A stretch of DNA of 64,000 nt from Leisingera daeponensis DSM 23529 (GTDB lineage: Bacteria > Pseudomonadota > Alphaproteobacteria > Rhodobacterales > Rhodobacteraceae). This document shows, piece after piece, positions 1 through 64,000 of the stretch; positions within the stretch are counted from its first letter, which is position 1, and each line of letters opens with the position of its first letter. The stretch spans positions 3,915,362 to 3,979,361 of the forward strand of contig NZ_KI421500.1 of the NCBI RefSeq assembly GCF_000473145.1. Direction: 5' to 3'. The position numbers and the translations under genes were made by a program. The notes under the pieces are model-generated. The model saw nothing but the letters and a program-made list of their open reading frames with translations, was not told where the DNA came from and ran no database searches.

Positions 1-990
1 GAGCCGGGTGGCCATGGTGCGCTTGTGATCCTCCTGGCGCTGGGTCAGGTCGGTATCGTCAAAGGACGTGAGCCGGTCCAGAACCGCCTCGACGCTGTTG
101 ATGGCGAGCCACAGGCCGGAGCCGGCCAGACCGAGCCATGCGAGCGGCGGCAGGATGGTGCTGATCTGGCCGGAAAACACAAAGGCATAGGAGCCGATCG
201 CCAGCGCCACCAGCGTTGCGCTGCCGATACTGGCGGGGCCGCGGACCGACAGCAGGGTGTCGGTGACAACCTGATGCGAGACCTTGCGGGCGGCCCAGCC
301 GGTGCCCTTCCACACCAGCCAGCCGGCGCCGGCCGAGAGCGCGAGCAGCAGCGGCAGGCCGAGAACCTCCCACCATTTGAAGCCGAAGGCGGCGTCTTCC
401 TTGAGCGCGTCCGGCAGCATCTTTTCGAAGCGGCCCGGCCCGAAGCGGGCGAACAGGGCCGGGATGTTGCCGACGGTCTGGCGGGAGAACACCCAGACGG
501 CGGCGCCGTCCTCCGGCTTGATGCGGTTCAGCCGGATCGCCACCGGGCGGTGGTCGAGCTCCAGCGTCCACAGCAGCAGCGACTTGCGCGGTTCCCCGGC
601 CATGGCCTGATCGGAGGAGGCGCGCGCGTCCAGCCCGTCGGGCCGGTCGAGGATGATATCCCAGTCGATCACCGTCTTGCGGCTGATCACGGTTTCCAGC
701 TGCCGCGCCAGTTCCGGACCGGCGGCCGGCTGCTGCGCCTCGGGAATGCCGGACAGGTCGAGCAGATGCGCGGCTTCGGCCCAGGCGTCTTCGCGGGCGG
801 CGGCAATCAGGCTTTCGATAGCGGCGCGGGGGGTGTCGCGGTTGATCAGCGTGGAGGGCTGCGGCAGGCCCGTGTTCAGGCCGGAGACGCAATACCATCG
901 GCTGCTGTCGCACCCGGTCTTGTCCTGCGCCGTCAGCGGCGCAGCGATCAGAAGCAAGGGAACCAGGAACCGCAGCAGCGTTTTTATCAT
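1..990 (-). CDS. MscS-like mechanosensitive channel protein, N-terminal part (runs off the window)
   Basis: The frame opens at 990 and is still open at base 1, giving 330 residues. It starts with a Sec signal peptide (about residues 1-21, ending LTAQ), then a soluble, probably periplasmic region of about 180 residues. Membrane segments follow at about 207-227, 255-273 and 279-300, and then a charged stretch (DDTDLTQRQEDHKRTMATRL, 311-330). A secreted N-terminal domain followed by several helices and a charged stretch of this kind is typical of large MscS-type channels, which open under membrane tension to release osmolytes. The MscS beta domain itself lies outside the window, so the family call is an inference. 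It stands alone and diverges from the hipBA promoter. Confidence 0.6.
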   Translation of the reverse strand, partial: MIKTLLRFLVPLLLIAAPLTAQDKTGCDSSRWYCVSGLNTGLPQPSTLINRDTPRAAIESLIAAAREDAWAEAAHLLDLSGIPEAQQPAAGPELARQLETVISRKTVIDWDIILDRPDGLDARASSDQAMAGEPRKSLLLWTLELDHRPVAIRLNRIKPEDGAAVWVFSRQTVGNIPALFARFGPGRFEKMLPDALKEDAAFGFKWWEVLGLPLLLALSAGAGWLVWKGTGWAARKVSHQVVTDTLLSVRGPASIGSATLVALAIGSYAFVFSGQISTILPPLAWLGLAGSGLWLAINSVEAVLDRLTSFDDTDLTQRQEDHKRTMATRL

Positions 991-1045
991 GGCAGATCAA
1001 CGCAGCGGGCCGGAGTTTGGTTCCGGCGGGGGCTCCGCCGCGCGG

Positions 1046-1144
1046 TATGATCTGGAGATCATTCTTCGGCTTTATGATCTTGACGGCATATTTCCTGTTT
1101 ATGATCCGCAGTGCATATTGACGTATTATGATCCGAGGATCATA
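1046..1144 (+). promoter_or_regulatory. Four tandem HipB-type operators with 27-bp period
   Basis: Four 18-bp palindromic sites begin with TATGATC at 1046, 1073, 1100 and 1127, so the repeat is exactly 27 bp. The last site (1127-1144, TATGATCCGAGGATCATA) has perfect 8-bp arms. The first has 7 of 8 matching arm positions; the middle two keep TATG...CATA. The 9-bp spacers (cttcggctt, tttcctgtt, ttgacgtat) are unrelated to each other. HipB dimers in other bacteria bind comparable palindromes and autorepress with HipA. The array is therefore the likely operator of the hipBA operon. Confidence 0.8.
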
Positions 1145-1146
1145 TT
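1118..1146 (+). promoter_or_regulatory. hipBA promoter
   Basis: TTGACG (1118-1123) and CATATT (1141-1146) are separated by 17 bp and lie 46 and 23 nt before the hipB start. The fourth operator (1127-1144) sits almost exactly between the two boxes, so bound HipB would block RNA polymerase. Confidence 0.65.
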
Positions 1147-1168
1147 CACAGGGAAAGGAGCCATCACC

Positions 1169-1420
1169 ATGGATCAGATTGCCCGCACCCCCAAGGATAT
1201 CGGCACCGCGCTGCGCAATGCGCGCAAGGCGCAGGGGCTGACCCAGGGCGAACTGGCGGCCCGCGCGGGCGTCTGGCAGCGCACGGTGTCCAGCATCGAG
1301 ACCAGCAGCAGCGGCGCCAAGCTGGAGACGGTGTTCGACCTGCTGGCGGCGCTTGATCTGGAACTCCGCATCGCGCCGCGCAGCAAGATGAAGCCGGGCG
1401 AACTGGAGGATATCTTCTGA
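1169..1420 (+). CDS. hipB: HipB-type antitoxin, XRE-family repressor
   Basis: This 83-residue protein is a helix-turn-helix repressor. Residues 11-65 form the XRE fold, with the turn around LTQGELAARAGVWQRTVSSI. It should neutralise the HipA kinase and repress its own operon through the four upstream operators. The ATG at 1169 is chosen because an AAGGAG-like ribosome site (1155-1160) precedes it. Its TGA overlaps the hipA ATG by one base, so the two genes are translationally coupled. Length and gene order fit known hipBA operons. Confidence 0.88.
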   Translation: MDQIARTPKDIGTALRNARKAQGLTQGELAARAGVWQRTVSSIETSSSGAKLETVFDLLAALDLELRIAPRSKMKPGELEDIF

Positions 1421-2730
1421 TGGGGCGCAAGCGCACCTATGCGCCGCTGGATGTTTACATGAACGGCCGCAAGGCGGGGCAGTTCTGCCGCGGGCCGGAC
1501 GGGGCGTTTGTCTTTGCCTATGCGCCGGAATGGCTGGCGTGGGAGAACGCGCTGCCGGTCTCGCGCTCCCTGCCGCTGCGCCCGGACCGCTATGCGGGGC
1601 CGCCGGTGATTGCGGTGTTCGACAACCTGCTGCCCGACAATGACAGCATCCGCCGCCGGGTGGCCGAACGGGTCGGCGCGGACGGGCTGGACGCCTACAG
1701 CCTGCTGGCGCGGATCGGGCGGGACTGCGTGGGGGCGCTGCAGTTCCTGCCCGAAGGCGAGCTGCCGCAGGACAGCGGCACGCTGACCGGCACGCCGCTG
1801 AGCGACGGCGAGATTGCCGCGCTGCTGCGCGATCTGGGCCGGACGCCGCTGGGGATCCGGCGGGAGCGGGATTTCCGGATTTCGGTTGCGGGCGCGCAGG
1901 AGAAGACCGCGCTGCTGTTTCACGGCGGCCAATGGATCGAGCCCTCGGGCACGACGCCGACCACGCATATCCTGAAGCCTGCGATCGGCACATTGCCCAA
2001 TGGCATGGACCTGACCGACAGTATCGAGAACGAGCATTTCTGCCTGCGGCTGATGGCGGGGTTCGCTCTGCCGGTTGCGCGGACGGAGATTGCGGAGTTT
2101 GCGGGCACCAAGGCGCTGGTGATCGAACGCTTCGACCGTCTGCGGACGCGCGACGGGCGGCTGCTGCGGCTGCCGCAGGAGGACTGCTGCCAGGCGCTGT
2201 CGGTGCCGCCTTCACGCAAATACCAGAACGAGGGCGGCCCCGGCATCGCCGAGATCTGCGCCTTGCTTCAGGGCAGCGACGAGCCGCTGCGCGACCGGGC
2301 GCATTTCTTCAAGGCGGCGGTGCTGTTCTGGCTGATCGGGGCGACCGACGGCCATGCCAAGAACTTCAGCATTGCGCTGATGCCGGGCGGGCGGTTTACC
2401 ATGACGCCGCTGTACGATGTGCTGACGGTGCAGCCCTCGCTGGAGGCCGGGCAGCTGCAGGCCAAGGACATGAAGCTGGCGATGCGGGCGGGCAAGAACC
2501 GGCATTACCGGGTGCCGGACATCATGGGGCGGCATTTTGCCGAGACCGGGCTGGCGGCGGGCTTTTCCCGCGCGCAGATCGCAGAGGTCTTCGGTCAGAT
2601 CGCCGCGCAGGGGGAGGCGGCCTTTGCCGCTGCGCTGGCGGAGATGCCGGAAGGATTTCCCGAAGCCCTCGCGGCCTCGGTGAAGCGCGGGTTTGATCAG
2701 CGGCTGCCCCGGCTGCTGGCCGCGGTGTGA
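1420..2730 (+). CDS. hipA: HipA-type serine/threonine kinase toxin
   Basis: The protein has 436 residues, the usual HipA length. The N-terminal HipA domain (about 1-105) is followed by the kinase-like core. Key residues are visible: SVAGAQEKTALL around 155-166 (S155 aligns with the autophosphorylated Ser of the E. coli protein), ATDGHAKNFS with the probable catalytic Asp at 310, and TPLYDV with the metal-binding Asp at 333. HipA phosphorylates glutamyl-tRNA synthetase in E. coli, halting translation and giving persistence; the target here is not known. All catalytic residues are intact, so the toxin looks active. It is co-transcribed with hipB. On a large replicon it may also act as a stability module. 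Confidence 0.9.
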   Translation: MGRKRTYAPLDVYMNGRKAGQFCRGPDGAFVFAYAPEWLAWENALPVSRSLPLRPDRYAGPPVIAVFDNLLPDNDSIRRRVAERVGADGLDAYSLLARIGRDCVGALQFLPEGELPQDSGTLTGTPLSDGEIAALLRDLGRTPLGIRRERDFRISVAGAQEKTALLFHGGQWIEPSGTTPTTHILKPAIGTLPNGMDLTDSIENEHFCLRLMAGFALPVARTEIAEFAGTKALVIERFDRLRTRDGRLLRLPQEDCCQALSVPPSRKYQNEGGPGIAEICALLQGSDEPLRDRAHFFKAAVLFWLIGATDGHAKNFSIALMPGGRFTMTPLYDVLTVQPSLEAGQLQAKDMKLAMRAGKNRHYRVPDIMGRHFAETGLAAGFSRAQIAEVFGQIAAQGEAAFAAALAEMPEGFPEALAASVKRGFDQRLPRLLAAV

Positions 2731-2871
2731 GGGGATGTTCGCGGGCGGGCATCAAACGCCGCATGGCCAAAGGCGCGGCAAACTCGGTAGCGTGACGTGG
2801 CAGTTGACAGAGGCGGCTGGCAGGGGAAGCTGAATTCAGCTGCCGGTGACCGGAGCCAGAGAGCAGAGCAC

Positions 2872-5490
2872 ATGGCAGAGACGCAACAGCAGGGCAGCGG
2901 CCCGGCCCTGACCGGGCTGACACAGCAGCAGGCGGAGGCCGCCCGCAAAACCCATGGCTGGAATGAGCTGCCAAGGCCCGGGCGGACCGGGCCGCTGGTG
3001 GTGTTCCTGCGCCAGTTCAGCAATTTCCTGGTGGTGATCCTGATCGTGGCCGGGATCATCGCCTTTACCCTCGGCGAATATGCCGACACGCTGGCGATCG
3101 GGCTGGTGATCGGGCTGAACGGGGTGCTGGGGTTCGTGCAGGAATGGCGGGCGGAGACCGCGCTGGAAAGCCTGCGCAACATGCTGTCGCCGCAGGCGCT
3201 GGTGCTGCGCGACGGGCGTGAGCGGCTGATCGCGGCGCGCGAGCTGGTGCCCGGCGATCTTGTCATCCTGGAGGCGGGCGCCCGCATCCCGGCCGATGCC
3301 GCCGTGCAGGAAGCCGCCGGGCTGCGGGTGGATGAAAGCGCCCTGACGGGCGAATCCGTGCCCATCGACAAGGCCCCGGGCGGCGATGCCGCCGCGGTCT
3401 ATGCCGGGACTGTGGTGGCGGCCGGGCGGGCGCTGGCCGAGGTCACGGCGACCGGCGCGCAGACCGCCTTTGGCCAGATCGCCACGCTGACCGGATCGGT
3501 GGGTCTCAAGAAGACCAGCCTGCAGGTGCAGCTGGGCCGCCTGGCCCGGCAGCTGGGGTTTGCCGCGCTGGCGATTGCCGCCGCCATCCTGGGCCTTGGG
3601 CTCTATATGGGGCGCGGCGTTGCGGAGATGTTCATGACCGGCCTGTCGCTGTCGGTGGCGATGGTGCCCGAGGGGCTGCCTGCGGTGGTCACCATCACCC
3701 TGGCGCTGGGGGCGGCGGCGATGGTGCGCCAGCAGGCGCTGGCGCGCCGCCTGCAGGCGGTGGAGACGCTGGGCGCGGCCTCGGTCATCTGCACCGACAA
3801 GACCGGCACGCTGACCGAAAACAAGATGACGGTGACCCAGGTCTGGACCCTGGACCGCAGCTATCAGGTGACCGGAACCGGCTATGACCCGGCGGGCCAT
3901 ATCGCTTTTGAGGGCGCGGTGGTTGGCGCCCGGGACGATGCCGTTCTGGCAGCGCTGCTGGAAGCCGGGCTGACCTGCACCCATGCCAGCCTGCACCGCG
4001 AGGGCGGTCACTGGGAGATGACCGGCGCCCCGACCGAGGGGGCGCTGGTCACCCTCGGCTACAAGGGCTGGGCCGATCCGCCGCCGCCGGACACGGTGCT
4101 GGCGGAGATCCCGTTCAGCAGCGAGCGCAAGCGGATGAGCGTGCTGGTGCGCCGCGGCGGCGCGGCGAAGGTCCTGACCAAGGGCGCGCCGGAGCAGGTG
4201 CTGAGCATCTGCACTGAGGTGCTGACCCAGGACGGCCCGCGGAAGCTGGGCGCGCAGGAGGCGGCTGCCATCACCGCCGCCTACGAGGCGATGGCGGGGG
4301 AGGGGCTGCGGGTGATCGGCCTGGCCGAGGGCGCGGCGGACGGCGGGACCATCGCCGAAGAGGGCATGACCTTTCTGGGGCTGGCCGGCCTGATCGACCC
4401 GCCGCGGCCCGAGGTGCGGCCCGCGATCGGCGCCGCCCGCTCTGCCGGCATCCGGGTGATCATGATCACCGGCGACAGCCCGCTGACCGCGCAGGCGATT
4501 GCGGGCCAGCTGGGCCTGCCTGCCGCACGGACAGTCACCGGGGCGGAGCTGGAAACCCTGGACGAGGCGGCGCTGAGCCAGCTTTTGCGGGAAGAGGTGC
4601 TGTTTGCCCGCACCCGGCCCGCCCACAAGATGCGGATCGTGTCGGCGCTGCAGGACCAGCATCAGATCGTGGCGATGACGGGCGACGGCGTGAATGACGC
4701 TCCGGCGCTGAAGAAGGCCGACATTGGCGTCTCGATGGGGGTGCGGGGGACGGATGTGGCCAAGGATGCCTCTGACCTGGTGCTGCTGGACGACAATTTC
4801 GCCACCATCGTGCGGGCCATCGGCGAGGGGCGGCGGCAGTTCACCAATGTGCGCAAGTTCGTGCGCTATCTGCTGTCCTCGAACGCCGGGGAGGTGATTG
4901 CGCTCTTGATCAATATCCTGATCGGCGGGCCGCTGATTTTCCTCGCGACCCAGATTTTGTGGATGAACCTTGTCACCGACGGGGTGACGGCGGTGGCGCT
5001 GGGGCTGGAGAAGGGCGAGCCGGACCAGATGGAGCACCCGCCGCGCGCGAAGGACACGCCGATCCTGGGCCGGGCCGGCATTGCGACCATTCTGGCGCTG
5101 GGGCTTTATACCGGCCTGGCCAGCCTGTGGCTGTTCCTGCATCTGCTGGACGGCAACGAGGATCTGGCCCGCACCGCCGCCTTCACCGCCATGGTGGTGT
5201 TTGAGAAGGCCAGCGTCTTTGCCTTCCGCTCGCTGCATCTGCCGTGCTGGCGGATCGGCTTTTTCAGCAACCCGTTCCTGCTGGCCGCGCTGGCGGTGAC
5301 CATCGGGGCGCAGGTGGCGGCGGTGTACTGGCCGCCGCTGCAGGCGCTGCTGCACACGGTGCCGCTGGGCAGCGGCGAATGGATGCTGATCGGCCTCCTG
5401 GTGCTGCCGATCCTGCTGGTGCCGGAGATCCTCAAGACGCTGTGGCACCTCAGAACCCGCCGCAGCCGCGCGGTGCCCGCGGCGGCCTGA
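2872..5490 (+). CDS. P2-type cation-transporting ATPase
   Basis: This 872-residue P-type ATPase has the N-terminal cation-ATPase domain, an actuator motif TGES near 162, the phosphorylation motif CTDKTGTLT (Asp about 309) and the hinge GDGVNDAP. The M4 motif PEGLPAVVT is typical of P2A/P2B (SERCA/PMCA-like) pumps, so Ca2+ or a similar cation is the likely substrate. C-terminal membrane helices follow. The ATG at 2872 (MAETQQQ) is preferred over an upstream GTG at 2797, because the extra 25 residues are low in family-like sequence. It converges on the next Usp gene with 7 bp between the stops. No FNR-type box was found in front of it. Confidence 0.88.
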
Positions 5491-5497
5491 CACCGGT

Positions 5498-6343
5498 CTA
5501 ATGCGCCAGCAGAACCGGCAGCTCTGCCTGTTCGATCATGGTTCTGGTGGTGCCGCCAAAGACCGCCTCGCGCAGGCGGGAGTGGCCGTAGGCGCCCATG
5601 ACGACGAGGCCGGCCCCGGCCTCTTTGGCGCGCGACTGGATGAAGCGGCCGATCTCGGCCCCGCTGTCGGGATACTGCGAGACGGTGACAGTGCAGCCGT
5701 GGTGGCTGAGCCAGGCCGCGGCATCGGTGCCCGGATCCTCGCCGTCGCGCTGTTCGGTGATGTCGGGATCGAAGCAGCCGATGATGACCTCGCGGGCCTT
5801 GCGCAAGTAGGGCAGGGCGGCATGGGCCGCACGGGAGGCGGCCAGGCTGCTGTTCCAGGCCAGAAAGACGCGCTCATAGGCTGCAAACGGGCTGCCGTTC
5901 AGGATCACCGGCGCGGGCGATTGGAACAGCGCGCCGTGCAGGGCGTCGCGGAACACCTCGCCGTCGTGCCCCAGCCCCGCTGCCATCTGCACGATATCGC
6001 AGGTCTTGGCGCGCTGCGCCGCGTGCAGCCGCATCTCGGCGCCGGTGCAGACCGCGTATTGCGCATCCCCGGCGCAGCCGCAGCGCGACAGCATCTCCGC
6101 GATCGCGGCAGCCCGCGATTGCGCGGCGGTGCGGGCCGTGTTGAGGCGGTCGATCCAATCTTCGGGCATCGCCGCCGAGGCAAAGGCACTGGTGCCGAGG
6201 ATGAAATAGGGGCGGCCGGGCAGCTTATCCAGCAGCAGGCAGGCCAGATAGGCCTGCTCGTCCCGGGCTGCCTCTGCGGCGGCGGCCACCGCCGCGTCGG
6301 GGGTGTCTTTTCCGAGTGTAAACAGCACTGTTCTGCGTTGCAT
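5498..6343 (-). CDS. Universal stress protein, two-domain (UspA family)
   Basis: The 281-residue protein has the length of a tandem Usp. The second domain ends with the nucleotide-binding signature VVMGAYGHSRLREAVFGGTT (G-x2-G-x9-G-x-T type), so ATP binding is likely in that half. The first half, starting RRTVLFTLGKDTPD, is more diverged. The ATG at 6343 follows a GGAGG site. Usp proteins of this kind are induced by oxygen limitation or growth arrest and protect resting cells; their molecular action is unclear. An FNR-type box lies 82 nt upstream (6425-6438). Confidence 0.85.
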   Translation of the reverse strand: MQRRTVLFTLGKDTPDAAVAAAAEAARDEQAYLACLLLDKLPGRPYFILGTSAFASAAMPEDWIDRLNTARTAAQSRAAAIAEMLSRCGCAGDAQYAVCTGAEMRLHAAQRAKTCDIVQMAAGLGHDGEVFRDALHGALFQSPAPVILNGSPFAAYERVFLAWNSSLAASRAAHAALPYLRKAREVIIGCFDPDITEQRDGEDPGTDAAAWLSHHGCTVTVSQYPDSGAEIGRFIQSRAKEAGAGLVVMGAYGHSRLREAVFGGTTRTMIEQAELPVLLAH

Positions 6344-6424
6344 TGCGGGCCTCCGGACGCTGGGACGCGGCAGGCGGGCAGGCGCGCCGCCTGCATCAGT
6401 AGATCACGTCCGCACCGGGATGCC

Positions 6425-6438
6425 ATGATCCTGATCAA
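6425..6438 (-). promoter_or_regulatory. FNR/FixK-type box upstream of Usp gene
   Basis: On the minus strand it reads TTGATCAGGATCAT, matching TTGAT-N4-ATCAA at 9 of 10 positions. It lies 82 nt before the start at 6343. Confidence 0.75.
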
Positions 6439-6461
6439 TCCGGCGCGGCGGCGCGGCAGGG

Positions 6462-6896
6462 TCAGCGGGCCCAGAACACATGCTTGAAGTATCCGTTCAG
6501 GTCGAGCAGCCAACTGGCGGGCGGCAGCTGCAAAAGGGTCAGCACGGCCAGCGCGAGAACCGCCGCAAGCGCGATCAGCGCCTCGGTGCGGTGGCCCTGA
6601 GGCGCGGTTCCGCTGCCCCAGAGCAGGGACTTGAACACCGGCAGATGCAGCGCTGCGTGCCACAGGGAGAAGCCTGTAAACAGCACCGCCAGGACGATGT
6701 GCAGATCGCTCCAGCCCTGCCGGTCCAGCCCCAGAGCCTGCCAGCCGGTGGCGCTGGAAATCCTGCCCTTGGGCGCGAACAGCAAAAGACCGCCGCTGAG
6801 GAGAATGGCAGCGAAGGAGAAGGTCACGCCAAAGACGGCCAGGGCCCGGGCTGTGAGCCTGCCCTTAATGTGAGGGGGTGCATCGGTGTTGGACAT
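6462..6896 (-). CDS. DUF4405-like small membrane protein
   Basis: The 144-residue protein has four likely membrane helices: about 19-40, 64-86, a short one near 95, and 107-125. It contains conserved His and Trp residues (DLHIVLAVLFTGFSLWHAALH) of the sort seen in DUF4405 and cytochrome-b-like small membrane proteins, where the two His could bind heme; that is an inference from the spacing. The start at 6896 has a GGAGGCC ribosome site. It precedes the Usp gene in the same direction but is separated by 118 nt and a second FNR box, so the two genes can be transcribed independently. Confidence 0.6.
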   Translation of the reverse strand: MSNTDAPPHIKGRLTARALAVFGVTFSFAAILLSGGLLLFAPKGRISSATGWQALGLDRQGWSDLHIVLAVLFTGFSLWHAALHLPVFKSLLWGSGTAPQGHRTEALIALAAVLALAVLTLLQLPPASWLLDLNGYFKHVFWAR

Positions 6897-6951
6897 GTCG
6901 GGGCCTCCGGTCGGGTCAGCCGGAGTCTATCCCGGGAGAGAGGGGAGCGCT

Positions 6952-6965
6952 TTGATCCAGATAAG
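6952..6965 (-). promoter_or_regulatory. FNR/FixK-type box upstream of DUF4405-like gene
   Basis: The + strand reads TTGATCCAGATAAG (8 of 10). It lies 56 nt before the start at 6896. Confidence 0.65.
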
Positions 6966-6989
6966 TCCGGGGCAGGGGCGGGCGGCGGA

Positions 6990-8093
6990 TCACCGCCTGC
7001 GGAAGCCCATCGCCCTGCTGATCCGGCGGCGGGCCAGCGCCAGCGCGGCGGTGCGCGGCAGGGTGCCGTCCTGCGCGGCCAGCGCCAGCACCTCTGCCGT
7101 GTTGGCAAAGACGCGGCTGGAGATGGTTTCAAAGGCAGCGCTTTCGGACAGGCCGCGCAGCTCCATCGCGGCGCAGATCACGCCGCCGGCGTTGGCGATG
7201 AAATCCGGCACCACGGTGATCCCGCGCGCGTGGAGGCGCTGTTCGGCCTCTTCGGTGGCGGGGATGTTGGCCCCCTCCAGCACCAGGCGGGCGCGGATGG
7301 CATCGGCATTGCCGGCGCGGATGGCATCCGGGCGCGCGGCGGGCACCAGAATATCGCAATCCGCCGTGATGACGGCGCTGCTGTCCGCCGCTGCGGCGCC
7401 GGGATAGGCGGCGACGCTTTCACCGCCGGCTTTGACAGCATCAAGCCGCGCGGGGTCCAGCCCGTCCGGCAGCAGCGCCCCGCCGCGCGAATCCGCGACC
7501 GCGACGATCCGTGCCCCGGCGGCCGCAAACCGGTGCGCGCACCAGCGCCCGACTGCGCCGTAGCCCTGGATGGCGACGCGCGCCCCCTTGAGGGAGAGGA
7601 TTCCGGCCGCCTCTGCCGCACGGGCCGCCGCAAGAAGGCCATGCGCGGTGGCGCCGGTTTCGTCCAGCGGGATGCCGCCCAGCTCCCGCGGCAGGCCGAC
7701 GGCGCGGGTGCCTTCGTCGCGGATCCAGGCCATGGCGGTTTCGTCGGTGCCCATGTCGGGGCCTGGGATATAGCTGCCGGTGGTGCGGATGGCGCGGGCG
7801 AAGGCGCGGATCAGCCGCTCCTTGTCCGCCGACGGCATCCCGGGGTCCGCGGCGATCACCGATTTTCCGCCGCCATGCGGCAGGCCCGCGGCGGCGTTCT
7901 TGAGCGTCATCGCCCGGGCCAGCCGGGCGCATTCGCGGGCGGTCACGTCCGGCGCCATCCGGCAGCCGCCGATGGCGGGGCCTGCGGCGGTGTTGTCCAC
8001 CACCACAATCGCGCGCAGGCCGCTGTGCGGGCCGGTCAGCTCGATGAGCTGCTCGGGCCCCAGATCATCCGCATAGGCAAAGCGTTCTGTCAT
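6990..8093 (-). CDS. Glu/Leu/Phe/Val dehydrogenase family amino-acid dehydrogenase
   Basis: The 367-residue size fits leucine/valine dehydrogenases better than glutamate dehydrogenases (about 450). The N-terminal substrate domain carries IGGCRM and GLPHGGGKSV, which includes the catalytic Lys region. The Rossmann domain carries GYGAVGRW around 190-200. The enzyme would deaminate an amino acid oxidatively to its 2-oxoacid with NAD+. It is the last gene of an operon with E1alpha, E1beta and E2 of a 2-oxoacid dehydrogenase, 63 nt after E2. That suggests the oxoacid is handed on, most simply in branched-chain amino acid breakdown. The substrate is not proven by sequence. Confidence 0.82.
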   Translation of the reverse strand: MTERFAYADDLGPEQLIELTGPHSGLRAIVVVDNTAAGPAIGGCRMAPDVTARECARLARAMTLKNAAAGLPHGGGKSVIAADPGMPSADKERLIRAFARAIRTTGSYIPGPDMGTDETAMAWIRDEGTRAVGLPRELGGIPLDETGATAHGLLAAARAAEAAGILSLKGARVAIQGYGAVGRWCAHRFAAAGARIVAVADSRGGALLPDGLDPARLDAVKAGGESVAAYPGAAAADSSAVITADCDILVPAARPDAIRAGNADAIRARLVLEGANIPATEEAEQRLHARGITVVPDFIANAGGVICAAMELRGLSESAAFETISSRVFANTAEVLALAAQDGTLPRTAALALARRRISRAMGFRRR

Positions 8094-8156
8094 CGTCTCC
8101 CCCGGTTCTCGGTGTCCCGTTTTCGGTGTTCAGTGTCCGGTGTCCGGCGCCTGCCC

Positions 8157-9275
8157 TCAGTCCGGGCGTTCCAGATCGGCAATTGCGGCGGCCAGGAACC
8201 GTGCCGCCTCGCCGCCGGTGACGGCGCGGTGGTCGAAGGTGAGCGACAGGGGCAGCACCCGCTGCCGCTCCGGCCCCTCTGGCCCCCAGGCGGCGGCATC
8301 GAAGATCCGCCCCGCCCCCAGGATCGCCACCTGCGGCGGCCGCACCACCAGGGTGGCATGGCGGCCGCCGAGCGGGCCGAAATTGGACAGGGTCAGCGTC
8401 GCCCCCGCCTGATCCGCGGCCTGCAGCCGCCGCTGGCGCGCGGCGCCGGTCAGCCGCTGCACTTCGCGCTGCAGGGCAGCGGTATCGGTCTGCCCGGCAT
8501 CGCGCAGCACCGGCACGTAAAGCCCCGCGGCGGTGTCCACGGCGATCCCCAGGTCAACTGTGCGGTGCAGCTCGCGGATCTGGGTTCCGGCGTCGTACCA
8601 GGCGTTCAGCGCCGGTTCCGCCGCCGCCGCCGCGGCCGCCGCCCGCACCAGCCGCAGCAGCACGCCGGGGCCGGTCCATGCGGTGACCGCCGCCTGGTCG
8701 TGCAGCGTGGCGGGCACCACCTGCGCCCCGGCCTCGGCCATCCGGCGCGCCATGGCACGGCGCTGTTCGGACAGGAGTTCGCCTTCTTCCGGGGGGATCA
8801 GCGCCTCGACATCGGCGCGGGTGATGGTGCCGCCGGGACCGCTGCCGGCGACACCGGACAGCGCCAGCCCGTGCCGGGCAGCCAGCGCCCGCGCGGCCGG
8901 CATGGCCCGGGGCGGCGGCGGGCGCACGCGGCCTGCCGGGCCTGCCGCCGCCGGAGCGGGCGCGGCCAGCGTTTCGGACTGGGACGCGGCGGCTGCGTTC
9001 AGATCGCCGACGACCGCGCCGCGGTCCGGCCTTGCGCCGGTGTCGAAATCCGCCAGCGGCGCGCCCACCTGGATCAGGCTGCCGGGCTGCACGAACTGCT
9101 TGACCAGCGTGCCCGGCCAGGGCGCCGGGATCTCCACCACGGCCTTGTCGGTCTCCACCGACACCAGCGGCTGCTCTGCCACCACGCGGTCGCCGGGCGC
9201 GGCGTGCCATTCCAGCAGTTCAGCCTCCTCCAGCCCTTCGCCCAAATCGGGCAGGACAAAGCGTTTCAGTGCCAT
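8157..9275 (-). CDS. 2-oxoacid dehydrogenase E2, dihydrolipoyl acyltransferase
   Basis: The 372-residue E2 has one lipoyl domain at 1-78 (ETDKAVVEIP, lipoylated Lys at 44). A linker follows, then a peripheral-subunit-binding domain (PAARALAARHGLALSGVAGSG) and the acyltransferase domain, whose C-terminal motif FDHRAVTGGEAA carries the catalytic His/Asp. Start and stop overlap the E1beta end by 10 bases (ATGGCACTGA), so translation is coupled. It forms the core of a pyruvate/branched-chain type complex. No E3 (dihydrolipoamide dehydrogenase) gene is in the window, so E3 must come from elsewhere. Confidence 0.88.
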   Translation of the reverse strand: MALKRFVLPDLGEGLEEAELLEWHAAPGDRVVAEQPLVSVETDKAVVEIPAPWPGTLVKQFVQPGSLIQVGAPLADFDTGARPDRGAVVGDLNAAAASQSETLAAPAPAAAGPAGRVRPPPPRAMPAARALAARHGLALSGVAGSGPGGTITRADVEALIPPEEGELLSEQRRAMARRMAEAGAQVVPATLHDQAAVTAWTGPGVLLRLVRAAAAAAAAEPALNAWYDAGTQIRELHRTVDLGIAVDTAAGLYVPVLRDAGQTDTAALQREVQRLTGAARQRRLQAADQAGATLTLSNFGPLGGRHATLVVRPPQVAILGAGRIFDAAAWGPEGPERQRVLPLSLTFDHRAVTGGEAARFLAAAIADLERPD

Positions 9276-10246
9276 GACATCACCTCGCGGGCGGCAGCGG
9301 TGATTTGGGCGGCGCCGGGCAGGTAGAGGTGTTCGAGCCGGGCCAGCGGCGGGATGATGTCAGGTGCGGCAACCCGGCGCACCGGAGCCAGCAGCGCCTC
9401 CAGCGCCTGCTCGGCGATGCAGGCAGCAATCTCGGCGCCAAAGCCGCCGGTGCGCGGGGCCTCGTGCACGATCACGCAGCGCCCGGTCTTGCGGACAGAG
9501 GCGAGAACCGCGGGCGCGTCATAGGGTTTCAGCGTCGCCAGGTCGAGGATTTCCGCCGAAATGCCGCCCTCCGCCAGATCCTGCGCCGCCTCCTGGCATT
9601 CCTTGACCGAAGCGCCCCAGGTCACGAGGGTCAGGTCGCGGCCCTGCCGCAGCAGGCTGGCCCGGCCGAGGGGCAGCCCGGCGCCGTCCTCCGCCACCTC
9701 CTGGCGGCTGGCGCGGTAGAGGCGCTTGGGCTCGAAAAACACCACCGGGTCCGGGTCGCGGATCGCCGACAGCAGCAGGCCATAGGCCTGCGCGGGCGAG
9801 GAGGGGATCACCACCTTCAGCCCCGGGATATGGGCAAACAGCGCCTCGATGCTTTCGGAGTGATGCTCCGGCGCGCGGACCCCCGCGCCGTAGGGCGCGC
9901 GCAGCACCAGCGGGCAGGTCAGCCGGCCTCGGGTGCGGTTGCGCATCCGCGCCGCGTGATTGGCGATCTGGTCCAGGGCCGGGTGGATGAAGCCCTGGAA
10001 CTGGATCTCCGCAACCGGGCGGAAGCCCTGCACCGCCAGCCCCACTGCCGCCCCGGCAAGGCCCGCCTCGGACAAGGGCGTGTCGCGCACCCGGTCCCGC
10101 CCGAACCGCTGCCACAGGCCCTCGGTGGCGCGGAACACGCCGCCGTCGGGGCCGATGTCCTCGCCCAGCAGCAGCACGGCGGGATCGTCCTCCATCGCGC
10201 GGGCGAGGGCGGCGCGCACCGCTTCGACCAGGGTCATCTCAGCCAT
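9266..10246 (-). CDS. 2-oxoacid dehydrogenase E1 beta subunit
   Basis: The 326-residue beta subunit starts at the ATG at 10246 (MAEMTLVEAVR). This is preferred over an ATG 72 bases upstream because the conserved family sequence begins here and its ATGGCTGA overlaps the E1alpha stop. LLGEDIGPDGGVFRATEGLW and DTPLSEAGLAGAAVGLA are typical of the thiamine-diphosphate-binding beta subunit, and the transketolase C-terminal domain follows. Together with E1alpha it decarboxylates a 2-oxoacid and acylates the E2 lipoyl group. Confidence 0.88.
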   Translation of the reverse strand: MAEMTLVEAVRAALARAMEDDPAVLLLGEDIGPDGGVFRATEGLWQRFGRDRVRDTPLSEAGLAGAAVGLAVQGFRPVAEIQFQGFIHPALDQIANHAARMRNRTRGRLTCPLVLRAPYGAGVRAPEHHSESIEALFAHIPGLKVVIPSSPAQAYGLLLSAIRDPDPVVFFEPKRLYRASRQEVAEDGAGLPLGRASLLRQGRDLTLVTWGASVKECQEAAQDLAEGGISAEILDLATLKPYDAPAVLASVRKTGRCVIVHEAPRTGGFGAEIAACIAEQALEALLAPVRRVAAPDIIPPLARLEHLYLPGAAQITAAAREVMSWH

Positions 10247-11333
10247 CGCGGGCCTCCGCCGGTTGCGCGGGGATCGGCGGCACAGCGCCCGCCAGCCCGG
10301 CATAGAGATAATCCGCAACCGCCGTGTCCGGCTGCGGCGGCGTCGCCAGATAGGCTTCGGCGGCGGCTTCGACCTCGGACCCGATCTCGGCCTTCAGCGC
10401 CTCCTCCTCCTGCCGGGTCCAGCCGTGTGCGTCCTGCAGGTGCTTGCGCAGGCGGCGCAGCGGTTCCGCCGCCCAGTGCCTGCTGACCTCGGCGTCGTCG
10501 CGGTAGCGGGCGGCATCGTCGGCGGTGGTGTGGTCGGACAGCCGGTAGGAGATGCATTCGATCACGCTGGCGCCGCCGCCGCTGCGGGCGCGCGCCAGAG
10601 CGCGTTCCACTGCGTCCCGCACCGCGATCACGTCGCAGCCGTCGGCCTGTTCGCCCGGCAGCCCGGCGGCGACCGCCTTTTGCGCCAGGGCCGCGGCTGC
10701 GGTCTGGCTGCTGAGCGGCACCGATATGGCCCATTGGTTGTTGTTGATCACAAACACCGCCGGCAGGGTCCACACGCCGGCCATGTTCAGCGCCTCGTGG
10801 AAATCCCCGCGCGAGGTCGAGCCGTCGCCGCCAACCGCCACCGCGCAGCGCGCCTCGCCCCTGAGCTGGAAGGCCAGCGCCACCCCCACGGCCTGGGGGT
10901 ACTGGGTGCTGACCGGCACGCAGACCGGGAAATCCTGCCGCGGACCGGCGAAATCCGAGCCGCGCTCATCGCCGCCCCAGTAGAGCAGCGATTCCTCCAT
11001 CCGCACGCCGCGCCAGAATTGCGCCCCCTGTTCGCGGAAGGACGGCAGCAGCACATCCTCGGGCCGCATCGCGGCGGCAATGCCGACGGCGGCGGCCTCC
11101 TGCCCCAGCGAGGACGCGAAGGTGCCCAGCCGCCCGGTGCGCTGAAGGGCGACGGCCTTCTTGTCGAACAGGCGCGTGCGCAGCATCCCGGCATAGAGCG
11201 CGGTCAGCTCTGTCCGCTGTTTGGCGAAATCCGGCAAGCAGCCCTGCACCGTCCCCTGCGCGGACAGATACCGGGTGAAGGGGATTGCGGCCAGCCCGGC
11301 CGCTGTGCCGTGCTGGTCAGCATTCTGCGGCAT
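10239..11333 (-). CDS. 2-oxoacid dehydrogenase E1 alpha subunit
   Basis: The 364-residue protein has the thiamine-diphosphate motif GGDGSTSRGDFHEAL...INNN around 160-195 and a FREQGAQFWRG segment typical of pyruvate/branched-chain E1alpha. AGGA lies 8 nt before the ATG at 11333. It is the first gene of the operon E1alpha-E1beta-E2-amino-acid dehydrogenase. The divergent kinase gene shares the 135-bp intergenic region, which contains an FNR-type box 77 nt upstream of this start. Substrate could be pyruvate, acetoin or a branched-chain oxoacid; the downstream dehydrogenase favours the last. Confidence 0.87.
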   Translation of the reverse strand: MPQNADQHGTAAGLAAIPFTRYLSAQGTVQGCLPDFAKQRTELTALYAGMLRTRLFDKKAVALQRTGRLGTFASSLGQEAAAVGIAAAMRPEDVLLPSFREQGAQFWRGVRMEESLLYWGGDERGSDFAGPRQDFPVCVPVSTQYPQAVGVALAFQLRGEARCAVAVGGDGSTSRGDFHEALNMAGVWTLPAVFVINNNQWAISVPLSSQTAAAALAQKAVAAGLPGEQADGCDVIAVRDAVERALARARSGGGASVIECISYRLSDHTTADDAARYRDDAEVSRHWAAEPLRRLRKHLQDAHGWTRQEEEALKAEIGSEVEAAAEAYLATPPQPDTAVADYLYAGLAGAVPPIPAQPAEARDG

Positions 11334-11409
11334 TGCGGCATTCCTGCAAGTGTAGTGCCGCTTATAAAATTAGGCCGGCGGCGCGCACTGTCCACGCCCG
11401 CGGCGCGGC

Positions 11410-11423
11410 TTGACCTTGCTCAA
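11410..11423. promoter_or_regulatory. FNR/FixK-type box between divergent E1alpha and kinase genes
   Basis: TTGACCTTGCTCAA matches 8 of 10 positions and is a clean TTGA-N6-TCAA palindrome. It is 46 nt before 11469 and 77 nt before 11333, so it could serve either direction. Confidence 0.65.
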
Positions 11424-11468
11424 GGCGGCGCGGCGGCGGGGCTGCTAGGCTTTCTTGGGGGTGAGGCG

Positions 11469-12995
11469 ATGCAACCGGATGAAACCCAGCAGGCAGAAGT
11501 GGTGGCCTTTCTGAGCGAGCCGTCGGTGCACGGGGCGGAGGCGCCCGTCGAGGTGATCACGACCCATTCCGCGCATGTGTTCCTGACCGGCAGCCAGGCG
11601 TTCAAGATCAAGCGGGCGGTGCGCTACAGCTATCTGGATTTCTCCTCGCTGGCGGCGCGCAAGGCGGTGCTGGAGCGTGAGCTGGCGCTGAATGCCCCGG
11701 CAGCGCCCGAGATCTATGACAGCGTGATCGCGGTCACGCGGGAGCCGTCGGGGCGGCTGGCCCTGGATGGCGCGGGAACGGCGGCCGAATACGTCCTGCG
11801 GATGCGCCGGTTCCCGCGGGAGGCGGAGCTGAGCCATATTGCCGATCGCGGCGGGCTGACGGTTGATCTGGCCGGACGGCTGGGCACTGCGGTGGCCGCC
11901 TATCACGCGGAGGCGGCGCGGCGCGGCGCCGGCGGGGACGCCCTGATCGGGGAAATCGTGGAGGAACTGCGGGAGGCGCTTGGCGGCATGGAGGAAGTGC
12001 TGGGCCGCGGCCGGGTGGACGCCTTCCTGGAGGCCGCCGGGCGGGCCTTTGCAGCGGCAGCGCCGTTGCTGTCGCAACGGGCCGGGGCGGGGCTGGTGCG
12101 GCGCTGCCACGGCGATCTGCACCTGCGGAACCTGGTGCTGATCGGCGGCCGGGTGGTGCCCTTTGACGCGCTGGAGTTCGATGAGCGGCTGGGCACCTGC
12201 GACGTGTTCTATGATTTCGCCTTTCTGCTGATGGATCTGCTGCACCGGGGCGCGGCGGCGCAGGCAAATGCGGCGCTGAACAGCTATTTGCGGGCGACGG
12301 GGGATTTCGGCGGGCTGGCTGCACTGCCGCTGTTCATGGCGCTGCGGGCCGCGATCCGGGCGATGGTGACGGTGCAGGGGATGGCCGGGAGCGGCAGCGA
12401 AGCGGCTGCCGGGGAGGCCCGCAGCTATCTGGATCTGGCGGCAGACTGCCTTGCCGCCGCGCCGCCGCGGCTGGTGGCCGTGGGCGGGCTGTCGGGCACC
12501 GGCAAGACCACGGTTGCCGCGCGCGTCGCGCCGCTGCTGCGGCCCGCGCCCGGCGCAGTGCATCTGCGCAGCGATGTGGAGCGCAAGGCGCTTTTGGGTG
12601 CCGCGCCGCTGGATCGGCTGCCCGCCGCGGGCTATGGCCCGGACGTGACCGCCAGGGTCTATGCCCGTCTGCTGGAGCTGGCGGAGCAGGCCCTGCGCGC
12701 CGGCCACAGCGTCATTCTGGATGCGACCTTTCTGGAGGCGGAGTTCCGCGACCGGGCGCAGGCGCTGGCGGACCGGCTGCGGGTTCCGTTCGCGGGGATC
12801 TGGCTGCAGGGCGACCCGGCGGTGCTGGAACAGCGGATCGCTGCGCGCACAGGCGATGCCTCGGATGCCGACGCGCAGGTGCTGCGGGCGCAGCTGAAGC
12901 GCGCCGCGGACCCCGCAGGCTGGACCCGGATCGCCTGCGGCGGCGAAGCCGGTGAGGTGGCCGGGCTGGTCGAGGCCGCGCTGGGTAAGGCGTGA
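11469..12995 (+). CDS. Bifunctional aminoglycoside-phosphotransferase-like / P-loop kinase
   Basis: The 508-residue two-domain protein starts at the ATG at 11469, after GTGAGG. Residues about 30-320 are a phosphotransferase fold with the catalytic loop CHGDLHLRNLVL and the metal motif FDALEFDE. Residues about 335-500 hold a P-loop NTP-binding domain with VGGLSGTGKTTVA and a zeta-toxin/gluconate-kinase-like layout. This APH-plus-AAA arrangement is a known family of unknown substrate, often placed near Usp genes. Resistance to an aminoglycoside should not be inferred. Confidence 0.8.
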   Translation: MQPDETQQAEVVAFLSEPSVHGAEAPVEVITTHSAHVFLTGSQAFKIKRAVRYSYLDFSSLAARKAVLERELALNAPAAPEIYDSVIAVTREPSGRLALDGAGTAAEYVLRMRRFPREAELSHIADRGGLTVDLAGRLGTAVAAYHAEAARRGAGGDALIGEIVEELREALGGMEEVLGRGRVDAFLEAAGRAFAAAAPLLSQRAGAGLVRRCHGDLHLRNLVLIGGRVVPFDALEFDERLGTCDVFYDFAFLLMDLLHRGAAAQANAALNSYLRATGDFGGLAALPLFMALRAAIRAMVTVQGMAGSGSEAAAGEARSYLDLAADCLAAAPPRLVAVGGLSGTGKTTVAARVAPLLRPAPGAVHLRSDVERKALLGAAPLDRLPAAGYGPDVTARVYARLLELAEQALRAGHSVILDATFLEAEFRDRAQALADRLRVPFAGIWLQGDPAVLEQRIAARTGDASDADAQVLRAQLKRAADPAGWTRIACGGEAGEVAGLVEAALGKA

Positions 12996-13032
12996 CCGGG
13001 CGCAGACCGCAGGACAGGCCCCAAGCCGCCGT

Positions 13033-13046
13033 ATGACTCCAATCAA
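13033..13046 (+). promoter_or_regulatory. FNR/FixK-type box upstream of small Usp
   Basis: ATGACTCCAATCAA (8 of 10) lies 54 nt before the start at 13100. Confidence 0.6.
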
Positions 13047-13099
13047 TGCAGCGCCGCCTTCGCCGGGGTAGCCTGAAGCCAGCATTAAGGAGGACCGCG

Positions 13100-13507
13100 A
13101 TGTACAAGAATATCCTTGTCCCGATTGCCCCGGACCACAGCGCCGATACCGCTGCTGCGATGGAGGCCGCCCGGCTGCTGGCGGGCAGCGATGGCAGCAT
13201 CACCGCGCTGACCGTGGCCGAAGCCATTCCCGGCTATGTGGTGCAGCAGCTGCCGGAGGGTCTGCTGGAACATACCCATGACGAGATGCTGGCGTCGCTC
13301 AAGGCCGATCTGGGCGGGGTGAAAGACGTCAAGGCGGTGGTTGTCACCGGCCATGCCGGACGCGCGATTACCGATTACGCCGACCAGCATGGCGCCGATT
13401 GCATCGTCATCGCGTCGCACCGGCCCGGGCTGCAGGATTACTTCCTGGGATCGACGGCGGCGCGGGTGGTGCGCCACGCCGCCTGCACCGTGGTTGTGAT
13501 CCGCTAG
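13100..13507 (+). CDS. Universal stress protein, single domain
   Basis: This 135-residue single Usp domain starts MYKNILVPIAPDHS, the classic first strand. It ends with SHRPGLQDYFLGSTAARVVR, in which the first glycine of the nucleotide-binding signature is replaced but the GSTA part is kept. AAGGAGGA precedes the ATG at 13100. Its TAG stop overlaps the stop of the convergent permease gene in the tetranucleotide CTAG (13504-13507). Confidence 0.88.
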   Translation: MYKNILVPIAPDHSADTAAAMEAARLLAGSDGSITALTVAEAIPGYVVQQLPEGLLEHTHDEMLASLKADLGGVKDVKAVVVTGHAGRAITDYADQHGADCIVIASHRPGLQDYFLGSTAARVVRHAACTVVVIR

Positions 13508-14628
13508 CTGTCCTGCGCCACCGAGCGGCGGAACAGCAAGAGGCTGGTGGCCAGCAGCGCCGCGCCCAGCAGCGCCATCCACAGGAATTCCGGCCAGACG
13601 GTTTCAAAGCCTGCGCCCTTGAACACGATGGCCTGGCTGGCGGACATGTAATGGCGCGACGGCAGGAGCGTGGTGGCGGCCTGCAGCCAGCCGGGCTGGC
13701 TTTCGACCGGGGTTTCGCCGCCCGACAGCATCAGCATCGGCAGGATCGTCAGCATCACCAGCAGCGCAAACTGCGCCATGGAGCGCGCGACCGTCGCCAG
13801 AAACACCCCCAGCGCGGTGGCGGTGAACAGAAACAGCGCCGTGCCGCAGAGGAACAGGATCTTGGACCCGGCGATGCTGATGCCCAGAAAACCCTGCATC
13901 ACAAACGCCAGCGACAGCGCGGCCGCAACCAGCACCACCGCGGCGTTGGCCCAGATCTTGGCCACCGCGATGTCAAACGGCGACAGCGGCATCGCCAGCA
14001 GATGCTCGATGGTGCCGTGCTCGCGCTCGCGGATCATCGCGGCACCGGTCAGGATCGTGGTCAGCCACATGATCTGGCCGATCAGCGCGTTGATGCCGGA
14101 AAAGCGCACGGTGTCGCGGTTCGGGTTGAAGGCGCTGCGGATGATGATGCCCAGGGTCTGCGGCGCGGCCAGATCGGCGCCGATGGCAAAGCGGCGGATT
14201 TCGGTGCTGAGAATGCTGGTGATGTAATGCACGCCGATGCCCGCCTGCTCCATCGCGGTGGCGTCGATCAGCACCTGGATTTCCGGCACCCGGGCGGCGC
14301 GCAGGTCCTTTTCAAAGCCGGGCGGCACCGCCACCACGAACAGGAAGTCGCCCGCATCCATCCGCGCGGCGCCGGTGCCGGGGGCGATCTGCACCACCGG
14401 CTGGAATTCCGGCGGAAAGAACGCCTCCGCCAGTTTGCGCGACAGGGGCGAGTTGTCCTCGTCCGCGAAGGCAATCGAGGCGTTGTTGACCGAGGTGGCC
14501 ACGCCCGTCGCCTCCAGCACCGGCGACAGGCTGAAGGACCAGACCAGAAGCGCCATCATGACCCAGTCGCGGCGCAGGCTCATCATCTCCTTGAGGCCGA
14601 GCCAGAATATCCGGGACAGCCGCTGCAT
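13504..14628 (-). CDS. yhhJ: ABC-2 type transporter permease (YhhJ-like)
   Basis: The 374-residue ABC-2 permease has an N-terminal helix (about 25-45), a large extracytoplasmic domain (50-180) and five or six helices after residue 185 containing EREHGTIEHLLAMPLSPFD, the ABC-2 signature region. It directly abuts the upstream fusion ATPase, with its ATG next to the TAG stop. Its order after a HlyD-like protein and an RbbA-like ATPase is the same as yhiI-rbbA-yhhJ in E. coli. The exported substrate is unknown. Confidence 0.82.
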   Translation of the reverse strand: MQRLSRIFWLGLKEMMSLRRDWVMMALLVWSFSLSPVLEATGVATSVNNASIAFADEDNSPLSRKLAEAFFPPEFQPVVQIAPGTGAARMDAGDFLFVVAVPPGFEKDLRAARVPEIQVLIDATAMEQAGIGVHYITSILSTEIRRFAIGADLAAPQTLGIIIRSAFNPNRDTVRFSGINALIGQIMWLTTILTGAAMIREREHGTIEHLLAMPLSPFDIAVAKIWANAAVVLVAAALSLAFVMQGFLGISIAGSKILFLCGTALFLFTATALGVFLATVARSMAQFALLVMLTILPMLMLSGGETPVESQPGWLQAATTLLPSRHYMSASQAIVFKGAGFETVWPEFLWMALLGAALLATSLLLFRRSVAQDS

Positions 14629-17325
14629 CTACTTCTCCTGCGCGCGCAGCGACAGCGCGGCCAGCAGGGTGAACACCGGGCCGAAGCAGGCCAGCGCCAG
14701 AATGTCGGGCAGCAGCGCCTCCCAGCCCAGCCCCTTGGTGAAGGCGCCCACGTTCAGATGCAGGAAATAGGAGGACGGCCACAGCGAGCCGATGGTCTGG
14801 GCGCCGCCCTCCAGCGTCGAGACCGGCTGCAGCAGGCCGGAGAACTGGATCGTCGGCACAACCGAGGCGATGGCGGTGGCAAAGGTGGCCGCCACCTGGC
14901 TGGAGGTCATGGTGGCGATCAGCATCCCGTAGGAGGTGGCGGCCCAGACATAAAGCAGCGCGCCAAGGGCCAAGGGCAGCGGGTCGCCCTTGAGCGGCAC
15001 CCCGAAGACCACGATGGTCATCGCCGCCAGCAGCAGGAAGTTGGCATAGGCGATCACGATATAGGGGATCTGCTTGCCGATCAGGAATTCGAGCCGGGTG
15101 GTGGGCGTGACGTAGAAATTGACGACCGAGCCCAGCTCCTTTTCCCGCGCGACACTGACCGCCATCAGCACCGCGGGCAGCATGATCAGCAGGATCGCGG
15201 GCATCGCAGGCGCCATGGCGGCGATGCTCTCAAAGCTCTGGTTGTAGCGGAACCGCGGCTCTATCCGGGCGATTTCGGGCTGGCGGACACCGCTGGCGGC
15301 GGCCTGAGCGCTCAGGAAGGACTGATGCAGCCCGGCGGCGTAGCCCTCGACCGTTTCGCCCTTGAAGGGGATGGCGCCATCGACGATCGCCAACACCTCC
15401 GCCGGTTCACCGGCGCGCAGCTTGCGCCCGAAATCGGGCGGCAGCTCAACCACCAGCGACACCTCGCCCGAGACCAGCCGGCTGCGGCCCTCGGCGGCGC
15501 TGGCCAGCGGCGGGGTGGGGCGGAAGTAGCGGGAGCCGGAGATTTCCGCCAGGTAGGCGCGGCTTTCGGGGCTTTGCGACAGGTCGAGCGCGGCATAGTC
15601 CAGCTCGTCGATGTCCAGCGAAATGCCGAAGCAGAACACCAGCATCAGGATCACCGAGCCGAGGAAGGCAAAGGCCAGGCGCACATGGTCGCGCAGCACC
15701 TCCACCGTTTCGCGCCGCGCATAGGCCAGGGCGCGCCCGAGGCCGCCGCCCGTGCTGGCGCGGGCGGCCTGCACGCCGGTCACCGGCGCGGCGACCGGGG
15801 CAGGGGGATCGGCGGCCTTGAGGATGGAAATAAACGCCTCCTCCAGGCTGTCTGCCGCCTCGGCGGCCATCAGGTCTTCGGGGGTGCCTTCGGCCAGAAC
15901 CTTGCCCGCATGCATGAAGGACACCCGGTCGCAGCGTTCCGCCTCGCCCATGAAGTGGGTGGAGACGAAGATCGTCACGCCCTCGTTGCGCGACAGCTCA
16001 ACCAGCAATGCCCAGAACATGTCGCGCGCCTCCGGATCGACGCCGGAGGTCGGCTCGTCCAGGATCAGCACCCGCGGGCGGTGGATCACCGCAACCGCCA
16101 GCGACAGTCGCTGCTTGATGCCCAGCGGCAGGGCGGCGGCGAGGGTGGTGCTGTGCGCCGCAAGGCCAAAGCGCCGGGTCAGTTCCGCAACCCGCGCCTC
16201 GCGGTCTTTGATCCCGAAAATGCGGGCGTGAAGCTGCAGGTTCTGCTGCACGCTCAACTCGCCATAGAGCGAAAACGCCTGGCTCATATAGCCGATCTCG
16301 CGGCGCAGCGCGCGGTTGCGGGCGTCAACCGGCTTGCCGAACAGCTGCGCTGTGCCGGAGCTGATCGGCAAAAGGCCGGTCAGCATCTTCATGGTGGTCG
16401 ACTTGCCGCAGCCGTTGGAGCCCAGAAAGCCGAAGATCTCGCCCCGCCCGATGGTGAAATCGACGCTGTCCACCGCGACGAAATCGCCGAAGCGCCGGGT
16501 CAGCCCGCGGGCGGTGATCACCGGCTCGGGACTGACCCGGTGCGCGGGCGCTGCGACCTCGATCGCCAGCGGCTCCCCATGCGCCCGCAACTGCCGGTAG
16601 GCGGTTTCCAGGTCGGGCGCGGCGCCTCTCAGCGCCTCCGGCGGGCCCTGGAACAGCACCCGCCCCGCGTCCATGGCGACGATCCAGTCGAAACTCTGCG
16701 CCTCCTCCATGTAGGCGGTCGAAACCAGCACCGAGAGGCCGGGGCTTTGGTTGCGGATGGCGCTGACCAGCGCCCAGAACTGGCGGCGCGACAGCGGATC
16801 GACGCCGGTGGTCGGCTCATCCAGCACCAGCAGCTTGGGGTCGTGGATCAGGGCGCAGCACAGGCCCAGCTTCTGTTTCATGCCGCCAGACAGCCTGCCC
16901 ATCAGCCGGTCCGCGAAAGGCGCCAGCCCGGTGGCTGAGAGCAGCGCCGCAATGCGGATCTCGCGTTCTTCCTCGCCCTGGCCGAAGAGGCGCGAGAAAA
17001 ACTCCAGGTTCTCCCGCACCGACAGTTCCGGGTAGAGGTTGCGGCCCAGCCCCTGCGGCATGAAGGCAATGGCGGAGCAGACCCGGCGCCGGTGGGCGGC
17101 GTTGCCGATCGGGCCGCCCAGCACGTCTATCGACCCGGACTGCAGTTTCTTGGCGCCGGTGATCAGGCCCAGAAGGGTGGACTTGCCAACCCCGTCGGGG
17201 CCGATGAACCCCACCAGCCGGCCCGGCGGCAGATCCAGCGTGACCGTGTCCAGGGCGGTCAGCTTGCGGTAGCGGTGGCTCACCTGCGCGATGCGGATGC
17301 CGGGAGGGCCTGCCGCGGCGGTCAT
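14629..17325 (-). CDS. rbbA: RbbA-like double ABC ATPase fused to ABC-2 permease
   Basis: The 898-residue protein resembles E. coli RbbA in length and layout. The first ABC domain has GPDGVGKST, LSGGMKQKLGL and LVLDEPTTGVDPLSR. The second has GSNGCGKST, a less usual signature LPLGIKQRLSL, and LILDEPTSGVDPEAR. A C-terminal ABC-2 membrane domain follows from about residue 535, containing FYVTPTTRLEFLIGKQIPY. RbbA in E. coli is described both as a ribosome-associated ATPase and as a transporter part; linkage to HlyD and a second permease supports export here. Its ATG overlaps the HlyD stop (ATGA). Confidence 0.87.
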   Translation of the reverse strand: MTAAAGPPGIRIAQVSHRYRKLTALDTVTLDLPPGRLVGFIGPDGVGKSTLLGLITGAKKLQSGSIDVLGGPIGNAAHRRRVCSAIAFMPQGLGRNLYPELSVRENLEFFSRLFGQGEEEREIRIAALLSATGLAPFADRLMGRLSGGMKQKLGLCCALIHDPKLLVLDEPTTGVDPLSRRQFWALVSAIRNQSPGLSVLVSTAYMEEAQSFDWIVAMDAGRVLFQGPPEALRGAAPDLETAYRQLRAHGEPLAIEVAAPAHRVSPEPVITARGLTRRFGDFVAVDSVDFTIGRGEIFGFLGSNGCGKSTTMKMLTGLLPISSGTAQLFGKPVDARNRALRREIGYMSQAFSLYGELSVQQNLQLHARIFGIKDREARVAELTRRFGLAAHSTTLAAALPLGIKQRLSLAVAVIHRPRVLILDEPTSGVDPEARDMFWALLVELSRNEGVTIFVSTHFMGEAERCDRVSFMHAGKVLAEGTPEDLMAAEAADSLEEAFISILKAADPPAPVAAPVTGVQAARASTGGGLGRALAYARRETVEVLRDHVRLAFAFLGSVILMLVFCFGISLDIDELDYAALDLSQSPESRAYLAEISGSRYFRPTPPLASAAEGRSRLVSGEVSLVVELPPDFGRKLRAGEPAEVLAIVDGAIPFKGETVEGYAAGLHQSFLSAQAAASGVRQPEIARIEPRFRYNQSFESIAAMAPAMPAILLIMLPAVLMAVSVAREKELGSVVNFYVTPTTRLEFLIGKQIPYIVIAYANFLLLAAMTIVVFGVPLKGDPLPLALGALLYVWAATSYGMLIATMTSSQVAATFATAIASVVPTIQFSGLLQPVSTLEGGAQTIGSLWPSSYFLHLNVGAFTKGLGWEALLPDILALACFGPVFTLLAALSLRAQEK

Positions 17326-18323
17326 TCGAACAGCTCAGGCGGGATGCGCCGGTCCAGCGCTTCGGGCCAGGGCTGGTCCGGGTCCAGCCGGATCACCGCC
17401 ACGCCGCGCAGGCCGGTCTTCACATGCTCGATCCGCGCCGCCACCAGATCCTGCGGGATGCGCACGCGGACGCGGAACACAAGCTGCTCGCGCTCGCTCA
17501 GGGTTTCGACCTGCTTGGGGGTGAACTGGGCCTCGGGCGAGACAAAGGTGACGGTTGCCGGAATGGCGTAATCGGGCAGCGCATCCAGCACGATGCGGGC
17601 CTCGGCGCCGATCGGCAGAAGCCCGGCCTCGCGGGCGGGCAGGAACACCTCCATATAGATGTTCTCAAGGCTCAAGAGCGTCAGGATCGGCCCGCCGGCG
17701 CCCACCACCTCGCCCGGCTCCGCCAGCCGGTACAGGACCCGGCCCGGCATCGGCGCGGTCAGGGTGCTGTCCTCGATCTGCGCCGCGATCCGGCGCACCT
17801 CGGCCTCCGCCGCGGCGATCCCGGCGTCGGCGGTGGCGACCCGCGCCCGCGCCGCGCCCAGCACCGCTTCGGCCACCGAATGGGCGGTGTCGCGCTCCTC
17901 AAAGACAGTCTCAGAGATGTTGTGCCCGGCCAAGAGCGCGGTGGCGCGCTCCAGCTCATGCTCGGCGCGGCGGTGCTCACTCTGGCGCTGCACCACCAGC
18001 GCCTCCGCCTCGGCCTTGGTCTGGCGCGCCAGCGCGGCTTCGGCCCTGGCCCGGTCATGCGCCGCCGACAGCTCATCGGTGTCCATCACCACCAGAACGT
18101 CGCCCGCCGCAACCAGGCTGCCCTCTGCCGCCATGACCCGCGCCACCCGGCCGGCCCTGGCGGGGGCGATCTCCACCTGTTCGGCCTCGATCCGGCCATT
18201 GCCCTGCACAAAGCCGCCCGGCAGCTCCGCGCCATTTCCGGAAACGTAAAAATACATTGCGGCGCCCGCCAGCAGCACAGCTGCCGCGGCAAATACCGCG
18301 CCTGTCTTCTTTTGCATCGCCAA
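17322..18323 (-). CDS. yhiI: HlyD/membrane-fusion protein (YhiI-like)
   Basis: The 333-residue periplasmic adaptor has one N-terminal signal anchor (about 9-27), a biotinyl-lipoyl-like half motif (VEIAPARAGRVARV), a helical hairpin rich in Ala/Glu (75-170), the second lipoyl half (LTAPMPGRVLYRLAEPGEVV) and a beta-barrel. It should bridge the RbbA/YhhJ-like inner-membrane exporter to the periplasm or an outer-membrane channel. It is the first gene of a three-gene operon with an FNR-type box 56 nt upstream. An internal ATG two codons later is an alternative start. Confidence 0.85.
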   Translation of the reverse strand: MAMQKKTGAVFAAAAVLLAGAAMYFYVSGNGAELPGGFVQGNGRIEAEQVEIAPARAGRVARVMAAEGSLVAAGDVLVVMDTDELSAAHDRARAEAALARQTKAEAEALVVQRQSEHRRAEHELERATALLAGHNISETVFEERDTAHSVAEAVLGAARARVATADAGIAAAEAEVRRIAAQIEDSTLTAPMPGRVLYRLAEPGEVVGAGGPILTLLSLENIYMEVFLPAREAGLLPIGAEARIVLDALPDYAIPATVTFVSPEAQFTPKQVETLSEREQLVFRVRVRIPQDLVAARIEHVKTGLRGVAVIRLDPDQPWPEALDRRIPPELFE

Positions 18324-18378
18324 GCGCCCGGTCCTTCACACCATCCGCCAAGCTTAGGCCGATCCCCGGCGGGATGAC

Positions 18379-18392
18379 TTGTTCTGGATCAA
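18379..18392 (-). promoter_or_regulatory. FNR/FixK-type box upstream of the yhiI-rbbA-yhhJ-like operon
   Basis: The + strand reads TTGTTCTGGATCAA (9 of 10). It is 56 nt before the HlyD start at 18323. Confidence 0.7.
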
Positions 18393-18428
18393 GCCCCCTC
18401 AAGCGCGGCACCGCACGCGGGCCGCCCC

Positions 18429-18442
18429 TTAACCGCAGTCAA
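18429..18442 (+). promoter_or_regulatory. Degenerate FNR-type box upstream of sorAB
   Basis: TTAACCGCAGTCAA matches 7 of 10 positions, 124 nt before the sorA start. This is a weaker candidate than its neighbour at 18379. Confidence 0.35.
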
Positions 18443-18565
18443 TGCGCCTGCGCCAGGCGCGTGGTCAAATGGCCGCATCAGCTTCCAGCGGAGGCCGGTC
18501 CGGCCGGCAGGTCCGCAAGCCACGGCCCGGCACCGGTGGGGCCTGCAAGCAAAGGGAATGGCAAC

Positions 18566-19834
18566 ATGGCTTCGAAGGACAATTCGAACGGCAAGGCGGC
18601 CCCCGCAGCCGCGCAGGCAAAGGCCGAACCCGGCCCCGGCCGCCGCCGGTTCCTGAAAACCGCGGGGCTTGCGGGCCTCGGCGCCGCAGCGGGGCTGGCG
18701 GTTCCGTTTCACCGGAACCTGCCGCAGGGGTTCTTTCCCGCCGCGATGGCCAGCGAAAACGGCCTGGCGGGCAAGGAGGGGCTGACGCTGCTGAACGACC
18801 GGCCGCTGAATGCCGAAACCCCGCCGGAGCTGCTGGATGATCCGGTCACCCCGACGGCGCGGCACTTCATCCGCAACAACGGGCTGGCCCCCGACGACAC
18901 CAGCGCGGAGGGCTGGACACTGACGGTCGACGGCTTCGCCGACAGCCCGCTGGAGCTGTCCATAGCCGATCTCAGGGACCGGTTCGAGGTGGTCACCCTG
19001 GCGCTGGCGCTGGAATGCGGCGGCAACGGGCGCGCCTTCTTCGATCCGCCCGCCAGCGGCAACCAGTGGACCTATGGCGCGGTGGCCTGCTCGGAATGGA
19101 CCGGGGTGCGGCTGCGCGATGTGCTGCAGGCGGCGGGGGTGCAGGACAACGTGGTCTATACCGCGCATTACGGCGCCGACACCCATCTGTCGGGCGATCC
19201 GGACAAGCTGCCGATCTCGCGCGGGCTGCCGATCGCCAAGGCGCTGACGGACACCGTGCTGATCGCCTTCCAGATGAACGGCGCCGATCTGCACCCGATG
19301 AACGGCGCGCCGCTGCGGCTGGTGGTGCCGGGCTGGCCCGGCTCCTGCTCGCAGAAATGGCTGACCCGGATCGAGCTGCGCGACCAGGTGCATGACGGGC
19401 CGAAGATGACCGGCACCTCCTACCGCGTGCCCGCCTATCCGGTCGCGCCCGGCGACGACGTGCCCGAGGAGGATTTCCGCATCATCGAGCGGATGCCGGT
19501 GAAATCGCTGATCACCTTCCCTGCCAATGGCGCCGCGTCCGGGATGGAAACGGAGGTGCGCGGCCACGCCTGGTCCGGCGACCGCACGGTGGAGAGGCTG
19601 GATATCTCCTATGACTTCGGGGCCAGCTGGCAGGCGGCGGAACTCGACCCGCCCGTCAACGATGGCGCCTGGCAGAACTGGCGCGCAACGGTGCGCTTCC
19701 CGGTGGCCGGCTATTACGAGATCTGGGCCCGCGCCACCGACAGCGAGGGGGAGATGCAGCGGTTCGCCATCGACTGGAATCCCAAGGGGTATCTGAACAA
19801 CCGGATGCACCGCGTCGGCCTGCGGGCCGGCTGA
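18566..19834 (+). CDS. sorA: Sulfite oxidase-family molybdoenzyme (SorA/SoxC-like sulfite dehydrogenase)
   Basis: The 422-residue protein has a twin-arginine signal (RRRFLK at 26-31), so it is folded with its cofactor and exported to the periplasm. The molybdopterin domain contains LALECGGNGR, where Cys151 is the expected Mo ligand. The C-terminal dimerisation domain holds RGHAWSGDRTVERLDISYDF. It would oxidise sulfite to sulfate, passing electrons to the cytochrome c encoded by the next gene, whose ATG overlaps its TGA. The ATG at 18566 is chosen for the signal peptide and AAGGGAA upstream. A SoxC-type role is possible, but no sox genes are nearby. Confidence 0.85.
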   Translation: MASKDNSNGKAAPAAAQAKAEPGPGRRRFLKTAGLAGLGAAAGLAVPFHRNLPQGFFPAAMASENGLAGKEGLTLLNDRPLNAETPPELLDDPVTPTARHFIRNNGLAPDDTSAEGWTLTVDGFADSPLELSIADLRDRFEVVTLALALECGGNGRAFFDPPASGNQWTYGAVACSEWTGVRLRDVLQAAGVQDNVVYTAHYGADTHLSGDPDKLPISRGLPIAKALTDTVLIAFQMNGADLHPMNGAPLRLVVPGWPGSCSQKWLTRIELRDQVHDGPKMTGTSYRVPAYPVAPGDDVPEEDFRIIERMPVKSLITFPANGAASGMETEVRGHAWSGDRTVERLDISYDFGASWQAAELDPPVNDGAWQNWRATVRFPVAGYYEIWARATDSEGEMQRFAIDWNPKGYLNNRMHRVGLRAG

Positions 19835-20187
19835 TGCCGGGGCAGGGCGCATCCCGCACCGCCGCCCGCCCGGCACGCCTGCGGCTGGCTGCCTGGGCCG
19901 CCGCAGGCTGCGCGCTGGCGGCGGTGCCGGGCACCGCGGACGAGGCGGAATTCGGCCAGCTGGTCGCGGAGGAGGGGGCAGAGGAGACCTTTTACGCCTG
20001 CACCGCCTGCCATTCCGAGATGATCATCGCCCAGCAGGGCAAGACCCGCGCGGGCTGGGCGGATCTGCTGGACTGGATGGTCGAGGAGCAGGGCATGGCC
20101 GAACTGGACCCTGCCGAGCGCGACGTCATCCTCGATTACCTCGCCGCGCATTACAACACGGACCGGCCGAACTTTCCGCGCCGGTAA
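19834..20187 (+). CDS. sorB: Monoheme cytochrome c, SorB-like subunit
   Basis: This 117-residue cytochrome has an N-terminal signal (about 1-35, ending GTADEA) and one heme site CTACH at 56-60. A distal Met is a plausible ligand among MIIAQ, WMVEEQGM. It should accept electrons from the sulfite dehydrogenase in the periplasm. The one-base start/stop overlap with sorA supports a SorAB complex. It is followed 28 nt later by a Usp gene in the same direction. Confidence 0.82.
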   Translation: MPGQGASRTAARPARLRLAAWAAAGCALAAVPGTADEAEFGQLVAEEGAEETFYACTACHSEMIIAQQGKTRAGWADLLDWMVEEQGMAELDPAERDVILDYLAAHYNTDRPNFPRR

Positions 20188-20215
20188 GACACCTATCACA
20201 GCAAGGAGTAATCCG

Positions 20216-21046
20216 ATGACGATCAAGTCCCTGGCGGTTGCGCTGTTTTCGGCTGAAGACGCGCAGCAGCTCATGCCCTTTGCCGCGGATATGGCCAGCC
20301 GCAGCGGCGCCCATCTGACCGGCGTGATGCCCCTTGAAGCACAGGTGCCCTTTGCCGGAACCGAGGGCGGCCTGGTCAGCTATGGCGCGGCCTATGTGCC
20401 CGAATGGCAGCAGGCCGAGGCGGACGCTGCCGCCGATACCTTTGAAGCGGCGGCGGCGGGGCGCGATTTTCCCTATGATCTGCGGCAGCAGCCGCTGGGC
20501 AGCCAGAGCGCCGAGGAGTTCCTGCTCGACAACGTGGCCGCCGCGGATCTGGTGATCGCGGCGCAATGCCCGCCGCAGCGCGCCAGGTACAGCCAGCGCC
20601 AGCTGCAGGAGCAGCTGATCCGCCGCTCGGGCCGCCCGGTGCTGGTCCTGCCCCAAGGCTGGACCCCGGCCCCCGTCGGCGCGCATATCCTGATCGGCTG
20701 GAGCAACACCCGCGAAGCCGTGCGCGCCGCCCATGACGCCCGCGCCCTGGCGCAGCCGGGGGCTGCCCTGTCCATCCTTCACGTCGGCGACGGCAGCGAC
20801 GGGCTGACCTGCCGCGAGGACATGGCGGCCGCCTTTGACCGGCACGGCCACCCGGTGACGCTGATCAACCGCGAACGCACCGCGCAGGACACCGGGACCA
20901 TGCTGCTGAAGGTGGCGGTGGAATGCGGCGCCGACATGCTGGCCGCCGGCGCCTTCGGGCATTCCTGGGCCTATGATTTCGTGATCGGCGCCGCCACCCG
21001 CGAGCTCCTGGCCCATGCGAAACTGCCGGTCCTGTTCTCCAGGTAA
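20216..21046 (+). CDS. Universal stress protein, two-domain
   Basis: The 276-residue tandem Usp starts with the ATG after AAGGAG. The C-terminal domain shows AAGAFGHSWAYDFVIGAATR, a variant of the nucleotide signature, and HILIGWSNTREAVRAAHDA, the strand-helix start of domain two. It lies 28 nt after sorB and 24 nt before the nuclease gene, so it belongs to the sorAB operon. Confidence 0.85.
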   Translation: MTIKSLAVALFSAEDAQQLMPFAADMASRSGAHLTGVMPLEAQVPFAGTEGGLVSYGAAYVPEWQQAEADAAADTFEAAAAGRDFPYDLRQQPLGSQSAEEFLLDNVAAADLVIAAQCPPQRARYSQRQLQEQLIRRSGRPVLVLPQGWTPAPVGAHILIGWSNTREAVRAAHDARALAQPGAALSILHVGDGSDGLTCREDMAAAFDRHGHPVTLINRERTAQDTGTMLLKVAVECGADMLAAGAFGHSWAYDFVIGAATRELLAHAKLPVLFSR

Positions 21047-21070
21047 GCCACCGCAAGAGGGGAGGCCGCC

Positions 21071-22453
21071 ATGCCGCCGCCAGACAGTGCCAGGCTGCGT
21101 TTCCTCGGGGCCGCGGGAACGGTCACCGGCTCGCGCTACCTGATCGAGGCCGGGCGGCACCGGGTGCTGGTCGATTGCGGGCTGTACCAGGGCTATAAGC
21201 AGCTGAGGCGGCGCAACCGCAAGCCGTTCCCGGTGCGCCCCGGTTCGATCACCGCCATTCTGCTGACCCATGCCCATCTGGATCATTCCGGCTATCTGCC
21301 CGCGCTGATCCGTTCGGGCTGCCAGGCGCCGGTCTATTGCACGCCGCCGACCCGCGACCTGTGCGGGCTGCTGCTGCCCGACAGCGGCCGCCTGCAGGAG
21401 GAGGAGGCCCAGCACGCCCGGCGCAAGGGCTATTCCCGGCACAAGCGGCCCAGCCCGCTGTACACCGAACAGGACGCCCGCGCCGCCCTGCGCCGGTTCA
21501 AGACGCATCCCTTCGGGGTGCCGCTGGACCTTGGCGGCGGCCTGAGTGCGGAGTTCATCCGCGCGGGCCACCTGCTGGGGGCGGCGCAGATCCGCGTCAG
21601 CATCGGCGGCAAGACGGTGCATTTCAGCGGCGATCTGGGCCAGGACCGCGACCCGCTGATGCCGCCGCCGGAACCCTTCCCCGGCGCCGATGTTCTGGTC
21701 TGCGAGTCGACCTATGGCGACCGCCTGCACCCCGCCGTCTCCCCCGAGGATGAGCTGGCGGGCATCCTGGCCCCGTTCCTGAAGCAAAAGGGCATCGTGC
21801 TGATCCCCGCCTTTGCGGTCGGGCGCGCCCAGGGCATCACCTATCATCTGTCGCGCCTGATGGCCGCTGGCCGGATCCCGCGGGTTCCGGTGTTCCTGGA
21901 CAGCCCGATGGCGTCGGATGCCACCGATATCTATCTCCGCCACTGCGCCGAGCACCGCATCCCCCGGCAGGACTGCGCCGCCGTCTTCCAGCTGCCGGCC
22001 CGGACCAATTCGGTGGCCGAGTCCAGAGAGCTGAACACGCTGGAGGGGCCGATGGTCATCCTGTCGGCCAGCGGCATGATCACCGGCGGGCGCATCCTGC
22101 ATCACGTGGTGAACTTCGGCGGCAGCCTGCGCACCATGATCGTGCTGTCGGGCTATCAGGCGGGCGGCACCCGCGGCGCCTCGCTGGCGGCGGGGGAGCG
22201 GCGGCTGCGCATCTTCGGCAAGGACCACGTGATCCGCGCCCGCGTCGCCCAGCTTGAAACATTCTCGGGCCATGCCGACGCCGATGAGCTGCTGCGCTGG
22301 ATGGCGGCCGGCCCGGCGCCTGCCATGACCTATCTCACCCATGGCGAAACGGAGGCCGCAGATACGCTCAGGCGGCGCATCTCGCATGAGCTGCACCGCC
22401 GCGCCCGGGTGCCCGAGCATCTGGAAGCGATCCGCATCGGCAACCCGGCATGA
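21071..22453 (+). CDS. Metallo-beta-lactamase fold, beta-CASP RNA-processing nuclease
   Basis: The 460-residue protein carries the metal motif THAHLDH (His67, His69, Asp71, His72), the beta-CASP segment (SPMASDATDIY, LSASGMITGGRILHH) and a C-terminal FSGHADADEL that supplies another metal ligand. This family (CPSF-like bacterial members) cleaves RNA. A role in mRNA turnover under stress is inferred from its place at the end of the sorAB-usp operon. GAGGGGAGGCC precedes the ATG. Confidence 0.87.
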   Translation: MPPPDSARLRFLGAAGTVTGSRYLIEAGRHRVLVDCGLYQGYKQLRRRNRKPFPVRPGSITAILLTHAHLDHSGYLPALIRSGCQAPVYCTPPTRDLCGLLLPDSGRLQEEEAQHARRKGYSRHKRPSPLYTEQDARAALRRFKTHPFGVPLDLGGGLSAEFIRAGHLLGAAQIRVSIGGKTVHFSGDLGQDRDPLMPPPEPFPGADVLVCESTYGDRLHPAVSPEDELAGILAPFLKQKGIVLIPAFAVGRAQGITYHLSRLMAAGRIPRVPVFLDSPMASDATDIYLRHCAEHRIPRQDCAAVFQLPARTNSVAESRELNTLEGPMVILSASGMITGGRILHHVVNFGGSLRTMIVLSGYQAGGTRGASLAAGERRLRIFGKDHVIRARVAQLETFSGHADADELLRWMAAGPAPAMTYLTHGETEAADTLRRRISHELHRRARVPEHLEAIRIGNPA

Positions 22454-22504
22454 CCCCGGCGCATGTCTTGCCGGGTGCCGCCCAAGGTGTTGCGCAGGGA
22501 GCCG

Positions 22505-24220
22505 TCACGCCGCTGCCGAAAGCTCCTGCCAGGCGTGGAATTGCGACAGGTAGACCCGCCCGTTCAGCTCATCCAGGAAATGCGTCTTCTCCAGCCGGTC
22601 CATCACCGGGCCCTTGACCTCGGACAGGTGCAGGCCGATCCCCTGCTCCTTCAGCCGCTGATTGATCGCCTCCAGGTTCTCCAGCGCGGAATAGTCGATT
22701 TCATTGACCGCCGAGCACATCAGCACCACGTGGCGCAGATCCTTGTCGCGGGCCAGCCGGTCAAGCACCAGGTTCTCCAGAAACCGCGCATTCACGAAAT
22801 ACAGGCTCTCGTCGATCCGAAGGCTCAGAAGGCCGGGACAGGTCTCCACCTTGTGGCGGTGGATATTGCGGAAATGCTCGGTGCCGGGCACCCGGCCCAC
22901 CTCAGCCACATGCGGGCGCGAGGTCTTGTAGAGATGCAGCAGCAGCGACGTGATCACGCCGGCGGACACCCCGGCCTCGACGCCCAGGCCCAGGGTCATC
23001 AGCAGCGTCGCCGCCACTGCCGTGAAATCCGCCTTGGAATACCCCCACGTCCGTTTCAGGATCGAGAAATCGACCAGGCTCAGCACCGCGACGATGATCG
23101 TCGCGGCCAGCGTCGCCTTGGGCAGGAAATAGACCAGCGGGGTCAGGAACAGGGCCGCGATGGCCAGGCCGATGGCGGTGAATGCGCCGGCCGCCGGGGT
23201 TTCGGCCCCGGCGTCGTAATTCACCACCGACCGGGCAAATCCGCCGGTCACCGGAAAGCCGCCGGTGAACGCAGCCCCGAGATTCGCCGCCCCGAGGCCG
23301 ATCAGCTCCTGATCGGGGTCGATGCGCTGCCGCTTGCGGGCGGCGAGCGTCTGCGCCACCGAGACGGATTCGACAAACCCGATCACCGAAATCAGCAGCG
23401 CCGGAACCAGCAGCGTGTTCAGCAGGTCCAGCGAGAACGAGGGCAGCGTCAGCGGCGGCAGGCTTTGCGGGACCTCGCCGACGATGGCGACTCCCTGGGT
23501 TTGCAGCCCGTAGGCCTGGACCGCCACCGTGGTGGCGACCACTGCACCAACCGGTCCCGCCTTGACGGCGATATCTGCCAGCCCCGGCGGCAGGCCAAGC
23601 CGCAGCAGCAGCGGCTTCAGCCCCTTGCGCACCCAGAACAGAAAGGCAATCGCCGCGGCGCCGATCAGCAGGGTCAGCCAATTGGTCTCAGCCGCATGGG
23701 CGGCCAGCGAGACCGCCATTTCCGGCAGCGTGTGGCCCCGCGCAGGCACCCCGAGAATGTGCTTCAGCTGGCTGGCCGCAATCAGAACGCCCGAGGCGGT
23801 GATGAACCCCGCAATCACCGGATGGCTCAGGAAATTTGCCAGAAACCCCAGCCGCAGCAGACCCATCGCAAGCAGCATCACGCCCGACAGCAGGGCCAGC
23901 GACAGGGCCGCCAGCGCATATCCCATGGTGCCCTGTTCGGCCACTTGCCCGACCGCCACAGCCGTCATCAGCGACACCACCGCCACCGGCCCCACCGCCA
24001 GCACCCGCGAGGTTCCAAACACAGCGTAAAGCAGGATCGGAACGATCGAGGCATAGATCCCGGCTTCCGGCGGCAGCCCGGCCAGCAGCGCATAGGCCAG
24101 GGATTGCGGTATCAGCATGATCGTGACGATCACCGCCGCGATCAGGTCGCTGGACATCTGGGCACCGGTATAGGAACGGCCCCAGTCCAGAATGGGCAGG
24201 TATCGCACCAATGGGCTCAT
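22505..24220 (-). CDS. SulP-family anion permease with STAS domain
   Basis: The 571-residue transporter has about 12 to 14 membrane segments, including GPVAVVSLMTAVAVGQVAEQ and FTGGFPVTGGFARSVVNYDA, and a C-terminal STAS domain from about 440. SulP proteins carry sulfate, bicarbonate or other anions. The nearby sulfite dehydrogenase makes sulfate a reasonable guess, but the genes are convergent and not in one operon. GAGGAGAG lies before the ATG at 24220. No clear FNR box was found in front of it. Confidence 0.87.
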   Translation of the reverse strand: MSPLVRYLPILDWGRSYTGAQMSSDLIAAVIVTIMLIPQSLAYALLAGLPPEAGIYASIVPILLYAVFGTSRVLAVGPVAVVSLMTAVAVGQVAEQGTMGYALAALSLALLSGVMLLAMGLLRLGFLANFLSHPVIAGFITASGVLIAASQLKHILGVPARGHTLPEMAVSLAAHAAETNWLTLLIGAAAIAFLFWVRKGLKPLLLRLGLPPGLADIAVKAGPVGAVVATTVAVQAYGLQTQGVAIVGEVPQSLPPLTLPSFSLDLLNTLLVPALLISVIGFVESVSVAQTLAARKRQRIDPDQELIGLGAANLGAAFTGGFPVTGGFARSVVNYDAGAETPAAGAFTAIGLAIAALFLTPLVYFLPKATLAATIIVAVLSLVDFSILKRTWGYSKADFTAVAATLLMTLGLGVEAGVSAGVITSLLLHLYKTSRPHVAEVGRVPGTEHFRNIHRHKVETCPGLLSLRIDESLYFVNARFLENLVLDRLARDKDLRHVVLMCSAVNEIDYSALENLEAINQRLKEQGIGLHLSEVKGPVMDRLEKTHFLDELNGRVYLSQFHAWQELSAAA

Positions 24221-24387
24221 CAGTGTGCTCTCCTCGGGAAAGACGGATCAGGCCGGGCACCCGGCGCGCTGTGGTGGAGCATGGCACTTTAGTGAACATG
24301 GCAAGGAAGGCAACGGGCCTTGGCGGGCTGCGCTGAGATGTCCTGCGCGGCGGGCCGCTGCCGCGCTCTGGAGCTGGCTGCGGGGGG

Positions 24388-24401
24388 TTGACGCGAGGCA
24401 A
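24388..24401 (+). promoter_or_regulatory. Degenerate FNR-type box upstream of Usp
   Basis: TTGACGCGAGGCAA (7 of 10) is 63 nt before the start at 24464, the spacing seen at the better boxes. Confidence 0.4.
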
Positions 24402-24463
24402 TGCGGCCCGCCCGGTGCCGGATTACATTTTCCGGGAATCGCTTGGAGAACAGGGGGCTGGCC

Positions 24464-24991
24464 ATGACTGACAGAATTCTTGCTGCCACGGACGGATCGC
24501 ACGCCGGAAACCGCGCGGTGGACTTTGCCGCCAGGCTGTCGGACAGGCTCGGCCACGGCCTCAGCATCGTGCACGTCTACCTGCACGGGCGCCCGCCCGC
24601 AGAGATGATGCGGCTCGCCGAGACAGAACAGCTCTACGCGCATGTGGCGGCGGCGCAGAACCTGACGCCCCGCGGCCAGCCCGCCAACTTTCTGGGGCTG
24701 TTTGCCAGCGCGGCAGAGGAGCATGAGAAGGCGAACGCGATCCTGGCGGTGGGCGAGACGATCCTCGACTGGGCAGAGCAGCGCGCCCGGGATGCGGGCG
24801 CGCGGGACGTGGTGACCCACCTTTGCGCCGGCGATTACGCGGACGCCATTCTGAAAACCGCCGATACCGAGAACGCCGCGATGATCGTCATCGGCCGGCG
24901 CGGTCTGGGCATGGTGCGCGAGATCCTGCTGGGCAGCGTCTCCCAGAAGGTCCTGCACCACGCGGCCTGCACCGTGATTGTCACCCAGTGA
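24464..24991 (+). CDS. Universal stress protein, single domain
   Basis: The 175-residue Usp runs from MTDRILAATDGSHAGNRAV to the signature VIGRRGLGMVREILLGSVSQ, a complete G-x2-G-x9-G-S nucleotide motif. It is longer than a minimal Usp through an insertion at about 45-85 (AETEQLYAHVAAAQN...), which may be a helical extension. The ATG at 24464 is the conserved start; an upstream in-frame ATG adds a non-Usp stretch. Confidence 0.88.
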   Translation: MTDRILAATDGSHAGNRAVDFAARLSDRLGHGLSIVHVYLHGRPPAEMMRLAETEQLYAHVAAAQNLTPRGQPANFLGLFASAAEEHEKANAILAVGETILDWAEQRARDAGARDVVTHLCAGDYADAILKTADTENAAMIVIGRRGLGMVREILLGSVSQKVLHHAACTVIVTQ

Positions 24992-25030
24992 TTGTCGCCC
25001 GGTAGCCCGGCAGCTTGGCCCGCGCGCCGC

Positions 25031-25456
25031 CTAATCCCAAAGGTCGCGGATCGGCTTGCGCATGGCGTTTTTCACCTGGTCGAACTCCCCTTTGGAGACG
25101 TGGCGGCGCAGCAGGTCGAACACCGCCGCCACCGCGCGTTCGGGGTCGTCCAGCGGATCCTTGTCAAAGCGCGCCTCGATGCGGGCCAGCAGGTCTTTCT
25201 TGCTGCGGGGCTTGGCCGGCGTCTTGGACGGGTCCCAGCCGGCATAGAACACGCCGCGCACCAGAACCGGCAGCTGCGCCGCCAGGTCGGCGGCTTCGTC
25301 CACCGACAGGAAATCGCGGATCGCATGCAGCGTTTCGTGCAGCAGCAGATAGGCCCTGGACTTGTCGGGCCATTCAAGATCCTCGCAGAGCTGGTTCAGC
25401 CATTCGGCAAAAACCTGCGGCGCATGATCCAGCGCCTTGATACCCGTGGTCGCCAT
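25031..25456 (-). CDS. DUF2267 protein
   Basis: The 141-residue all-alpha protein has conserved RAYLLLHETLHAIRDFLSVDEAADLAAQLPVLVRGVFYAGWDP, characteristic of DUF2267. The family is small, soluble, of unknown function and often linked to Usp and CBS genes. The start at 25456 is set by GGGAGGGAAG. A longer in-frame ATG at 25516 lacks such a site and overlaps the FNR-type box. The box lies 60 nt upstream of the chosen start. Confidence 0.85.
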   Translation of the reverse strand: MATTGIKALDHAPQVFAEWLNQLCEDLEWPDKSRAYLLLHETLHAIRDFLSVDEAADLAAQLPVLVRGVFYAGWDPSKTPAKPRSKKDLLARIEARFDKDPLDDPERAVAAVFDLLRRHVSKGEFDQVKNAMRKPIRDLWD

Positions 25457-25826
25457 CGTCTTCCCTCCCGCTGATATGTGCGGGGTCAGGATCGGCCATT
25501 TCGGCGCGGGCCGCATTAATGGGCATCAATGCCGCCCGCAGCGGCCCTGCTCGGCCGGGAGGGCTGATCCGTTCGAACACCGCGTCCACCTGCACATCGG
25601 CACCGTCTGCGGCAGGACGCACATCAAACATTACCATAATACAGATTACAGGCTCTTTGAGGCCGGACCCCGGCTAAGGCCGCGGCGCTGCGTCCGGTCG
25701 ACAGAATCGCTTCGCGCCAGTATCGTCTCACTTGCACCGCGGGGCCATAGCACTCTACCGCCGGTCATTGTGCGGTACAGTATGCGGATCAGGACGCTAC
25801 TGGCATTTCGTGCGGGGAACGTATCA
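25457..25826. other. 370-bp gap between DUF2267 and Crp/Fnr genes
   Basis: It contains the FNR-type box at 25516-25529 and an A/T-richer stretch (25625-25665) in an otherwise GC-rich region, likely holding the promoter of the regulator. No convincing -35/-10 pair, terminator or further gene was found. Confidence 0.5.
25516..25529 (-). promoter_or_regulatory. FNR/FixK-type box upstream of DUF2267 gene
   Basis: TTAATGGGCATCAA matches 9 of 10 positions, 60 nt before the start at 25456. Confidence 0.7.
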
Positions 25827-26579
25827 GTGACACAGCAAGGCGCAATCCCGATACAATACACCAACGTGACCAGCCTGCGGATTGGCGCGATGGACTTCGG
25901 CAGCGATGACACCGCGCTGAACAGTTTCCGCAGGAACGTCCAGCGGGTGCCCGCAAACAAGATCCTGCTGCATGACGGCGAGCACAGCTGCAAGGTCATC
26001 GTGGTGATCGACGGCTGGCTGGCCACCTCGAAATCCTCTCTGAACGGCGAAGTGCAGCTGATCGACTTCATGCTGCCGGGCGACATCGCGGAATCGGCTG
26101 CGGCGGATGGCAAGACGGCCGGACTCAACATCGAGGCGGTCACCGATGCGCTGATCTCCGTCATTCCGCTGCCGGTCTGGCACCGGATGCTGGCGGAATC
26201 GCCGCGCCTGGCGCGGGCAAACGAGCAGGTGCAGGCCGCCGAGCGGGCGCGGCTGTCGGAGCGCATGCTGCGGCTGGGGCGCGGCAGCGCGGAAAGCCGC
26301 ATCGCCTATGCGCTGATTGAGCTGTGCATCAGGCTCAGGCTGCTGGGCCTGTCGGACAATTGCGCCTTTCACCTGCCGCTGACGCAGCGCCATATCGGCG
26401 ATTTCACCGGCCTGACCGCCGTCCACGTCTGCCGGACCCTGCGCCGCTTTGTCAGAAACGGGCTGGTCGAAACCGCCGATCACATGGATATCCGGATCAC
26501 CGATCTGGCCGCCCTGTCGGACATCGCCGGGGTGGAGCCGGAGCGGCTGGCGGCCGAAATCACGCCGCTGCCGGAATAA
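25827..26579 (+). CDS. Crp/Fnr-family regulator without Fe-S cysteines
   Basis: The protein has about 250 residues: a cyclic-nucleotide-binding-like beta barrel (25-130), a dimer helix (RLARANEQVQAAERARL) and a winged HTH with LTQRHIGDFTGLTAVHVCRT. The N-terminal cysteine cluster of FNR is missing. The recognition helix has A-V-H-V-C-R where FNR has V-E-T-I-S-R, so Glu209 and Ser212 equivalents are absent and only the Arg is kept. It therefore may not read the TTGAT boxes around it. GTG at 25827 follows GGGGAAC; ATG at 25782 or 25893 are alternatives. The ligand is unknown. Confidence 0.8.
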   Translation: MTQQGAIPIQYTNVTSLRIGAMDFGSDDTALNSFRRNVQRVPANKILLHDGEHSCKVIVVIDGWLATSKSSLNGEVQLIDFMLPGDIAESAAADGKTAGLNIEAVTDALISVIPLPVWHRMLAESPRLARANEQVQAAERARLSERMLRLGRGSAESRIAYALIELCIRLRLLGLSDNCAFHLPLTQRHIGDFTGLTAVHVCRTLRRFVRNGLVETADHMDIRITDLAALSDIAGVEPERLAAEITPLPE

Positions 26580-26590
26580 TCCCTGCCGGA

Positions 26591-27007
26591 TCAGCGGTAC
26601 TCGGCAATCTCGCCCAGGGCCTCGCCGGCCAGCTGCTCCGACGCATGGACGGCAATGTCCGTCACCGATAGCAGCCCCGCCAGCCGCCCGCTGTCATCCA
26701 GCACCGGCAGGCGGCGGACCTGGTGGTCCCCCATCAGCGCCGCCGCGGCTTCGATGCTGTCCTCTGCCCGGCAGCAGATCACCCCGTCATTCATCACGGC
26801 GGCGATGGTCAGCCCGTTCAGCGCGCTGTCCCGCCCGGCCAGCACCAGGGCAAGATCCCGGTCGGTGACGACGCCGACAATCTCATCGTCTTCAACAACC
26901 GGCAGCACGCCGATCCCAAGGCTGCGCATCTGCTCCGCGGCGCTGGCGACGCTGTCCCCGCGGCGGGCAAACCGTGCGGGAACCGACATGATCTCTTCTA
27001 CAAGCAT
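26591..27007 (-). CDS. Two-CBS-domain protein
   Basis: The 138-residue protein is made of two CBS motifs: residues 6-60 with LPVVEDDEIVGVVTDRDLAL and 70-125 with LPVLDDSGRLAGLLSVTDIA. CBS pairs bind adenine nucleotides and often sense energy charge. AAAGGAGAGG precedes the ATG at 27007. It lies 54 nt downstream of the Hsp20 gene in the same direction and is probably co-transcribed with it. Confidence 0.88.
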   Translation of the reverse strand: MLVEEIMSVPARFARRGDSVASAAEQMRSLGIGVLPVVEDDEIVGVVTDRDLALVLAGRDSALNGLTIAAVMNDGVICCRAEDSIEAAAALMGDHQVRRLPVLDDSGRLAGLLSVTDIAVHASEQLAGEALGEIAEYR

Positions 27008-27061
27008 GGGCCTCTCCTTTCCCTGCCGCCGGCGGCCTGCCCGTCACCTGCGCCCGGACCG

Positions 27062-27616
27062 TCAGGAGGCCGGTTTCACATCAATTTTCTGCGCCGGGGT
27101 GCGGGCTTCCGGCGTCTTCGGCAGGCGCACGGTCAGAACCCCGTTCTTGAAGGTGGCGTCGATCTTGCTGCGGTCGATGCCCTCCGGGATCCGCACGCTG
27201 CGCTCGAACGCGCCGAACCGCCGCTCGCTCAGGTAATAGTCGCCTTCCTTGTCCCCCTCCTCGCGGTCTTCCTTCTTTTCGCCGCGCAGGGTCAGCATGC
27301 TGTCGCTCACCCGCAGGTCGATATCGTCCTCGGTCAGTCCGGGCAGCTCGGCGCACAGCTTCAGCTCGTCCTCCTTGTCGATCACATCCAGCACCGGCAC
27401 CTTCCAGGTGAACTCAGGCAGCGCCCCGCTGATCCGGCGCCCCTGCCCCTTTCTGCGGCGGCGCAGCGGCGCAAAGAAACTGCCGGCGTTCAGATCTTCC
27501 AGCAGATCGTCGATCTCGTCCCGGATGTTCCAAAGCGGTCCCCAGGTGCGCTCGGCAACGCCGGTGTCCTGGCTGGCAGTCGGTTCGGCGGGTTTCGGGT
27601 CCTGTTTGTCGGTCAT
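27062..27616 (-). CDS. Hsp20/alpha-crystallin small heat shock protein
   Basis: The 184-residue protein contains an alpha-crystallin domain (about 85-180) with LPGLTEDDIDLRVSDSMLTL and the closing motif GVLTVRLPK. It acts as an ATP-independent holdase for unfolding proteins. The N-terminal arm is longer than in minimal members and charged. The start at 27616 is chosen over an ATG 54 bases upstream because GAAGGAACC precedes it. The divergent Usp gene shares a 226-bp promoter region with an FNR-type box 117 nt from this start. Confidence 0.88.
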   Translation of the reverse strand: MTDKQDPKPAEPTASQDTGVAERTWGPLWNIRDEIDDLLEDLNAGSFFAPLRRRRKGQGRRISGALPEFTWKVPVLDVIDKEDELKLCAELPGLTEDDIDLRVSDSMLTLRGEKKEDREEGDKEGDYYLSERRFGAFERSVRIPEGIDRSKIDATFKNGVLTVRLPKTPEARTPAQKIDVKPAS

Positions 27617-27732
27617 CGTCCGGGTTCCTTCGAAAATTGATGAGTCGCTGTATCCACAACATTCCGCCACGCCCGCTGGCTGCGCATTAACCAGCGTTAA
27701 AGCGCGCCGCAGCCGGCCCCGCCCTGCACGGG

Positions 27733-27746
27733 TTGACCGGCATCAA
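27733..27746. promoter_or_regulatory. FNR/FixK-type box between Hsp20 and Usp genes
   Basis: TTGACCGGCATCAA (9 of 10), flanked by GG and CC so that the palindrome extends. It is 97 nt before the Usp start (27843) and 117 nt before the Hsp20 start (27616). Confidence 0.7.
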
Positions 27747-27842
27747 CCCCTGACATCGTGGCGATCTGATATATTTCATAGGCAGGCCTCGCGGCGGCGC
27801 CACCCCCGCGGACGCCCGCATCCGGGAAGGAACCCCCAAGCC

Positions 27843-28685
27843 ATGAGTTACAAGACCATACTTGCCTGCCTGACGTCGGAGTTCGCCGCCGCGCACCTGC
27901 TGCCGGCGGCCTGCGGTCTGGCGCGGCAGTTCGACGCCCATCTGACCGGCCTGCACACGCGCGAGGCGCTGGTGCCCTACTCCGGCATCGCAATCGCCTC
28001 CGATGAAATCGTTCTGGGCGACTTCAACCAGCGCGTCGCGGAAGAGGACCAGAAGATCGAGACGCTGTTCCAGGCCGCGGCGGACAAGGCCGGCTGCACC
28101 GCGGAATGGCGCTCGCGCGCGGCCCGCTCGCCGGACGCCGCGGACGAGCTGCTGGACTCGGCCACGCGCTCCGATCTGATCATGGCGCTGCTGCCCGACC
28201 GGCAGCAGGAACGCTTCGATCAGGCCGGGTTTCAAAAGGATCTGGTGGTGAACAGCGGCCGCCCGGTGCTGCTGCTGCCGGATGACTGGGGCAGCAAGCC
28301 GGTCGGCACCCGCATCCTGGCCGCCTGGAACGGCAGCCGCGAGGCGGCCCGCGCCCTGCACGACGGCCTGCCCTTCCTGCAGCGCGCCGCCTTTGCCGAG
28401 GTCGTCACCATCCAGGAGCCGCATCACCGCGCTGCCAAATTCGCGACCGAAGGCCATGAAATCGCCCGCGTGCTGTCCCGCCACGGAGTCACGGCGGAGG
28501 TCCGCCAGATTCAGGACACCGAGCATCCGCCAGGCATCCGCATTCTGATGGAGGCCGCCAGCCAGGAATGCGATCTGGTGATCATGGGCGGCTACGGCCA
28601 TTCCAGGCTGCACCGGCTGATCTTCGGCGATGCGTCCGAGCACGTGCTGCAGGAGGCCCGGATCCCGGTGCTGATGTCCGGCTGA
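27843..28685 (+). CDS. Universal stress protein, two-domain
   Basis: The 280-residue tandem Usp starts MSYKTILACLTSE and ends with IMGGYGHSRLHRLIFGDASEHV, an intact nucleotide signature (G-x2-G-x9-G-x-A/S). Domain two opens at about 155 with TRILAAWNGSREAARALHD. GGAAGGAAC lies before the ATG. It resembles the tandem Usp at 5498 more than the single-domain ones, so duplication within the cluster is likely. Confidence 0.87.
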   Translation: MSYKTILACLTSEFAAAHLLPAACGLARQFDAHLTGLHTREALVPYSGIAIASDEIVLGDFNQRVAEEDQKIETLFQAAADKAGCTAEWRSRAARSPDAADELLDSATRSDLIMALLPDRQQERFDQAGFQKDLVVNSGRPVLLLPDDWGSKPVGTRILAAWNGSREAARALHDGLPFLQRAAFAEVVTIQEPHHRAAKFATEGHEIARVLSRHGVTAEVRQIQDTEHPPGIRILMEAASQECDLVIMGGYGHSRLHRLIFGDASEHVLQEARIPVLMSG

Positions 28686-28690
28686 CAGCA

Positions 28691-28720
28691 CAAAAGCGCC
28701 CCGCGGGGCGGCGGGGCGCT
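28691..28720 (-). terminator. Rho-independent-like terminator of phasin-like gene
   Basis: A perfect 10-bp stem (28695-28704 with 28711-28720, AGCGCCCCGC / GCGGGGCGCT) with a 6-base loop. On the minus strand it is followed by TTTTG, 27 nt after the stop of the phasin-like gene; the Usp gene on the other strand ends just before it. Confidence 0.7.
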
Positions 28721-28747
28721 GTCCGGTTCAGACCGGCTCAGGCTTGT

Positions 28748-29194
28748 TCAGACCGGGTCGGACTGCGTGGTCTTGGTGGCGTTCTTGGTCATCTTCACCG
28801 CTTCGCCGATGCTCTCTTCCACCGCATCCGCTTCGGTATCGCTCATGTATCGGGCGCAGCGGGACATCATGCCGAGCCACTCCTGGCCGTCTTCGGCAAT
28901 GCGGTCAGCCGAGTGGCGCTGCCATTCCGCAAAGGCTTCGGCCACCGAAACCGGCGCGCCGGGGCCGTCCGAGGCAAAAGTCCGGGCCGCGTCCAGCGCC
29001 GTCCGCGCCGCCTCGTGCCGGCGCTCGAACCAATGGCGCGCAAAGACTTCCGCTTCATCCAGGAGCTTTTCCTGAACGTTCCAGAATTGCTCCACCTGCG
29101 GTTTGTACATCGGGTTGAACTGCATCGCGCTTTGCCAAGGCTTCAGCGCCTCCGCAAAAATTCCCGCACTTTTGTATGTCGGTTTTGCTGGCAT
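28748..29194 (-). CDS. Phasin-like protein
   Basis: The 148-residue, mostly alpha-helical acidic protein has heptad-like Ala/Glu stretches (EEKLLDEAEVFARHWFERRHEAARTALDAARTF region, 40-75). Size and composition fit phasins, which coat polyhydroxyalkanoate granules; there is no PHA synthase in the window, so the call is tentative. GAGGAGA precedes the ATG at 29194. An FNR-type box lies 66 nt upstream, and a strong hairpin follows the stop. Confidence 0.6.
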   Translation of the reverse strand: MPAKPTYKSAGIFAEALKPWQSAMQFNPMYKPQVEQFWNVQEKLLDEAEVFARHWFERRHEAARTALDAARTFASDGPGAPVSVAEAFAEWQRHSADRIAEDGQEWLGMMSRCARYMSDTEADAVEESIGEAVKMTKNATKTTQSDPV

Positions 29195-29259
29195 CTGTGC
29201 ATCTCCTCGCAGCGGATTTCACCTTGCCAGCATTGTGCCACCTGCGCGCCGGGGCCGCT

Positions 29260-29273
29260 TTAATTAAGATCAA
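29260..29273 (-). promoter_or_regulatory. FNR/FixK-type box upstream of phasin-like gene
   Basis: TTAATTAAGATCAA matches 9 of 10 positions, 66 nt before the start at 29194. It is the last such box before a 21-kb stretch without any. Confidence 0.7.
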
Positions 29274-29468
29274 ATGCGCGCCCTGACGGGCCGCAGCCCG
29301 GCGAAAAACCGCTCAACGTCTTCAGGCGCCGGGCACCGCAACGGGGACAGGCGGGGCGCAGGTTCGGGCAGCTCTCTCGCGGCCCTCCCCTGCCGGATTG
29401 CCCGGCCCTGTCCCCTTTGCGCGGATGCGAGCGATTGAACCGGTTCGATCCCGCCGGGAAGGCTTTGG

Positions 29469-29972
29469 TTACAACCCCAGCTTGGAACGGGTTTCCATGA
29501 CATTGGATTGGAATTTGTAGCCCTTTTTCATCCCGGAATACTTTTTGATCCCGGAATTCTTTCCGGCCAGCGGCCACCATTCCGGATCATTGGGCCAGCT
29601 GCGCCAAACGGTTCCCCAGCGGTCAACCACGTGGGAAATACAGGTCTGATCGCCAAGGCTTTTTCCGGCCTGGCCACCGTTTGGCCAGTACCAGGAGAGC
29701 TGATGGCAGACGCTGCCCTGCGGGTCGATTTTCCATTCCCCGGCGCCCAGGCTTTCACTGTTTTCGCCGCACCAGGCGCGGGCTTGCTGGTTGGGGGCAT
29801 AGTATATGCCGCCGCTGCACCCTTCGGCCCAGATATCAGTCTTTCCGGCATAGATCTCCGCGATGCGTTGCGGAGAGGCGGGCTTGGCGCTGCGAGGTTT
29901 CGGATCCGCGAGAACAAGCGACGGAAGGGCGCCCAGAAGGACAGTTGCGGCGAGTTTCGCAGCCAATTTCAT
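29469..29972 (-). CDS. Secreted DUF995-like protein
   Basis: The 167-residue protein has a Sec signal peptide (1-22, ending LVLA). The mature part is rich in Trp, Gly and Cys (AEGCSGGIYYAPNQQARAWC, GSVCHQLSWYWPNGG, DQTCISHVVDRWGTVW). Four Cys suggest two disulfides in the periplasm. The pattern IYAGKT...GIYYAP...A.GEW fits DUF995; function is unknown. TAGGAGA precedes the ATG at 29972. Confidence 0.6.
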   Translation of the reverse strand: MKLAAKLAATVLLGALPSLVLADPKPRSAKPASPQRIAEIYAGKTDIWAEGCSGGIYYAPNQQARAWCGENSESLGAGEWKIDPQGSVCHQLSWYWPNGGQAGKSLGDQTCISHVVDRWGTVWRSWPNDPEWWPLAGKNSGIKKYSGMKKGYKFQSNVMETRSKLGL

Positions 29973-30112
29973 GTAAAATCTCCTACGGTTAACAGCAGGC
30001 GGTCAACAAAGGCCGCCCTGGAATCTTGCGTGTTTCTTGCCTCGCCCCGCATGGCTTCCTGGCACAAAGCCCTCGCCTTTCAAGCCAAGGCCGCTGCCGG
30101 GACGCGGCTTCT

Positions 30113-31024
30113 TCAGAACAGAAAGTTGGACGCGTCGTCGAGCTGTTCGACGGTCGTGTTCTGCACCGTGATCGTGACATTTCCGAAGTAGACGAACACA
30201 TCCTCGCCCTGCTGGTCGAAATCCACCCCGTTCATGCCGGACGCTCCGCTTTTCACGTGGATTTTGTCAATTCCGATTTCGAAGTCGGTAATGACGTCCG
30301 TGTGATCGTTCCGGCTGAACACAAAGACATCAGCGCCAGCCCCTCCGGTAAGCAGGTCATCGCTTTGCCCGCCTTTCAGGGTGTCTTGCCCGCTGCCGCC
30401 GCGCAGGGTGTCGTTGCCGGCGCCGCCAAACAGCTTGTCGTTTCCCTTGTTTCCAAGCAGGGTGTCGTTTTCAGAGCCGCCGGCCAGCTTGTCGCGCCCG
30501 CCTCCGCCAATGAGTTCATCACTGCCGTCTCCGCCCTGCAGCAGATCCCGTCCGCCGCCGCCCAGCAGCCGGTCATCGCCGCCCGCGCCTGTCAGCGTGT
30601 CGTTGCCTGCGCCGCCCCATGCGGTGTCGTTGCCGGCGCCAAGACGGAGAATATCATTTCCGCCCCGCGACCGGATTTCGAGACCGGTTCCGAGGTTCAG
30701 GGAAATGTCGTCATCTCCGGAAAACAGTCTCCGCACGAGTTGCTGCCCGCTCATCGCCTCATATTCCGCGTAGGGAAGTGCGAAGCCCGAAATCGAGACC
30801 AGCGACGTGTCACCGTCGGAGTAGGACAGGGAATAGATTTCCCAGTCGCTTTGAAGTGTGCTGGTGAAATTTCCCGTCAGCGTCAGAACAGAGCCGTCAA
30901 GGGCAGTCATCTCGATCGAGAAGCTGTCGATTTCAGTGCTCGCGGACTCATCGAAGTTCTCGAATGCCAGGAGTCTGTTCAGAGTCGGCGCGCCATTTAA
31001 GCCGCCGATAAATGCGTTAGCCAT
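30113..31024 (-). CDS. RTX-type calcium-binding secreted protein
   Basis: The 303-residue protein contains about ten nonapeptide repeats of the GGxGxDxLx type (residues about 115-225, for example GGAGNDTLTGAGGDDRLLG). A C-terminal region ending DDASNFLF, an aliphatic/aromatic tail, suits type I secretion. The first 110 residues are a beta-rich domain with no match I recognise. No signal peptide is present. There are no type I exporter genes beside it. It diverges from the exopolysaccharide gene across a 671-bp gap, and may be a surface or matrix protein. Confidence 0.88.
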   Translation of the reverse strand: MANAFIGGLNGAPTLNRLLAFENFDESASTEIDSFSIEMTALDGSVLTLTGNFTSTLQSDWEIYSLSYSDGDTSLVSISGFALPYAEYEAMSGQQLVRRLFSGDDDISLNLGTGLEIRSRGGNDILRLGAGNDTAWGGAGNDTLTGAGGDDRLLGGGGRDLLQGGDGSDELIGGGGRDKLAGGSENDTLLGNKGNDKLFGGAGNDTLRGGSGQDTLKGGQSDDLLTGGAGADVFVFSRNDHTDVITDFEIGIDKIHVKSGASGMNGVDFDQQGEDVFVYFGNVTITVQNTTVEQLDDASNFLF

Positions 31025-31695
31025 GGCATGTGTCTTTCTGCTGTGAAAATTTCATCGTGGCTATACCGGTAGAACAGGCCCGGGAAAAAACAATGAATTT
31101 TCAGTAAATCCCGCCTAAAGGCCGAATTTGAATAGACTATTGAGGCCAAAGCGGCCTGAGAGCCGAAACTGTTTCCAAGTTCTGAACTGTTCTCTGTGCA
31201 AACCGCCAGCGGAGAGCCTGCGGCCTGAGAATCGTGCCGCGTTTTGCCTGGCGGCCGGTCTGCTTTTTAATCGCAAAGAGCACCGGAAACCCAAGGCTGC
31301 CTGGCTCATCAGCAGCCATTGAGCGGCTGCGTCCCTTTGCGGGTCCGGGGGGAACCCTAGGCACGAGAGCGACTCGCTGGATCAGGTTTTCTCAACAATT
31401 CCCCTCGGGCCAAGGGATTGTTATCTCATAAGCGGCACCTCCAAAGGAAATTCAGGAAAAATTTGAAGAAATTTTGACAAAGACAGCTTCAGGCAGGAAA
31501 TTGGACGGCATGTAACCTGCTCTGCTTTTCTTGCGCGCAACCGCTGTGGGGACAGATTTCGCGCACATCAGACAGCAGTGCTGGCCTGCTTGGGGGTCGG
31601 GGGACCGTGTCAAACGATAGTGTTGTTTTGTGCGTTGCAGGTGTGTGCCTGCCAGCTCTCGGAGTGCAGTGCGTCTGCATTCGGAGGGGGCTTGA
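31025..31695. other. 671-bp gap between RTX and exopolysaccharide genes
   Basis: It is less GC-rich than its surroundings. A candidate promoter for the downstream gene is TTGACA (31474-31479) with GAAATT 17 bp later. The part around 31340-31430 can fold (GGGTCC...GGAACCC and CCCCTCGGGCCAAGGG) but matches no riboswitch class I know. No tRNA or convincing ORF was seen. Confidence 0.4.
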
Positions 31696-34600
31696 TTGAA
31701 ACGGTTTTCCTTTCATCAGGACAGGCTGGAAACCGTCGAGTCGTCCCGCAAAGTGTTCGACGACCCGAAACGGATCCGGGCGCGCCGGGCCAGGGCTGTG
31801 GTCATCGCGCTGGTCACGGCTGTCCTGTGCTGGGCGATCCTGTTTCTTGACGGTTCGTTCTCCTTGCAGTCCGCGCTGCGTGAACTGAACCCCTTTTACC
31901 GCGACGACCGCAGTCATGTTCATCCAGCCGGGGACAGCAGCGGTCAGCACGAGCTGACCCATTTGGCGTCGGCGTCACCGGTCGATCAGGCAGCGCCCGC
32001 CTGCGAAACAGGGCTCAAACAGCCCGTGTTTTCGGCGATGGCAGACCCGGGGGATCCCCGCGTCTTCGGCCACGTGCCGGTGTCGTCAGAGGGGGCATTT
32101 TTGTCGCTGGAAGACAGCTGCGGCCAACTGGGCGTGGTTGTGCCGGAATGGATCAGCATCGTCGAGGAACAGGACCGCCCTGCGGTGTCCCTGATCAGCA
32201 AGGACACCCGGATTTCTGTCGAAGAATACATTTCCGGTGCCGCTTTGCGTCCGCAGCTTCTGCCGGCCATCCAGCTGGGAGAGAAAAGGAAAGAAGAGGC
32301 CTTTCTGGAAAAGGTCGCTGATGCTGCGCAAGCGGCCCCCCTTGCCGAAGGCATGGCCGCCGCTGTGGCCGCCTTGAACGCCCAAGGGGCCTGCCTGGAT
32401 TTCACCGGATTGAACCCGGAAGCCTTCCAGCGCCTCAGACCGCTGATGGCGCGCTTTTCTGAGACATTCCGCTCTCGCGGGCTGACAGCCTGCACCATTC
32501 TTGCAGGCGGCCAGGCTGAGTGGAAGGATGCGGATCTGACCGGTCTGTTTGATCAGGTTATCCTGAAGCTCTTCCAGGAGCCCTGGGCGGAATCCGTGCC
32601 TGGCCCGCTTGCCCCGTACAACTGGATTGAGGATGCGGCAGCCGAGGCGGTGCAGGCCATCGGTGCAAAAAAGCTGGTTGTCGCGATCGGGAATTTCGCC
32701 GTCGAGTGGACCTCCGGCTCATCAAAGCCTGAGCGCCTGTCTTATTCGGAAGCGATGCAGAGAATGAGCGCCGCCGGAGCGGACCTGCGCTTCAGCGCAA
32801 AATCCTCCAACAGCTTCAGCCGCTACCGGGACGCAGAGGGGCAGCAGCGCAAGATCTGGATGCTCGATGCCGCCTCCGCGCACAACCAGCTGCTCCGCCT
32901 GAAAGAGCTTGGCATTGCCAATGTCGCTGTCTGGTCGCTTGGCCAGGAGGACCCCGGCATCTGGAAAGTCCTGCAGCATCAGAATGCTGCCAAGGATGTT
33001 CTGCAAGCTGAACTTGCCGTTGCCGAGCTCGACAACTTTGTCGATTACACGGGACAGGGAGCCTTCATCCGTATCGGCCAGCGCGCATCGGCCGGTGTCC
33101 GCCAGCTGACCTTCGAGGCGCAAACCGGGCTGATCACGGACCAGACCTACAGCCGGCTGCCCAAGCCGTATTCGATCGAGCTGTACGGCAAGCCCGAACG
33201 GCGCAAGCTTGTGCTGACCTTCGATGACGGCCCGCACGAGAGGTTCACCAAGGAAATCCTGGACATCTTGAAGGAAGAGCAGGTGCCCGGCGCCTTCTTC
33301 GTCGTTGGCACCAGCGTCATGAATTCTCCCGATCTGGTCGCCCGGATGGTCGATGAGGGGCACGAGGTCGGCGCGCACAGCTTTTCCCATCCGAGAATGG
33401 ACCAGATCTCCCAGACCCGTGTCGATCTGGAATTTGCGCTTCTGGACAAGATCCTGGCCGGATCGGCCGGCCGGAAAACCATGCTCTACCGCGAGCCGTT
33501 TCAGCGCCGCGGCGGACCGATCAGCGCAGAACGTGCCGCCTCGCTGGAGGCTGCCGAAGCCCGCGGGTTCACCATTGCAGGCATGGAAATTGTCCCCAAG
33601 GACTGGGAAGGCTGGGACAGCGGGCAGATCGCAAACTATGTGATCGGCGAGGTGGAGCAGGGCAACGGCAATGTCATCCTTCTGCACGATGGCGGTCTGG
33701 ACCGCACCGCGACTGTCGAAGCCGTCCGCCCGATTATCCGCTCGCTCCGGGCAAAAGGCTATGAGTTCACGACGCTCGCGGATCTGCTGGGCACCAACCG
33801 CGCGGCCTTGATGCCCGTTGCCCAGGGCGGCTCTCCGGTCTTTGACCGGGTTTCGTTCTCGATGGTCTGGGTGGCGCAACAGGCGGTCGTGGTTGTTTTC
33901 TGGGTGGTGCTTGCAATCGGCCTTCTCCGTTCGGCCGGCATTCTGATCCTGGCGCTGTTGAACCGCCGCGAACGGTTCACGCCTTTGCAGCGGCAGCCGA
34001 AGGTTGCCGTGGTGATCCCCGCTCATAACGAAGCAAAGGTGATTGCCCAAAGCATCGAAAGCGTCCGTGCGAGCGGTTACAAGAATCTGGAAATCATCGT
34101 GGTGGACGATGGATCGACCGATGATACGCTGCTTGAGGTCCTGAAGTTCGGCCACAAAAGCGAGGTGCGCCTGATCTCGCAGCCGAACCAGGGAAAATGG
34201 AGCGCGCTGAACAGGGCCATCCAAAGCACAGACGCAGAGTTTGCTGTTTGCATCGATGCGGACACGCAAGTCTGCAAAGACGCGATCACTCATCTCGTCA
34301 GGCATTTCGCAGACCCGAAAACCGGCGCGGTGGCAGGCAAGATCATCGCAGGCAACCGCGTGAACCTGCTGACCCGCCTGCAAGCTTTTGAATACGCGAC
34401 CTCCCAGAACATCGAACGAAAAGCCTTCGACCTGATCAACGGTATCCTGGTGGTCCCCGGCGCCATTGGCGCGTGGCGGGTCGAAGCGTTGAGGAAGGCG
34501 GGTTTTTTCAGTGAGGAAACCCTGACCGAAGACACCGACCTCACAATTCAGGTGAACCGGGCGGGCTACAATGTCGTGTTCGAGCCGAAAGCCAAGGCCT

Positions 34601-35118
34601 ACACCGAGGTGCCGGAAAATGTGGGCCAGCTTCTGAAGCAGCGGCTCCGCTGGTCGCTGGGCATGTTCCAAAGCGCCTGGAAGCATAAGCGCGCGATCAT
34701 CGAAGGCCGTTCGATCGGCCTGGTGTCCATTTCGGACATGTTCGTGTTCGGCTATGTCTTCCCGCTGCTGGCCCCGATCGCAGACCTGTTCGTGATCTTT
34801 ATGCTCTACAACCTCATGGCAGGCGGCTGGACAGGCGATGTCGGCAGCACCCAGCAAGTGCAAACAACGCAGTACCTCTGGGCCTTTCTGGCGCTGCCGG
34901 CCTTGGAGCTGCTGATCGCCGCCATTGCGATCACCACCGACAAGGACGAAAGCAACTGGTCCCTGCTGCTGTTCCCGCTGCAAAGGCTGGCGTACCGCCC
35001 GCTCCTGTATTTTTCGGTCATCCGCTCGATCCTGCGGGCCGTAACCGGACGTTTAGCCAACTGGGGTAGCGTCAAACGTCACGGGCGCGATTACGGTTTG
35101 GTGGCCGGCAACACATGA
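31696..35118 (+). CDS. GH18-like / polysaccharide deacetylase / family-2 glycosyltransferase fusion
   Basis: This 1140-residue protein starts at TTG 31696 behind GGAGGGGG. It has one N-terminal membrane helix (about 33-52), then a GH18-like domain (about 130-440). A NodB deacetylase domain (about 500-690) has TFDDGPHERF, HSFSHPRMD and ILLHDGG. Two membrane helices sit near 725-755, then a GT2 synthase with VVDDGSTDD, CIDADTQV, TEDTD and QRLRW, then C-terminal helices. In the GH18 domain the catalytic DxE is replaced by D-F-T (235-237), so it probably binds rather than cuts. The whole would polymerise and partly deacetylate an amino-sugar polymer across the membrane. Confidence 0.87.
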   Translation: MKRFSFHQDRLETVESSRKVFDDPKRIRARRARAVVIALVTAVLCWAILFLDGSFSLQSALRELNPFYRDDRSHVHPAGDSSGQHELTHLASASPVDQAAPACETGLKQPVFSAMADPGDPRVFGHVPVSSEGAFLSLEDSCGQLGVVVPEWISIVEEQDRPAVSLISKDTRISVEEYISGAALRPQLLPAIQLGEKRKEEAFLEKVADAAQAAPLAEGMAAAVAALNAQGACLDFTGLNPEAFQRLRPLMARFSETFRSRGLTACTILAGGQAEWKDADLTGLFDQVILKLFQEPWAESVPGPLAPYNWIEDAAAEAVQAIGAKKLVVAIGNFAVEWTSGSSKPERLSYSEAMQRMSAAGADLRFSAKSSNSFSRYRDAEGQQRKIWMLDAASAHNQLLRLKELGIANVAVWSLGQEDPGIWKVLQHQNAAKDVLQAELAVAELDNFVDYTGQGAFIRIGQRASAGVRQLTFEAQTGLITDQTYSRLPKPYSIELYGKPERRKLVLTFDDGPHERFTKEILDILKEEQVPGAFFVVGTSVMNSPDLVARMVDEGHEVGAHSFSHPRMDQISQTRVDLEFALLDKILAGSAGRKTMLYREPFQRRGGPISAERAASLEAAEARGFTIAGMEIVPKDWEGWDSGQIANYVIGEVEQGNGNVILLHDGGLDRTATVEAVRPIIRSLRAKGYEFTTLADLLGTNRAALMPVAQGGSPVFDRVSFSMVWVAQQAVVVVFWVVLAIGLLRSAGILILALLNRRERFTPLQRQPKVAVVIPAHNEAKVIAQSIESVRASGYKNLEIIVVDDGSTDDTLLEVLKFGHKSEVRLISQPNQGKWSALNRAIQSTDAEFAVCIDADTQVCKDAITHLVRHFADPKTGAVAGKIIAGNRVNLLTRLQAFEYATSQNIERKAFDLINGILVVPGAIGAWRVEALRKAGFFSEETLTEDTDLTIQVNRAGYNVVFEPKAKAYTEVPENVGQLLKQRLRWSLGMFQSAWKHKRAIIEGRSIGLVSISDMFVFGYVFPLLAPIADLFVIFMLYNLMAGGWTGDVGSTQQVQTTQYLWAFLALPALELLIAAIAITTDKDESNWSLLLFPLQRLAYRPLLYFSVIRSILRAVTGRLANWGSVKRHGRDYGLVAGNT

Positions 35119-37664
35119 AACGCAGATCCTTTCTGAAATCGGCGGCGGCCGGTCTGGCGCTGCTGCCGGGCAAGGGCGCCGCGTCCACGCTGTGGCAGCT
35201 TCCGGCGCAGGCGTTTCCGGTTGTGACAAACATCACCGAAGACGTCTCGATCCCGCATCTTATTACGGTGATAGATGCGTTTCTCGACCGGAACATGCCG
35301 CTGGCCTGCCTCGTCAATCCGTTTGACAAGCACGGCCGGCCCTACCCTGCGCAAAGCAAGCTGGCACAGGTGCTGAACGGGTATATGCTCGGCAGGAACG
35401 GTCTGGATGTTGTGCCCTACATTCCGGAGCTGTCCTCGCTTTCCGAGCATTTTCAGGCCCGGGCCGCCCATGATGCCCGCTCTGCCCTGCAAACCATGCT
35501 GCTGCCGGCGGTGTCCGCCCGAAACACGCGCCGCCTCATGCAGACAATCGCGTGTGCGGATCAGGATGCCCCCGCTGGCCCGCGGGGGGTGCGCTCCGCT
35601 GGCTTCCTCAATCTCCTGTCGGTTCCGGGGCAGTCGGCTCCGGTCCGCTCGGAGACTTGGGAAAACGGTGTTGTGCGGCTATTTGGCGGCACGGTGCAGT
35701 CCCTTACGGAGTTCCATGGCGATGCGGCGCCTGCCGGCGATCCGGCCAGCCAGAACATTCTCTACATTTCAGCCCAGGACATCTCCGGCATCCCTCTGAA
35801 CCAGCTGGAGACAGCTGCGGAGCGGTTCGCCAGCGCGCTTTCGAAACAAGAGCTGGATGGCGATCTGTCTCTGCTGCCGGTGACGGACATCCAGCTGCGC
35901 GACAGCTACGGGTTCAAGCGTGTGGTATGCCTGCATGTGCTGCAGCCGCAGACGGACGACCGCGATCAGGCATCCGCGTATTCCGCCTTTACAGAGTTCC
36001 TGAAGGCGGCAGGCATCCCCTATTCGACCGGGGCGGGAGATGCGGAACGGGATGGCAGCGGCTTTTGGGTCCGGACCGGTTTTCAGAATGGCGACGCCGA
36101 GGCTGACACCGGGCAGCCCGGCATGTTCCCCATTGATATCGAAGACCGGAGCACCGCCAAAATCCGGACGGCCCGGCCGCTGGGGCCAGGCATCGGCGTG
36201 ACCTTTCCCGCGGACGCGGCCGGACCGCAGGGGCTGGGGCGCTCGGGTTTCCTGCAATTCCCGCGCCGCGTCATCAGCGGCAGCGGCGTGGTGGAGGCAT
36301 TTCAATCTGCAACGTCCGGAACTGAAGACGCAGTGATTTTCTTGACGCCGGGCGCGATTGCATTCCCGCCGGAGCGGCGCGCACTGGAAGGCCTTCTGCA
36401 AGACATGGCCGCCGGTGAAGGGACGCAGTTTCTCCGGCTTGAGGCGTTCGCCCGGACCGTTGCGCCCGCGGGACCGCTGCCCGCCCGCTACCGGAAGACG
36501 GCTGCCACTGCGCCAGAGCTGGTAAAAACACGCCCGCGCCTGGGGGATGCCGCGCGCGAAGCGCTGCTTGAAGATGCCCGCGTGGCTTGGCGGTATTTCG
36601 AGAAATTCACCGACCCTGGGACCGGGCTGTGCCCGGCGACCGTGGATTTCGCGCCCGGCGGGCGGCATCACGAGGCCGTCACGATGTGGGACGTCGGCAG
36701 CCACATCAACGGGCTTCTGGCGGCAAAACAGATCGGCCTGATCAGCCAGGAGGGTTTCGCGGCTGCCATTCGCAAGATCCTGCCCAATATCGCAGGCCGG
36801 ACGTCGCAGGGCCGCCACTTGCCGCAGGGGTGGATACGGACCGACCGCCGCAAGTGGGGCAACAAGAATTTTGACGGCTCCGACGCGGGCCGGCTGCTCG
36901 CCGCCCTGGACAACCTGCGCCGCAACAGCAATTTCGGCGAACAGCTGGAGGCGCTTGTCGGCTCCTGGGACCTTCGGAAGGTGATCATCGACGGCGAAAT
37001 TCACTCCGTCACAGACGGGGAATTGAAGACCTCATACGTGTCCCACAGCGCCCATTATTCGGCCTTGGCCTTCCGGCGGTGGGGGGTGTCCGCAAAGTCC
37101 CCCTATGAGGTCTTTGCCAGCCGGTCGGCAGCCGACGGGCAGATGGCCCTGCTTGAAGCTGCGGCCAGGATCGGGCCGATCGGCGCGGAGCCTCTTTTGC
37201 TTGAGGCGATGGAATTGGGGATGTCGCAGGAAAGCGCCTATCTGGCTGACGTGCTGTTCGGCGCGCAGCTGGAGGATTTCCGCGAAACAGGCAGGCTCAT
37301 CTGCGTCTCGGAAGGGCCAATCGACAAGGCGCCCTGGTTTCTCTACCAGGGATTGCAGCTGGATGCGCAGGAGCGCACTTGGGCCTTTGACACCGTCGGT
37401 CAGGAGCCGGAGTACAGAACGCCCGGGTTCCGCGCAGAGAACCTCGCTCTCAGCAGCAAGGCTGCCTTTCTCTGGTCGGCCTATCAGCCGCATGACTACT
37501 CCGAAAAACTGGTCAGCTTCACCAGAAATATTGCCCGGACCAATAACGGTTTTGCGTCGAGCATCTACTTGAAAACCGGGCGTCCGACCGAGGCCTATAC
37601 GGATCTGAACACCAACGGCGTTATCCTTCAGGCGATTGCGCATCGTCTTGCCGGTTCAGGCTGA
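35115..37664 (+). CDS. Exported DUF3131 protein linked to exopolysaccharide synthesis
   Basis: The 849-residue protein has a twin-arginine-like signal (MKRRSFLKSAAAGLALLPG). The C-terminal 350 residues are DUF3131-like, an alpha/alpha toroid resembling glycoside hydrolases (EAVTMWDVGSHINGLLAAKQ, WGNKNFDGSDAGRLLAALD). The N-terminal half is a barrel-like region I could not assign. It overlaps the synthase gene by ATGA, so the pair is co-translated. It probably trims, binds or exports the polymer in the periplasm. Confidence 0.8.
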   Translation: MKRRSFLKSAAAGLALLPGKGAASTLWQLPAQAFPVVTNITEDVSIPHLITVIDAFLDRNMPLACLVNPFDKHGRPYPAQSKLAQVLNGYMLGRNGLDVVPYIPELSSLSEHFQARAAHDARSALQTMLLPAVSARNTRRLMQTIACADQDAPAGPRGVRSAGFLNLLSVPGQSAPVRSETWENGVVRLFGGTVQSLTEFHGDAAPAGDPASQNILYISAQDISGIPLNQLETAAERFASALSKQELDGDLSLLPVTDIQLRDSYGFKRVVCLHVLQPQTDDRDQASAYSAFTEFLKAAGIPYSTGAGDAERDGSGFWVRTGFQNGDAEADTGQPGMFPIDIEDRSTAKIRTARPLGPGIGVTFPADAAGPQGLGRSGFLQFPRRVISGSGVVEAFQSATSGTEDAVIFLTPGAIAFPPERRALEGLLQDMAAGEGTQFLRLEAFARTVAPAGPLPARYRKTAATAPELVKTRPRLGDAAREALLEDARVAWRYFEKFTDPGTGLCPATVDFAPGGRHHEAVTMWDVGSHINGLLAAKQIGLISQEGFAAAIRKILPNIAGRTSQGRHLPQGWIRTDRRKWGNKNFDGSDAGRLLAALDNLRRNSNFGEQLEALVGSWDLRKVIIDGEIHSVTDGELKTSYVSHSAHYSALAFRRWGVSAKSPYEVFASRSAADGQMALLEAAARIGPIGAEPLLLEAMELGMSQESAYLADVLFGAQLEDFRETGRLICVSEGPIDKAPWFLYQGLQLDAQERTWAFDTVGQEPEYRTPGFRAENLALSSKAAFLWSAYQPHDYSEKLVSFTRNIARTNNGFASSIYLKTGRPTEAYTDLNTNGVILQAIAHRLAGSG

Positions 37665-37718
37665 CTGGCCCGAACAGGCAAGACGCGGACCGGGAACCGT
37701 CTGCACAGCAGCTTTGCT

Positions 37719-38348
37719 TCAAAACGTGGCGCATCCGCTGGCAGCAATCTCTCCCGGCGACACCGGGTAACCTGGCCTCGGGTTCACAATAACCGGCTGG
37801 ATACCGGTGATGCGGTTCATGCAGCTGTCAACCCAGCTTTCATTGATGCCCTTGCCGCCCACGTAGATATCCAGCCAGTCGTGGCCCTGATAGCCGCTGT
37901 GGCACGGTCCGGCCTGCGGTTTCGGCCCGTCACCGCACAGATCCTCGACAATCGCGTATCGCTGCAGGTTCTTGATGTAGAACTTGGTGCCTGCCGGGTA
38001 GTCCATGTAGCTGCGGCCGTTCCGTTTCACATGTCCGACCGCAAGCGTCACCGGGTCCTCGTAGGTGCCGGTCCCGCCTGCCTGCCGGTGGATCACCGGG
38101 CGGGCAATCTGTGCCGAGCCGCGCGGGGTATTGTCCCAATAGCTGTAGCCCGTTAAGAATGCGTTCATGGTTTGTTCCGCACTGTACGCAGCACCGCCAC
38201 GCACTCCCGCAGCCACGCTCTCGTCAACCAGAAGCCGGGTGCTGTGCATTCCGTTCAGGCTGTCACTTGCTCTGTCCTGGACACTGCAGCCTGCTGCAGC
38301 AAGCAATGTCCCGGCAAAAAGCGCAATTCTGGAAACTTTGTAAGTCAT
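37719..38348 (-). CDS. Lipoprotein with double-psi beta-barrel-like domain
   Basis: The 209-residue protein has a lipobox LLAAAGC (Cys21). Its mature part reads TGYSYWDNTPRGSAQIARPV, then GGTGTYEDPVTLAVG, KFYIKNLQRYAIVEDLCGD, GHDWLDIYVGG. This order is typical of small secreted DPBB/EG45-like proteins that are commonest in fungi and actinobacteria; some bind cell-wall polymers. Conserved Asp in VEDLCGD and DWLDIY could form an active site. AGGATGACA precedes the ATG. It converges with the DUF3131 gene. Confidence 0.65.
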   Translation of the reverse strand: MTYKVSRIALFAGTLLAAAGCSVQDRASDSLNGMHSTRLLVDESVAAGVRGGAAYSAEQTMNAFLTGYSYWDNTPRGSAQIARPVIHRQAGGTGTYEDPVTLAVGHVKRNGRSYMDYPAGTKFYIKNLQRYAIVEDLCGDGPKPQAGPCHSGYQGHDWLDIYVGGKGINESWVDSCMNRITGIQPVIVNPRPGYPVSPGEIAASGCATF

Positions 38349-38393
38349 ACTGTCATCCTGTTTAACTGAGTACCCAGGAAGCTGCAGAGCAGT

Positions 38394-38422
38394 TTGAAAT
38401 CGCAGCTGCCAACAGCTGCAAT
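38394..38422 (+). promoter_or_regulatory. Putative sigma-70 promoter in gap
   Basis: TTGAAA (38394-38399), 17 bp, TGCAAT (38417-38422). It points toward the small ORF at 38458. Confidence 0.45.
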
Positions 38423-38457
38423 ATGCACAGGATAAGGTAATAAGGGGTTAAAAACAA

Positions 38458-38592
38458 ATGGAAAATTTTAACAACCCCGAAGGATCAAGGGCGGAAAATC
38501 CTGCCGGAAGGCATGTTGCGTTTAAAAACACCGGGTTAATGGCAGGGAGTTTTTTCCCGCAAATCCGCAGCTATCGGTGCGGGCGCGGGTGA
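38458..38592 (+). CDS. Putative 44-residue small protein
   Basis: The ATG at 38458 follows AAGGGGT about 10 nt upstream and the frame closes at TGA 38590. The product starts MENFNNPEGSRAEN and ends IRSYRCGRG; it is basic at its C-terminus and has no membrane segment. I recognise no family. A promoter-like pair precedes it and a + strand terminator follows 42 nt after the stop, so a transcript is plausible. It could equally be a non-coding RNA whose sequence happens to hold this frame. Confidence 0.35.
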   Translation: MENFNNPEGSRAENPAGRHVAFKNTGLMAGSFFPQIRSYRCGRG

Positions 38593-38633
38593 CGGCCCGC
38601 CAGGCACACAGTCCGCGCGGGCGAGCGGAAGAC

Positions 38634-38653
38634 ATGCGGCTGCCGCATTTTTT
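38634..38653 (+). terminator. Rho-independent terminator without annotated gene upstream
   Basis: ATGCGG-CTG-CCGCAT followed by TTTTTT (38648-38653). Both neighbouring large genes are on the minus strand, so this + strand terminator must belong to something in the gap. Confidence 0.7.
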
Positions 38654-38667
38654 CCGGCAGACCTGAA

Positions 38668-38695
38668 AGCAGCCGCCGCGATTGCGGCGGCTGCT
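38668..38695 (-). terminator. Terminator hairpin of Gly/Asn-rich secreted protein gene
   Basis: A perfect 12-bp stem AGCAGCCGCCGC / GCGGCGGCTGCT with loop GATT, 58 nt after the stop at 38754. On the minus strand a short TTT follows. Confidence 0.65.
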
Positions 38696-38753
38696 CCAGT
38701 CACAGCTCAGGCCCGGAAGAAATCAGGGGCCCGTTGCTTGTCAGCCCGGAAGC

Positions 38754-39827
38754 TTACAGAACAGCCCGCGCAATGCGGAGCATCTGAAGGAGCTCGTATT
38801 CCGACTGGTTCAGCTTCACCAGCTGCCCGTTCAGCACGGCGTAACTCTCATCTGCGCGCGGCTGCGGAAGACGGTACAGGCTGATCAGCTCCTCCTGCGT
38901 CAGGGCTGCTGTCGGGGCAATCGGCACCCCGGCCTCCAGGTCTGCCAACTGTGCCATCTGGTTCACCAGAAGCAGCGAGGTGTAATCCTCCTCGTCGAGC
39001 AGGACCGGCATACCGTCGATCAGAGCATACCGCTGGCCATCAGGCGCGGGATCGAGACCGAAGAGCGTCGCAACCTGGTCCGACTGCAGCAGCAGAAGCC
39101 CGGGGTCCGGATCGGCACCGGCTTCGGCGCTCAGCCAGGCGTCGCGGCGCTTCACCCAGATCTCATCGTACCCATCGTGACCGTAGGAGGCCCATTCGTC
39201 AAAGGTCACGCCTTTCTTGGCCAGGCCGGGCGGCACGCAAGGCGGATCCTTTTTTGCAAGGCCCGGCGGGCAATTGCTGTAGATGATCAGCTCATCGTCC
39301 GGGATGCCGGACGCCAGCAGCTGCGGGGTTGCCAGGGCGAGCGCCGCCGCACCCGCGACGCGCGCCATGTCGCGGCCCGCCGGCGCCGGTGCCGAAACGA
39401 TGCGGCGCACGGCTTCTTCACGCTCTGCCGCGGTGAAGGCCCGGCGGTCCTTGGCGCCGCCACCGTTCCCTTCGGGTGCGTTCCTGGCACCGGCGCCGCT
39501 CTGCTTGGGCTTGGGGCCGCCCGCATGTTCAGGCTTGCCGCTGGCGGCGTGATCGTTTCCCTGGCCCGGCTTGGCGTGTCCATTGCCGGCATTGGCGTTC
39601 CCGTTGCCGGGGTTGCCCTTGCCCTTCTCGGCGCGCTTCATGCTGCCGCCCCCGTTGCCATTGCCCTTGCCGTTTCCGTTGCCGTTGTTGCCCTTGGCGA
39701 GCCAGATCTGCTCGCCGTCCGCCATGCCGAAGCCGGCGAAGCCGCCCTGCGCATGGAACGGGGCCGCGGACAGGGATGTCGAAGCCAGGGCAAGCGCCAC
39801 GGCGCCGCCGATCACGAACTTATTCAT
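38754..39827 (-). CDS. Secreted protein with Gly/Asn-rich linker and CPPGLAKK repeats
   Basis: The 357-residue protein has a signal peptide (1-21). Residues 46-120 are low complexity (GNNGNGNGKGNGNGGG, then GNPGNGNANAGNGHAKPGQG). A globular region follows with two copies of a CPPGLAKK/CVPPGLAKKG element (about 185-205), and a C-terminal half with two related segments (DGQRYALIDGMPVLL and DESYAVLNGQLVKLN) that look like an internal duplication. The function is unknown; it may bind the envelope or a metal. A strong AAAGGAG site precedes the ATG at 39827. Confidence 0.75.
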   Translation of the reverse strand: MNKFVIGGAVALALASTSLSAAPFHAQGGFAGFGMADGEQIWLAKGNNGNGNGKGNGNGGGSMKRAEKGKGNPGNGNANAGNGHAKPGQGNDHAASGKPEHAGGPKPKQSGAGARNAPEGNGGGAKDRRAFTAAEREEAVRRIVSAPAPAGRDMARVAGAAALALATPQLLASGIPDDELIIYSNCPPGLAKKDPPCVPPGLAKKGVTFDEWASYGHDGYDEIWVKRRDAWLSAEAGADPDPGLLLLQSDQVATLFGLDPAPDGQRYALIDGMPVLLDEEDYTSLLLVNQMAQLADLEAGVPIAPTAALTQEELISLYRLPQPRADESYAVLNGQLVKLNQSEYELLQMLRIARAVL

Positions 39828-40185
39828 GCCAATCTCCTTTTGTCTCGGACCTCAACGCGGCAAGCCAGCGCCGCGTTCCCCGGCTCCGGGCATCGGGCCG
39901 CGCCTTCCGCAGGCGGCGCAGCGTGAAGGAACCGGGCACAGGCCGGTCCAGCCCCGCCAAGCGCAAGAGACCGGCAAGCAGAACCGGATTGCCGCGTTCG
40001 GGACCACCGGCAGGCACCCGGCCCCGCCCTCATGCACAGTGGTGGCCCCGGAAAGCTGGCCCCGGAAGCGGGGTGCCGGTCTCAGAACCAGACCGGTCAA
40101 TGCGGTATCGCGCGATACCGGGCGCGGCATTGCCGCAGACCGGGACAACAGCGAACATGCTCCCGGACCAGTCAGGGAGATTGAT
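39828..40185. other. 358-bp gap upstream of aromatic operon
   Basis: It is divergent between the secreted-protein gene and the aromatic operon. The only clear signal is the 18-bp palindrome at 40103-40120; no other gene was found. Confidence 0.5.
40103..40120 (+). promoter_or_regulatory. Perfect 18-bp palindrome, candidate LysR operator (GGTAT-N6-ATACC)
   Basis: CGGTATCGCGCGATACCG is a perfect palindrome 66 nt before the GTG start at 40186. Its GGTAT-N6-ATACC core recurs at 46548-46563 in front of the other two operons of the cluster. Confidence 0.65.
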
Positions 40186-40560
40186 GTGCTCGAAAAAATT
40201 GAAGCGATGCAGCAGGCGCTCGGCCGGACACCGCATCTTGTCAGGCTGGGGCGGCTTTTCTCCGAAACGGTCCTGCTGCAGGTCGACGAGGCGGAATATT
40301 ACCTTCATTTCGAGAAGGGCGAATTGGTTCGCGTGGAGGCGGGGCCCAGCCGCAAGACCGCTTGGCGTTTCGCTGTCAGGACCGACGCCGCGGCGCTGCG
40401 GGCTTTCTGGACGGCACGGCCCGCGCCCGGATTTCACGACCTGTTCGGCCTGGTCAAGATCGACCGGGCGCGCATCGACGGCGACATCCTGAGCCTGGTC
40501 AAGAACCTGCGGTTCTTCAAGGAATTCCTCGCCCTCGGACGCGGAGAGGCGGCGGCATGA
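40186..40560 (+). CDS. Small SCP2-like protein of aromatic operon
   Basis: The 124-residue protein starts at GTG 40186, six bases after GGGAGA. The core YYLHFEKGELVRVEAGPSRK and FFKEFLALGRG resembles a short SCP2-like alpha/beta fold that binds hydrophobic ligands. No catalytic motif is evident. It is the first gene of an operon with an alpha/beta hydrolase (ATGA overlap) and a BKACE enzyme. It may bind or isomerise a pathway intermediate, perhaps standing in for the missing muconolactone isomerase; this is only a suggestion from position. Confidence 0.6.
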   Translation: MLEKIEAMQQALGRTPHLVRLGRLFSETVLLQVDEAEYYLHFEKGELVRVEAGPSRKTAWRFAVRTDAAALRAFWTARPAPGFHDLFGLVKIDRARIDGDILSLVKNLRFFKEFLALGRGEAAA

Positions 40561-41414
40561 GTATCGAACCCATCACCGGGCGCTATGCCACCGTCCAGAT
40601 CGAAGGCCGCCCGCAGCGGATCTATTTCGAAGAGGCCGGATCCGGCCGTCCCGTCTTGTGCCTGCATACGGCGGGTGCCGACACCCGGCAATGGCGGCAC
40701 CTGATGAACGATGCCGCCGTGACCCGCAGCCACCGGCTGATCGCCTTCGATATGCCCTGGCACGGCAAGTCGCTCCCGCCCGAGGGGTTCGAGCGGGAGG
40801 AATACCTGCTGACCACCGGGACGTACATCGCGACGGTTCTGGCCGTCTGCGAAACCCTTGGACTGGAGCGTCCCGTCCTCGCCGGATGCTCCATGGGCGG
40901 ACGGATCGCCCTGCAACTGGCGGCGCTTCATCCCGAACGGTTTTCCGGATTCATCGCCATCGAGGCCTCTGATTTCCAGCCCGCCTGGTATGACATCGAC
41001 TGGTTCGACCGGCCCGACGCGCATGGCGGGCAGATGGGCGCGGCGCTGGTTTCGGCCAATATCTCGCCCTACGCGCCCGAGACCGAGCGCTGGAATACGC
41101 TCTGGATGTTCATGGCGAGCGGCCCGGGTGTGTTCCGCGGGGACCTGAGCTTCTACACCCGCGACGACAGCCTGACCGGACGGCTGGACCGGATTGATAC
41201 GGCCCGCACCCCGGTGCATCTGCTGGTGGGCGCCTATGACCTGACCTGCACGCCGGCAGACGCGGAACGCACTGCCGCGGCGATCCCGGGCGCGACCTGC
41301 ACGGTCATGGACGAACTCGGCCACTTCCCGATGAGCGAACATCCCGAGGGGTTCCGGCCCTTCTTCATCGACGCCCTCGCGCGGATGACGGCAGAGCGGG
41401 AGGCGGTTGCATGA
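40557..41414 (+). CDS. Alpha/beta hydrolase, enol-lactonase-like
   Basis: The 285-residue alpha/beta hydrolase has an oxyanion segment LHTAGADTRQW, nucleophile elbow GCSMGG (Ser112), Asp228 in GAYDLTC and His256 in ELGHFPMSEHP, a complete triad. Members such as PcaD open 3-oxoadipate enol-lactone; placement with a cycloisomerase and BKACE supports lactone hydrolysis here. Start and stop overlap both neighbours by ATGA, so the three genes are co-translated. Confidence 0.78.
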   Translation: MSIEPITGRYATVQIEGRPQRIYFEEAGSGRPVLCLHTAGADTRQWRHLMNDAAVTRSHRLIAFDMPWHGKSLPPEGFEREEYLLTTGTYIATVLAVCETLGLERPVLAGCSMGGRIALQLAALHPERFSGFIAIEASDFQPAWYDIDWFDRPDAHGGQMGAALVSANISPYAPETERWNTLWMFMASGPGVFRGDLSFYTRDDSLTGRLDRIDTARTPVHLLVGAYDLTCTPADAERTAAAIPGATCTVMDELGHFPMSEHPEGFRPFFIDALARMTAEREAVA

Positions 41415-42253
41415 GCAGCCCTTGCATCATCTGTGTGGCCATCACCGGGTCCCTGCCGCAGAAATCCGACAATCCGGCTGTGCCGGTCTCGATCGGGGAG
41501 CAGGTGGAAAGCACCCAGGCGGCGCATGAGGCGGGGGCCAGCATCGTCCATGTCCATGTGCGCAATCCCGACGGCACCCCAAGTTCCAGCCCGGAGCGTT
41601 TTGCACGCCTGCTGGAGGGGCTGCGCAAGCACTGCCCGGACATCGTGGTCCAGTTCTCTACCGGCGGCCGGTCGGGCGCCGGCCGGGACCGCGGCAGGAT
41701 GCTGCCGCTGAAGCCGGACATGGCCTCGCTTTCGGTCGGATCCAACAATTTCCCGGCCAGGGTCTACGAAAACCCGCCTCAGCTGGTCGACTGGCTGGCG
41801 GCGGAAATGGCCGCATACGGGATACGGCCCGAAATCGAGGCCTTCGACCTGTCGCATATCCTGATGGCACACCGGATGTGGCAGGACGGCCGCCTGCGCG
41901 ACCGGCCCTACGTGCAATTCGTGATGGGGGTGCAGAACGCCATGCCCGCCGACCGGGAGGTGTTTAACTATTACGTGCAGACCATGCACCGCCTGTTCGG
42001 CACGGATGCGCCGTGGTGCGCCGCCGGCATCGGACGGCACCAGATCGAGCTGAACGACTGGGCGATCCGGGCGGGGGGCCATGTCCGCACCGGGCTCGAA
42101 GACAACGTGCGGCTGGACCGCGATACCCTGGCGCCGTCCAATGCCGCACTGGTGGCCCGGGCGGCGGCGCTCTGCGCCCGGCATCAGCGTCCGGTGGCAA
42201 CCCCAGCCGAGACCCGCGCCATCCTCGGCCTGCATCAAACGGCCGCGGCTTGA
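41411..42253 (+). CDS. BKACE-family beta-keto acid cleavage enzyme
   Basis: The 280-residue TIM barrel has the metal motif SIVHVHVRNPDG (two His) and VQFSTGGRSG, as in 3-keto-5-aminohexanoate cleavage enzymes. These Zn enzymes condense a beta-keto acid with acetyl-CoA and split it to acetoacetate and a new acyl-CoA. In this operon the natural guess is beta-ketoadipate (or maleylacetate), giving succinyl-CoA (or an unsaturated C4-CoA) plus acetoacetate. No CoA transferase or thiolase gene is in the cluster. It converges with the LysR gene. Confidence 0.85.
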   Translation: MSSPCIICVAITGSLPQKSDNPAVPVSIGEQVESTQAAHEAGASIVHVHVRNPDGTPSSSPERFARLLEGLRKHCPDIVVQFSTGGRSGAGRDRGRMLPLKPDMASLSVGSNNFPARVYENPPQLVDWLAAEMAAYGIRPEIEAFDLSHILMAHRMWQDGRLRDRPYVQFVMGVQNAMPADREVFNYYVQTMHRLFGTDAPWCAAGIGRHQIELNDWAIRAGGHVRTGLEDNVRLDRDTLAPSNAALVARAAALCARHQRPVATPAETRAILGLHQTAAA

Positions 42254-42281
42254 AAACGCCAGGCGCGCTCTGCGCCGGCGG

Positions 42282-43184
42282 TCACCGGCCTTCCTTCTGG
42301 ATCCTGCGGGCAAAGTTCTTGGCCAGGGAGGTGAAGTTCTGGGTATGCACCCCCTGGTTGTCCTGCCGCACGGCAAGGGAAATCGTCGTGCCCGGATTGT
42401 GCCCGGTGTAGTCGCGGTACACGACTCCGTGGCGCGGCGACAACGACACCGAGCGCGGCACCAGCGCAATGCCGACCCCCACCGAGACCAGCGAAATCGC
42501 TGATTGGAAATCCTGCGCCAGGACCTCCTTGGCAGGAATGAAGCCTTCCTTCTTGCACACGTCGAGGATCTGGTCGGCAAAGCTGGGCCGGGGACGGCGC
42601 GGATAGAGCACGAAGGTCTCGCGCTTCAGCCCGGCCAAGCGCAATTCCCCGGCGCGGGCCAGTCCGGACTCGGCGGGAACAGCCAGAATCAGCGGCTCTT
42701 CGTGGAACGGAAAACAGCGGATCTCTTCGTCGCTCAGCGCCGGGCGGGCGAAGGCCACGTCGATGTGGCGCGCGATCAGGGCGGTCTTCAGCTCGGCATT
42801 GTTCATCGCCGACAGCGCCAGTTCGATGTCGGGATACGCATTGCGGAACTCGCGGATCAGTTCGGGCAAGACTCCGTGGCTCGCGGTGCCGACAAAGGCG
42901 ATGCGCAACCGGCCCGCAGCGCCTTCGCCGATGCGGCGCACTTCGCGTTCGGCGCGCTCCACCAGATCCATGATGTCACGCCCGCGCTTAAGCAGGGCAT
43001 CCCCGGCCTGGGTCCTGCGGATCTGGCTGCGCGACCGGTCGAAGAGCAGCACGCCCAGATCGGACTCAAGCTGCGCGATCTGGCGGCTGAGAGGCGGCTG
43101 CGCGATGCCCAGCCGGGTGGCGGCGCGGCCGAAATGCAGCTCTTCAGCCACTGCCACGAAATAACTCAATCGCCTGAAATCCAT
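42282..43184 (-). CDS. LysR-family regulator of the aromatic cluster
   Basis: The 300-residue regulator starts MDFRRLSYFVAVAEELHFGRAA, the typical LysR N-terminal HTH, with an effector domain from about 90. It resembles CatR/BenM-type regulators of muconate pathways. The start at 43184 is set by GAGGGGAGGAAGG; 16 extra codons upstream are ignored. It lies last in the leftward operon (51 nt after the cycloisomerase gene). It is the likely reader of the GGTAT-N6-ATACC sites. Confidence 0.86.
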   Translation of the reverse strand: MDFRRLSYFVAVAEELHFGRAATRLGIAQPPLSRQIAQLESDLGVLLFDRSRSQIRRTQAGDALLKRGRDIMDLVERAEREVRRIGEGAAGRLRIAFVGTASHGVLPELIREFRNAYPDIELALSAMNNAELKTALIARHIDVAFARPALSDEEIRCFPFHEEPLILAVPAESGLARAGELRLAGLKRETFVLYPRRPRPSFADQILDVCKKEGFIPAKEVLAQDFQSAISLVSVGVGIALVPRSVSLSPRHGVVYRDYTGHNPGTTISLAVRQDNQGVHTQNFTSLAKNFARRIQKEGR

Positions 43185-43235
43185 GGCCTTCCTCCCCTCG
43201 GTCATCATTTGCCGCCCGACCGCGCAGGACAAGCT

Positions 43236-44414
43236 CTAAGATGTCCGCAGGGCGTCGCGCAGGCGGTCTTCGTCGAGATGCACGCCAAGGCCCGGCCCCT
43301 GCGGCACGCGCAAGTGGAAATCCTCGATCACCAGCGGGTCGCGCACGATCTCGGAGACATGCAGGCGCGGGCCGAAATGCTCGCACCCCCAGGGCAGGCG
43401 GGGCAATGCGGCAAACACCGCCAGATGCGCGGCCGCCCCGATCGAGCCTTCCAGGAGACAGCCGCCGTAAAGCTCCATACCGCTGCTTTCCGCGACCCTC
43501 GCCGCCTGGGACAGCGCCATAAGCCCGCCGCTCTTGACCAGTTTGAGCGAATAGACGCTGCCGCAGCCCATGGTGCCGGCCCGGGTGATTTCCCGGTGGG
43601 TAAAGGCCGCCTCGTCAACCATCAGCGGGATCGGGCTGCGCGCGGCCACCCGCGCCATGCCCTCGAAATCGTCGCCGGGCAGCGGCTGTTCGATCAGGTC
43701 GACCTGCAGTTCCTGCAAGGCAGGCAGGTAGCGGCGGCAGTCCGCCTCGCTCCAGGCCTGATTCACGTCGACGATCAGGCGGCGCATGCCCGGCACCTCC
43801 TCGCGCAGCTTCTGCAGACGGCGCAGGTCGGCCTCGGGGCTGTCAAAGCCCAGCTTGATCTTGAAATCACGGTGTTCACGGGCGGCCAGCTTGGCGCGGG
43901 CCTCCTCGGCCTCCTGGTCGGCATCGCCCGAGGCCAGCGCCCAAAGCACCGGCACCCGGTCGCGAACCGCTCCGCCGAAGAACGTTGCCGCCGGCACCCC
44001 GAGCGTGCGCGCGAGGGCATCAAAGACCGCGGCCTCGATGGCCCCCTTGGCGGAATTGTTGCGAAAGGCGGCCCGGGCCATGCGCGCCGCCACCGCGGCG
44101 GGCTGCGCGGCGGGACAGCCGGCCAGCGCGGGCGCAAGGTAGCGGGTGATCACAGACTGGATCGATTCCACCGATTCCTCGGCCCATCGCGGCCCGCCCA
44201 GAACCGCCGCCTCGCCGATGCCTTCGATGCCGTTCGCCAGCCGCACCCGGACCAGGACAAACTCGCGGGTGCTGAACTCGGTGTTGGACAGGCGGTGCGC
44301 GCGAATGCTGGGCAGGGTGACGATCTGGGCCCGGATCTCGCGGATCGCGGTCTCTCGGTTCAGATCCTGCCCCTGCGGCAGGGTGCCGGCACCTTCGGCG
44401 GCGGAATACGCCAT
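43236..44414 (-). CDS. Muconate-cycloisomerase-like enolase-superfamily enzyme
   Basis: The 392-residue protein shows the MLE-subgroup catalytic set: K-x-K in FKIKLGF, Asp in VDVNQAW, Glu in IEQPLPG, Asp in MVDEAAF and Lys in SLKLVKSGG. It would cycloisomerise cis,cis-muconate or a substituted muconate to a muconolactone. Its place beside an intradiol dioxygenase supports that; other MLE-subgroup reactions such as dipeptide epimerisation are unlikely here. It has 20-odd extra N-terminal residues compared with common CatB. Confidence 0.82.
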   Translation of the reverse strand: MAYSAAEGAGTLPQGQDLNRETAIREIRAQIVTLPSIRAHRLSNTEFSTREFVLVRVRLANGIEGIGEAAVLGGPRWAEESVESIQSVITRYLAPALAGCPAAQPAAVAARMARAAFRNNSAKGAIEAAVFDALARTLGVPAATFFGGAVRDRVPVLWALASGDADQEAEEARAKLAAREHRDFKIKLGFDSPEADLRRLQKLREEVPGMRRLIVDVNQAWSEADCRRYLPALQELQVDLIEQPLPGDDFEGMARVAARSPIPLMVDEAAFTHREITRAGTMGCGSVYSLKLVKSGGLMALSQAARVAESSGMELYGGCLLEGSIGAAAHLAVFAALPRLPWGCEHFGPRLHVSEIVRDPLVIEDFHLRVPQGPGLGVHLDEDRLRDALRTS

Positions 44415-44485
44415 TGGGTTCTCCTTGGTAATGGATGCAGAAGCCCCGAGGGACGCCCCGCGGGCGCCCCAGGGGAAGGCACGGG

Positions 44486-45355
44486 TTACTTCGCCGCCGC
44501 GGCGCGGGCCCCGGCCTCGGGCTTGAGGCGGAAATCGAAGCTCATCACCAGGTCGGTGCCGGCCCCGTCGGGCGCGGGTTTCATGTCGCCGATCAAGCTC
44601 TCCTTGACGGCAAAGACCGCGTCGTTGTCGAGATACTCGGTCTCGCTGTCGTAGATCTGGCTGATCAGGGGCTTGTAGCCGGGCTTGGTGATCATGAAGT
44701 GGATATGCCCGGGGCGCATCGGATGGTGGCCCATGTAGTTCAGCAACTCGCCCGCCGCGCCGTCATAGGGGATGGGATAGGGCTCGGGGCGCAGGCCCAC
44801 GAAGTCGTAGGAGCCATCGGCGCCGGTCAGGAAACGGCCGCGCAGGTTGTAATCCGGCTGATCGGGGTCCTGCTGTTCATAAAGCCCGTTCGGCGCATCC
44901 TCCCAGACGTCGATCTGCACGCCTTCGATCGGATTGCCGCCGGTATCCAGCACGCGGCCCGACACGCGCACGGTTTGCTGACCCTCGAAGTCCTTCTGCA
45001 CAATGCTGGCGCCTTTGGGAAGAACCGGCGGGTTCTCACGGTAGAACGGGCCCAGCACGGTGCTTTCGCTTTCGCCCTCGGTGACCTGATTGCCGAGCAT
45101 GTCGACCAGCACCTCGACCCCGAGGATGTCGCAGATCAGGATGAATTCATTGCGCGCATCGCTCGAAATCTCGCCCGCCCGGCGCATCCATTCGCAGCCC
45201 TCGAGCCATTCGCCGTGGGTCAGGTTCACTTCCTTGGCGAAGGCATGGAAATGCTTCAGCGCCGAGGTCATGATCTCGCGGTTGCGGGCTGGGATATCGG
45301 GTTTCATCGCGTTTGTGACGGCCTCGGTGATGTTGTCCAGGGTGATGTTGCGCAT
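44486..45355 (-). CDS. Intradiol ring-cleavage dioxygenase (hydroxyquinol/catechol 1,2-dioxygenase type)
   Basis: The 289-residue protein has the N-terminal helical dimer domain and the Fe(III) site: Tyr in GLYEQQ, Tyr in PYPIPYDG and two His in HPMRPGHIHF. The stretch PYPIPYDGAAGELL with EYLDNDAVFAVKESLI is closer to hydroxyquinol 1,2-dioxygenases than to classic CatA. It opens the ring between two hydroxyls. With hydroxyquinol the product would be maleylacetate, with catechol a muconate. The downstream cycloisomerase favours a (substituted) muconate, so the real substrate is open. Confidence 0.85.
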   Translation of the reverse strand: MRNITLDNITEAVTNAMKPDIPARNREIMTSALKHFHAFAKEVNLTHGEWLEGCEWMRRAGEISSDARNEFILICDILGVEVLVDMLGNQVTEGESESTVLGPFYRENPPVLPKGASIVQKDFEGQQTVRVSGRVLDTGGNPIEGVQIDVWEDAPNGLYEQQDPDQPDYNLRGRFLTGADGSYDFVGLRPEPYPIPYDGAAGELLNYMGHHPMRPGHIHFMITKPGYKPLISQIYDSETEYLDNDAVFAVKESLIGDMKPAPDGAGTDLVMSFDFRLKPEAGARAAAAK

Positions 45356-45388
45356 CGGTTCTCTCCTCTTTTGCGTGTGTCTTGGGCG

Positions 45389-45910
45389 TTACCAGATCGC
45401 CTCGGCGATAGGGTCGCAAAGCTCTGGTGCCGGAGCCTGGCCGGCGATGGCGCCGAAACTGCCCTTGTAGAAGATCAGCGGCCGCGCCCCGGGATCGGTT
45501 GCCAGCTTCCGGACGCGGCCGATAAAGATCGTGTGATCGCCCGCCTGCACCTCGTTGACGATGTCGCAGGCATAGGCCGCCAGCGCGCCGCGGATCACCG
45601 GCAGGCGGTCGAGATCTTCGAATGGATTGGACAGCCCCTCGACCGGGCGTCCCGCGAAGTGCCAGGCCAGCCGCTCGGAGTTTTCAGACAGCGTGCTGAC
45701 CGAGAAGCGCCCGGTCTGTTGCAGGTGCGGCAGGATCTTCGCGCGTTCCCCGATGGAGACGCAAATCAGCGGCGGATCAAGCGACACCGACATGAAGGCA
45801 TTGGCGGTCATCCCGTGGTCGCCATCGGCATGGCGCGTGGCGATGACGTTGACGCCGGTGCCGAACAGGCCGCAGGCATCGCGAAGCTGGCGGGGGTCAG
45901 GCCGGGTCAT
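45389..45910 (-). CDS. Flavin reductase of two-component monooxygenase
   Basis: The 173-residue flavin-reductase-domain protein (MTANAFMSVSLDPPLICVSI, DHTIFIGRVRKL) reduces FAD or FMN with NAD(P)H for a partner oxygenase. Its ATG at 45910 overlaps the FAD synthetase gene stop (ATGA). The partner oxygenase is encoded divergently at 46655. The conserved family sequence begins at this ATG; the open frame upstream is another gene in a different frame. Confidence 0.86.
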   Translation of the reverse strand: MTRPDPRQLRDACGLFGTGVNVIATRHADGDHGMTANAFMSVSLDPPLICVSIGERAKILPHLQQTGRFSVSTLSENSERLAWHFAGRPVEGLSNPFEDLDRLPVIRGALAAYACDIVNEVQAGDHTIFIGRVRKLATDPGARPLIFYKGSFGAIAGQAPAPELCDPIAEAIW

Positions 45911-46473
45911 GCGGGTGTCTCCGGGTTGAGGCCGGGGCGCAGAAGCGCTGCCGCAGCGGCGGTGAGGCCTTGTTCCAGCAGGCCGCGGATACGGGTCGAG
46001 GATACCACCTCGCCCGCGGCGCAGCGCACCGGCGGCTGGATATGAACGTCGAAGCGGCGCGCCAGCAGGCTGACGCCGCCCGCCTGTTTCGCGCCAAAGC
46101 GGAAATCGCCGCCGACGCGGATCTCCTGCGGCCGCAGGCGGGCCAGCCGGGCCATGAAGGCTTCGGGGGACAGGGACCGCAGCGCCTCGCCGAAGGAAAA
46201 GACCACGACGTGATCGGGGCCGAGCGCCGAGATGCGGGCCAGTTTTTCCGCCAGCGGGCAAAGCTGCGCGGCACGGCCGAAAAAGACCTTGGGCGGCGGA
46301 TCGAAGGTGCAGACCACCGATGGCACGCCCAGGGCGCGGGCTCTCCTCACCGTGCCGGCGATCAGCGCCTGGTGGCCGGAATGCACGCCGTCGAACGCAC
46401 CCAGCGTAACGACGCTTGCGCCAAGTGACGGCACATCGCGATGCCAGTGCGTCAGGTCGGGTTGGTCAAACAT
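45907..46473 (-). CDS. FAD synthetase-like adenylyltransferase without riboflavin kinase domain
   Basis: The 188-residue protein has the nucleotidyltransferase motifs of the RibF N-terminal domain: [28 protein letters not shown] and [12 protein letters not shown]. The usual 120-residue riboflavin kinase domain is absent, so it could only turn FMN into FAD. It is the first gene of the leftward operon (GGAGGAGG before the ATG at 46473). Together with the flavin reductase it would supply FAD to the monooxygenase. Confidence 0.82.
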
Positions 46474-46536
46474 GGCGGCCTCCTCCTCCGGTCTGCCGGT
46501 TGGCCTGACCTTAGCGGCGCCGGGCGGCCGGACGCG

Positions 46537-46563
46537 ATACCCGCACCGGTATGCTGTCATACC
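46537..46563. promoter_or_regulatory. LysR-type operator between divergent aromatic operons
   Basis: Three half-sites ATACC (46537-46541), GGTAT (46548-46552) and ATACC (46559-46563). The last two form GGTAT-N6-ATACC, the same as at 40104-40119. It lies 75-90 nt from both divergent start codons. Confidence 0.65.
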
Positions 46564-46654
46564 TAGCCGCACCGGCCATGAGAAACGCAGGATCAGGGCC
46601 ATCCCGGCGGATGGCACACTGGCCGTTCCGTCGCTTCATCGGAGGAAAAAGACC

Positions 46655-48223
46655 ATGCCCAAAGACGCCCTTCCCGGTTCCAGGACCGAGGTTTTCACCG
46701 GACAGGAGTTCTTGGAAAGCATCCAGGACAGCCGCGAAATCTATATCTATGGCGAACGTGTGAAGGACGTGACCAAGCACCCCGCCTTCCGCAATTCCGC
46801 CCGCATGGTGGCGCGCTGGTACGACAAGTTCCACGAACGCAAGGATGTGATCGGCGTGCAGGCCGACAACGGCTCGGGCAATGTCACGCACCCTTTCTTC
46901 CTGGGTTCGAAGACAAGCGGGGACCTGATAAAAAGCCGCGACGCCGTGGCCGAGCTGCAAAAGGTCTCCTACGGCTGGATGGGCCGGTCGCCTGATTACA
47001 AGGCTGCCTTCCTCGGCACCCTGGGCGCCAACAGCGGCTTTTACGGCGAATACGCCGGCAATGCGCTGAACTGGTACAACAAGACCCAGAACCGGCTGGA
47101 CTACTGGAACCACGCCATCGTCAACCCGCCGATCGACCGCGACCGCGCGATCGAGGAGGTCCGCGACGTGTTCATGCATGTGGAAAAGGAAACTGACGCC
47201 GGGCTGATCGTCTCGGGGGCAAAGGTGGTTGCCACCGGGTCGGCGCTGACCCATTACAACTTCATCGCCCACTACGGCATTCCGGTGAAGGACAAGGAAT
47301 TCGCGCTGATCTTCACCGCGCCGATGGACGCCGAAGGGGTCAAGCTGATTGCCCGGTCGTCCTATGAATTCAACGCCGCCGCAACCGGATCGCCGTTCGA
47401 CTACCCGCTGTCCTCGCGGATGGATGAAAACGACTCGATCCTGGTCTTCGACAAGGTGCTGGTCCCCTGGGAGAACATCTTCGTCTATGGCGACACCGAT
47501 AAGATCAACCAGTTCTTCCCCGCCTCGGGCTTCGTGCCGCGCTTTACCCTGCACGGGCTGACGCGGCTGTCTGTGAAGCTCGATTTCATCGCCGGGCTGT
47601 TTTCCATGGCGGTCGAGGCGACGGGGTCGAAGGATTTCCGCGGCGTGCAAACCGCGGTGGGCGAGGTGCTGGCCTGGCGCAATCTGTTCCACGGGCTGTC
47701 CGACGCCATGGTGAAATCGCCGGTCCCCTGGGAGGGCACGGACGGCTACAATCTGCCCAACACCAACGTCGGCCTCGCCTACCGCGTCTTCGCGCCGATG
47801 GCCTATGGGCGGATCAAGGAGCTGATCGAACGGCATGTGGCCTCTGGACTGATCTATCTGCCCTCCTCGGCCGCCGATTTCGAAAGCGATGCGATCCGCC
47901 CCTACCTCGACCGTTTCGTGCGCGGCTCGAATGGCTACGCGGCCATCGACCGGGTCAAGCTGCTCAAGCTGCTCTGGGACGCCATAGGCACCGAGTTCGG
48001 CGGGCGGCATGAGCTCTACGAGCGCAACTACGCGGGCAACTACGAAAATATCCGCATCGAAACCCTGCTGAACGCCACCGCCAACGGCGATCTCGCCAAC
48101 CTGCAGGGCTTCGTGTCGCAATGCATGGGCGAATACGACCTGTCCGGCTGGACCGGCAAGGACCTGATCAACCCCGACGACATCAGCCTCGTCGGACGCG
48201 GAATGCTTCAGGGCTTCGGCTGA
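46655..48223 (+). CDS. HpaB-family FADH2-dependent phenol monooxygenase
   Basis: The 522-residue large component belongs to the 4-hydroxyphenylacetate 3-hydroxylase family (HpaB, TftD, PheA). It begins [30 protein letters not shown] and contains [19 protein letters not shown] and [13 protein letters not shown] of the flavin-binding region. It hydroxylates a phenol next to an existing hydroxyl using FADH2 from the reductase encoded across the divergent promoter. GGAGGAAAA precedes the ATG. It is monocistronic: a strong terminator follows. Confidence 0.87.
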
Positions 48224-48235
48224 TTTCCACAGGTC

Positions 48236-48272
48236 AAAGGGCCGCCCCGCAGACAGAGGCGGCCCTTTCTCC
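48236..48272 (+). terminator. Rho-independent terminator of monooxygenase gene
   Basis: An 11-bp perfect stem AAAGGGCCGCC / GGCGGCCCTTT (48236-48246 with 48258-48268), an 11-base loop and a short T tail, 12 nt after the stop at 48223. Confidence 0.82.
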
Positions 48273-48494
48273 ATCCAACAGAACCTGGTGCCGCCGGACA
48301 GCCTCCGCGGGGCCTCGGCCTTGCGCCGCAGGATGGCATGGCGGGTTTCGCGATTTCGAGGCTCGCAGCTTCCACCCTGCATCCTTCGCCCGAAACCTTT
48401 ACGCCCGGCAGCGGGCGCACCGTTCAACCCCGCATCAACCGGGCGGCAGGCGCCGGAATTGCTGAGCCGCCGCAATTCTGGCACTCTGGTGCAG

Positions 48495-50117
48495 ATGTAC
48501 TGGGATGTGTTGCCGGCGCTTGGCGGCATCGGCCTCTTTCTGATCGGAATGCTGCTGCTGACCGGCGGTCTCAAGACACTTGCCGGGGCCCGCCTGCGCA
48601 GCATTCTCGGCCGCTTCACCTCCACCCCCGCCACCGGCGCGGCAACCGGCGCGGTGACCACCGCGGCGATCCAGTCCTCCAGCGCCACCACCGTCGCCGC
48701 CGTCGGCTTTGTCGCCGCCGGGCTGCTGACCTTTCCGCAGGCGCTGGGGATCATCTTCGGTGCCAACATCGGCACCACGATGACCGGCTGGCTGGTCGCC
48801 ATCCTGGGCTTCAAGCTCGACCTCGGCCAGGCAATGCTGCCGGTGGTCCTGCTGGGCGCCCTGCTCGCGCTGTCCGGCAGACGCAAGGTCTCCTATCTCG
48901 GCCAGGCGCTGGCGGGCTTCAGCCTGATCTTCATCGGCATCGAGCAGATGAAATCCGGCCTCGACGCGTTTCAGGGCATCGTCACCCCCGCCGATTTTCC
49001 CCCCGACAGCTGGGCAGGCCGCCTGAAACTGGTGGCCCTCGGCGTGCTGATCACCCTGGTCACCCAATCCTCCAGCGCGGGGGTCGCCACCGCCCTGGCC
49101 GCGCTCAGCGCCGGGGCGGTGAATTTCCCGCAGGCGGCGGCGCTGGTCATCGGGATGGACGTCGGCACCACCTTCACCGCGGTTCTGGCGACGCTGGGCG
49201 GCGGCACCATGGCCCGGCGCACCGGCGTTGCGCATGTGGTCTACAACCTGATGACCGGCGCCATGGCGTTCTTCCTGCTCGGGCCGTTTGCCGCCGCGGT
49301 GGCGTATTGGCACGGGACCGCACAGCCGCTGACCGCCCTGGTCGCCTTCCACAGCCTCTTCAACCTCGTGGGCGTGATCCTGATCCTGCCCTTCGCGCGC
49401 CCCTTCGCGCGGCTGATCGAGGTTCTGATCCCGGACCGCGGCGCGGCGCTGACGCAATCGCTGGACCACCTGATCCTGCAGGACCCGGCCGCCGCCACCG
49501 CCGCCGCCAAGGCCACGGTCGACCGTCTTGCCAAGGCAGCCGTCGACTATCTCCGATCCCTCACCGGCGGCGCTGCCGCGGGCGCCAGCAGCGCCCGGCG
49601 CGACCGCCTCGCCGCCGCCGTGTCGGACACCCGTGCCTATCTCGACAGGATCGATCTGCCCGCCAGCACCAGTCCCGAGTTTGGCGCAATCAAGGGCATG
49701 TACCACATCCTCGACCATCTGGACCGGCTGCTCTACCGCTGCACCCAGACCGAACGGATCAGCGAGCTGGCGAAGGACCGGCGGCTGCGGCGGCTGACGC
49801 GGGTGCTGGCCCTGGCCACCGCCGGCTTCGAGGACGTCACCCGCCCCGAGCATTGCGAAACCACCCTGAACCGCCTCCGCCGCCTCATGCGGGCCCAGCA
49901 GCAGTCGCAACGCGACCGGCTGATTTCCGAGGCCGCGGACGGCACCCTGCCCGACGACATCGCCTGGACGCGGCTCGATGCGGTCCGCTGGCTGCACCGG
50001 GTGGCCTATCACCTGTGGCGCATGAGGGTGCATCTGAACCTGCTGGACAGCAATGCAGCCGCGGACCTCGGCACCGCGCGCGGCGACGAGGCGCGGCTGG
50101 ATGCAGGCCTGGACTGA
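48495..50117 (+). CDS. Na/Pi cotransporter family protein (NptA/PhoU-like)
   Basis: The 540-residue protein has a membrane half with two inverted repeats carrying QSSSATTVAAVGF (about 65) and QSSSAGVATAL (about 195), the hallmark of Na+/phosphate cotransporters. A cytosolic PhoU-like helical half follows from about residue 330. It should import phosphate or act in its homeostasis. Start at ATG 48495. It is last before the low-oxygen block resumes, and no FNR box precedes it. Confidence 0.87.
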   Translation: MYWDVLPALGGIGLFLIGMLLLTGGLKTLAGARLRSILGRFTSTPATGAATGAVTTAAIQSSSATTVAAVGFVAAGLLTFPQALGIIFGANIGTTMTGWLVAILGFKLDLGQAMLPVVLLGALLALSGRRKVSYLGQALAGFSLIFIGIEQMKSGLDAFQGIVTPADFPPDSWAGRLKLVALGVLITLVTQSSSAGVATALAALSAGAVNFPQAAALVIGMDVGTTFTAVLATLGGGTMARRTGVAHVVYNLMTGAMAFFLLGPFAAAVAYWHGTAQPLTALVAFHSLFNLVGVILILPFARPFARLIEVLIPDRGAALTQSLDHLILQDPAAATAAAKATVDRLAKAAVDYLRSLTGGAAAGASSARRDRLAAAVSDTRAYLDRIDLPASTSPEFGAIKGMYHILDHLDRLLYRCTQTERISELAKDRRLRRLTRVLALATAGFEDVTRPEHCETTLNRLRRLMRAQQQSQRDRLISEAADGTLPDDIAWTRLDAVRWLHRVAYHLWRMRVHLNLLDSNAAADLGTARGDEARLDAGLD

Positions 50118-50168
50118 GACCCGCACCGAGGCCCGCACCGGTCCGCCGCCTGGCGGCGGCGCAGGAAC

Positions 50169-50182
50169 TTGAGGCAGATTAA
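50169..50182 (+). promoter_or_regulatory. FNR/FixK-type box upstream of cytochrome c gene
   Basis: TTGAGGCAGATTAA (8 of 10), 79 nt before the start at 50261. Confidence 0.6.
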
Positions 50183-50260
50183 AGCCGCGCCCTGCCGCAG
50201 CCCGCTATACTCGCCCCAGCCACAGAGGCAGCCACGGGGCGGCAGAGAAGGAGAAAAGCA

Positions 50261-50665
50261 GTGTTCTTTCGCGCGATGATCTTGATATGTGCAGCCGCTG
50301 GCACCGCCAGCGCGCAGGAGCCGGACCCGAAGGACGGGCGGGATCTGTACCGGACCTATTGCTGGCAGTGCCATGGCCGCGAGGCCACCGGAAACGGCCC
50401 GATGGCAGAGATGCTGGCCATCGAAACACCGGACCTCACCCGCCTGGCGGCCCGCAACGGCGGCACCTTCCCGCTGGAGGCCGTCGCCCGCCAGGTCGAT
50501 GGCCGCGCGCCGGTGCTCGCCCACGGCGGCGAGATGCCGCTGTTCGGCCCGGTTCTGGACTCCGACCAGCAGGTCGCGCTGGCCTTGCCCAGCGGCCAGC
50601 CGATGATGACCGGCCTGCCGCTGGCCAATCTCATCACCTATCTGCAATCGGTGCAGACCGAATAA
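50261..50665 (+). CDS. Small periplasmic monoheme cytochrome c
   Basis: The 134-residue protein starts at GTG 50261 after AGGAGA. The signal peptide covers 1-18 (AAAGTASA), and the heme site is CWQCH (34-38), followed by GREATGNGPM. Met residues near 107-110 (QPMMTGLP) could be the sixth ligand. It is likely an electron carrier to a terminal oxidase or reductase at low oxygen; no such enzyme is in the window. Confidence 0.82.
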   Translation: MFFRAMILICAAAGTASAQEPDPKDGRDLYRTYCWQCHGREATGNGPMAEMLAIETPDLTRLAARNGGTFPLEAVARQVDGRAPVLAHGGEMPLFGPVLDSDQQVALALPSGQPMMTGLPLANLITYLQSVQTE

Positions 50666-50726
50666 CCCGGACCTGTCCGCACTCCCGCGGATGATGCGGC
50701 GCCGGGCCTTGCCAGCCCCGCGCCGA

Positions 50727-50740
50727 TTGAGCGGCATCAA
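50727..50740 (+). promoter_or_regulatory. FNR/FixK-type box upstream of ppsA
   Basis: TTGAGCGGCATCAA (9 of 10), 59 nt before the ATG at 50799. Confidence 0.72.
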
Positions 50741-50798
50741 TCGGTGCGCAGCGATTCATGGCATTATGGACCGGCCCGCACAGGACCGGAGACACCAG

Positions 50799-53180
50799 AT
50801 GCCCCACCCCGCCCCGCCCGTGATCAGCTTCGACCAGGTGAACCGCGCCGATACCGGCCTGGTCGGCGGCAAGAACGCCTCTCTGGGCGAGATGATCCAG
50901 GCGCTCGGCGCCAAGGGCATCCGCGTGCCGCCGGGGTTCGCCACCACCGCCGCGGCCTACCGCGATTACCTGTCCGCCAATAAGCTGGAGGCCCGGATCC
51001 GCCAGCAGCTCGGCGCGCTGGACGCAGGCCGGACGGACTTGCCCAAGGCGGGCAAGGCGATCCGCTCGCTGATCCTGGCCGGAAACTGGCCCGCCCGCAC
51101 CGCGCAGGCGATCCTCGCTCAATACCGCAGCCTCAGCGCCGCGGCGGGACAGCCGGACCTGCCGGTCGCCGTGCGCTCCAGCGCCACCGCCGAGGATCTG
51201 CCGGAGGCCAGTTTCGCAGGCCAGCAGGAGACCTTCCTGAACGTGCGCGGCGAACAGGCGCTGCTGGAGGCCTGCCGCAAATGCTTTGCCTCGCTGTTCA
51301 CCGACCGGGCGATCTCCTACCGCCGGATCCACGGCTTCGACCACATGCAGGTGGCGCTGTCGGTCGGGGTTCAGCAGATGGTGCGCGCCGATACCGGCGG
51401 CGCCGGGGTGATGTTCTCGATCGACACCGAATCCGGCTTTCCCGATGCGGTCCTGATCAACGCCGCCTGGGGCCTGGGTGAAAACGTGGTGCAGGGTGCC
51501 GTGGACCCGGACGAATACCAGGTCTTCAAACCCTTTCTCGGCACCCCCGGCCTGACCCCGATCCTGGAAAAACGGCTGGGCGCCAAGGCCGTCAAGATGA
51601 TCCAGGACCGCGACGGCAGCCCGCGCAACGTGCCCGCCTCCAAGGCCGAGCGGGCGCAATACGTGCTCAGCGACGCGGAAATCCTGACCCTCGCCCGCCA
51701 GGCCAAGGTGATCGAGGACCACTATGGCTGCCCGATGGACATGGAATGGGCCCGCGACGGCGCCGGCGGCCCGATCTTCATCGTCCAGGCCCGCCCCGAA
51801 ACCGTGCAGTCGCGCGCCGCCCCCGGCACCCTGCGCTCCTACGCGGTGACGGATCCGGGGCCGGTGCTGCTGACCGGGCTCAGCGTCGGCAGCGGCGCGG
51901 TCGCGGGCCGGGTGTCGATCATCGAAAGCGCCGATGACATAGGCCGCTTCGTGGACGGCTCGGTGCTGGTGACCGGCACCACCGATCCGGACTGGGTGCC
52001 GGTGATGAAACGCGCCGCCGCCATCGTGACCGACCACGGCGGCCGCACCTCCCACGCCGCCATCATCAGCCGCGAGCTGGGCCTGCCCGCCATCGTCGGC
52101 TGCGGCAACGCCACCGAGGTTCTGCACGACCAGCAGGACGTCACCGTCTCCTGCGCCGGCGGCGAACAGGGCGTGGTGACCGAAGGCCTGTCGCAGATCG
52201 CCGTCACCGAGGAGTCGCTGGCCGGCCTGCCCCGCCCCAAGACCCAGATCATGCTCAACCTCGCGAACCCCGGCGCCGCGCTGCGCTGGTGGCGGCTGCC
52301 GGTGGACGGCGTCGGGCTGGCGCGGATGGAATTCGTGATCAGCAACGCGGTGCGCGTCCACCCGATGGCGCTGGCCCGCTTCGATCAGGTGACCGACCCA
52401 AAAACCCGCGCCGCCATCGAGGCGCTGACCGCAGGCTACAACCCCAGGACCGGATACTTCGTTGACCGCCTCGCCCGCGGCCTGTCGCGCATCGCCGCCT
52501 TCTGCCACCCCAAGCCGGTGATCATCCGGATGAGCGATTTCAAAACCAACGAATATGCCGACCTCCTGGGCGGTCAAGCCTTCGAGCCCGCAGAGGAGAA
52601 CCCGATGATCGGCTTCCGCGGCGCCTGCCGCTACTACTCAGATGAGTACCGCGACGGCTTCGCGCTGGAATGCCAGGCAATTGCCCGGCTGCGCGGCCAG
52701 ATGGGGTTCAGGAACGTGATCGTGATGATTCCGTTCTGCCGCACCCCGGAAGAAGCCGACAAGGTGCTGGCGGTGATGGCAGAGCACGGCCTGAAACGCG
52801 GCCAGGACGGGCTGGAGGTCTACGTCATGTGCGAAATCCCCTCCAACGTCCTGCGCGCGGCGGAGTTCGCCGAACGCTTCGACGGCTTCTCCATCGGCTC
52901 CAACGACCTGACCCAGCTCACACTCGGCATCGACCGCGACTCCGGCGCGCTGGCAGACCTGTTCCGCGAGGACGACCCGGCAGTGCTGTGGATGATCGAA
53001 ACGGTGATCCGCGAGGCGCACAAGGCGGGGTCCAAGGTCGGCTTCTGTGGCCAGGCGCCCAGCAACAACCCGGACTATGCCCGCCGCCTGGTGGCGTTCG
53101 GCATCGACAGCATCTCGGTCACCCCCGACAGCTTCGTCCAGGTCCTGCGCAACGCCGCCAAGGCCGAGGACGCAGGCTAG
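50799..53180 (+). CDS. ppsA: Phosphoenolpyruvate synthase
   Basis: The 793-residue length matches E. coli PpsA. Order: ATP-grasp N-terminal domain with LVGGKNASLGEM, swivelling His domain GGRTSHAAI (phospho-His419), and C-terminal PEP domain with VMIPFCRT, GSNDLTQLTLGIDRDS and GFCGQAPS (catalytic Cys). It makes PEP from pyruvate, ATP and water. ATG at 50799 with GGAG upstream is chosen over ATG 50766. Its TAG stop overlaps the convergent PfkB stop in CTAG (53177-53180). Confidence 0.92.
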   Translation: MPHPAPPVISFDQVNRADTGLVGGKNASLGEMIQALGAKGIRVPPGFATTAAAYRDYLSANKLEARIRQQLGALDAGRTDLPKAGKAIRSLILAGNWPARTAQAILAQYRSLSAAAGQPDLPVAVRSSATAEDLPEASFAGQQETFLNVRGEQALLEACRKCFASLFTDRAISYRRIHGFDHMQVALSVGVQQMVRADTGGAGVMFSIDTESGFPDAVLINAAWGLGENVVQGAVDPDEYQVFKPFLGTPGLTPILEKRLGAKAVKMIQDRDGSPRNVPASKAERAQYVLSDAEILTLARQAKVIEDHYGCPMDMEWARDGAGGPIFIVQARPETVQSRAAPGTLRSYAVTDPGPVLLTGLSVGSGAVAGRVSIIESADDIGRFVDGSVLVTGTTDPDWVPVMKRAAAIVTDHGGRTSHAAIISRELGLPAIVGCGNATEVLHDQQDVTVSCAGGEQGVVTEGLSQIAVTEESLAGLPRPKTQIMLNLANPGAALRWWRLPVDGVGLARMEFVISNAVRVHPMALARFDQVTDPKTRAAIEALTAGYNPRTGYFVDRLARGLSRIAAFCHPKPVIIRMSDFKTNEYADLLGGQAFEPAEENPMIGFRGACRYYSDEYRDGFALECQAIARLRGQMGFRNVIVMIPFCRTPEEADKVLAVMAEHGLKRGQDGLEVYVMCEIPSNVLRAAEFAERFDGFSIGSNDLTQLTLGIDRDSGALADLFREDDPAVLWMIETVIREAHKAGSKVGFCGQAPSNNPDYARRLVAFGIDSISVTPDSFVQVLRNAAKAEDAG

Positions 53181-54124
53181 ACCGCCTGTACCTCGCACTG
53201 CGGCAGCAGCGCCTCCACCGCACCGCGCTCAAACAGCGCGGTGCCTTCGGTCGCAACCGTGGCGCTGGCCGCGGCCACCCCCCAGCGCAGCGCCTGATCC
53301 AGCGCCGCGCCGCGCGACAGCGCCAGCGTCAGCGCCCCGGTAAAGGCATCCCCTGCCCCGATCTTGCTTTGCACCTCGACCAAAGGCGCGCGGCAGAAAA
53401 ACCGCTGCTCCCGTGTGGCCAGAACCGAGCCTTCGGCCCCGCGCCCGCCCACCACGATCTCCGCCACGCCGCGCGCGATCAGGTCCTGGGCAAACGCCAG
53501 GCTGTCCGCAACCGACGCCAGCGGGTGCCCCGCCGCCTGCTCCGCCTCCCGCTGGTCAAGCCGCAGCAGATGCACCGGCCTGCCGGGCGCGGCCAGCAGA
53601 TGCGCCAGCGCCGCCTTGGAGGTATCGACCACCAGCCTGCCCGTGCGCGGCGCAACCGCCTCCAGCACCTGATACGGGAAATCATCGGCCAGCCCCGGCG
53701 TCACGCCGCCGCTCAGCACCACATAGCCCCCCTGCGGCGCGGCCTGCGCAATCGCGCTTAGCAGCCGGGCGCCGTCCTCCGCCGTCATCGTCTCGCCCGG
53801 AACGCTGAAGCGGTATTGCTCGCCGGTGGTCTCATCGGTCACGGCAAAGCTTTGGCGGGTTTCGCCCGGCACATGGACCGCCACCGCCAGCACGTCCTCC
53901 GCCACCAGCAGCTGCAACAGCTGCTCGCCCATGGCGCCGCCGACCGCGACCAGCGCCGTCACCTCGCCGCCCAGCCTGCGGATCGCGCGGGCCGCGTTCA
54001 CCCCGCCGCCGCCGGGATCCACCCGCGGTGCCTTGCAATACAGCTTGGGGCCCGCCACCACCCGCTCGATCGAGGTCGCCAGATCGACCGCCGGGTTCAA
54101 TGTGATCGTCAGAATCCGGGACAT
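53177..54124 (-). CDS. pfkB: PfkB-family sugar-phosphate kinase (1- or 6-phosphofructokinase type)
   Basis: The 315-residue ribokinase-fold kinase starts MSRILTITLNPAVDLATSIE, the start typical of PfkB/FruK/LacC. It has VDPGGGGVNAARAI and the anion-hole/catalytic GAGDAFTGAL near the end. It phosphorylates a fructose or tagatose phosphate. It is third in a leftward operon behind two proteins of unknown function. Pairing with PpsA in the same regulon mirrors glycolytic adjustment at low oxygen. Confidence 0.86.
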   Translation of the reverse strand: MSRILTITLNPAVDLATSIERVVAGPKLYCKAPRVDPGGGGVNAARAIRRLGGEVTALVAVGGAMGEQLLQLLVAEDVLAVAVHVPGETRQSFAVTDETTGEQYRFSVPGETMTAEDGARLLSAIAQAAPQGGYVVLSGGVTPGLADDFPYQVLEAVAPRTGRLVVDTSKAALAHLLAAPGRPVHLLRLDQREAEQAAGHPLASVADSLAFAQDLIARGVAEIVVGGRGAEGSVLATREQRFFCRAPLVEVQSKIGAGDAFTGALTLALSRGAALDQALRWGVAAASATVATEGTALFERGAVEALLPQCEVQAV

Positions 54125-54176
54125 CCGCTTCCTTTCCCTGGCAGCACGCAGGGCCGCCGAACCGGGCCGCGCATGG

Positions 54177-54548
54177 TCATTCCGTCTTCAGGATCATCGC
54201 CAGCCGCAGCACCGCCGCCAGGATCGCCTGCGACAGAACCGGCGACTGGCCCACCCCGATCGCCGCATCATTGTCGCGGGCGTCGTTCTCCCGCAAGGTG
54301 CAATGCCAGCGCCCGTGCTTGCCATAGGCGCGGCCGCGGATATGCACGTCCCAATCCGGAAAGGCGTCGTCGGCCACATGCATCGCCCCGTCCGCGGTGC
54401 TGATCCGCTGCGCCGCGTGCTCATCGTCCGGCACCGCATCCGGCAGCAGAAACGCCAGCGCATGCAGCACGCCGTCGAAATCCGCCAGGGTCAGATCCGG
54501 CTGGCTCTCCAGCCGGCCGATCAGGATTTCCAGTTCCGGGTCTTGCAT
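54177..54548 (-). CDS. Conserved small protein of unknown function
   Basis: The 123-residue acidic protein has no signal or membrane segment. It contains WDVHIRGRAYGKHGRWHCTL, then a hydrophobic helix LSQAILAAVLRLAMIL at the end. I do not recognise a family. It sits between the cysteine-rich protein gene and pfkB in one operon (24 and 52 nt gaps), with GGGAGG before its ATG, so it is very likely expressed at low oxygen with them. Confidence 0.6.
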   Translation of the reverse strand: MQDPELEILIGRLESQPDLTLADFDGVLHALAFLLPDAVPDDEHAAQRISTADGAMHVADDAFPDWDVHIRGRAYGKHGRWHCTLRENDARDNDAAIGVGQSPVLSQAILAAVLRLAMILKTE

Positions 54549-54572
54549 AACAACCTCCCGTTGCGTGACGCG

Positions 54573-55082
54573 TTAAATGATCTCGGCGACGCCGATGACA
54601 TAATTCTTTCCATAGGCCCGGGCGCATCTGGGGCAGGTCGTGTAAAACATGTAGATGCGCCCCGCGATCTTGCCGTCCGCTTCGGCGGCAACCTCCATGT
54701 CATGCATCCAGTCTCTGGCCCGGCGGTACGGGCCTTCGAACACCCGGGTCAGGAAGTCGCCGGTGATCTCCTTCATTTCTTCGCCGGGCACCCTTCCGGT
54801 CACCGCAAAGAAATGCTCCGCTTCCGCCTGCGACAGATCCCGGCTGAGGACCAGATAGCCCTCGGGGTCCTGCGCGCCGGCGTCGTCGATATGCTTCTGC
54901 ACCCGCGCAAAGACCGTTCCCATGTTCAGCGGGATATGCAGCAGGCTGCGCGTTTTCGCGCGCACAAACGGCTTTTTCTCGAAATGCAGGTGGCGGCCGT
55001 CCCACCCCTGCGGCTTGAATCTGGGGCAGCAGCCGGTGGTGTTGTCGCTCATGTCCATCTTTGGCAGGCAATTGGTCTCCAT
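54573..55082 (-). CDS. Conserved cysteine-motif protein of unknown function
   Basis: The 169-residue soluble protein has an N-terminal NCLPKMDMSDNTTGCCPRF and a C-terminal CPRCARAYGKNYVIGVAEI; together five cysteines that could bind a metal. Similar small proteins occur in anaerobes and are sometimes labelled hydrolases without proof. It is the first gene of the operon that ends with pfkB, and has an FNR-type box 61 nt upstream. GGGAGGAGAG precedes the ATG at 55082. Confidence 0.62.
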   Translation of the reverse strand: METNCLPKMDMSDNTTGCCPRFKPQGWDGRHLHFEKKPFVRAKTRSLLHIPLNMGTVFARVQKHIDDAGAQDPEGYLVLSRDLSQAEAEHFFAVTGRVPGEEMKEITGDFLTRVFEGPYRRARDWMHDMEVAAEADGKIAGRIYMFYTTCPRCARAYGKNYVIGVAEII

Positions 55083-55142
55083 GCCTCTCTCCTCCCGGTC
55101 TCCCGTGCCGCCGCCAGTCTAGGGCCGCTGCGGCGCGCCGAA

Positions 55143-55156
55143 ATGATTTGCATCAA
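55143..55156 (-). promoter_or_regulatory. FNR/FixK-type box upstream of the pfkB operon
   Basis: ATGATTTGCATCAA (9 of 10), 61 nt before the start at 55082. Confidence 0.68.
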
Positions 55157-55159
55157 TCC

Positions 55160-55900
55160 TCAGCCGCCGCTGCGCAGGACCAGCGGGCAGCGCGCCGCCT
55201 CCTGGATGCGGGCCGGCGGCGGCAGCCCCGCCAGCGGCGCCGCCACGATCACCGCAACCGGGCTCATATGCTCAAGCTGCCGCAGCAGCACCTCCGGCCT
55301 TGCGCACAGCCGGGTTTCCGCCACATCGCCCGGCGGCCAGGCAGGCGCGGCGGCCGGGCCGGGCTGCGCCTCCGGCGCGCAGGCCACCAGCGCCACCAGC
55401 GGCTTGCGGGCGCTGCGCGCCAGCCGCAGCGCAAAGCCCGGCACCGCCTGCCCTTCCGCCAGGATCACGGCAATGCAGCCTGACGCGGGCAGGATCGGCT
55501 TGAACCCGGAAATCAGGATATCACCCGCCGCCGCAAAGCGGCGCAGCTCCTCCTGCAGATGCCCCTCCGCCTCGCTGAACGAGCTGACCAGCGCCGCCGC
55601 CTTGGCCCGCCGCGCCAGCAGCCCCTCGAACCGCCGGGCATCCGCCTGGAACGCCCGGGCCAGCGCGCCCGCGGTCAGCCCGGTCTCCCGCTGCCCCGAG
55701 TAGGACACCACCCGCGAATGCGCATATCCCGCGGCCAGAAGCGCCGTCTCGCGGACAAACACCCCGTGCAGCTCCGCCCCCGTCTGGCGCGCCAGATCCA
55801 GCGCCAGCGCCAGCGCCGCCTCCGCATCCGGATAGCAGCTGGCGCCCAGGATCACCCTCAGACGCCCCCCCTGCCCCGCCTTTTCCGCATCACTTCGCAT
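55160..55900 (-). CDS. Usp-like protein lacking the nucleotide signature
   Basis: The 246-residue protein has a Usp-like opening (LRVILGASCYPDAEAALALALDLARQTGAELHGVFV region) but no G-x2-G-x9-G motif anywhere, so ATP binding is doubtful. The C-terminal half is Ala/Pro-rich. ATG at 55900 is preferred: it overlaps the Lon-like stop by 11 bases (coupled translation). A longer start at 55942 would lie inside that gene. It is last in the operon adh-lon-usp. Confidence 0.6.
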   Translation of the reverse strand: MRSDAEKAGQGGRLRVILGASCYPDAEAALALALDLARQTGAELHGVFVRETALLAAGYAHSRVVSYSGQRETGLTAGALARAFQADARRFEGLLARRAKAAALVSSFSEAEGHLQEELRRFAAAGDILISGFKPILPASGCIAVILAEGQAVPGFALRLARSARKPLVALVACAPEAQPGPAAAPAWPPGDVAETRLCARPEVLLRQLEHMSPVAVIVAAPLAGLPPPARIQEAARCPLVLRSGG

Positions 55901-58325
55901 CGCCGCCAGCCTCCTTTGCAAAGGACTTGCGGATGTCGGCAAAGGCTTGCAGCCGGTCCTCCACCCGCCGGTTCAGGCTGCCCTCCGGATAGGTCCCGTC
56001 CGCCCCCCGCACGCCCGCCTCCAGCCCGGTCAGCACCGTCAGCCCGTCGGTCACGCTGGTCATCGGAATGACCCGGAACCGGCCCGCCTCCACCGCATCG
56101 ACAACCCGCTGGCGCAGCATCAGGTTGCGCACATTGGCGGCCGGGATCAGCACCCCCTGGCGGCCGGTCAAACCGCGGCCGTCGCAGACGTCAAAGAACC
56201 CTTCGATCTTCTGGTTCACCCCGCCGATCGCCTGAATATCGCCGAACTGGTTCACTGACCCGGTGATCGCAAAGGACTGGTCCAGCGGCACCTCCGCCAG
56301 CGACGACAAGAGCGCAATCAGCTCCGCCGCCGAGGCGCTGTCGCCCTCCACCCCGCCATAGCTCTGCTCGAACACCAGGCTGGCCCACAGCGACAGCGGC
56401 GTGCGGGTGGCGTAGGTGGCCGCCAGATAACCCTGCAGGATCAGCATCCCCTTGGAATGGATCGGCCCGCCCAGTTCAGTTTCGCGTTCAATGTCCACCA
56501 GCTTGCCGGTGCCCGGCCGGGTCCGCGCCGTCAGCCGCGACGGCTTGCCGAAGCTGTAATCACCGATCTGCAGCACCGACAGCGCGTTGATCTGGCCGAT
56601 GCGCGCGCCGTCCGTGTCGATCATCACCGTGCCCTGCTGGATCGTCTCCAGCCCCAGCTCCCGCACCCGCCCGGCCCGGCGCTCCTTCTCCGCCACCGCG
56701 CGTTCGATGTGCTGCGGCCCGATATGGGCGCTGCCGCCGCTCTCCGCCCAGAACTCCGCCTCGCGCAGCAGGTCCGACAGGCGGCTGAAATTCAGCGACA
56801 GCCGCCCGGCATCGCCGGTCAGACGCGTGCTTTCCCGCATCACGCTTTCAACCGCAGATTGATCCAAGGGCCGGGTTCCCGCCCGCCGCGCCAGCCGCGC
56901 AATCAGCTCCGCATAGCCCTCAACCGCGCCGCTTTCTTCCAGCCGCAGATGATCGTCGAAATCGGCCTCCAGCTTGAACAGCTGCAGGAAATCCGGGTCC
57001 AGCGCCGACAGGAGGTAGTAATGCAGCCGCTCCCCGATCAGCACCACCCGCACGCGCAAGGGCACCGGATCCGGCTCCAGCGACACCGTGGACACCAGGC
57101 TCAGCCGTTCGCCCGGCGAATAGATCGAGATCTCCCCGGTCCGCAAACAGCGCTTCAGCGCGTCCCAGGCCAGCGGCTCGCTCAGCACCTGGCGCACGTC
57201 CAGCACCAGATAGCCGCCATTGGCCCGGTGCAGCGCCCCCGGCTTGATCATGGTGAAATTGGTGATCAGCGCCCCCATCTCCGAGGCATATTCGATGCGC
57301 CCGATCAGGTTGGCCATCGTCGGCAGCTCTTCCTTGACCACCGGCGCGCCAGAGCAGCCGCTGCCGTTGGAGACCATCACATTGACCCGGTAGCGCTGGA
57401 ACTGCGGCTCCTCGAACCGCTTGCTGGTCGCCACCGGAAACGGCCCCGACTCATCGTCGCTGTCGCCCATCAGGAACAGCTCGGCATTTTCCACCAGATC
57501 GTTGCGCACCGCCTTCAGATAGGTCTGGACCTCCGGCTCGGCGGCATAGGCGTCCTGCACCTCGCGGATCGCCTCATCCACCCCGCGCGCGGCCAGCTGG
57601 TAATTCAGCTGCTCCACCTGCCGCCGGTGCGCCTTCTCCCGCTTGGGCACCGATTTCAGCACATCCGAGATCCGCTGCTGCACGCTCTCGATCGCCTCTT
57701 CCAGTGCGTCGCGCTCCTCGTCGGTCAGCGCCTCGAACTCCTCCTGCGTCAGCACATTGCCGTCGCGATGCCCGGCAAAGCTGAAGCCCACCGGCGTGCG
57801 CAGAATGGCAACATTTTTTGTCCGGGCATCGTCGAATATCTCCGACATCTCGCGCTCATGCTCGGCCGAGAAATCCTCCTCGATGGTCCGCCGCCGGGTC
57901 TGGTAATCCTCCGACTCAAACAGCGCCGGAATCTGGTTCGCCAGATCATCGACCAGCGTTTCCATCATCTTGCGCAGGCGGCTGGCCGATCCGGGCGGCA
58001 GCTTGATCGCCACCGGCTTGTGCGGCATTTCGAAGTTGTTGACATAAACCCAGTCGCAGGCGACCGGCCTGTCCTTCGCGATCCCGGCCAGGATCGACTG
58101 GGCAATCGCATGGCGGCCGCTGCCGGGCTGGCCCAGGACAAAGACGTGGAAATCCTCATGCGGGACCGTTGCGCTCATCCGGATGGCATCCACCGCCCGG
58201 TCCTGCCCCAGCCACTCCTGCGCCCCGTCCAGTTCATCCGTCAGCGTGAACCGCAGCTTTGCGGATGGCAGCGCAGGCCGCAGCTCCGCCGCCGTCAAAG
58301 GGTCCGGTCCGAGGTTTCCAGCCAT
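55890..58325 (-). CDS. Lon-like ATP-dependent protease (AsrA/LonC type)
   Basis: The 811-residue protein has an AAA-like module with an unusual Walker A, GQPGSGRHA, where Lys is replaced by Arg. A long charged insertion (150-290) follows, then a C-terminal S16 protease domain with EGDSASAAEL (catalytic Ser) and GGVNQKIEGFF (catalytic Lys). The Arg is common in this subfamily, as in the Pseudomonas heat-response protease AsrA. It should degrade misfolded proteins. AGGAGAA precedes the ATG; the adh gene is 21 nt upstream. Confidence 0.85.
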   Translation of the reverse strand: MAGNLGPDPLTAAELRPALPSAKLRFTLTDELDGAQEWLGQDRAVDAIRMSATVPHEDFHVFVLGQPGSGRHAIAQSILAGIAKDRPVACDWVYVNNFEMPHKPVAIKLPPGSASRLRKMMETLVDDLANQIPALFESEDYQTRRRTIEEDFSAEHEREMSEIFDDARTKNVAILRTPVGFSFAGHRDGNVLTQEEFEALTDEERDALEEAIESVQQRISDVLKSVPKREKAHRRQVEQLNYQLAARGVDEAIREVQDAYAAEPEVQTYLKAVRNDLVENAELFLMGDSDDESGPFPVATSKRFEEPQFQRYRVNVMVSNGSGCSGAPVVKEELPTMANLIGRIEYASEMGALITNFTMIKPGALHRANGGYLVLDVRQVLSEPLAWDALKRCLRTGEISIYSPGERLSLVSTVSLEPDPVPLRVRVVLIGERLHYYLLSALDPDFLQLFKLEADFDDHLRLEESGAVEGYAELIARLARRAGTRPLDQSAVESVMRESTRLTGDAGRLSLNFSRLSDLLREAEFWAESGGSAHIGPQHIERAVAEKERRAGRVRELGLETIQQGTVMIDTDGARIGQINALSVLQIGDYSFGKPSRLTARTRPGTGKLVDIERETELGGPIHSKGMLILQGYLAATYATRTPLSLWASLVFEQSYGGVEGDSASAAELIALLSSLAEVPLDQSFAITGSVNQFGDIQAIGGVNQKIEGFFDVCDGRGLTGRQGVLIPAANVRNLMLRQRVVDAVEAGRFRVIPMTSVTDGLTVLTGLEAGVRGADGTYPEGSLNRRVEDRLQAFADIRKSFAKEAGGDAK

Positions 58326-58346
58326 CGCGTTCTCCTTTCTCCGGGA

Positions 58347-59327
58347 TCAGGGCACCAGAACCGCAGCCCCCTGCAATCGGCCCTGCCGCATGTCCTCCAG
58401 CGCCTGATTGGCGTCTTCCAGCGCATAGGCGCGGTGTTCAGTGGCGATGCCCGCCTCGGCGGCCAGCGGCAGGAACTCCTCGCCGTCCTGCCGGGTCAGA
58501 TTGGCCACCGACAGAATATGCCGCTCGCCCCACAGATCGGCATAGGGAAAGGCGGGAATGTCGCTCATGTGGATGCCGCCGCAAACCACCCTGCCCCCCT
58601 TGCGCACCGCCTTCAGCGCCGCGGGCACCAGGCTGCCCGCGGGCGCAAACAGGATCGCCGCATCCAGCGGTTCCGGCGGCAGCTCATCAGACCCGCCCGC
58701 CCAGGCCGCGCCCAGGCTGCAGGCAAATTCCTGCGCTTCGCTGTCGCCCGGCTTGGTTAGCGCAAACACCTTGAGGCCCTGCCAGACCGCCAGCTGCGTC
58801 AAAATATGCGCCGCAGCGCCAAATCCGTACAGGCCGATGGTGCGGCCCGCCCCCGCCATGCGGTAGCTGCGATAGCCGATCAGCCCGGCACACAGCAGCG
58901 GCGCCAGCGCAACAGGATCGCCGCCGCCCAGCGGAAACACATAACGCGCATCCGCCACGCAGGCCTCGGCAAAGCCGCCGTTGCGGGTATAGCCGGTGAA
59001 CTCCGGCGCATCGCACAGGTTCTCCTGCCCCTCCCGGCAATAGCGGCAGTGACCGCAGGTGGCCCCCAGCCAGGGCACCCCCACCCGCTGGCCAATCTCC
59101 AGCCCTTCGGTCCCCGCGCCCAGTTCCGCGATACGGCCAACGATCTCATGCCCCAGGATCAGGGGCACCTTCGGCTCGGTTAAATCACCGTCAAAGATAT
59201 GCAGATCGGTGCGGCACACGCCGCAGGCCTCCACCCGGATCAGCACCTCTCCCGGCCCGGGCTCCGGCTCGGCAACCTCCTCCAGCCGCAGCGGCTGTTG
59301 TGCCTTATGGAAAACCATTGCACGCAT
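58347..59327 (-). CDS. adhA: Zinc-dependent alcohol dehydrogenase
   Basis: The 326-residue MDR enzyme has catalytic Zn ligands in ACGVCRTDLH and GHEIVG, structural Zn cysteines CGHCRYCREGQENLC and the coenzyme motif GLYGFGAAAH (a variant of GxGxxG). It interconverts alcohols and aldehydes with NAD(P)H, likely to dispose of reducing power under oxygen limitation. It is first in the operon adh-lon-usp, with an FNR box 48 nt upstream and GGGGAG before the ATG. Confidence 0.85.
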   Translation of the reverse strand: MRAMVFHKAQQPLRLEEVAEPEPGPGEVLIRVEACGVCRTDLHIFDGDLTEPKVPLILGHEIVGRIAELGAGTEGLEIGQRVGVPWLGATCGHCRYCREGQENLCDAPEFTGYTRNGGFAEACVADARYVFPLGGGDPVALAPLLCAGLIGYRSYRMAGAGRTIGLYGFGAAAHILTQLAVWQGLKVFALTKPGDSEAQEFACSLGAAWAGGSDELPPEPLDAAILFAPAGSLVPAALKAVRKGGRVVCGGIHMSDIPAFPYADLWGERHILSVANLTRQDGEEFLPLAAEAGIATEHRAYALEDANQALEDMRQGRLQGAAVLVP

Positions 59328-59374
59328 TCTGCGTCTCCCCGCGGCCAGAATACTCCAGGTCGGCGCGGGCCGCA

Positions 59375-59388
59375 GTGATCAGGATCAA
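59375..59388 (-). promoter_or_regulatory. FNR/FixK-type box upstream of adh-lon-usp operon
   Basis: GTGATCAGGATCAA (9 of 10), 48 nt before the start at 59327. Confidence 0.7.
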
Positions 59389-59410
59389 CACCCCCTCCCC
59401 CTCCTCTCCG

Positions 59411-60133
59411 TCACACGCGCAGCCCCCACCAGCTGCGGGCCGAAACCGCGGCGCGCACCCAGGGGCTCAGCCCGATGCACAGGATCACGATGGAAAACAG
59501 GCACCAGACGGCGGGCATTTCATTGGGGTTGCTGGTCAGCATCCAGGCCAGCGCAGGCCCGGTGATTGCATGAACTACCACAAACCGCCACGCCCCATAG
59601 GCCAGCGGCATCAGGAACACCGCCGCCATGTAAACCGGAAATCCGGACTGCACCCCCAGCGCCCGGTCCACCGGCACCAGCAGCCCGTTATAGGGCACGT
59701 TCCACGCGATATGCCAATTCCCGGACACGGTGCACAGCACCTCGGCGCACAACGGCGCCCCCGGCGCGCATGTCCCCAGGGCGGGCAGCGGCACCAGCTG
59801 CAACAGCATGACAGCCGCGGCAGCGCAGCTCAGGCCCAGCACCCAGCCCCGGCAGCGCCGCCGGACGGCCGCAGGCACCAGTTCCAGAACAAAGGCATTG
59901 ATAACAATGGGTTGAAAGGCGATATGCAGATAGGACAGCAGCGTGGTGCCCTTGTTTGCGGCCGAATTGCACTCATCAGCCGTCAGGTATCCCGCAATCT
60001 GCAGCACCTCCATCACCGTAAAGTACCCCAGCGCCCCCCAGACCGCCAAGGGCTGCCCCTGCCGCCAGCAGACCGCCGCCGCCACCGCTCCGGCAGCCGC
60101 CATCACGGCAGAGGCTTCCAGGCTCCAGCACAT
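59411..60133 (-). CDS. DUF5765-like seven-helix membrane protein
   Basis: The 240-residue integral membrane protein has about seven helices and conserved ECNSAANKG, SYLHIAFQPIVINAF and WHIAWNVPYN. These His and Asn positions inside helices hint at cofactor or ligand binding, but the family has no known role. It begins 3 nt after the cbpM stop, so it is the third gene of the cbpA operon and should share its low-oxygen control. Confidence 0.65.
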   Translation of the reverse strand: MCWSLEASAVMAAAGAVAAAVCWRQGQPLAVWGALGYFTVMEVLQIAGYLTADECNSAANKGTTLLSYLHIAFQPIVINAFVLELVPAAVRRRCRGWVLGLSCAAAAVMLLQLVPLPALGTCAPGAPLCAEVLCTVSGNWHIAWNVPYNGLLVPVDRALGVQSGFPVYMAAVFLMPLAYGAWRFVVVHAITGPALAWMLTSNPNEMPAVWCLFSIVILCIGLSPWVRAAVSARSWWGLRV

Positions 60134-60136
60134 CCG

Positions 60137-60436
60137 CTAACCGTCGCCGAGGACGGCCAGCCGCCGCAGCATCTCTTCCCGCTCCGCCAGCAGGTCCAGC
60201 ACCAGCGCCACCCCCGCGGTATTGACCCCCAGATCCCGGTTCAGGCGCCGCGCTTTCTTGGCGCGGGCAATGCTCAGACTATGGAACTGCCAGCTCTGGA
60301 CCGAGGCCCCTTCCGGTTCCAGCACCCCATGCTCAACCAGGTCGATGATCCAGTTCCTGTCAGCCTGGCAAAACCGGCACAACTCATCCAGCGACAGGCT
60401 GACAACAACAGCAGTTTGTACGGTTGCGGGTTTCAT
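60137..60436 (-). CDS. cbpM: Chaperone modulator CbpM
   Basis: The 99-residue protein resembles CbpM/MerR-type HTH proteins: LSLDELCRFCQADRNWIIDLVEHGVLEP, then SIARAKKARRLNRDLGVN and a C-terminal helix. CbpM binds the J-domain of CbpA and restrains it. The ATG at 60436, 4 nt after the cbpA stop, is chosen over an upstream ATG at 60460 that overlaps cbpA. Confidence 0.83.
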   Translation of the reverse strand: MKPATVQTAVVVSLSLDELCRFCQADRNWIIDLVEHGVLEPEGASVQSWQFHSLSIARAKKARRLNRDLGVNTAGVALVLDLLAEREEMLRRLAVLGDG

Positions 60437-60440
60437 GCGT

Positions 60441-61361
60441 CTATCCTCCGATACCAGCACGCGGGTTGAACGGCACCTCCCGGGCCATCTGTTCGAAGAC
60501 CCTGCGCGCTTCCTCCGTTGTCACCTTGGGGTTCACGATCCTCAGCGTGGCATAGATGTCTCCGGGCGGCATGCCCGGCAGCCCCTTGCCCTTCAGCCGC
60601 AGCTTCTGGCCCGAGCGGGCATTTGCAGGCACCGTCAGTGCAACCTTGCCATCCGGCGTGGGCATCATCACCTTGCCGCCCAACGCCGCCTCCCAGGGGG
60701 CCACCGGCAGGTCCAGATACAGATCCCGGCCGTCCGCCCGGTAGACCGGATGCGGGGCGAAGCTCACCTCCAGAAACAGATCCCCCGGCACCCCTCCGCC
60801 CAGCGGCGCCAGGCCCTGGCCCGGCAGCCGGATGTGCTGGCCCTCAAGGATGCCTTTCGGGACATGCACCGTGATGCTGCGGTCCTGCAGATGCACCGAC
60901 CCGTCCGCAGCCGCCTGCGGCACCCGCAGCGTCAGCACCCGGGTTGCGCCGCGGTAGGCGTCCTCGATGTCCAGCTGCAGGCGGGCGTGCTGATCAGCGC
61001 CGGAGCCGCCAAACGGCTGCCCCCGGCGCCGGAAGAGGGATTCGAAGAAGTCGCTGAAGGCCTCGGCACCTTCCGGTCCGCCGCCGGTGAATTCGAAACC
61101 GCCTTCCCATCCCGGCGGCGGGCGGAAGCCGCCTTCGGGTCCTGGACCGGGTTTGCCCAGCTGGTCATAGGCGGCGCGGCGTTCCGGGTCTTTGAGCACT
61201 TCGTAGGCTTCGTTCACATCCTTGAACATCGCCTCGGCCTCGGGACTGGCGTTGATGTCCGGGTGGTATTTGCGCGCCAGTTTGCGGAAGGCGCGCTTGA
61301 TTTCGCCGGGTTCGGCATCCGGTGCGATGCCGAGAATTTTGTAGTAGTCCCTGTATTCCAT
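60441..61361 (-). CDS. cbpA: DnaJ-class co-chaperone CbpA
   Basis: The 306-residue protein has a J domain (1-70, HPD at 33-35), a Gly/Phe-rich linker (GFRPPPGWEGGFEFTGGG) and two C-terminal substrate-binding domains; the zinc domain of DnaJ is missing, as in CbpA. It hands substrates to DnaK. GGGGAG precedes the ATG at 61361, and an FNR box is 60 nt upstream. Order cbpA-cbpM is conserved in many bacteria. Confidence 0.9.
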   Translation of the reverse strand: MEYRDYYKILGIAPDAEPGEIKRAFRKLARKYHPDINASPEAEAMFKDVNEAYEVLKDPERRAAYDQLGKPGPGPEGGFRPPPGWEGGFEFTGGGPEGAEAFSDFFESLFRRRGQPFGGSGADQHARLQLDIEDAYRGATRVLTLRVPQAAADGSVHLQDRSITVHVPKGILEGQHIRLPGQGLAPLGGGVPGDLFLEVSFAPHPVYRADGRDLYLDLPVAPWEAALGGKVMMPTPDGKVALTVPANARSGQKLRLKGKGLPGMPPGDIYATLRIVNPKVTTEEARRVFEQMAREVPFNPRAGIGG

Positions 61362-61420
61362 GCCACAGCTCTCCCCGCGCCAGTGCGTCCGCAGTGTGCC
61401 ATGGCGGAGGCGGCGGCGGG

Positions 61421-61434
61421 TTGATCCGGATCAT
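61421..61434 (-). promoter_or_regulatory. FNR/FixK-type box upstream of cbpAM operon
   Basis: TTGATCCGGATCAT (9 of 10), 60 nt before the start at 61361. Confidence 0.75.
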
Positions 61435-61456
61435 AGCGGCCGGGTCCGCGGCGGGG

Positions 61457-61474
61457 AGTTCACAGCTGTGAACT
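61457..61474. promoter_or_regulatory. parS: parS centromere site of the repABC module
   Basis: AGTTCACAGCTGTGAACT is a perfect 18-bp palindrome. Its inner 16 bases fit the repABC parS consensus GTTNNCNGCNGNNAAC at every fixed position. The site overlaps the last bases of repC including its stop. RepB should bind it and RepA should drive partition. Confidence 0.82.
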
Positions 61475-62729
61475 ATGCGACCGCCCCGCGGCGGGTGAGG
61501 GCCAGGACCATGGGCGCGCTGGTGAAGCGTCCGGACACCGCCTTGGCGCTGAGGTGCCGGAGATAGCCGCTGGGCGAGCGGATCTCGGAGAACCGTTCGA
61601 GCATGGCGGCAACCACGGTTGCGGCTTCTGCCGTGCCCATGGCGGTTTTGGCGTCTTCCCAGACCGTGGCGGAAATCCCCATCATCGGGCGCACGGTATC
61701 GGCGGCGCGCAGGAGGTCTCCCCAGTGGCGGATGGCGCCATCGGCGTAACCGCGGATCTCGCCGCAGGCGGAGAGGATCAGGCGGAGCGGCAGGCTTGGG
61801 CCGCTGGGGGCAGGAGCCTCAGCCGCTTGAGGCGGGGTTTCGCGGTGCACGGGCCTTTCTGCTGCGGGGTTCTCAGCATACCCGGTGTCATCTTTCGATT
61901 CCGTATCCGCAGCGTGCGCTGCCGTAACGGTCTGTTCAGATTCAAATAAGTCTTTCTTTGAATTCTGATAGTGGTGCTCAATTTGGGCGTCACTGGTGCC
62001 CGGTTTTTCTGCAAAGGCAGGCTCTAACAGGCGTTTCGTCTCAGCCAGGGCGGCGGCGAGGCGGGTTTTCAGGGCTTCCAGATCCTCCGCGTCAAGCTTG
62101 CGGCGCAGGTCGCGGGCGGTCAGGTGGGCGAGGTCGTGGAACTGGTCCCAGACGGTCAGCTCCGGCCGGTCCGCAGCGCCGCAGAGGGCGAGGTTCAACA
62201 GGTCGCGGCGCATCAGGCTGACGGTCTCGCGCAGCTGCTTGATGCGGGCCTCCTCAGCGCGCTGCGCCGCTGCCGCGTCCGAGAACTCGGCAAATCGGAC
62301 GGCGAGGGGGGCGAGGTCGAAACCATAGGCCACCCGCTCCCCCTGGTAGCGGCGCACGTAGCGCTTACCGTTGGGGCTGTCGCGGCGGAACAGGAGACCG
62401 GCGGCAACCAGCTTGGCCATGTGGCGGCGCATGGTGGAGCCGGGCATCCCGTTCAGCCGTTCGCAGATCGCGCGGTTGGAGGGATGCACGACGGTGACGC
62501 CGGGCTGCGGCTCAATATCTTTGCCGGGCAGGAAGCTGAGCAGCGCTTGCAGCACCGAGAGGTCGCGGTCGTTGAGACCATAGGTCTTGCGGGCCGCGGC
62601 GAGTTCGCGCAGCGCGTCCCATTTGCTGACGGCGCTGAGCATAGAAGCTCCGTCAGCGGCGGCCTGCTGGTGTTTCAGCAGGACAGCATCCACCGTTCGC
62701 CCGAAAGGCGTGAGGGGCATATATCCCAT
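61473..62729 (-). CDS. repC: Replication initiator RepC
   Basis: The 418-residue protein starts GYMPLTPFGRTVDAVLLKH and has the RepC N-terminal winged-helix region with HPSNRAICERLNGMPGSTMRRHMAKL, then a variable linker (265-310) and the C-terminal RepC domain. In repABC replicons the origin lies within repC and RepC acts in cis. It is third in the repA-repB-repC order. The TAG stop overlaps parS by bases 61473-61474. Confidence 0.9.
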   Translation of the reverse strand: MGYMPLTPFGRTVDAVLLKHQQAAADGASMLSAVSKWDALRELAAARKTYGLNDRDLSVLQALLSFLPGKDIEPQPGVTVVHPSNRAICERLNGMPGSTMRRHMAKLVAAGLLFRRDSPNGKRYVRRYQGERVAYGFDLAPLAVRFAEFSDAAAAQRAEEARIKQLRETVSLMRRDLLNLALCGAADRPELTVWDQFHDLAHLTARDLRRKLDAEDLEALKTRLAAALAETKRLLEPAFAEKPGTSDAQIEHHYQNSKKDLFESEQTVTAAHAADTESKDDTGYAENPAAERPVHRETPPQAAEAPAPSGPSLPLRLILSACGEIRGYADGAIRHWGDLLRAADTVRPMMGISATVWEDAKTAMGTAEAATVVAAMLERFSEIRSPSGYLRHLSAKAVSGRFTSAPMVLALTRRGAVA

Positions 62730-62811
62730 GTCATCATCACGAAAGACAAAAAAACAGCGGCCCGCGAATCGCTTTGGACTTGCGGTTATCGGCTCCGGCC
62801 ACTAACTTGAA

Positions 62812-62867
62812 GGTGCTAGAAACAAGTTGGTCTCGTGGAGCGTCGTCTTTGCGGGGCCTTCTTTTTT
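62812..62867 (+). ncRNA. Counter-transcribed antisense RNA of repABC (incA-type)
   Basis: It lies in the 172-bp repB-repC gap on the strand opposite the rep genes. The + strand has a terminator: GGTCTCGT (62829-62836) pairs with GCGGGGCC (62851-62858) over 8 bp using three G-U pairs, then TTC and TTTTTT (62862-62867). A promoter such as TTGCGG (62780) may precede it, but the -10 is poor. The 5' end is an estimate; known ctRNAs are of this size (about 55 nt) and block repC expression. Confidence 0.65.
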
Positions 62868-62901
62868 GCCTGCTCTGTGCCTCCTAAGTTATTGTTATCT
62901 A

Positions 62902-63918
62902 TTATTCTTCGCCGCGCGACTGCCAGCGCGCGTGAAGCTCTTCTATGACGTTCTGCGCCTCGGCTTCGAGCCAGTCGGCAAAGCCGCCGCCGGGAAGTTC
63001 CAGGCTGAGGCCCTTGGCGGTGCGGCGCAGGGTGGCGCTGCGGCGGCCATCGACGGTGAGCGGCTGGGTGAGGGTGCGGGCCTTTTTCGCCGGTTTGGCG
63101 GCGTGGGCCGGGGCTGGGGCCACGGCGCTGAACACCGCCTCAAACGCCATCACAGACGGGTCGCCGGGCGCGGCGTCCGAGCCTTCGGTCACCGCGTCCA
63201 CGGTAAAACGGGTGTATTCCTTTTCGGCGATGCGGATCAGCGCGTCTCGGTCGGCGCCGGTTTCCTCAATCGCCTTGGCCAGCGCGTCCCAGCGGGGGCG
63301 GCCGATGCCCTGGGCCGGGCCGATGGCGCGGATCAGATCGGGACCGATGGCCTCGGCAATGGCGATGGCCATGGAGACGGAGGATTTGGTGACGGTCAGC
63401 ACCTCGGCGACCTGCGACTGGTTGCCAAAGCCGTTTTCGACCAGCTCCTGCGCGAACAGCGCCTTTTCGATGAAGGAGAGGTCGCGCCGGGCCATGTTTT
63501 CCGAAATCTGGGCGCGCACGGCGGCGTCATCATCCAGGCTGGCGACCAGGGCGCGGACCTTGGTGACCTTGTCGGAGGCGCGGATCGCCTCCAGCCGGCG
63601 GCGGCCGTAGACCAAGAGGTAGCGGTCGGCCTCGGTGGGGTGGCGGCGCACCAGGATCGGCACGGTCTGGCCGTTCGCCTCGATCGCGTCGCGCAGGTCG
63701 ATCACGTCCGCCGGGTCGAGCCGGTCGTGAATACGCGTGTCCTCGATCTGATGCGGTTCCAGATCCCAGACCCGGTGCGAATCCACCGCGTCGCGGGCGG
63801 AGCGCAGGGCGCGGTTGCTGGACATCATCGAGGCCGCCGGGGCAGGGGCAGCCATCGGCGCCCCGGCAGCGGCCAGGCTGTCGAGCATCGAGAGGCGGGA
63901 TTTCTTGCTGCTGGTCAT
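62902..63918 (-). CDS. repB: Partition protein RepB (ParB family)
   Basis: The 338-residue ParB-type protein has the nuclease-like N-terminal motif with VYGRRRLEAIRA and ISENMARRDLSFIEKALFA, and the HTH GNQSQVAEVLTVTKSSVSMAIAIAE. It should bind parS and spread. Its ATG overlaps the repA TGA (ATGA). Confidence 0.91.
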   Translation of the reverse strand: MTSSKKSRLSMLDSLAAAGAPMAAPAPAASMMSSNRALRSARDAVDSHRVWDLEPHQIEDTRIHDRLDPADVIDLRDAIEANGQTVPILVRRHPTEADRYLLVYGRRRLEAIRASDKVTKVRALVASLDDDAAVRAQISENMARRDLSFIEKALFAQELVENGFGNQSQVAEVLTVTKSSVSMAIAIAEAIGPDLIRAIGPAQGIGRPRWDALAKAIEETGADRDALIRIAEKEYTRFTVDAVTEGSDAAPGDPSVMAFEAVFSAVAPAPAHAAKPAKKARTLTQPLTVDGRRSATLRRTAKGLSLELPGGGFADWLEAEAQNVIEELHARWQSRGEE

Positions 63919-64000
63919 GAGCGCCCCCAGGTTTCCTGAATGAGCTGGCTGATTTCGTCGTTCACCGCGTTCAGGCTTTCGACCGCGCGGTCATAGGTGG
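63915..64000 (-). CDS. repA: Partition ATPase RepA, C-terminal end only
   Basis: The last 28 codons are in the window: TYDRAVESLNAVNDEISQLI followed by QETWGRS and TGA at 63915-63917. This fits RepA (ParA-family) C-termini. The position ahead of repB and the ATGA overlap support the call; the rest lies beyond the window. Confidence 0.85.
   Translation of the reverse strand, partial: TYDRAVESLNAVNDEISQLIQETWGRS

Follow-up and report, generated by a model that had tools for sequence, protein, structure and literature searches.

Do the TTGAT-N4-ATCAA-like sequences along one stretch of the Leisingera daeponensis DSM 23529 genome form a regulon, and which protein would read them? A sequence-only reading of this stretch (the window, 64,000 nucleotides) had listed 15 such sites and proposed a replicon-wide FNR/FixK-type regulon in two blocks. 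We find that an FNR-type regulon over one replicon is well supported. It is also probable, in our judgement, that on this replicon, a plasmid, roughly a dozen promoters in front of survival and energy genes answer to the chromosomal FnrL as a low-oxygen regulon.

The replicon at the end of the chromosome scaffold

The window covers most of a repABC plasmid of 69.1 kb, one that is not counted among the four plasmids reported for DSM 23529. It encodes RepC (61473 to 62729, minus strand) and RepB (62902 to 63918, minus strand), with RepA just outside, so that repA, repB and repC lie side by side. An 18-bp perfect palindrome near the rep genes (61457 to 61474), identical in the L. aquaemixtae R2C4 plasmid, may have a role in partition. 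That the plasmid DNA is truly integrated in the chromosome and forms no independent circle is very unlikely. It does stand at the end of the chromosome contig, and the excerpted genome paper gives the same 3,984,464-bp chromosome and only four plasmids (PMC3910554). However, the plasmid was scaffolded behind 100 Ns onto the published chromosome's end, and the contig ends where the circles of R2C4 and relatives G014 and G004 close, 5 bases apart, at a point inside the R2C4 mechanosensitive-channel gene. The replicon also has its own repABC module, whose RepC is at most 42% like the other RepCs of the genome. These observations suggest a correction to the type-strain genome, in which a fifth plasmid appears to be hidden at the chromosome scaffold end.

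Two sister repABC plasmids, that of L. aquaemixtae R2C4 (59.8 kb, NZ_CP041158) and that of L. caerulea S185 (70.3 kb, NZ_CP081087), have the same rep genes as the window's plasmid and share most of its genes, arranged in common blocks. Where the window carries an insertion of about 19.1 kb (29298 to 48403), these sister plasmids have, between the same neighbours, slightly more than 5 kb of different genes, including acetate-CoA ligase and PDH-like genes. No 9/10 box lies inside the insertion, and repeats at its edges gave no clear mobile-element ends. The two blocks described earlier are instead one block split by this insertion, which is absent from the sister plasmids compared. Both sister plasmids also carry an antiporter, GerW/DUF2953 genes and a glutamine amidotransferase that were not seen in the window; in the S185 plasmid an extra accessory segment is present, and the SulP, GDH and first PDH genes are missing.

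Distribution, enrichment and conservation of the boxes

A sequence of the TTGAT-N4-ATCAA type is present at all 15 listed places, each outside the called genes. Nine sites match 9 of the 10 fixed positions, as had been counted, four have two mismatches (6952, 11410, 13033 and 50169) and two have three (18429 and 24388). Twelve of the 13 better sites have their box centre 52 to 88 nt before the nearest start codon, nine of these 12 at 54 to 72 nt. Sites were also scored with a matrix built on FnrL ChIP sites of Rhodobacter sphaeroides (26 of 28 sequences, the two with negative scores being left out). Gene families below are from a Pfam scan of the window's called genes other than 40557, 41411, 45907, 61473 and 62902.

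At the left of the window, a 9/10 box (6425 to 6438) lies 88 nt 5' of a Usp gene (5498 to 6343, minus strand); relatives G014, G004 and G006 have it with one mismatch, also at -88. The 8/10 site at 6952 to 6965, with a weak matrix score of 10.4, is 62 nt 5' of a DUF4405 gene (6462 to 6896, minus strand), or 132 nt if measured to the shorter start deposited for R2C4. Another 8/10 site (11410 to 11423) separates divergent genes for a PDH E1a (10239 to 11333, minus strand) and an APH/AAA kinase (11469 to 12995, plus strand). A Usp gene (13100 to 13507, plus strand) has an 8/10 site 60 nt upstream (13033 to 13046, score 15.1), which is down to 7/10 in both relatives compared. The 9/10 box at 18379 to 18392 lies 68 nt 5' of an HlyD / RbbA-like / ABC-2 operon (18317 down to 13504, minus strand), and that at 25516 to 25529 lies 66 nt 5' of a DUF2267 gene (25031 to 25456, minus strand). 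The top matrix score on the plasmid belongs to the 9/10 box at 27733 to 27746, the exception in position, which stands between two divergent genes at distances of 104 and 123 nt: an Hsp20 gene (27062 to 27616, minus strand), with a CBS gene behind it, and a Usp gene (27843 to 28685, plus strand).

The 9/10 box at 29260 to 29273, 72 nt 5' of a gene with no Pfam match (28748 to 29194, minus strand), has arms identical at 40/40 positions across relatives and a spacer identical at 11/16. Beyond the insertion, an 8/10 site at 50169 to 50182 (again a weak 10.4) lies 85 nt 5' of a cytochrome c gene (50261 to 50665, plus strand); it is 7/10 in G004, and its counterpart was not found in relative L043. 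The PEP synthase gene (50799 to 53180, plus strand) has a 9/10 box 65 nt upstream (50727 to 50740), present with one mismatch at -65/-66 in G014, G004, G016, G006, G010 and L043 and with two at -71 in L044. Three further 9/10 boxes precede minus-strand genes: 55143 to 55156, 67 nt 5' of a PF20603 hydrolase gene (54573 to 55082) followed by a small gene and a PfkB gene; 59375 to 59388, 54 nt 5' of a Zn alcohol dehydrogenase gene (58347 to 59327) followed by a LonB-like gene and one more; and 61421 to 61434, 66 nt 5' of a DnaJ/CbpA-like gene (60441 to 61361) followed by CbpM-like and DUF5765 genes.

The remaining two sites have three mismatches each and a pattern of conservation unlike that of the others; they were rejected as good FNR boxes and are probably not FNR boxes. 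The first, TTAACCGCAGTCAA (18429 to 18442), is a conserved palindrome before a sulfite-oxidase-like operon. Its arms are identical at 40/40 positions in four relatives, it is part of a longer conserved element, and G004, G016 and G006 retain the palindrome, all without a TTGAT box at that place. A TTRAC-N4-GTCAA search of its own genome gave five places and no second copy of this sequence. The second (24388 to 24401, 7/10) lies about 69 nt 5' of a Usp gene if that gene starts at 24464.

The regulon is spread over one replicon, as had been proposed, but it is not replicon-wide in the strict sense, since several operons lack a good box: none was found at the repABC, radical SAM/UdgX, SulP or P-type ATPase genes, nor in the insertion.

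The earlier estimate that a 9/10 match arises by chance at about 3 in 100,000 positions is correct for equal base use (31 of 4^10), and the judgement that the sites are not background was borne out by shuffles and a chromosome sample, both of which gave lower values. The window holds 27 matches with at most two mismatches versus 7.9 (sd 2.9) in dinucleotide shuffles, and none of 100 shuffles reached 27. On the whole plasmid (the window plus 5.1 kb), all nine matches with at most one mismatch are intergenic and none is coding, where a simple in-house gene caller makes 6.5 of 69.1 kb intergenic. The chromosome sample gave three such matches in 49.8 kb of intergenic DNA and five in coding DNA, so that the intergenic density of 9/10 sites on the plasmid is about 23 times that of the sample; the sample comprises 18 of 20 stretches of 20 kb, without the two that had been picked for their known boxes (L111 and L120). 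The comparison also leaves out the 276-kb replicon C4, and on replicon C5 the caller implausibly makes 68 of 174 kb intergenic. Across the whole genome (4.64 Mb) there are 120 sites with at most one mismatch, nine of them on this plasmid (Poisson p of about 6e-5, plasmid versus the rest). The two complete sister plasmids have nine each, all intergenic (9/9 and 9/9) by their deposited annotation.

With the FnrL matrix, the best 11 places on the plasmid are all listed intergenic sites. Of the ChIP sites, 90% score 15.1 or more; only six of the 15 listed sites do so, and 6952 and 50169 fall short of every ChIP site. The plasmid has 18.8 hits per 100 kb versus 6.7 for the chromosome at score 12, and 40.5 versus 34.2 at score 8, so at loose thresholds it is hardly denser. 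The two weak sites and this loose-threshold result are what speaks for chance matches in AT-richer intergenic DNA. We nevertheless reject that explanation as having a negligible probability, given the intergenic enrichment, the conservation of the arms above spacer and flank, and a distance from box to start codon that is the same in relatives.

Identity over 14 sites (24388 left out) was 0.90 in the arms, 0.73 in the spacer and 0.66 in the flank, pooled without the nearest relative, G014, over relatives that are not independent of one another. The PF20603 gene was surveyed more widely: apart from the window itself, 40 places matched, and 29 of them were examined. Within the upstream 300 nt, 23 of these 29 other family genomes have a box with no more than two mismatches, in 22 of the 23 at -53 to -86, versus about one genome in shuffles that keep single-base composition only (a figure that excludes the corrected stretches of L132 and L144); the other six have no such box. 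Promoter palindromes above chance, as expected of an FNR/FnrL regulon, were thus found for 13 of the 15 sites, together with conserved arms.

The probable reader of the boxes

The chromosome encodes an FnrL that scores 457.9 bits against model NF045989 (cut-off 300) and has a cysteine cluster and an ETVSR helix, so that, as judged from its sequence, an FNR-type regulator with both the cluster and an E-xx-SR helix is present in the same genome. This protein is the likely reader of the plasmid boxes. A Crp/Fnr search of the genome matched 27 places, of which nine were read, and seven of the nine look like Crp/Fnr proteins. Among these seven strong candidates the whole E-xx-SR helix occurs only in FnrL; two others have part of it (REAVSK in L007, LHTVSR in L006). 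No FixK was found among the six of the seven that were scanned (L011 left out), where the best NF050806 score, 112.8 bits against a cut-off of 300, fell on FnrL itself; FixK was therefore rejected as the reader. The FNR half of the FNR/FixK-type proposal is well supported, by the enrichment, the FnrL matrix, the arms, the boxes before the PF20603 gene in other family genomes and the FnrL gene; the FixK half finds no support in the six proteins scanned.

Chromosomal boxes are consistent with this assignment. Four of the six box places with scanned neighbours adjoin known FnrL targets: a COX2 gene beside PmbA/TldD, a COX1 gene, a ccoN-like COX1 with Usp, and fnrL itself with a radical-SAM gene. 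Such targets are described in the excerpted R. sphaeroides report (PMC2908626). The other two, both perfect boxes, adjoin a sulphur-transport gene and a protein with no Pfam match; a perfect box at 3,696,617 was left out.

Neither this plasmid nor either of the two complete sister plasmids has an FnrL-type protein among its called or annotated genes. The plasmid does encode a Crp/Fnr-like regulator (25827 to 26579, plus strand), which could make the regulon self-contained. Its gene sits inside the cluster, with orthologues in G014, G004, G016 and G006 and on the R2C4 and S185 plasmids. However, it has no N-terminal cysteine cluster and carries GLTAVHVCR where FNR and FixK2 have ET.SR, and for these reasons it was rejected as the main reader, a role we regard as distinctly improbable. 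No orthologue was found in the 60 kb of G010 that were read, though five boxed genes remain there. The box nearest to its own start is 304 nt upstream and is not kept in four relatives, and in the alignment 5' of the gene a GTCGACAGAATCG stretch is conserved and there is no FNR box.

A mixed set, in which most boxes belong to FnrL and some are read by a nitric-oxide regulator of the DNR/NnrR type or by a further Crp/Fnr protein, is rather unlikely, if less so than a self-contained regulon. FNR, FixK and DNR boxes are described as too similar to separate by sequence, and FNR and DNR sites overlap, in the excerpts available (PMC2908626). Excerpts likewise report four Crp/Fnr regulators in D. shibae, with many plasmid genes under DnrE (PMC5398030), and denitrification genes in DSM 23529 (PMC3910554). 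L006, one of the two proteins with a partial FNR helix, matches P. aeruginosa DNR weakly (3dkw, E 7e-7). Against this, the complete helix is confined to FnrL, and among the six proteins scanned only FnrL's model passes its cut-off, which is weak evidence because no DNR model was among the hits.

A possible low-oxygen programme and its relatives

With chromosomal FnrL as the reader, regulation might proceed as follows. When oxygen falls, FnrL would keep its Fe-S cluster and dimerise, and the dimer would bind the boxes, mostly centred 54 to 72 nt 5' of the start codon, where it could recruit RNA polymerase. The predicted output, comprising Usp, Hsp20, DnaJ, LonB-like and CBS proteins, PEP synthase, PfkB, alcohol dehydrogenase and a PDH, would be a survival programme at low oxygen. 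We infer the roles of FnrL as reader and as activator, and this output; that the boxed genes act as one programme is suggested by gene content and by papers on other bacteria.

The gene set resembles the alphaproteobacterial FixK regulon, here apparently wired to FnrL. Excerpts on the FixK core regulon (Dufour et al. 2010, PMC2908626) share with the plasmid Hsp20, HlyD, an ABC subunit and permease, CBS, cytochrome c, a kinase and a Zn alcohol dehydrogenase behind a TTGAT-N4-ATCAA-type box, so that typical FixK targets are present by family name, orthology left aside. The difference is that here the genes lie together on one replicon, in a genome with no FixK among the Crp/Fnr proteins scanned; phosphoketolase, in the FixK list, is not among the plasmid's Pfam hits. 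With the FnrL regulons of R. sphaeroides and D. shibae (PMC2908626, PMC5398030, in part), the plasmid and genome have in common the box, FnrL, Usp targets (direct FnrL targets in Dinoroseobacter, PMC5398030) and the chromosomal oxidase/usp/fnrL/radical-SAM neighbourhood. In the excerpts, however, oxidases, haem and denitrification form the core of those regulons, whereas the plasmid part here consists of stress proteins and carbon/energy enzymes. In Bradyrhizobium diazoefficiens the genes induced at low oxygen, as given in the excerpts of PMC6515984, include the same kinds (Usp, CBS, DnaJ, PEP synthase, a 1-phosphofructokinase-family kinase, Hsp20, HlyD and alcohol dehydrogenase), several of them within bll4644 to blr4659, although that bacterium belongs to another order and its regulation involves FixK2.

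Many promoters of an accessory plasmid thus appear to be under the control of a single oxygen sensor encoded on the chromosome, so that such a regulon could be transferred whole and connect to a regulator already present in the cell. Since stress and energy genes are joined on it to FnrL sites at about a dozen promoters, the plasmid looks like a portable low-oxygen survival kit. We give even chances to the fuller proposal, that it is a FixK-type target set without its own FNR/FixK regulator which any FnrL-bearing roseobacter could run at once by reading it in trans. Among the open-licence literature matches listed, no title or abstract opening was found in which a low-oxygen regulon is attributed to these plasmids. 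If the portable programme is real, Leisingera species would differ in low-oxygen survival by having or lacking the set. Among 21 Leisingera genomes, including the window's own, strong matches to the LonB-like gene were found in 5, to the PF20603 gene in 6 and to the CBS gene in 7.

Separately, a family search with the Usp protein encoded at 27843 gave 8 further genomes of 294, at 33 to 35% identity, an observation left out of the argument.

Abundance and placement of the boxes

An accessory plasmid of Leisingera daeponensis DSM 23529 carries a real, conserved FNR-type regulon; such regulons are already known as a kind, and the plasmid provides a further instance. All 15 sites resembling TTGAT-N4-ATCAA that the sequence-only reading had proposed were located, nine matching 9 of the 10 fixed positions, four matching 8 and two matching 7. 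At up to two mismatches the window contained 27 matches, against 7.9 expected. At up to one mismatch, and with genes called by our own simple gene caller, all nine plasmid matches were intergenic, and the chromosome sample gave three matches in 49.8 kb of intergenic DNA and five in coding DNA. C1, another replicon of this genome, had no match at this threshold, while C3 had two intergenic and two coding and C5 three intergenic and one coding. Based on deposited annotation, 9 of 9 such boxes were also intergenic on each of the sister repABC plasmids of L. aquaemixtae R2C4 and L. caerulea S185.

The plasmid was also scored using a matrix of 26 Rhodobacter sphaeroides FnrL ChIP sites, taken from a table in PMC2908626. 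The 11 top-ranked matches were all among the 15 sites and the 12th was coding. Only 6 of the 15 reached a score of 15.1, which 90% of the ChIP sites attain, and sites 6952 and 50169 scored under the lowest ChIP site used. At a loose threshold there was little difference between plasmid and chromosome sample.

Two sites are probably not FNR boxes and were rejected. The arms of site 18429 (TTAACCGCAGTCAA) are identical in the four relatives compared (40/40), but the site sits within a larger conserved stretch that includes another GTCAAAT motif and is present also where the TTGAT box is absent. This stretch lies upstream of a sulfite-oxidase-like operon, where positions 18425-18475 read TTAACCGCnGTCAATGCG...GTGGTCAAATG or a close variant in five aligned sequences. 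Site 24388 was rejected since its conserved half is GCAATGC instead of ATCAA.

Target genes and conservation

Directly behind the 13 better boxes are three Usp genes, one of which shares its box with an Hsp20 gene and accompanying CBS gene. A PDH E1a gene and an APH/AAA kinase gene have one box in common. The other boxes precede a DUF4405 gene, HlyD with RbbA-like and ABC-2 genes, and genes for DUF2267, the protein at 28748, cytochrome c, PEP synthase, PF20603 (with PfkB), alcohol dehydrogenase (with a LonB-like gene) and DnaJ (with CbpM-like and DUF5765 genes), the operons being predicted from strand and spacing. The LonB-like gene of one relative (L069, G010:C5) has one in-frame TAG. No good box was found on the plasmid before the repABC, radical SAM/UdgX, P-type ATPase, SulP or Na/Pi genes, nor before the GDH gene unless it is read together with the PDH operon.

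Several of these kinds of genes, by family name, are members of the FixK core regulon of Dufour et al.: Hsp20, HlyD, ABC subunits, CBS and cytochrome c, along with a kinase and a Zn alcohol dehydrogenase (PMC2908626). The same kinds are induced at low oxygen in Bradyrhizobium (PMC6515984), again a likeness by family name. Usp genes are direct FnrL targets in D. shibae (PMC5398030).

Among relatives, the distance from box to orthologous start is kept for Usp (5498; -88), DUF2267 (-66), the 28748 gene (-72/-73), PEP synthase (-65/-66), alcohol dehydrogenase (-54/-55) and DnaJ (-66), and in Leisingera genomes for PF20603 (-66/-67). With the nearest relative left out, identity was 333/370 in the arms, 108/148 in the spacers and 1468/2220 in the flanks. 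The PF20603 gene is present in 38 of 394 family genomes. Within 300 nt upstream of it, 12 of 29 other family genomes had a box with at most one mismatch and 23 with at most two, 22 of these 23 lying at -53 to -86; the remaining six had none at two mismatches. Among the relatives compared, this box is not retained at loci L044 and L039, and sites 13033 and 50169 drop to 7/10 in some relatives. The box upstream of the Na/Pi symporter gene (48495) has been gained or lost among relatives: the best match is 9/10 in genome G016 and 8/10 in G010 but no more than 7/10 in G014 or G004, and the window itself has 6/10.

A probable overlooked plasmid and its insertion

The assembly of DSM 23529 (4,642,596 bases) has five contigs, of 3,984,464, 275,981, 174,096, 117,447 and 90,608 bases. 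The largest contains the window close to its end and terminates 5,103 bases past it; 100 Ns directly before the window join it to the chromosome. Window and tail form a 69,103-base unit whose two ends meet, five bases apart, within the complete 59.8-kb R2C4 plasmid, inside a mechanosensitive-channel gene. They also meet in the relatives' contigs G004:C2 and G014:C4; an exact-word test located only one of them in the S185 plasmid. The unit has its own RepA, RepB and RepC, the last at most 42% identical to the genome's three other RepC-like proteins. True integration in the chromosome, as the contig depicts it, is improbable. Given the Ns, the meeting ends and the distinct replication genes, the unit therefore seems to be a fifth, overlooked plasmid, where the type-strain genome paper counts four (PMC3910554). 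Between Tables 5 and 6 of PMC3910702, the RepC types of pCaer_B246 and pCaer_E70 are interchanged. A HipA-family gene (1420-2730) adjoins the P-type ATPase gene, and in the sister plasmids a small helix-turn-helix gene lies ahead of it.

The sites had been described as falling in two blocks. They are one block split by an insertion, since the proteins of the intervening 19.1 kb (29,298-48,403) had no match in the compared stretches of ten relatives, and R2C4 and S185 carry other genes, of little over 5 kb, at this position. The insertion contains no 9/10 box and no clear flanking repeats or mobile-element ends. It encodes DUF995, RTX-repeat, glycosyl transferase/deacetylase, DUF3131 and LysR proteins, a muconate-lactonizing-type enzyme, catechol dioxygenase, flavin reductase and HpaB hydroxylase.

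The candidate regulator

An HTH_Crp_2 profile search of the genome gave 27 matches, and seven of the best nine, which were inspected, resemble Crp/Fnr proteins. The chromosomal protein at C2:2153958 is the only one of the seven to combine a cysteine cluster near the N terminus with a complete ETVSR helix, and it passes the NCBIfam FnrL model with 457.9 bits (cut-off 300). Partial FNR helices occur in two others (L007, REAVSK; L006, LHTVSR), and none of the six proteins scanned with the FixK model was above its cut-off. Neighbors were scanned at six chromosomal box places, and at four of them they correspond to FnrL targets published for R. sphaeroides (PMC2908626): COX2 next to PmbA/TldD, COX1, another COX1 (ccoN-like) together with Usp, and fnrL together with a radical-SAM gene. 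One of the remaining two boxes adjoins a sulphur-transport gene, the other a gene whose protein has no Pfam match. Judging from these sequence features, the chromosomal FnrL most likely reads the plasmid boxes in trans. The boxed plasmid genes would then be induced at low oxygen, which may have survival value.

The plasmid's own Crp/Fnr-like protein has no N-terminal cysteine cluster, GLTAVHVCR replaces the FNR helix, and its gene has no good box, the nearest being at -304. Upstream of this gene, GTCGACAGAATCG (25697-25709) is conserved in the window and four relatives.
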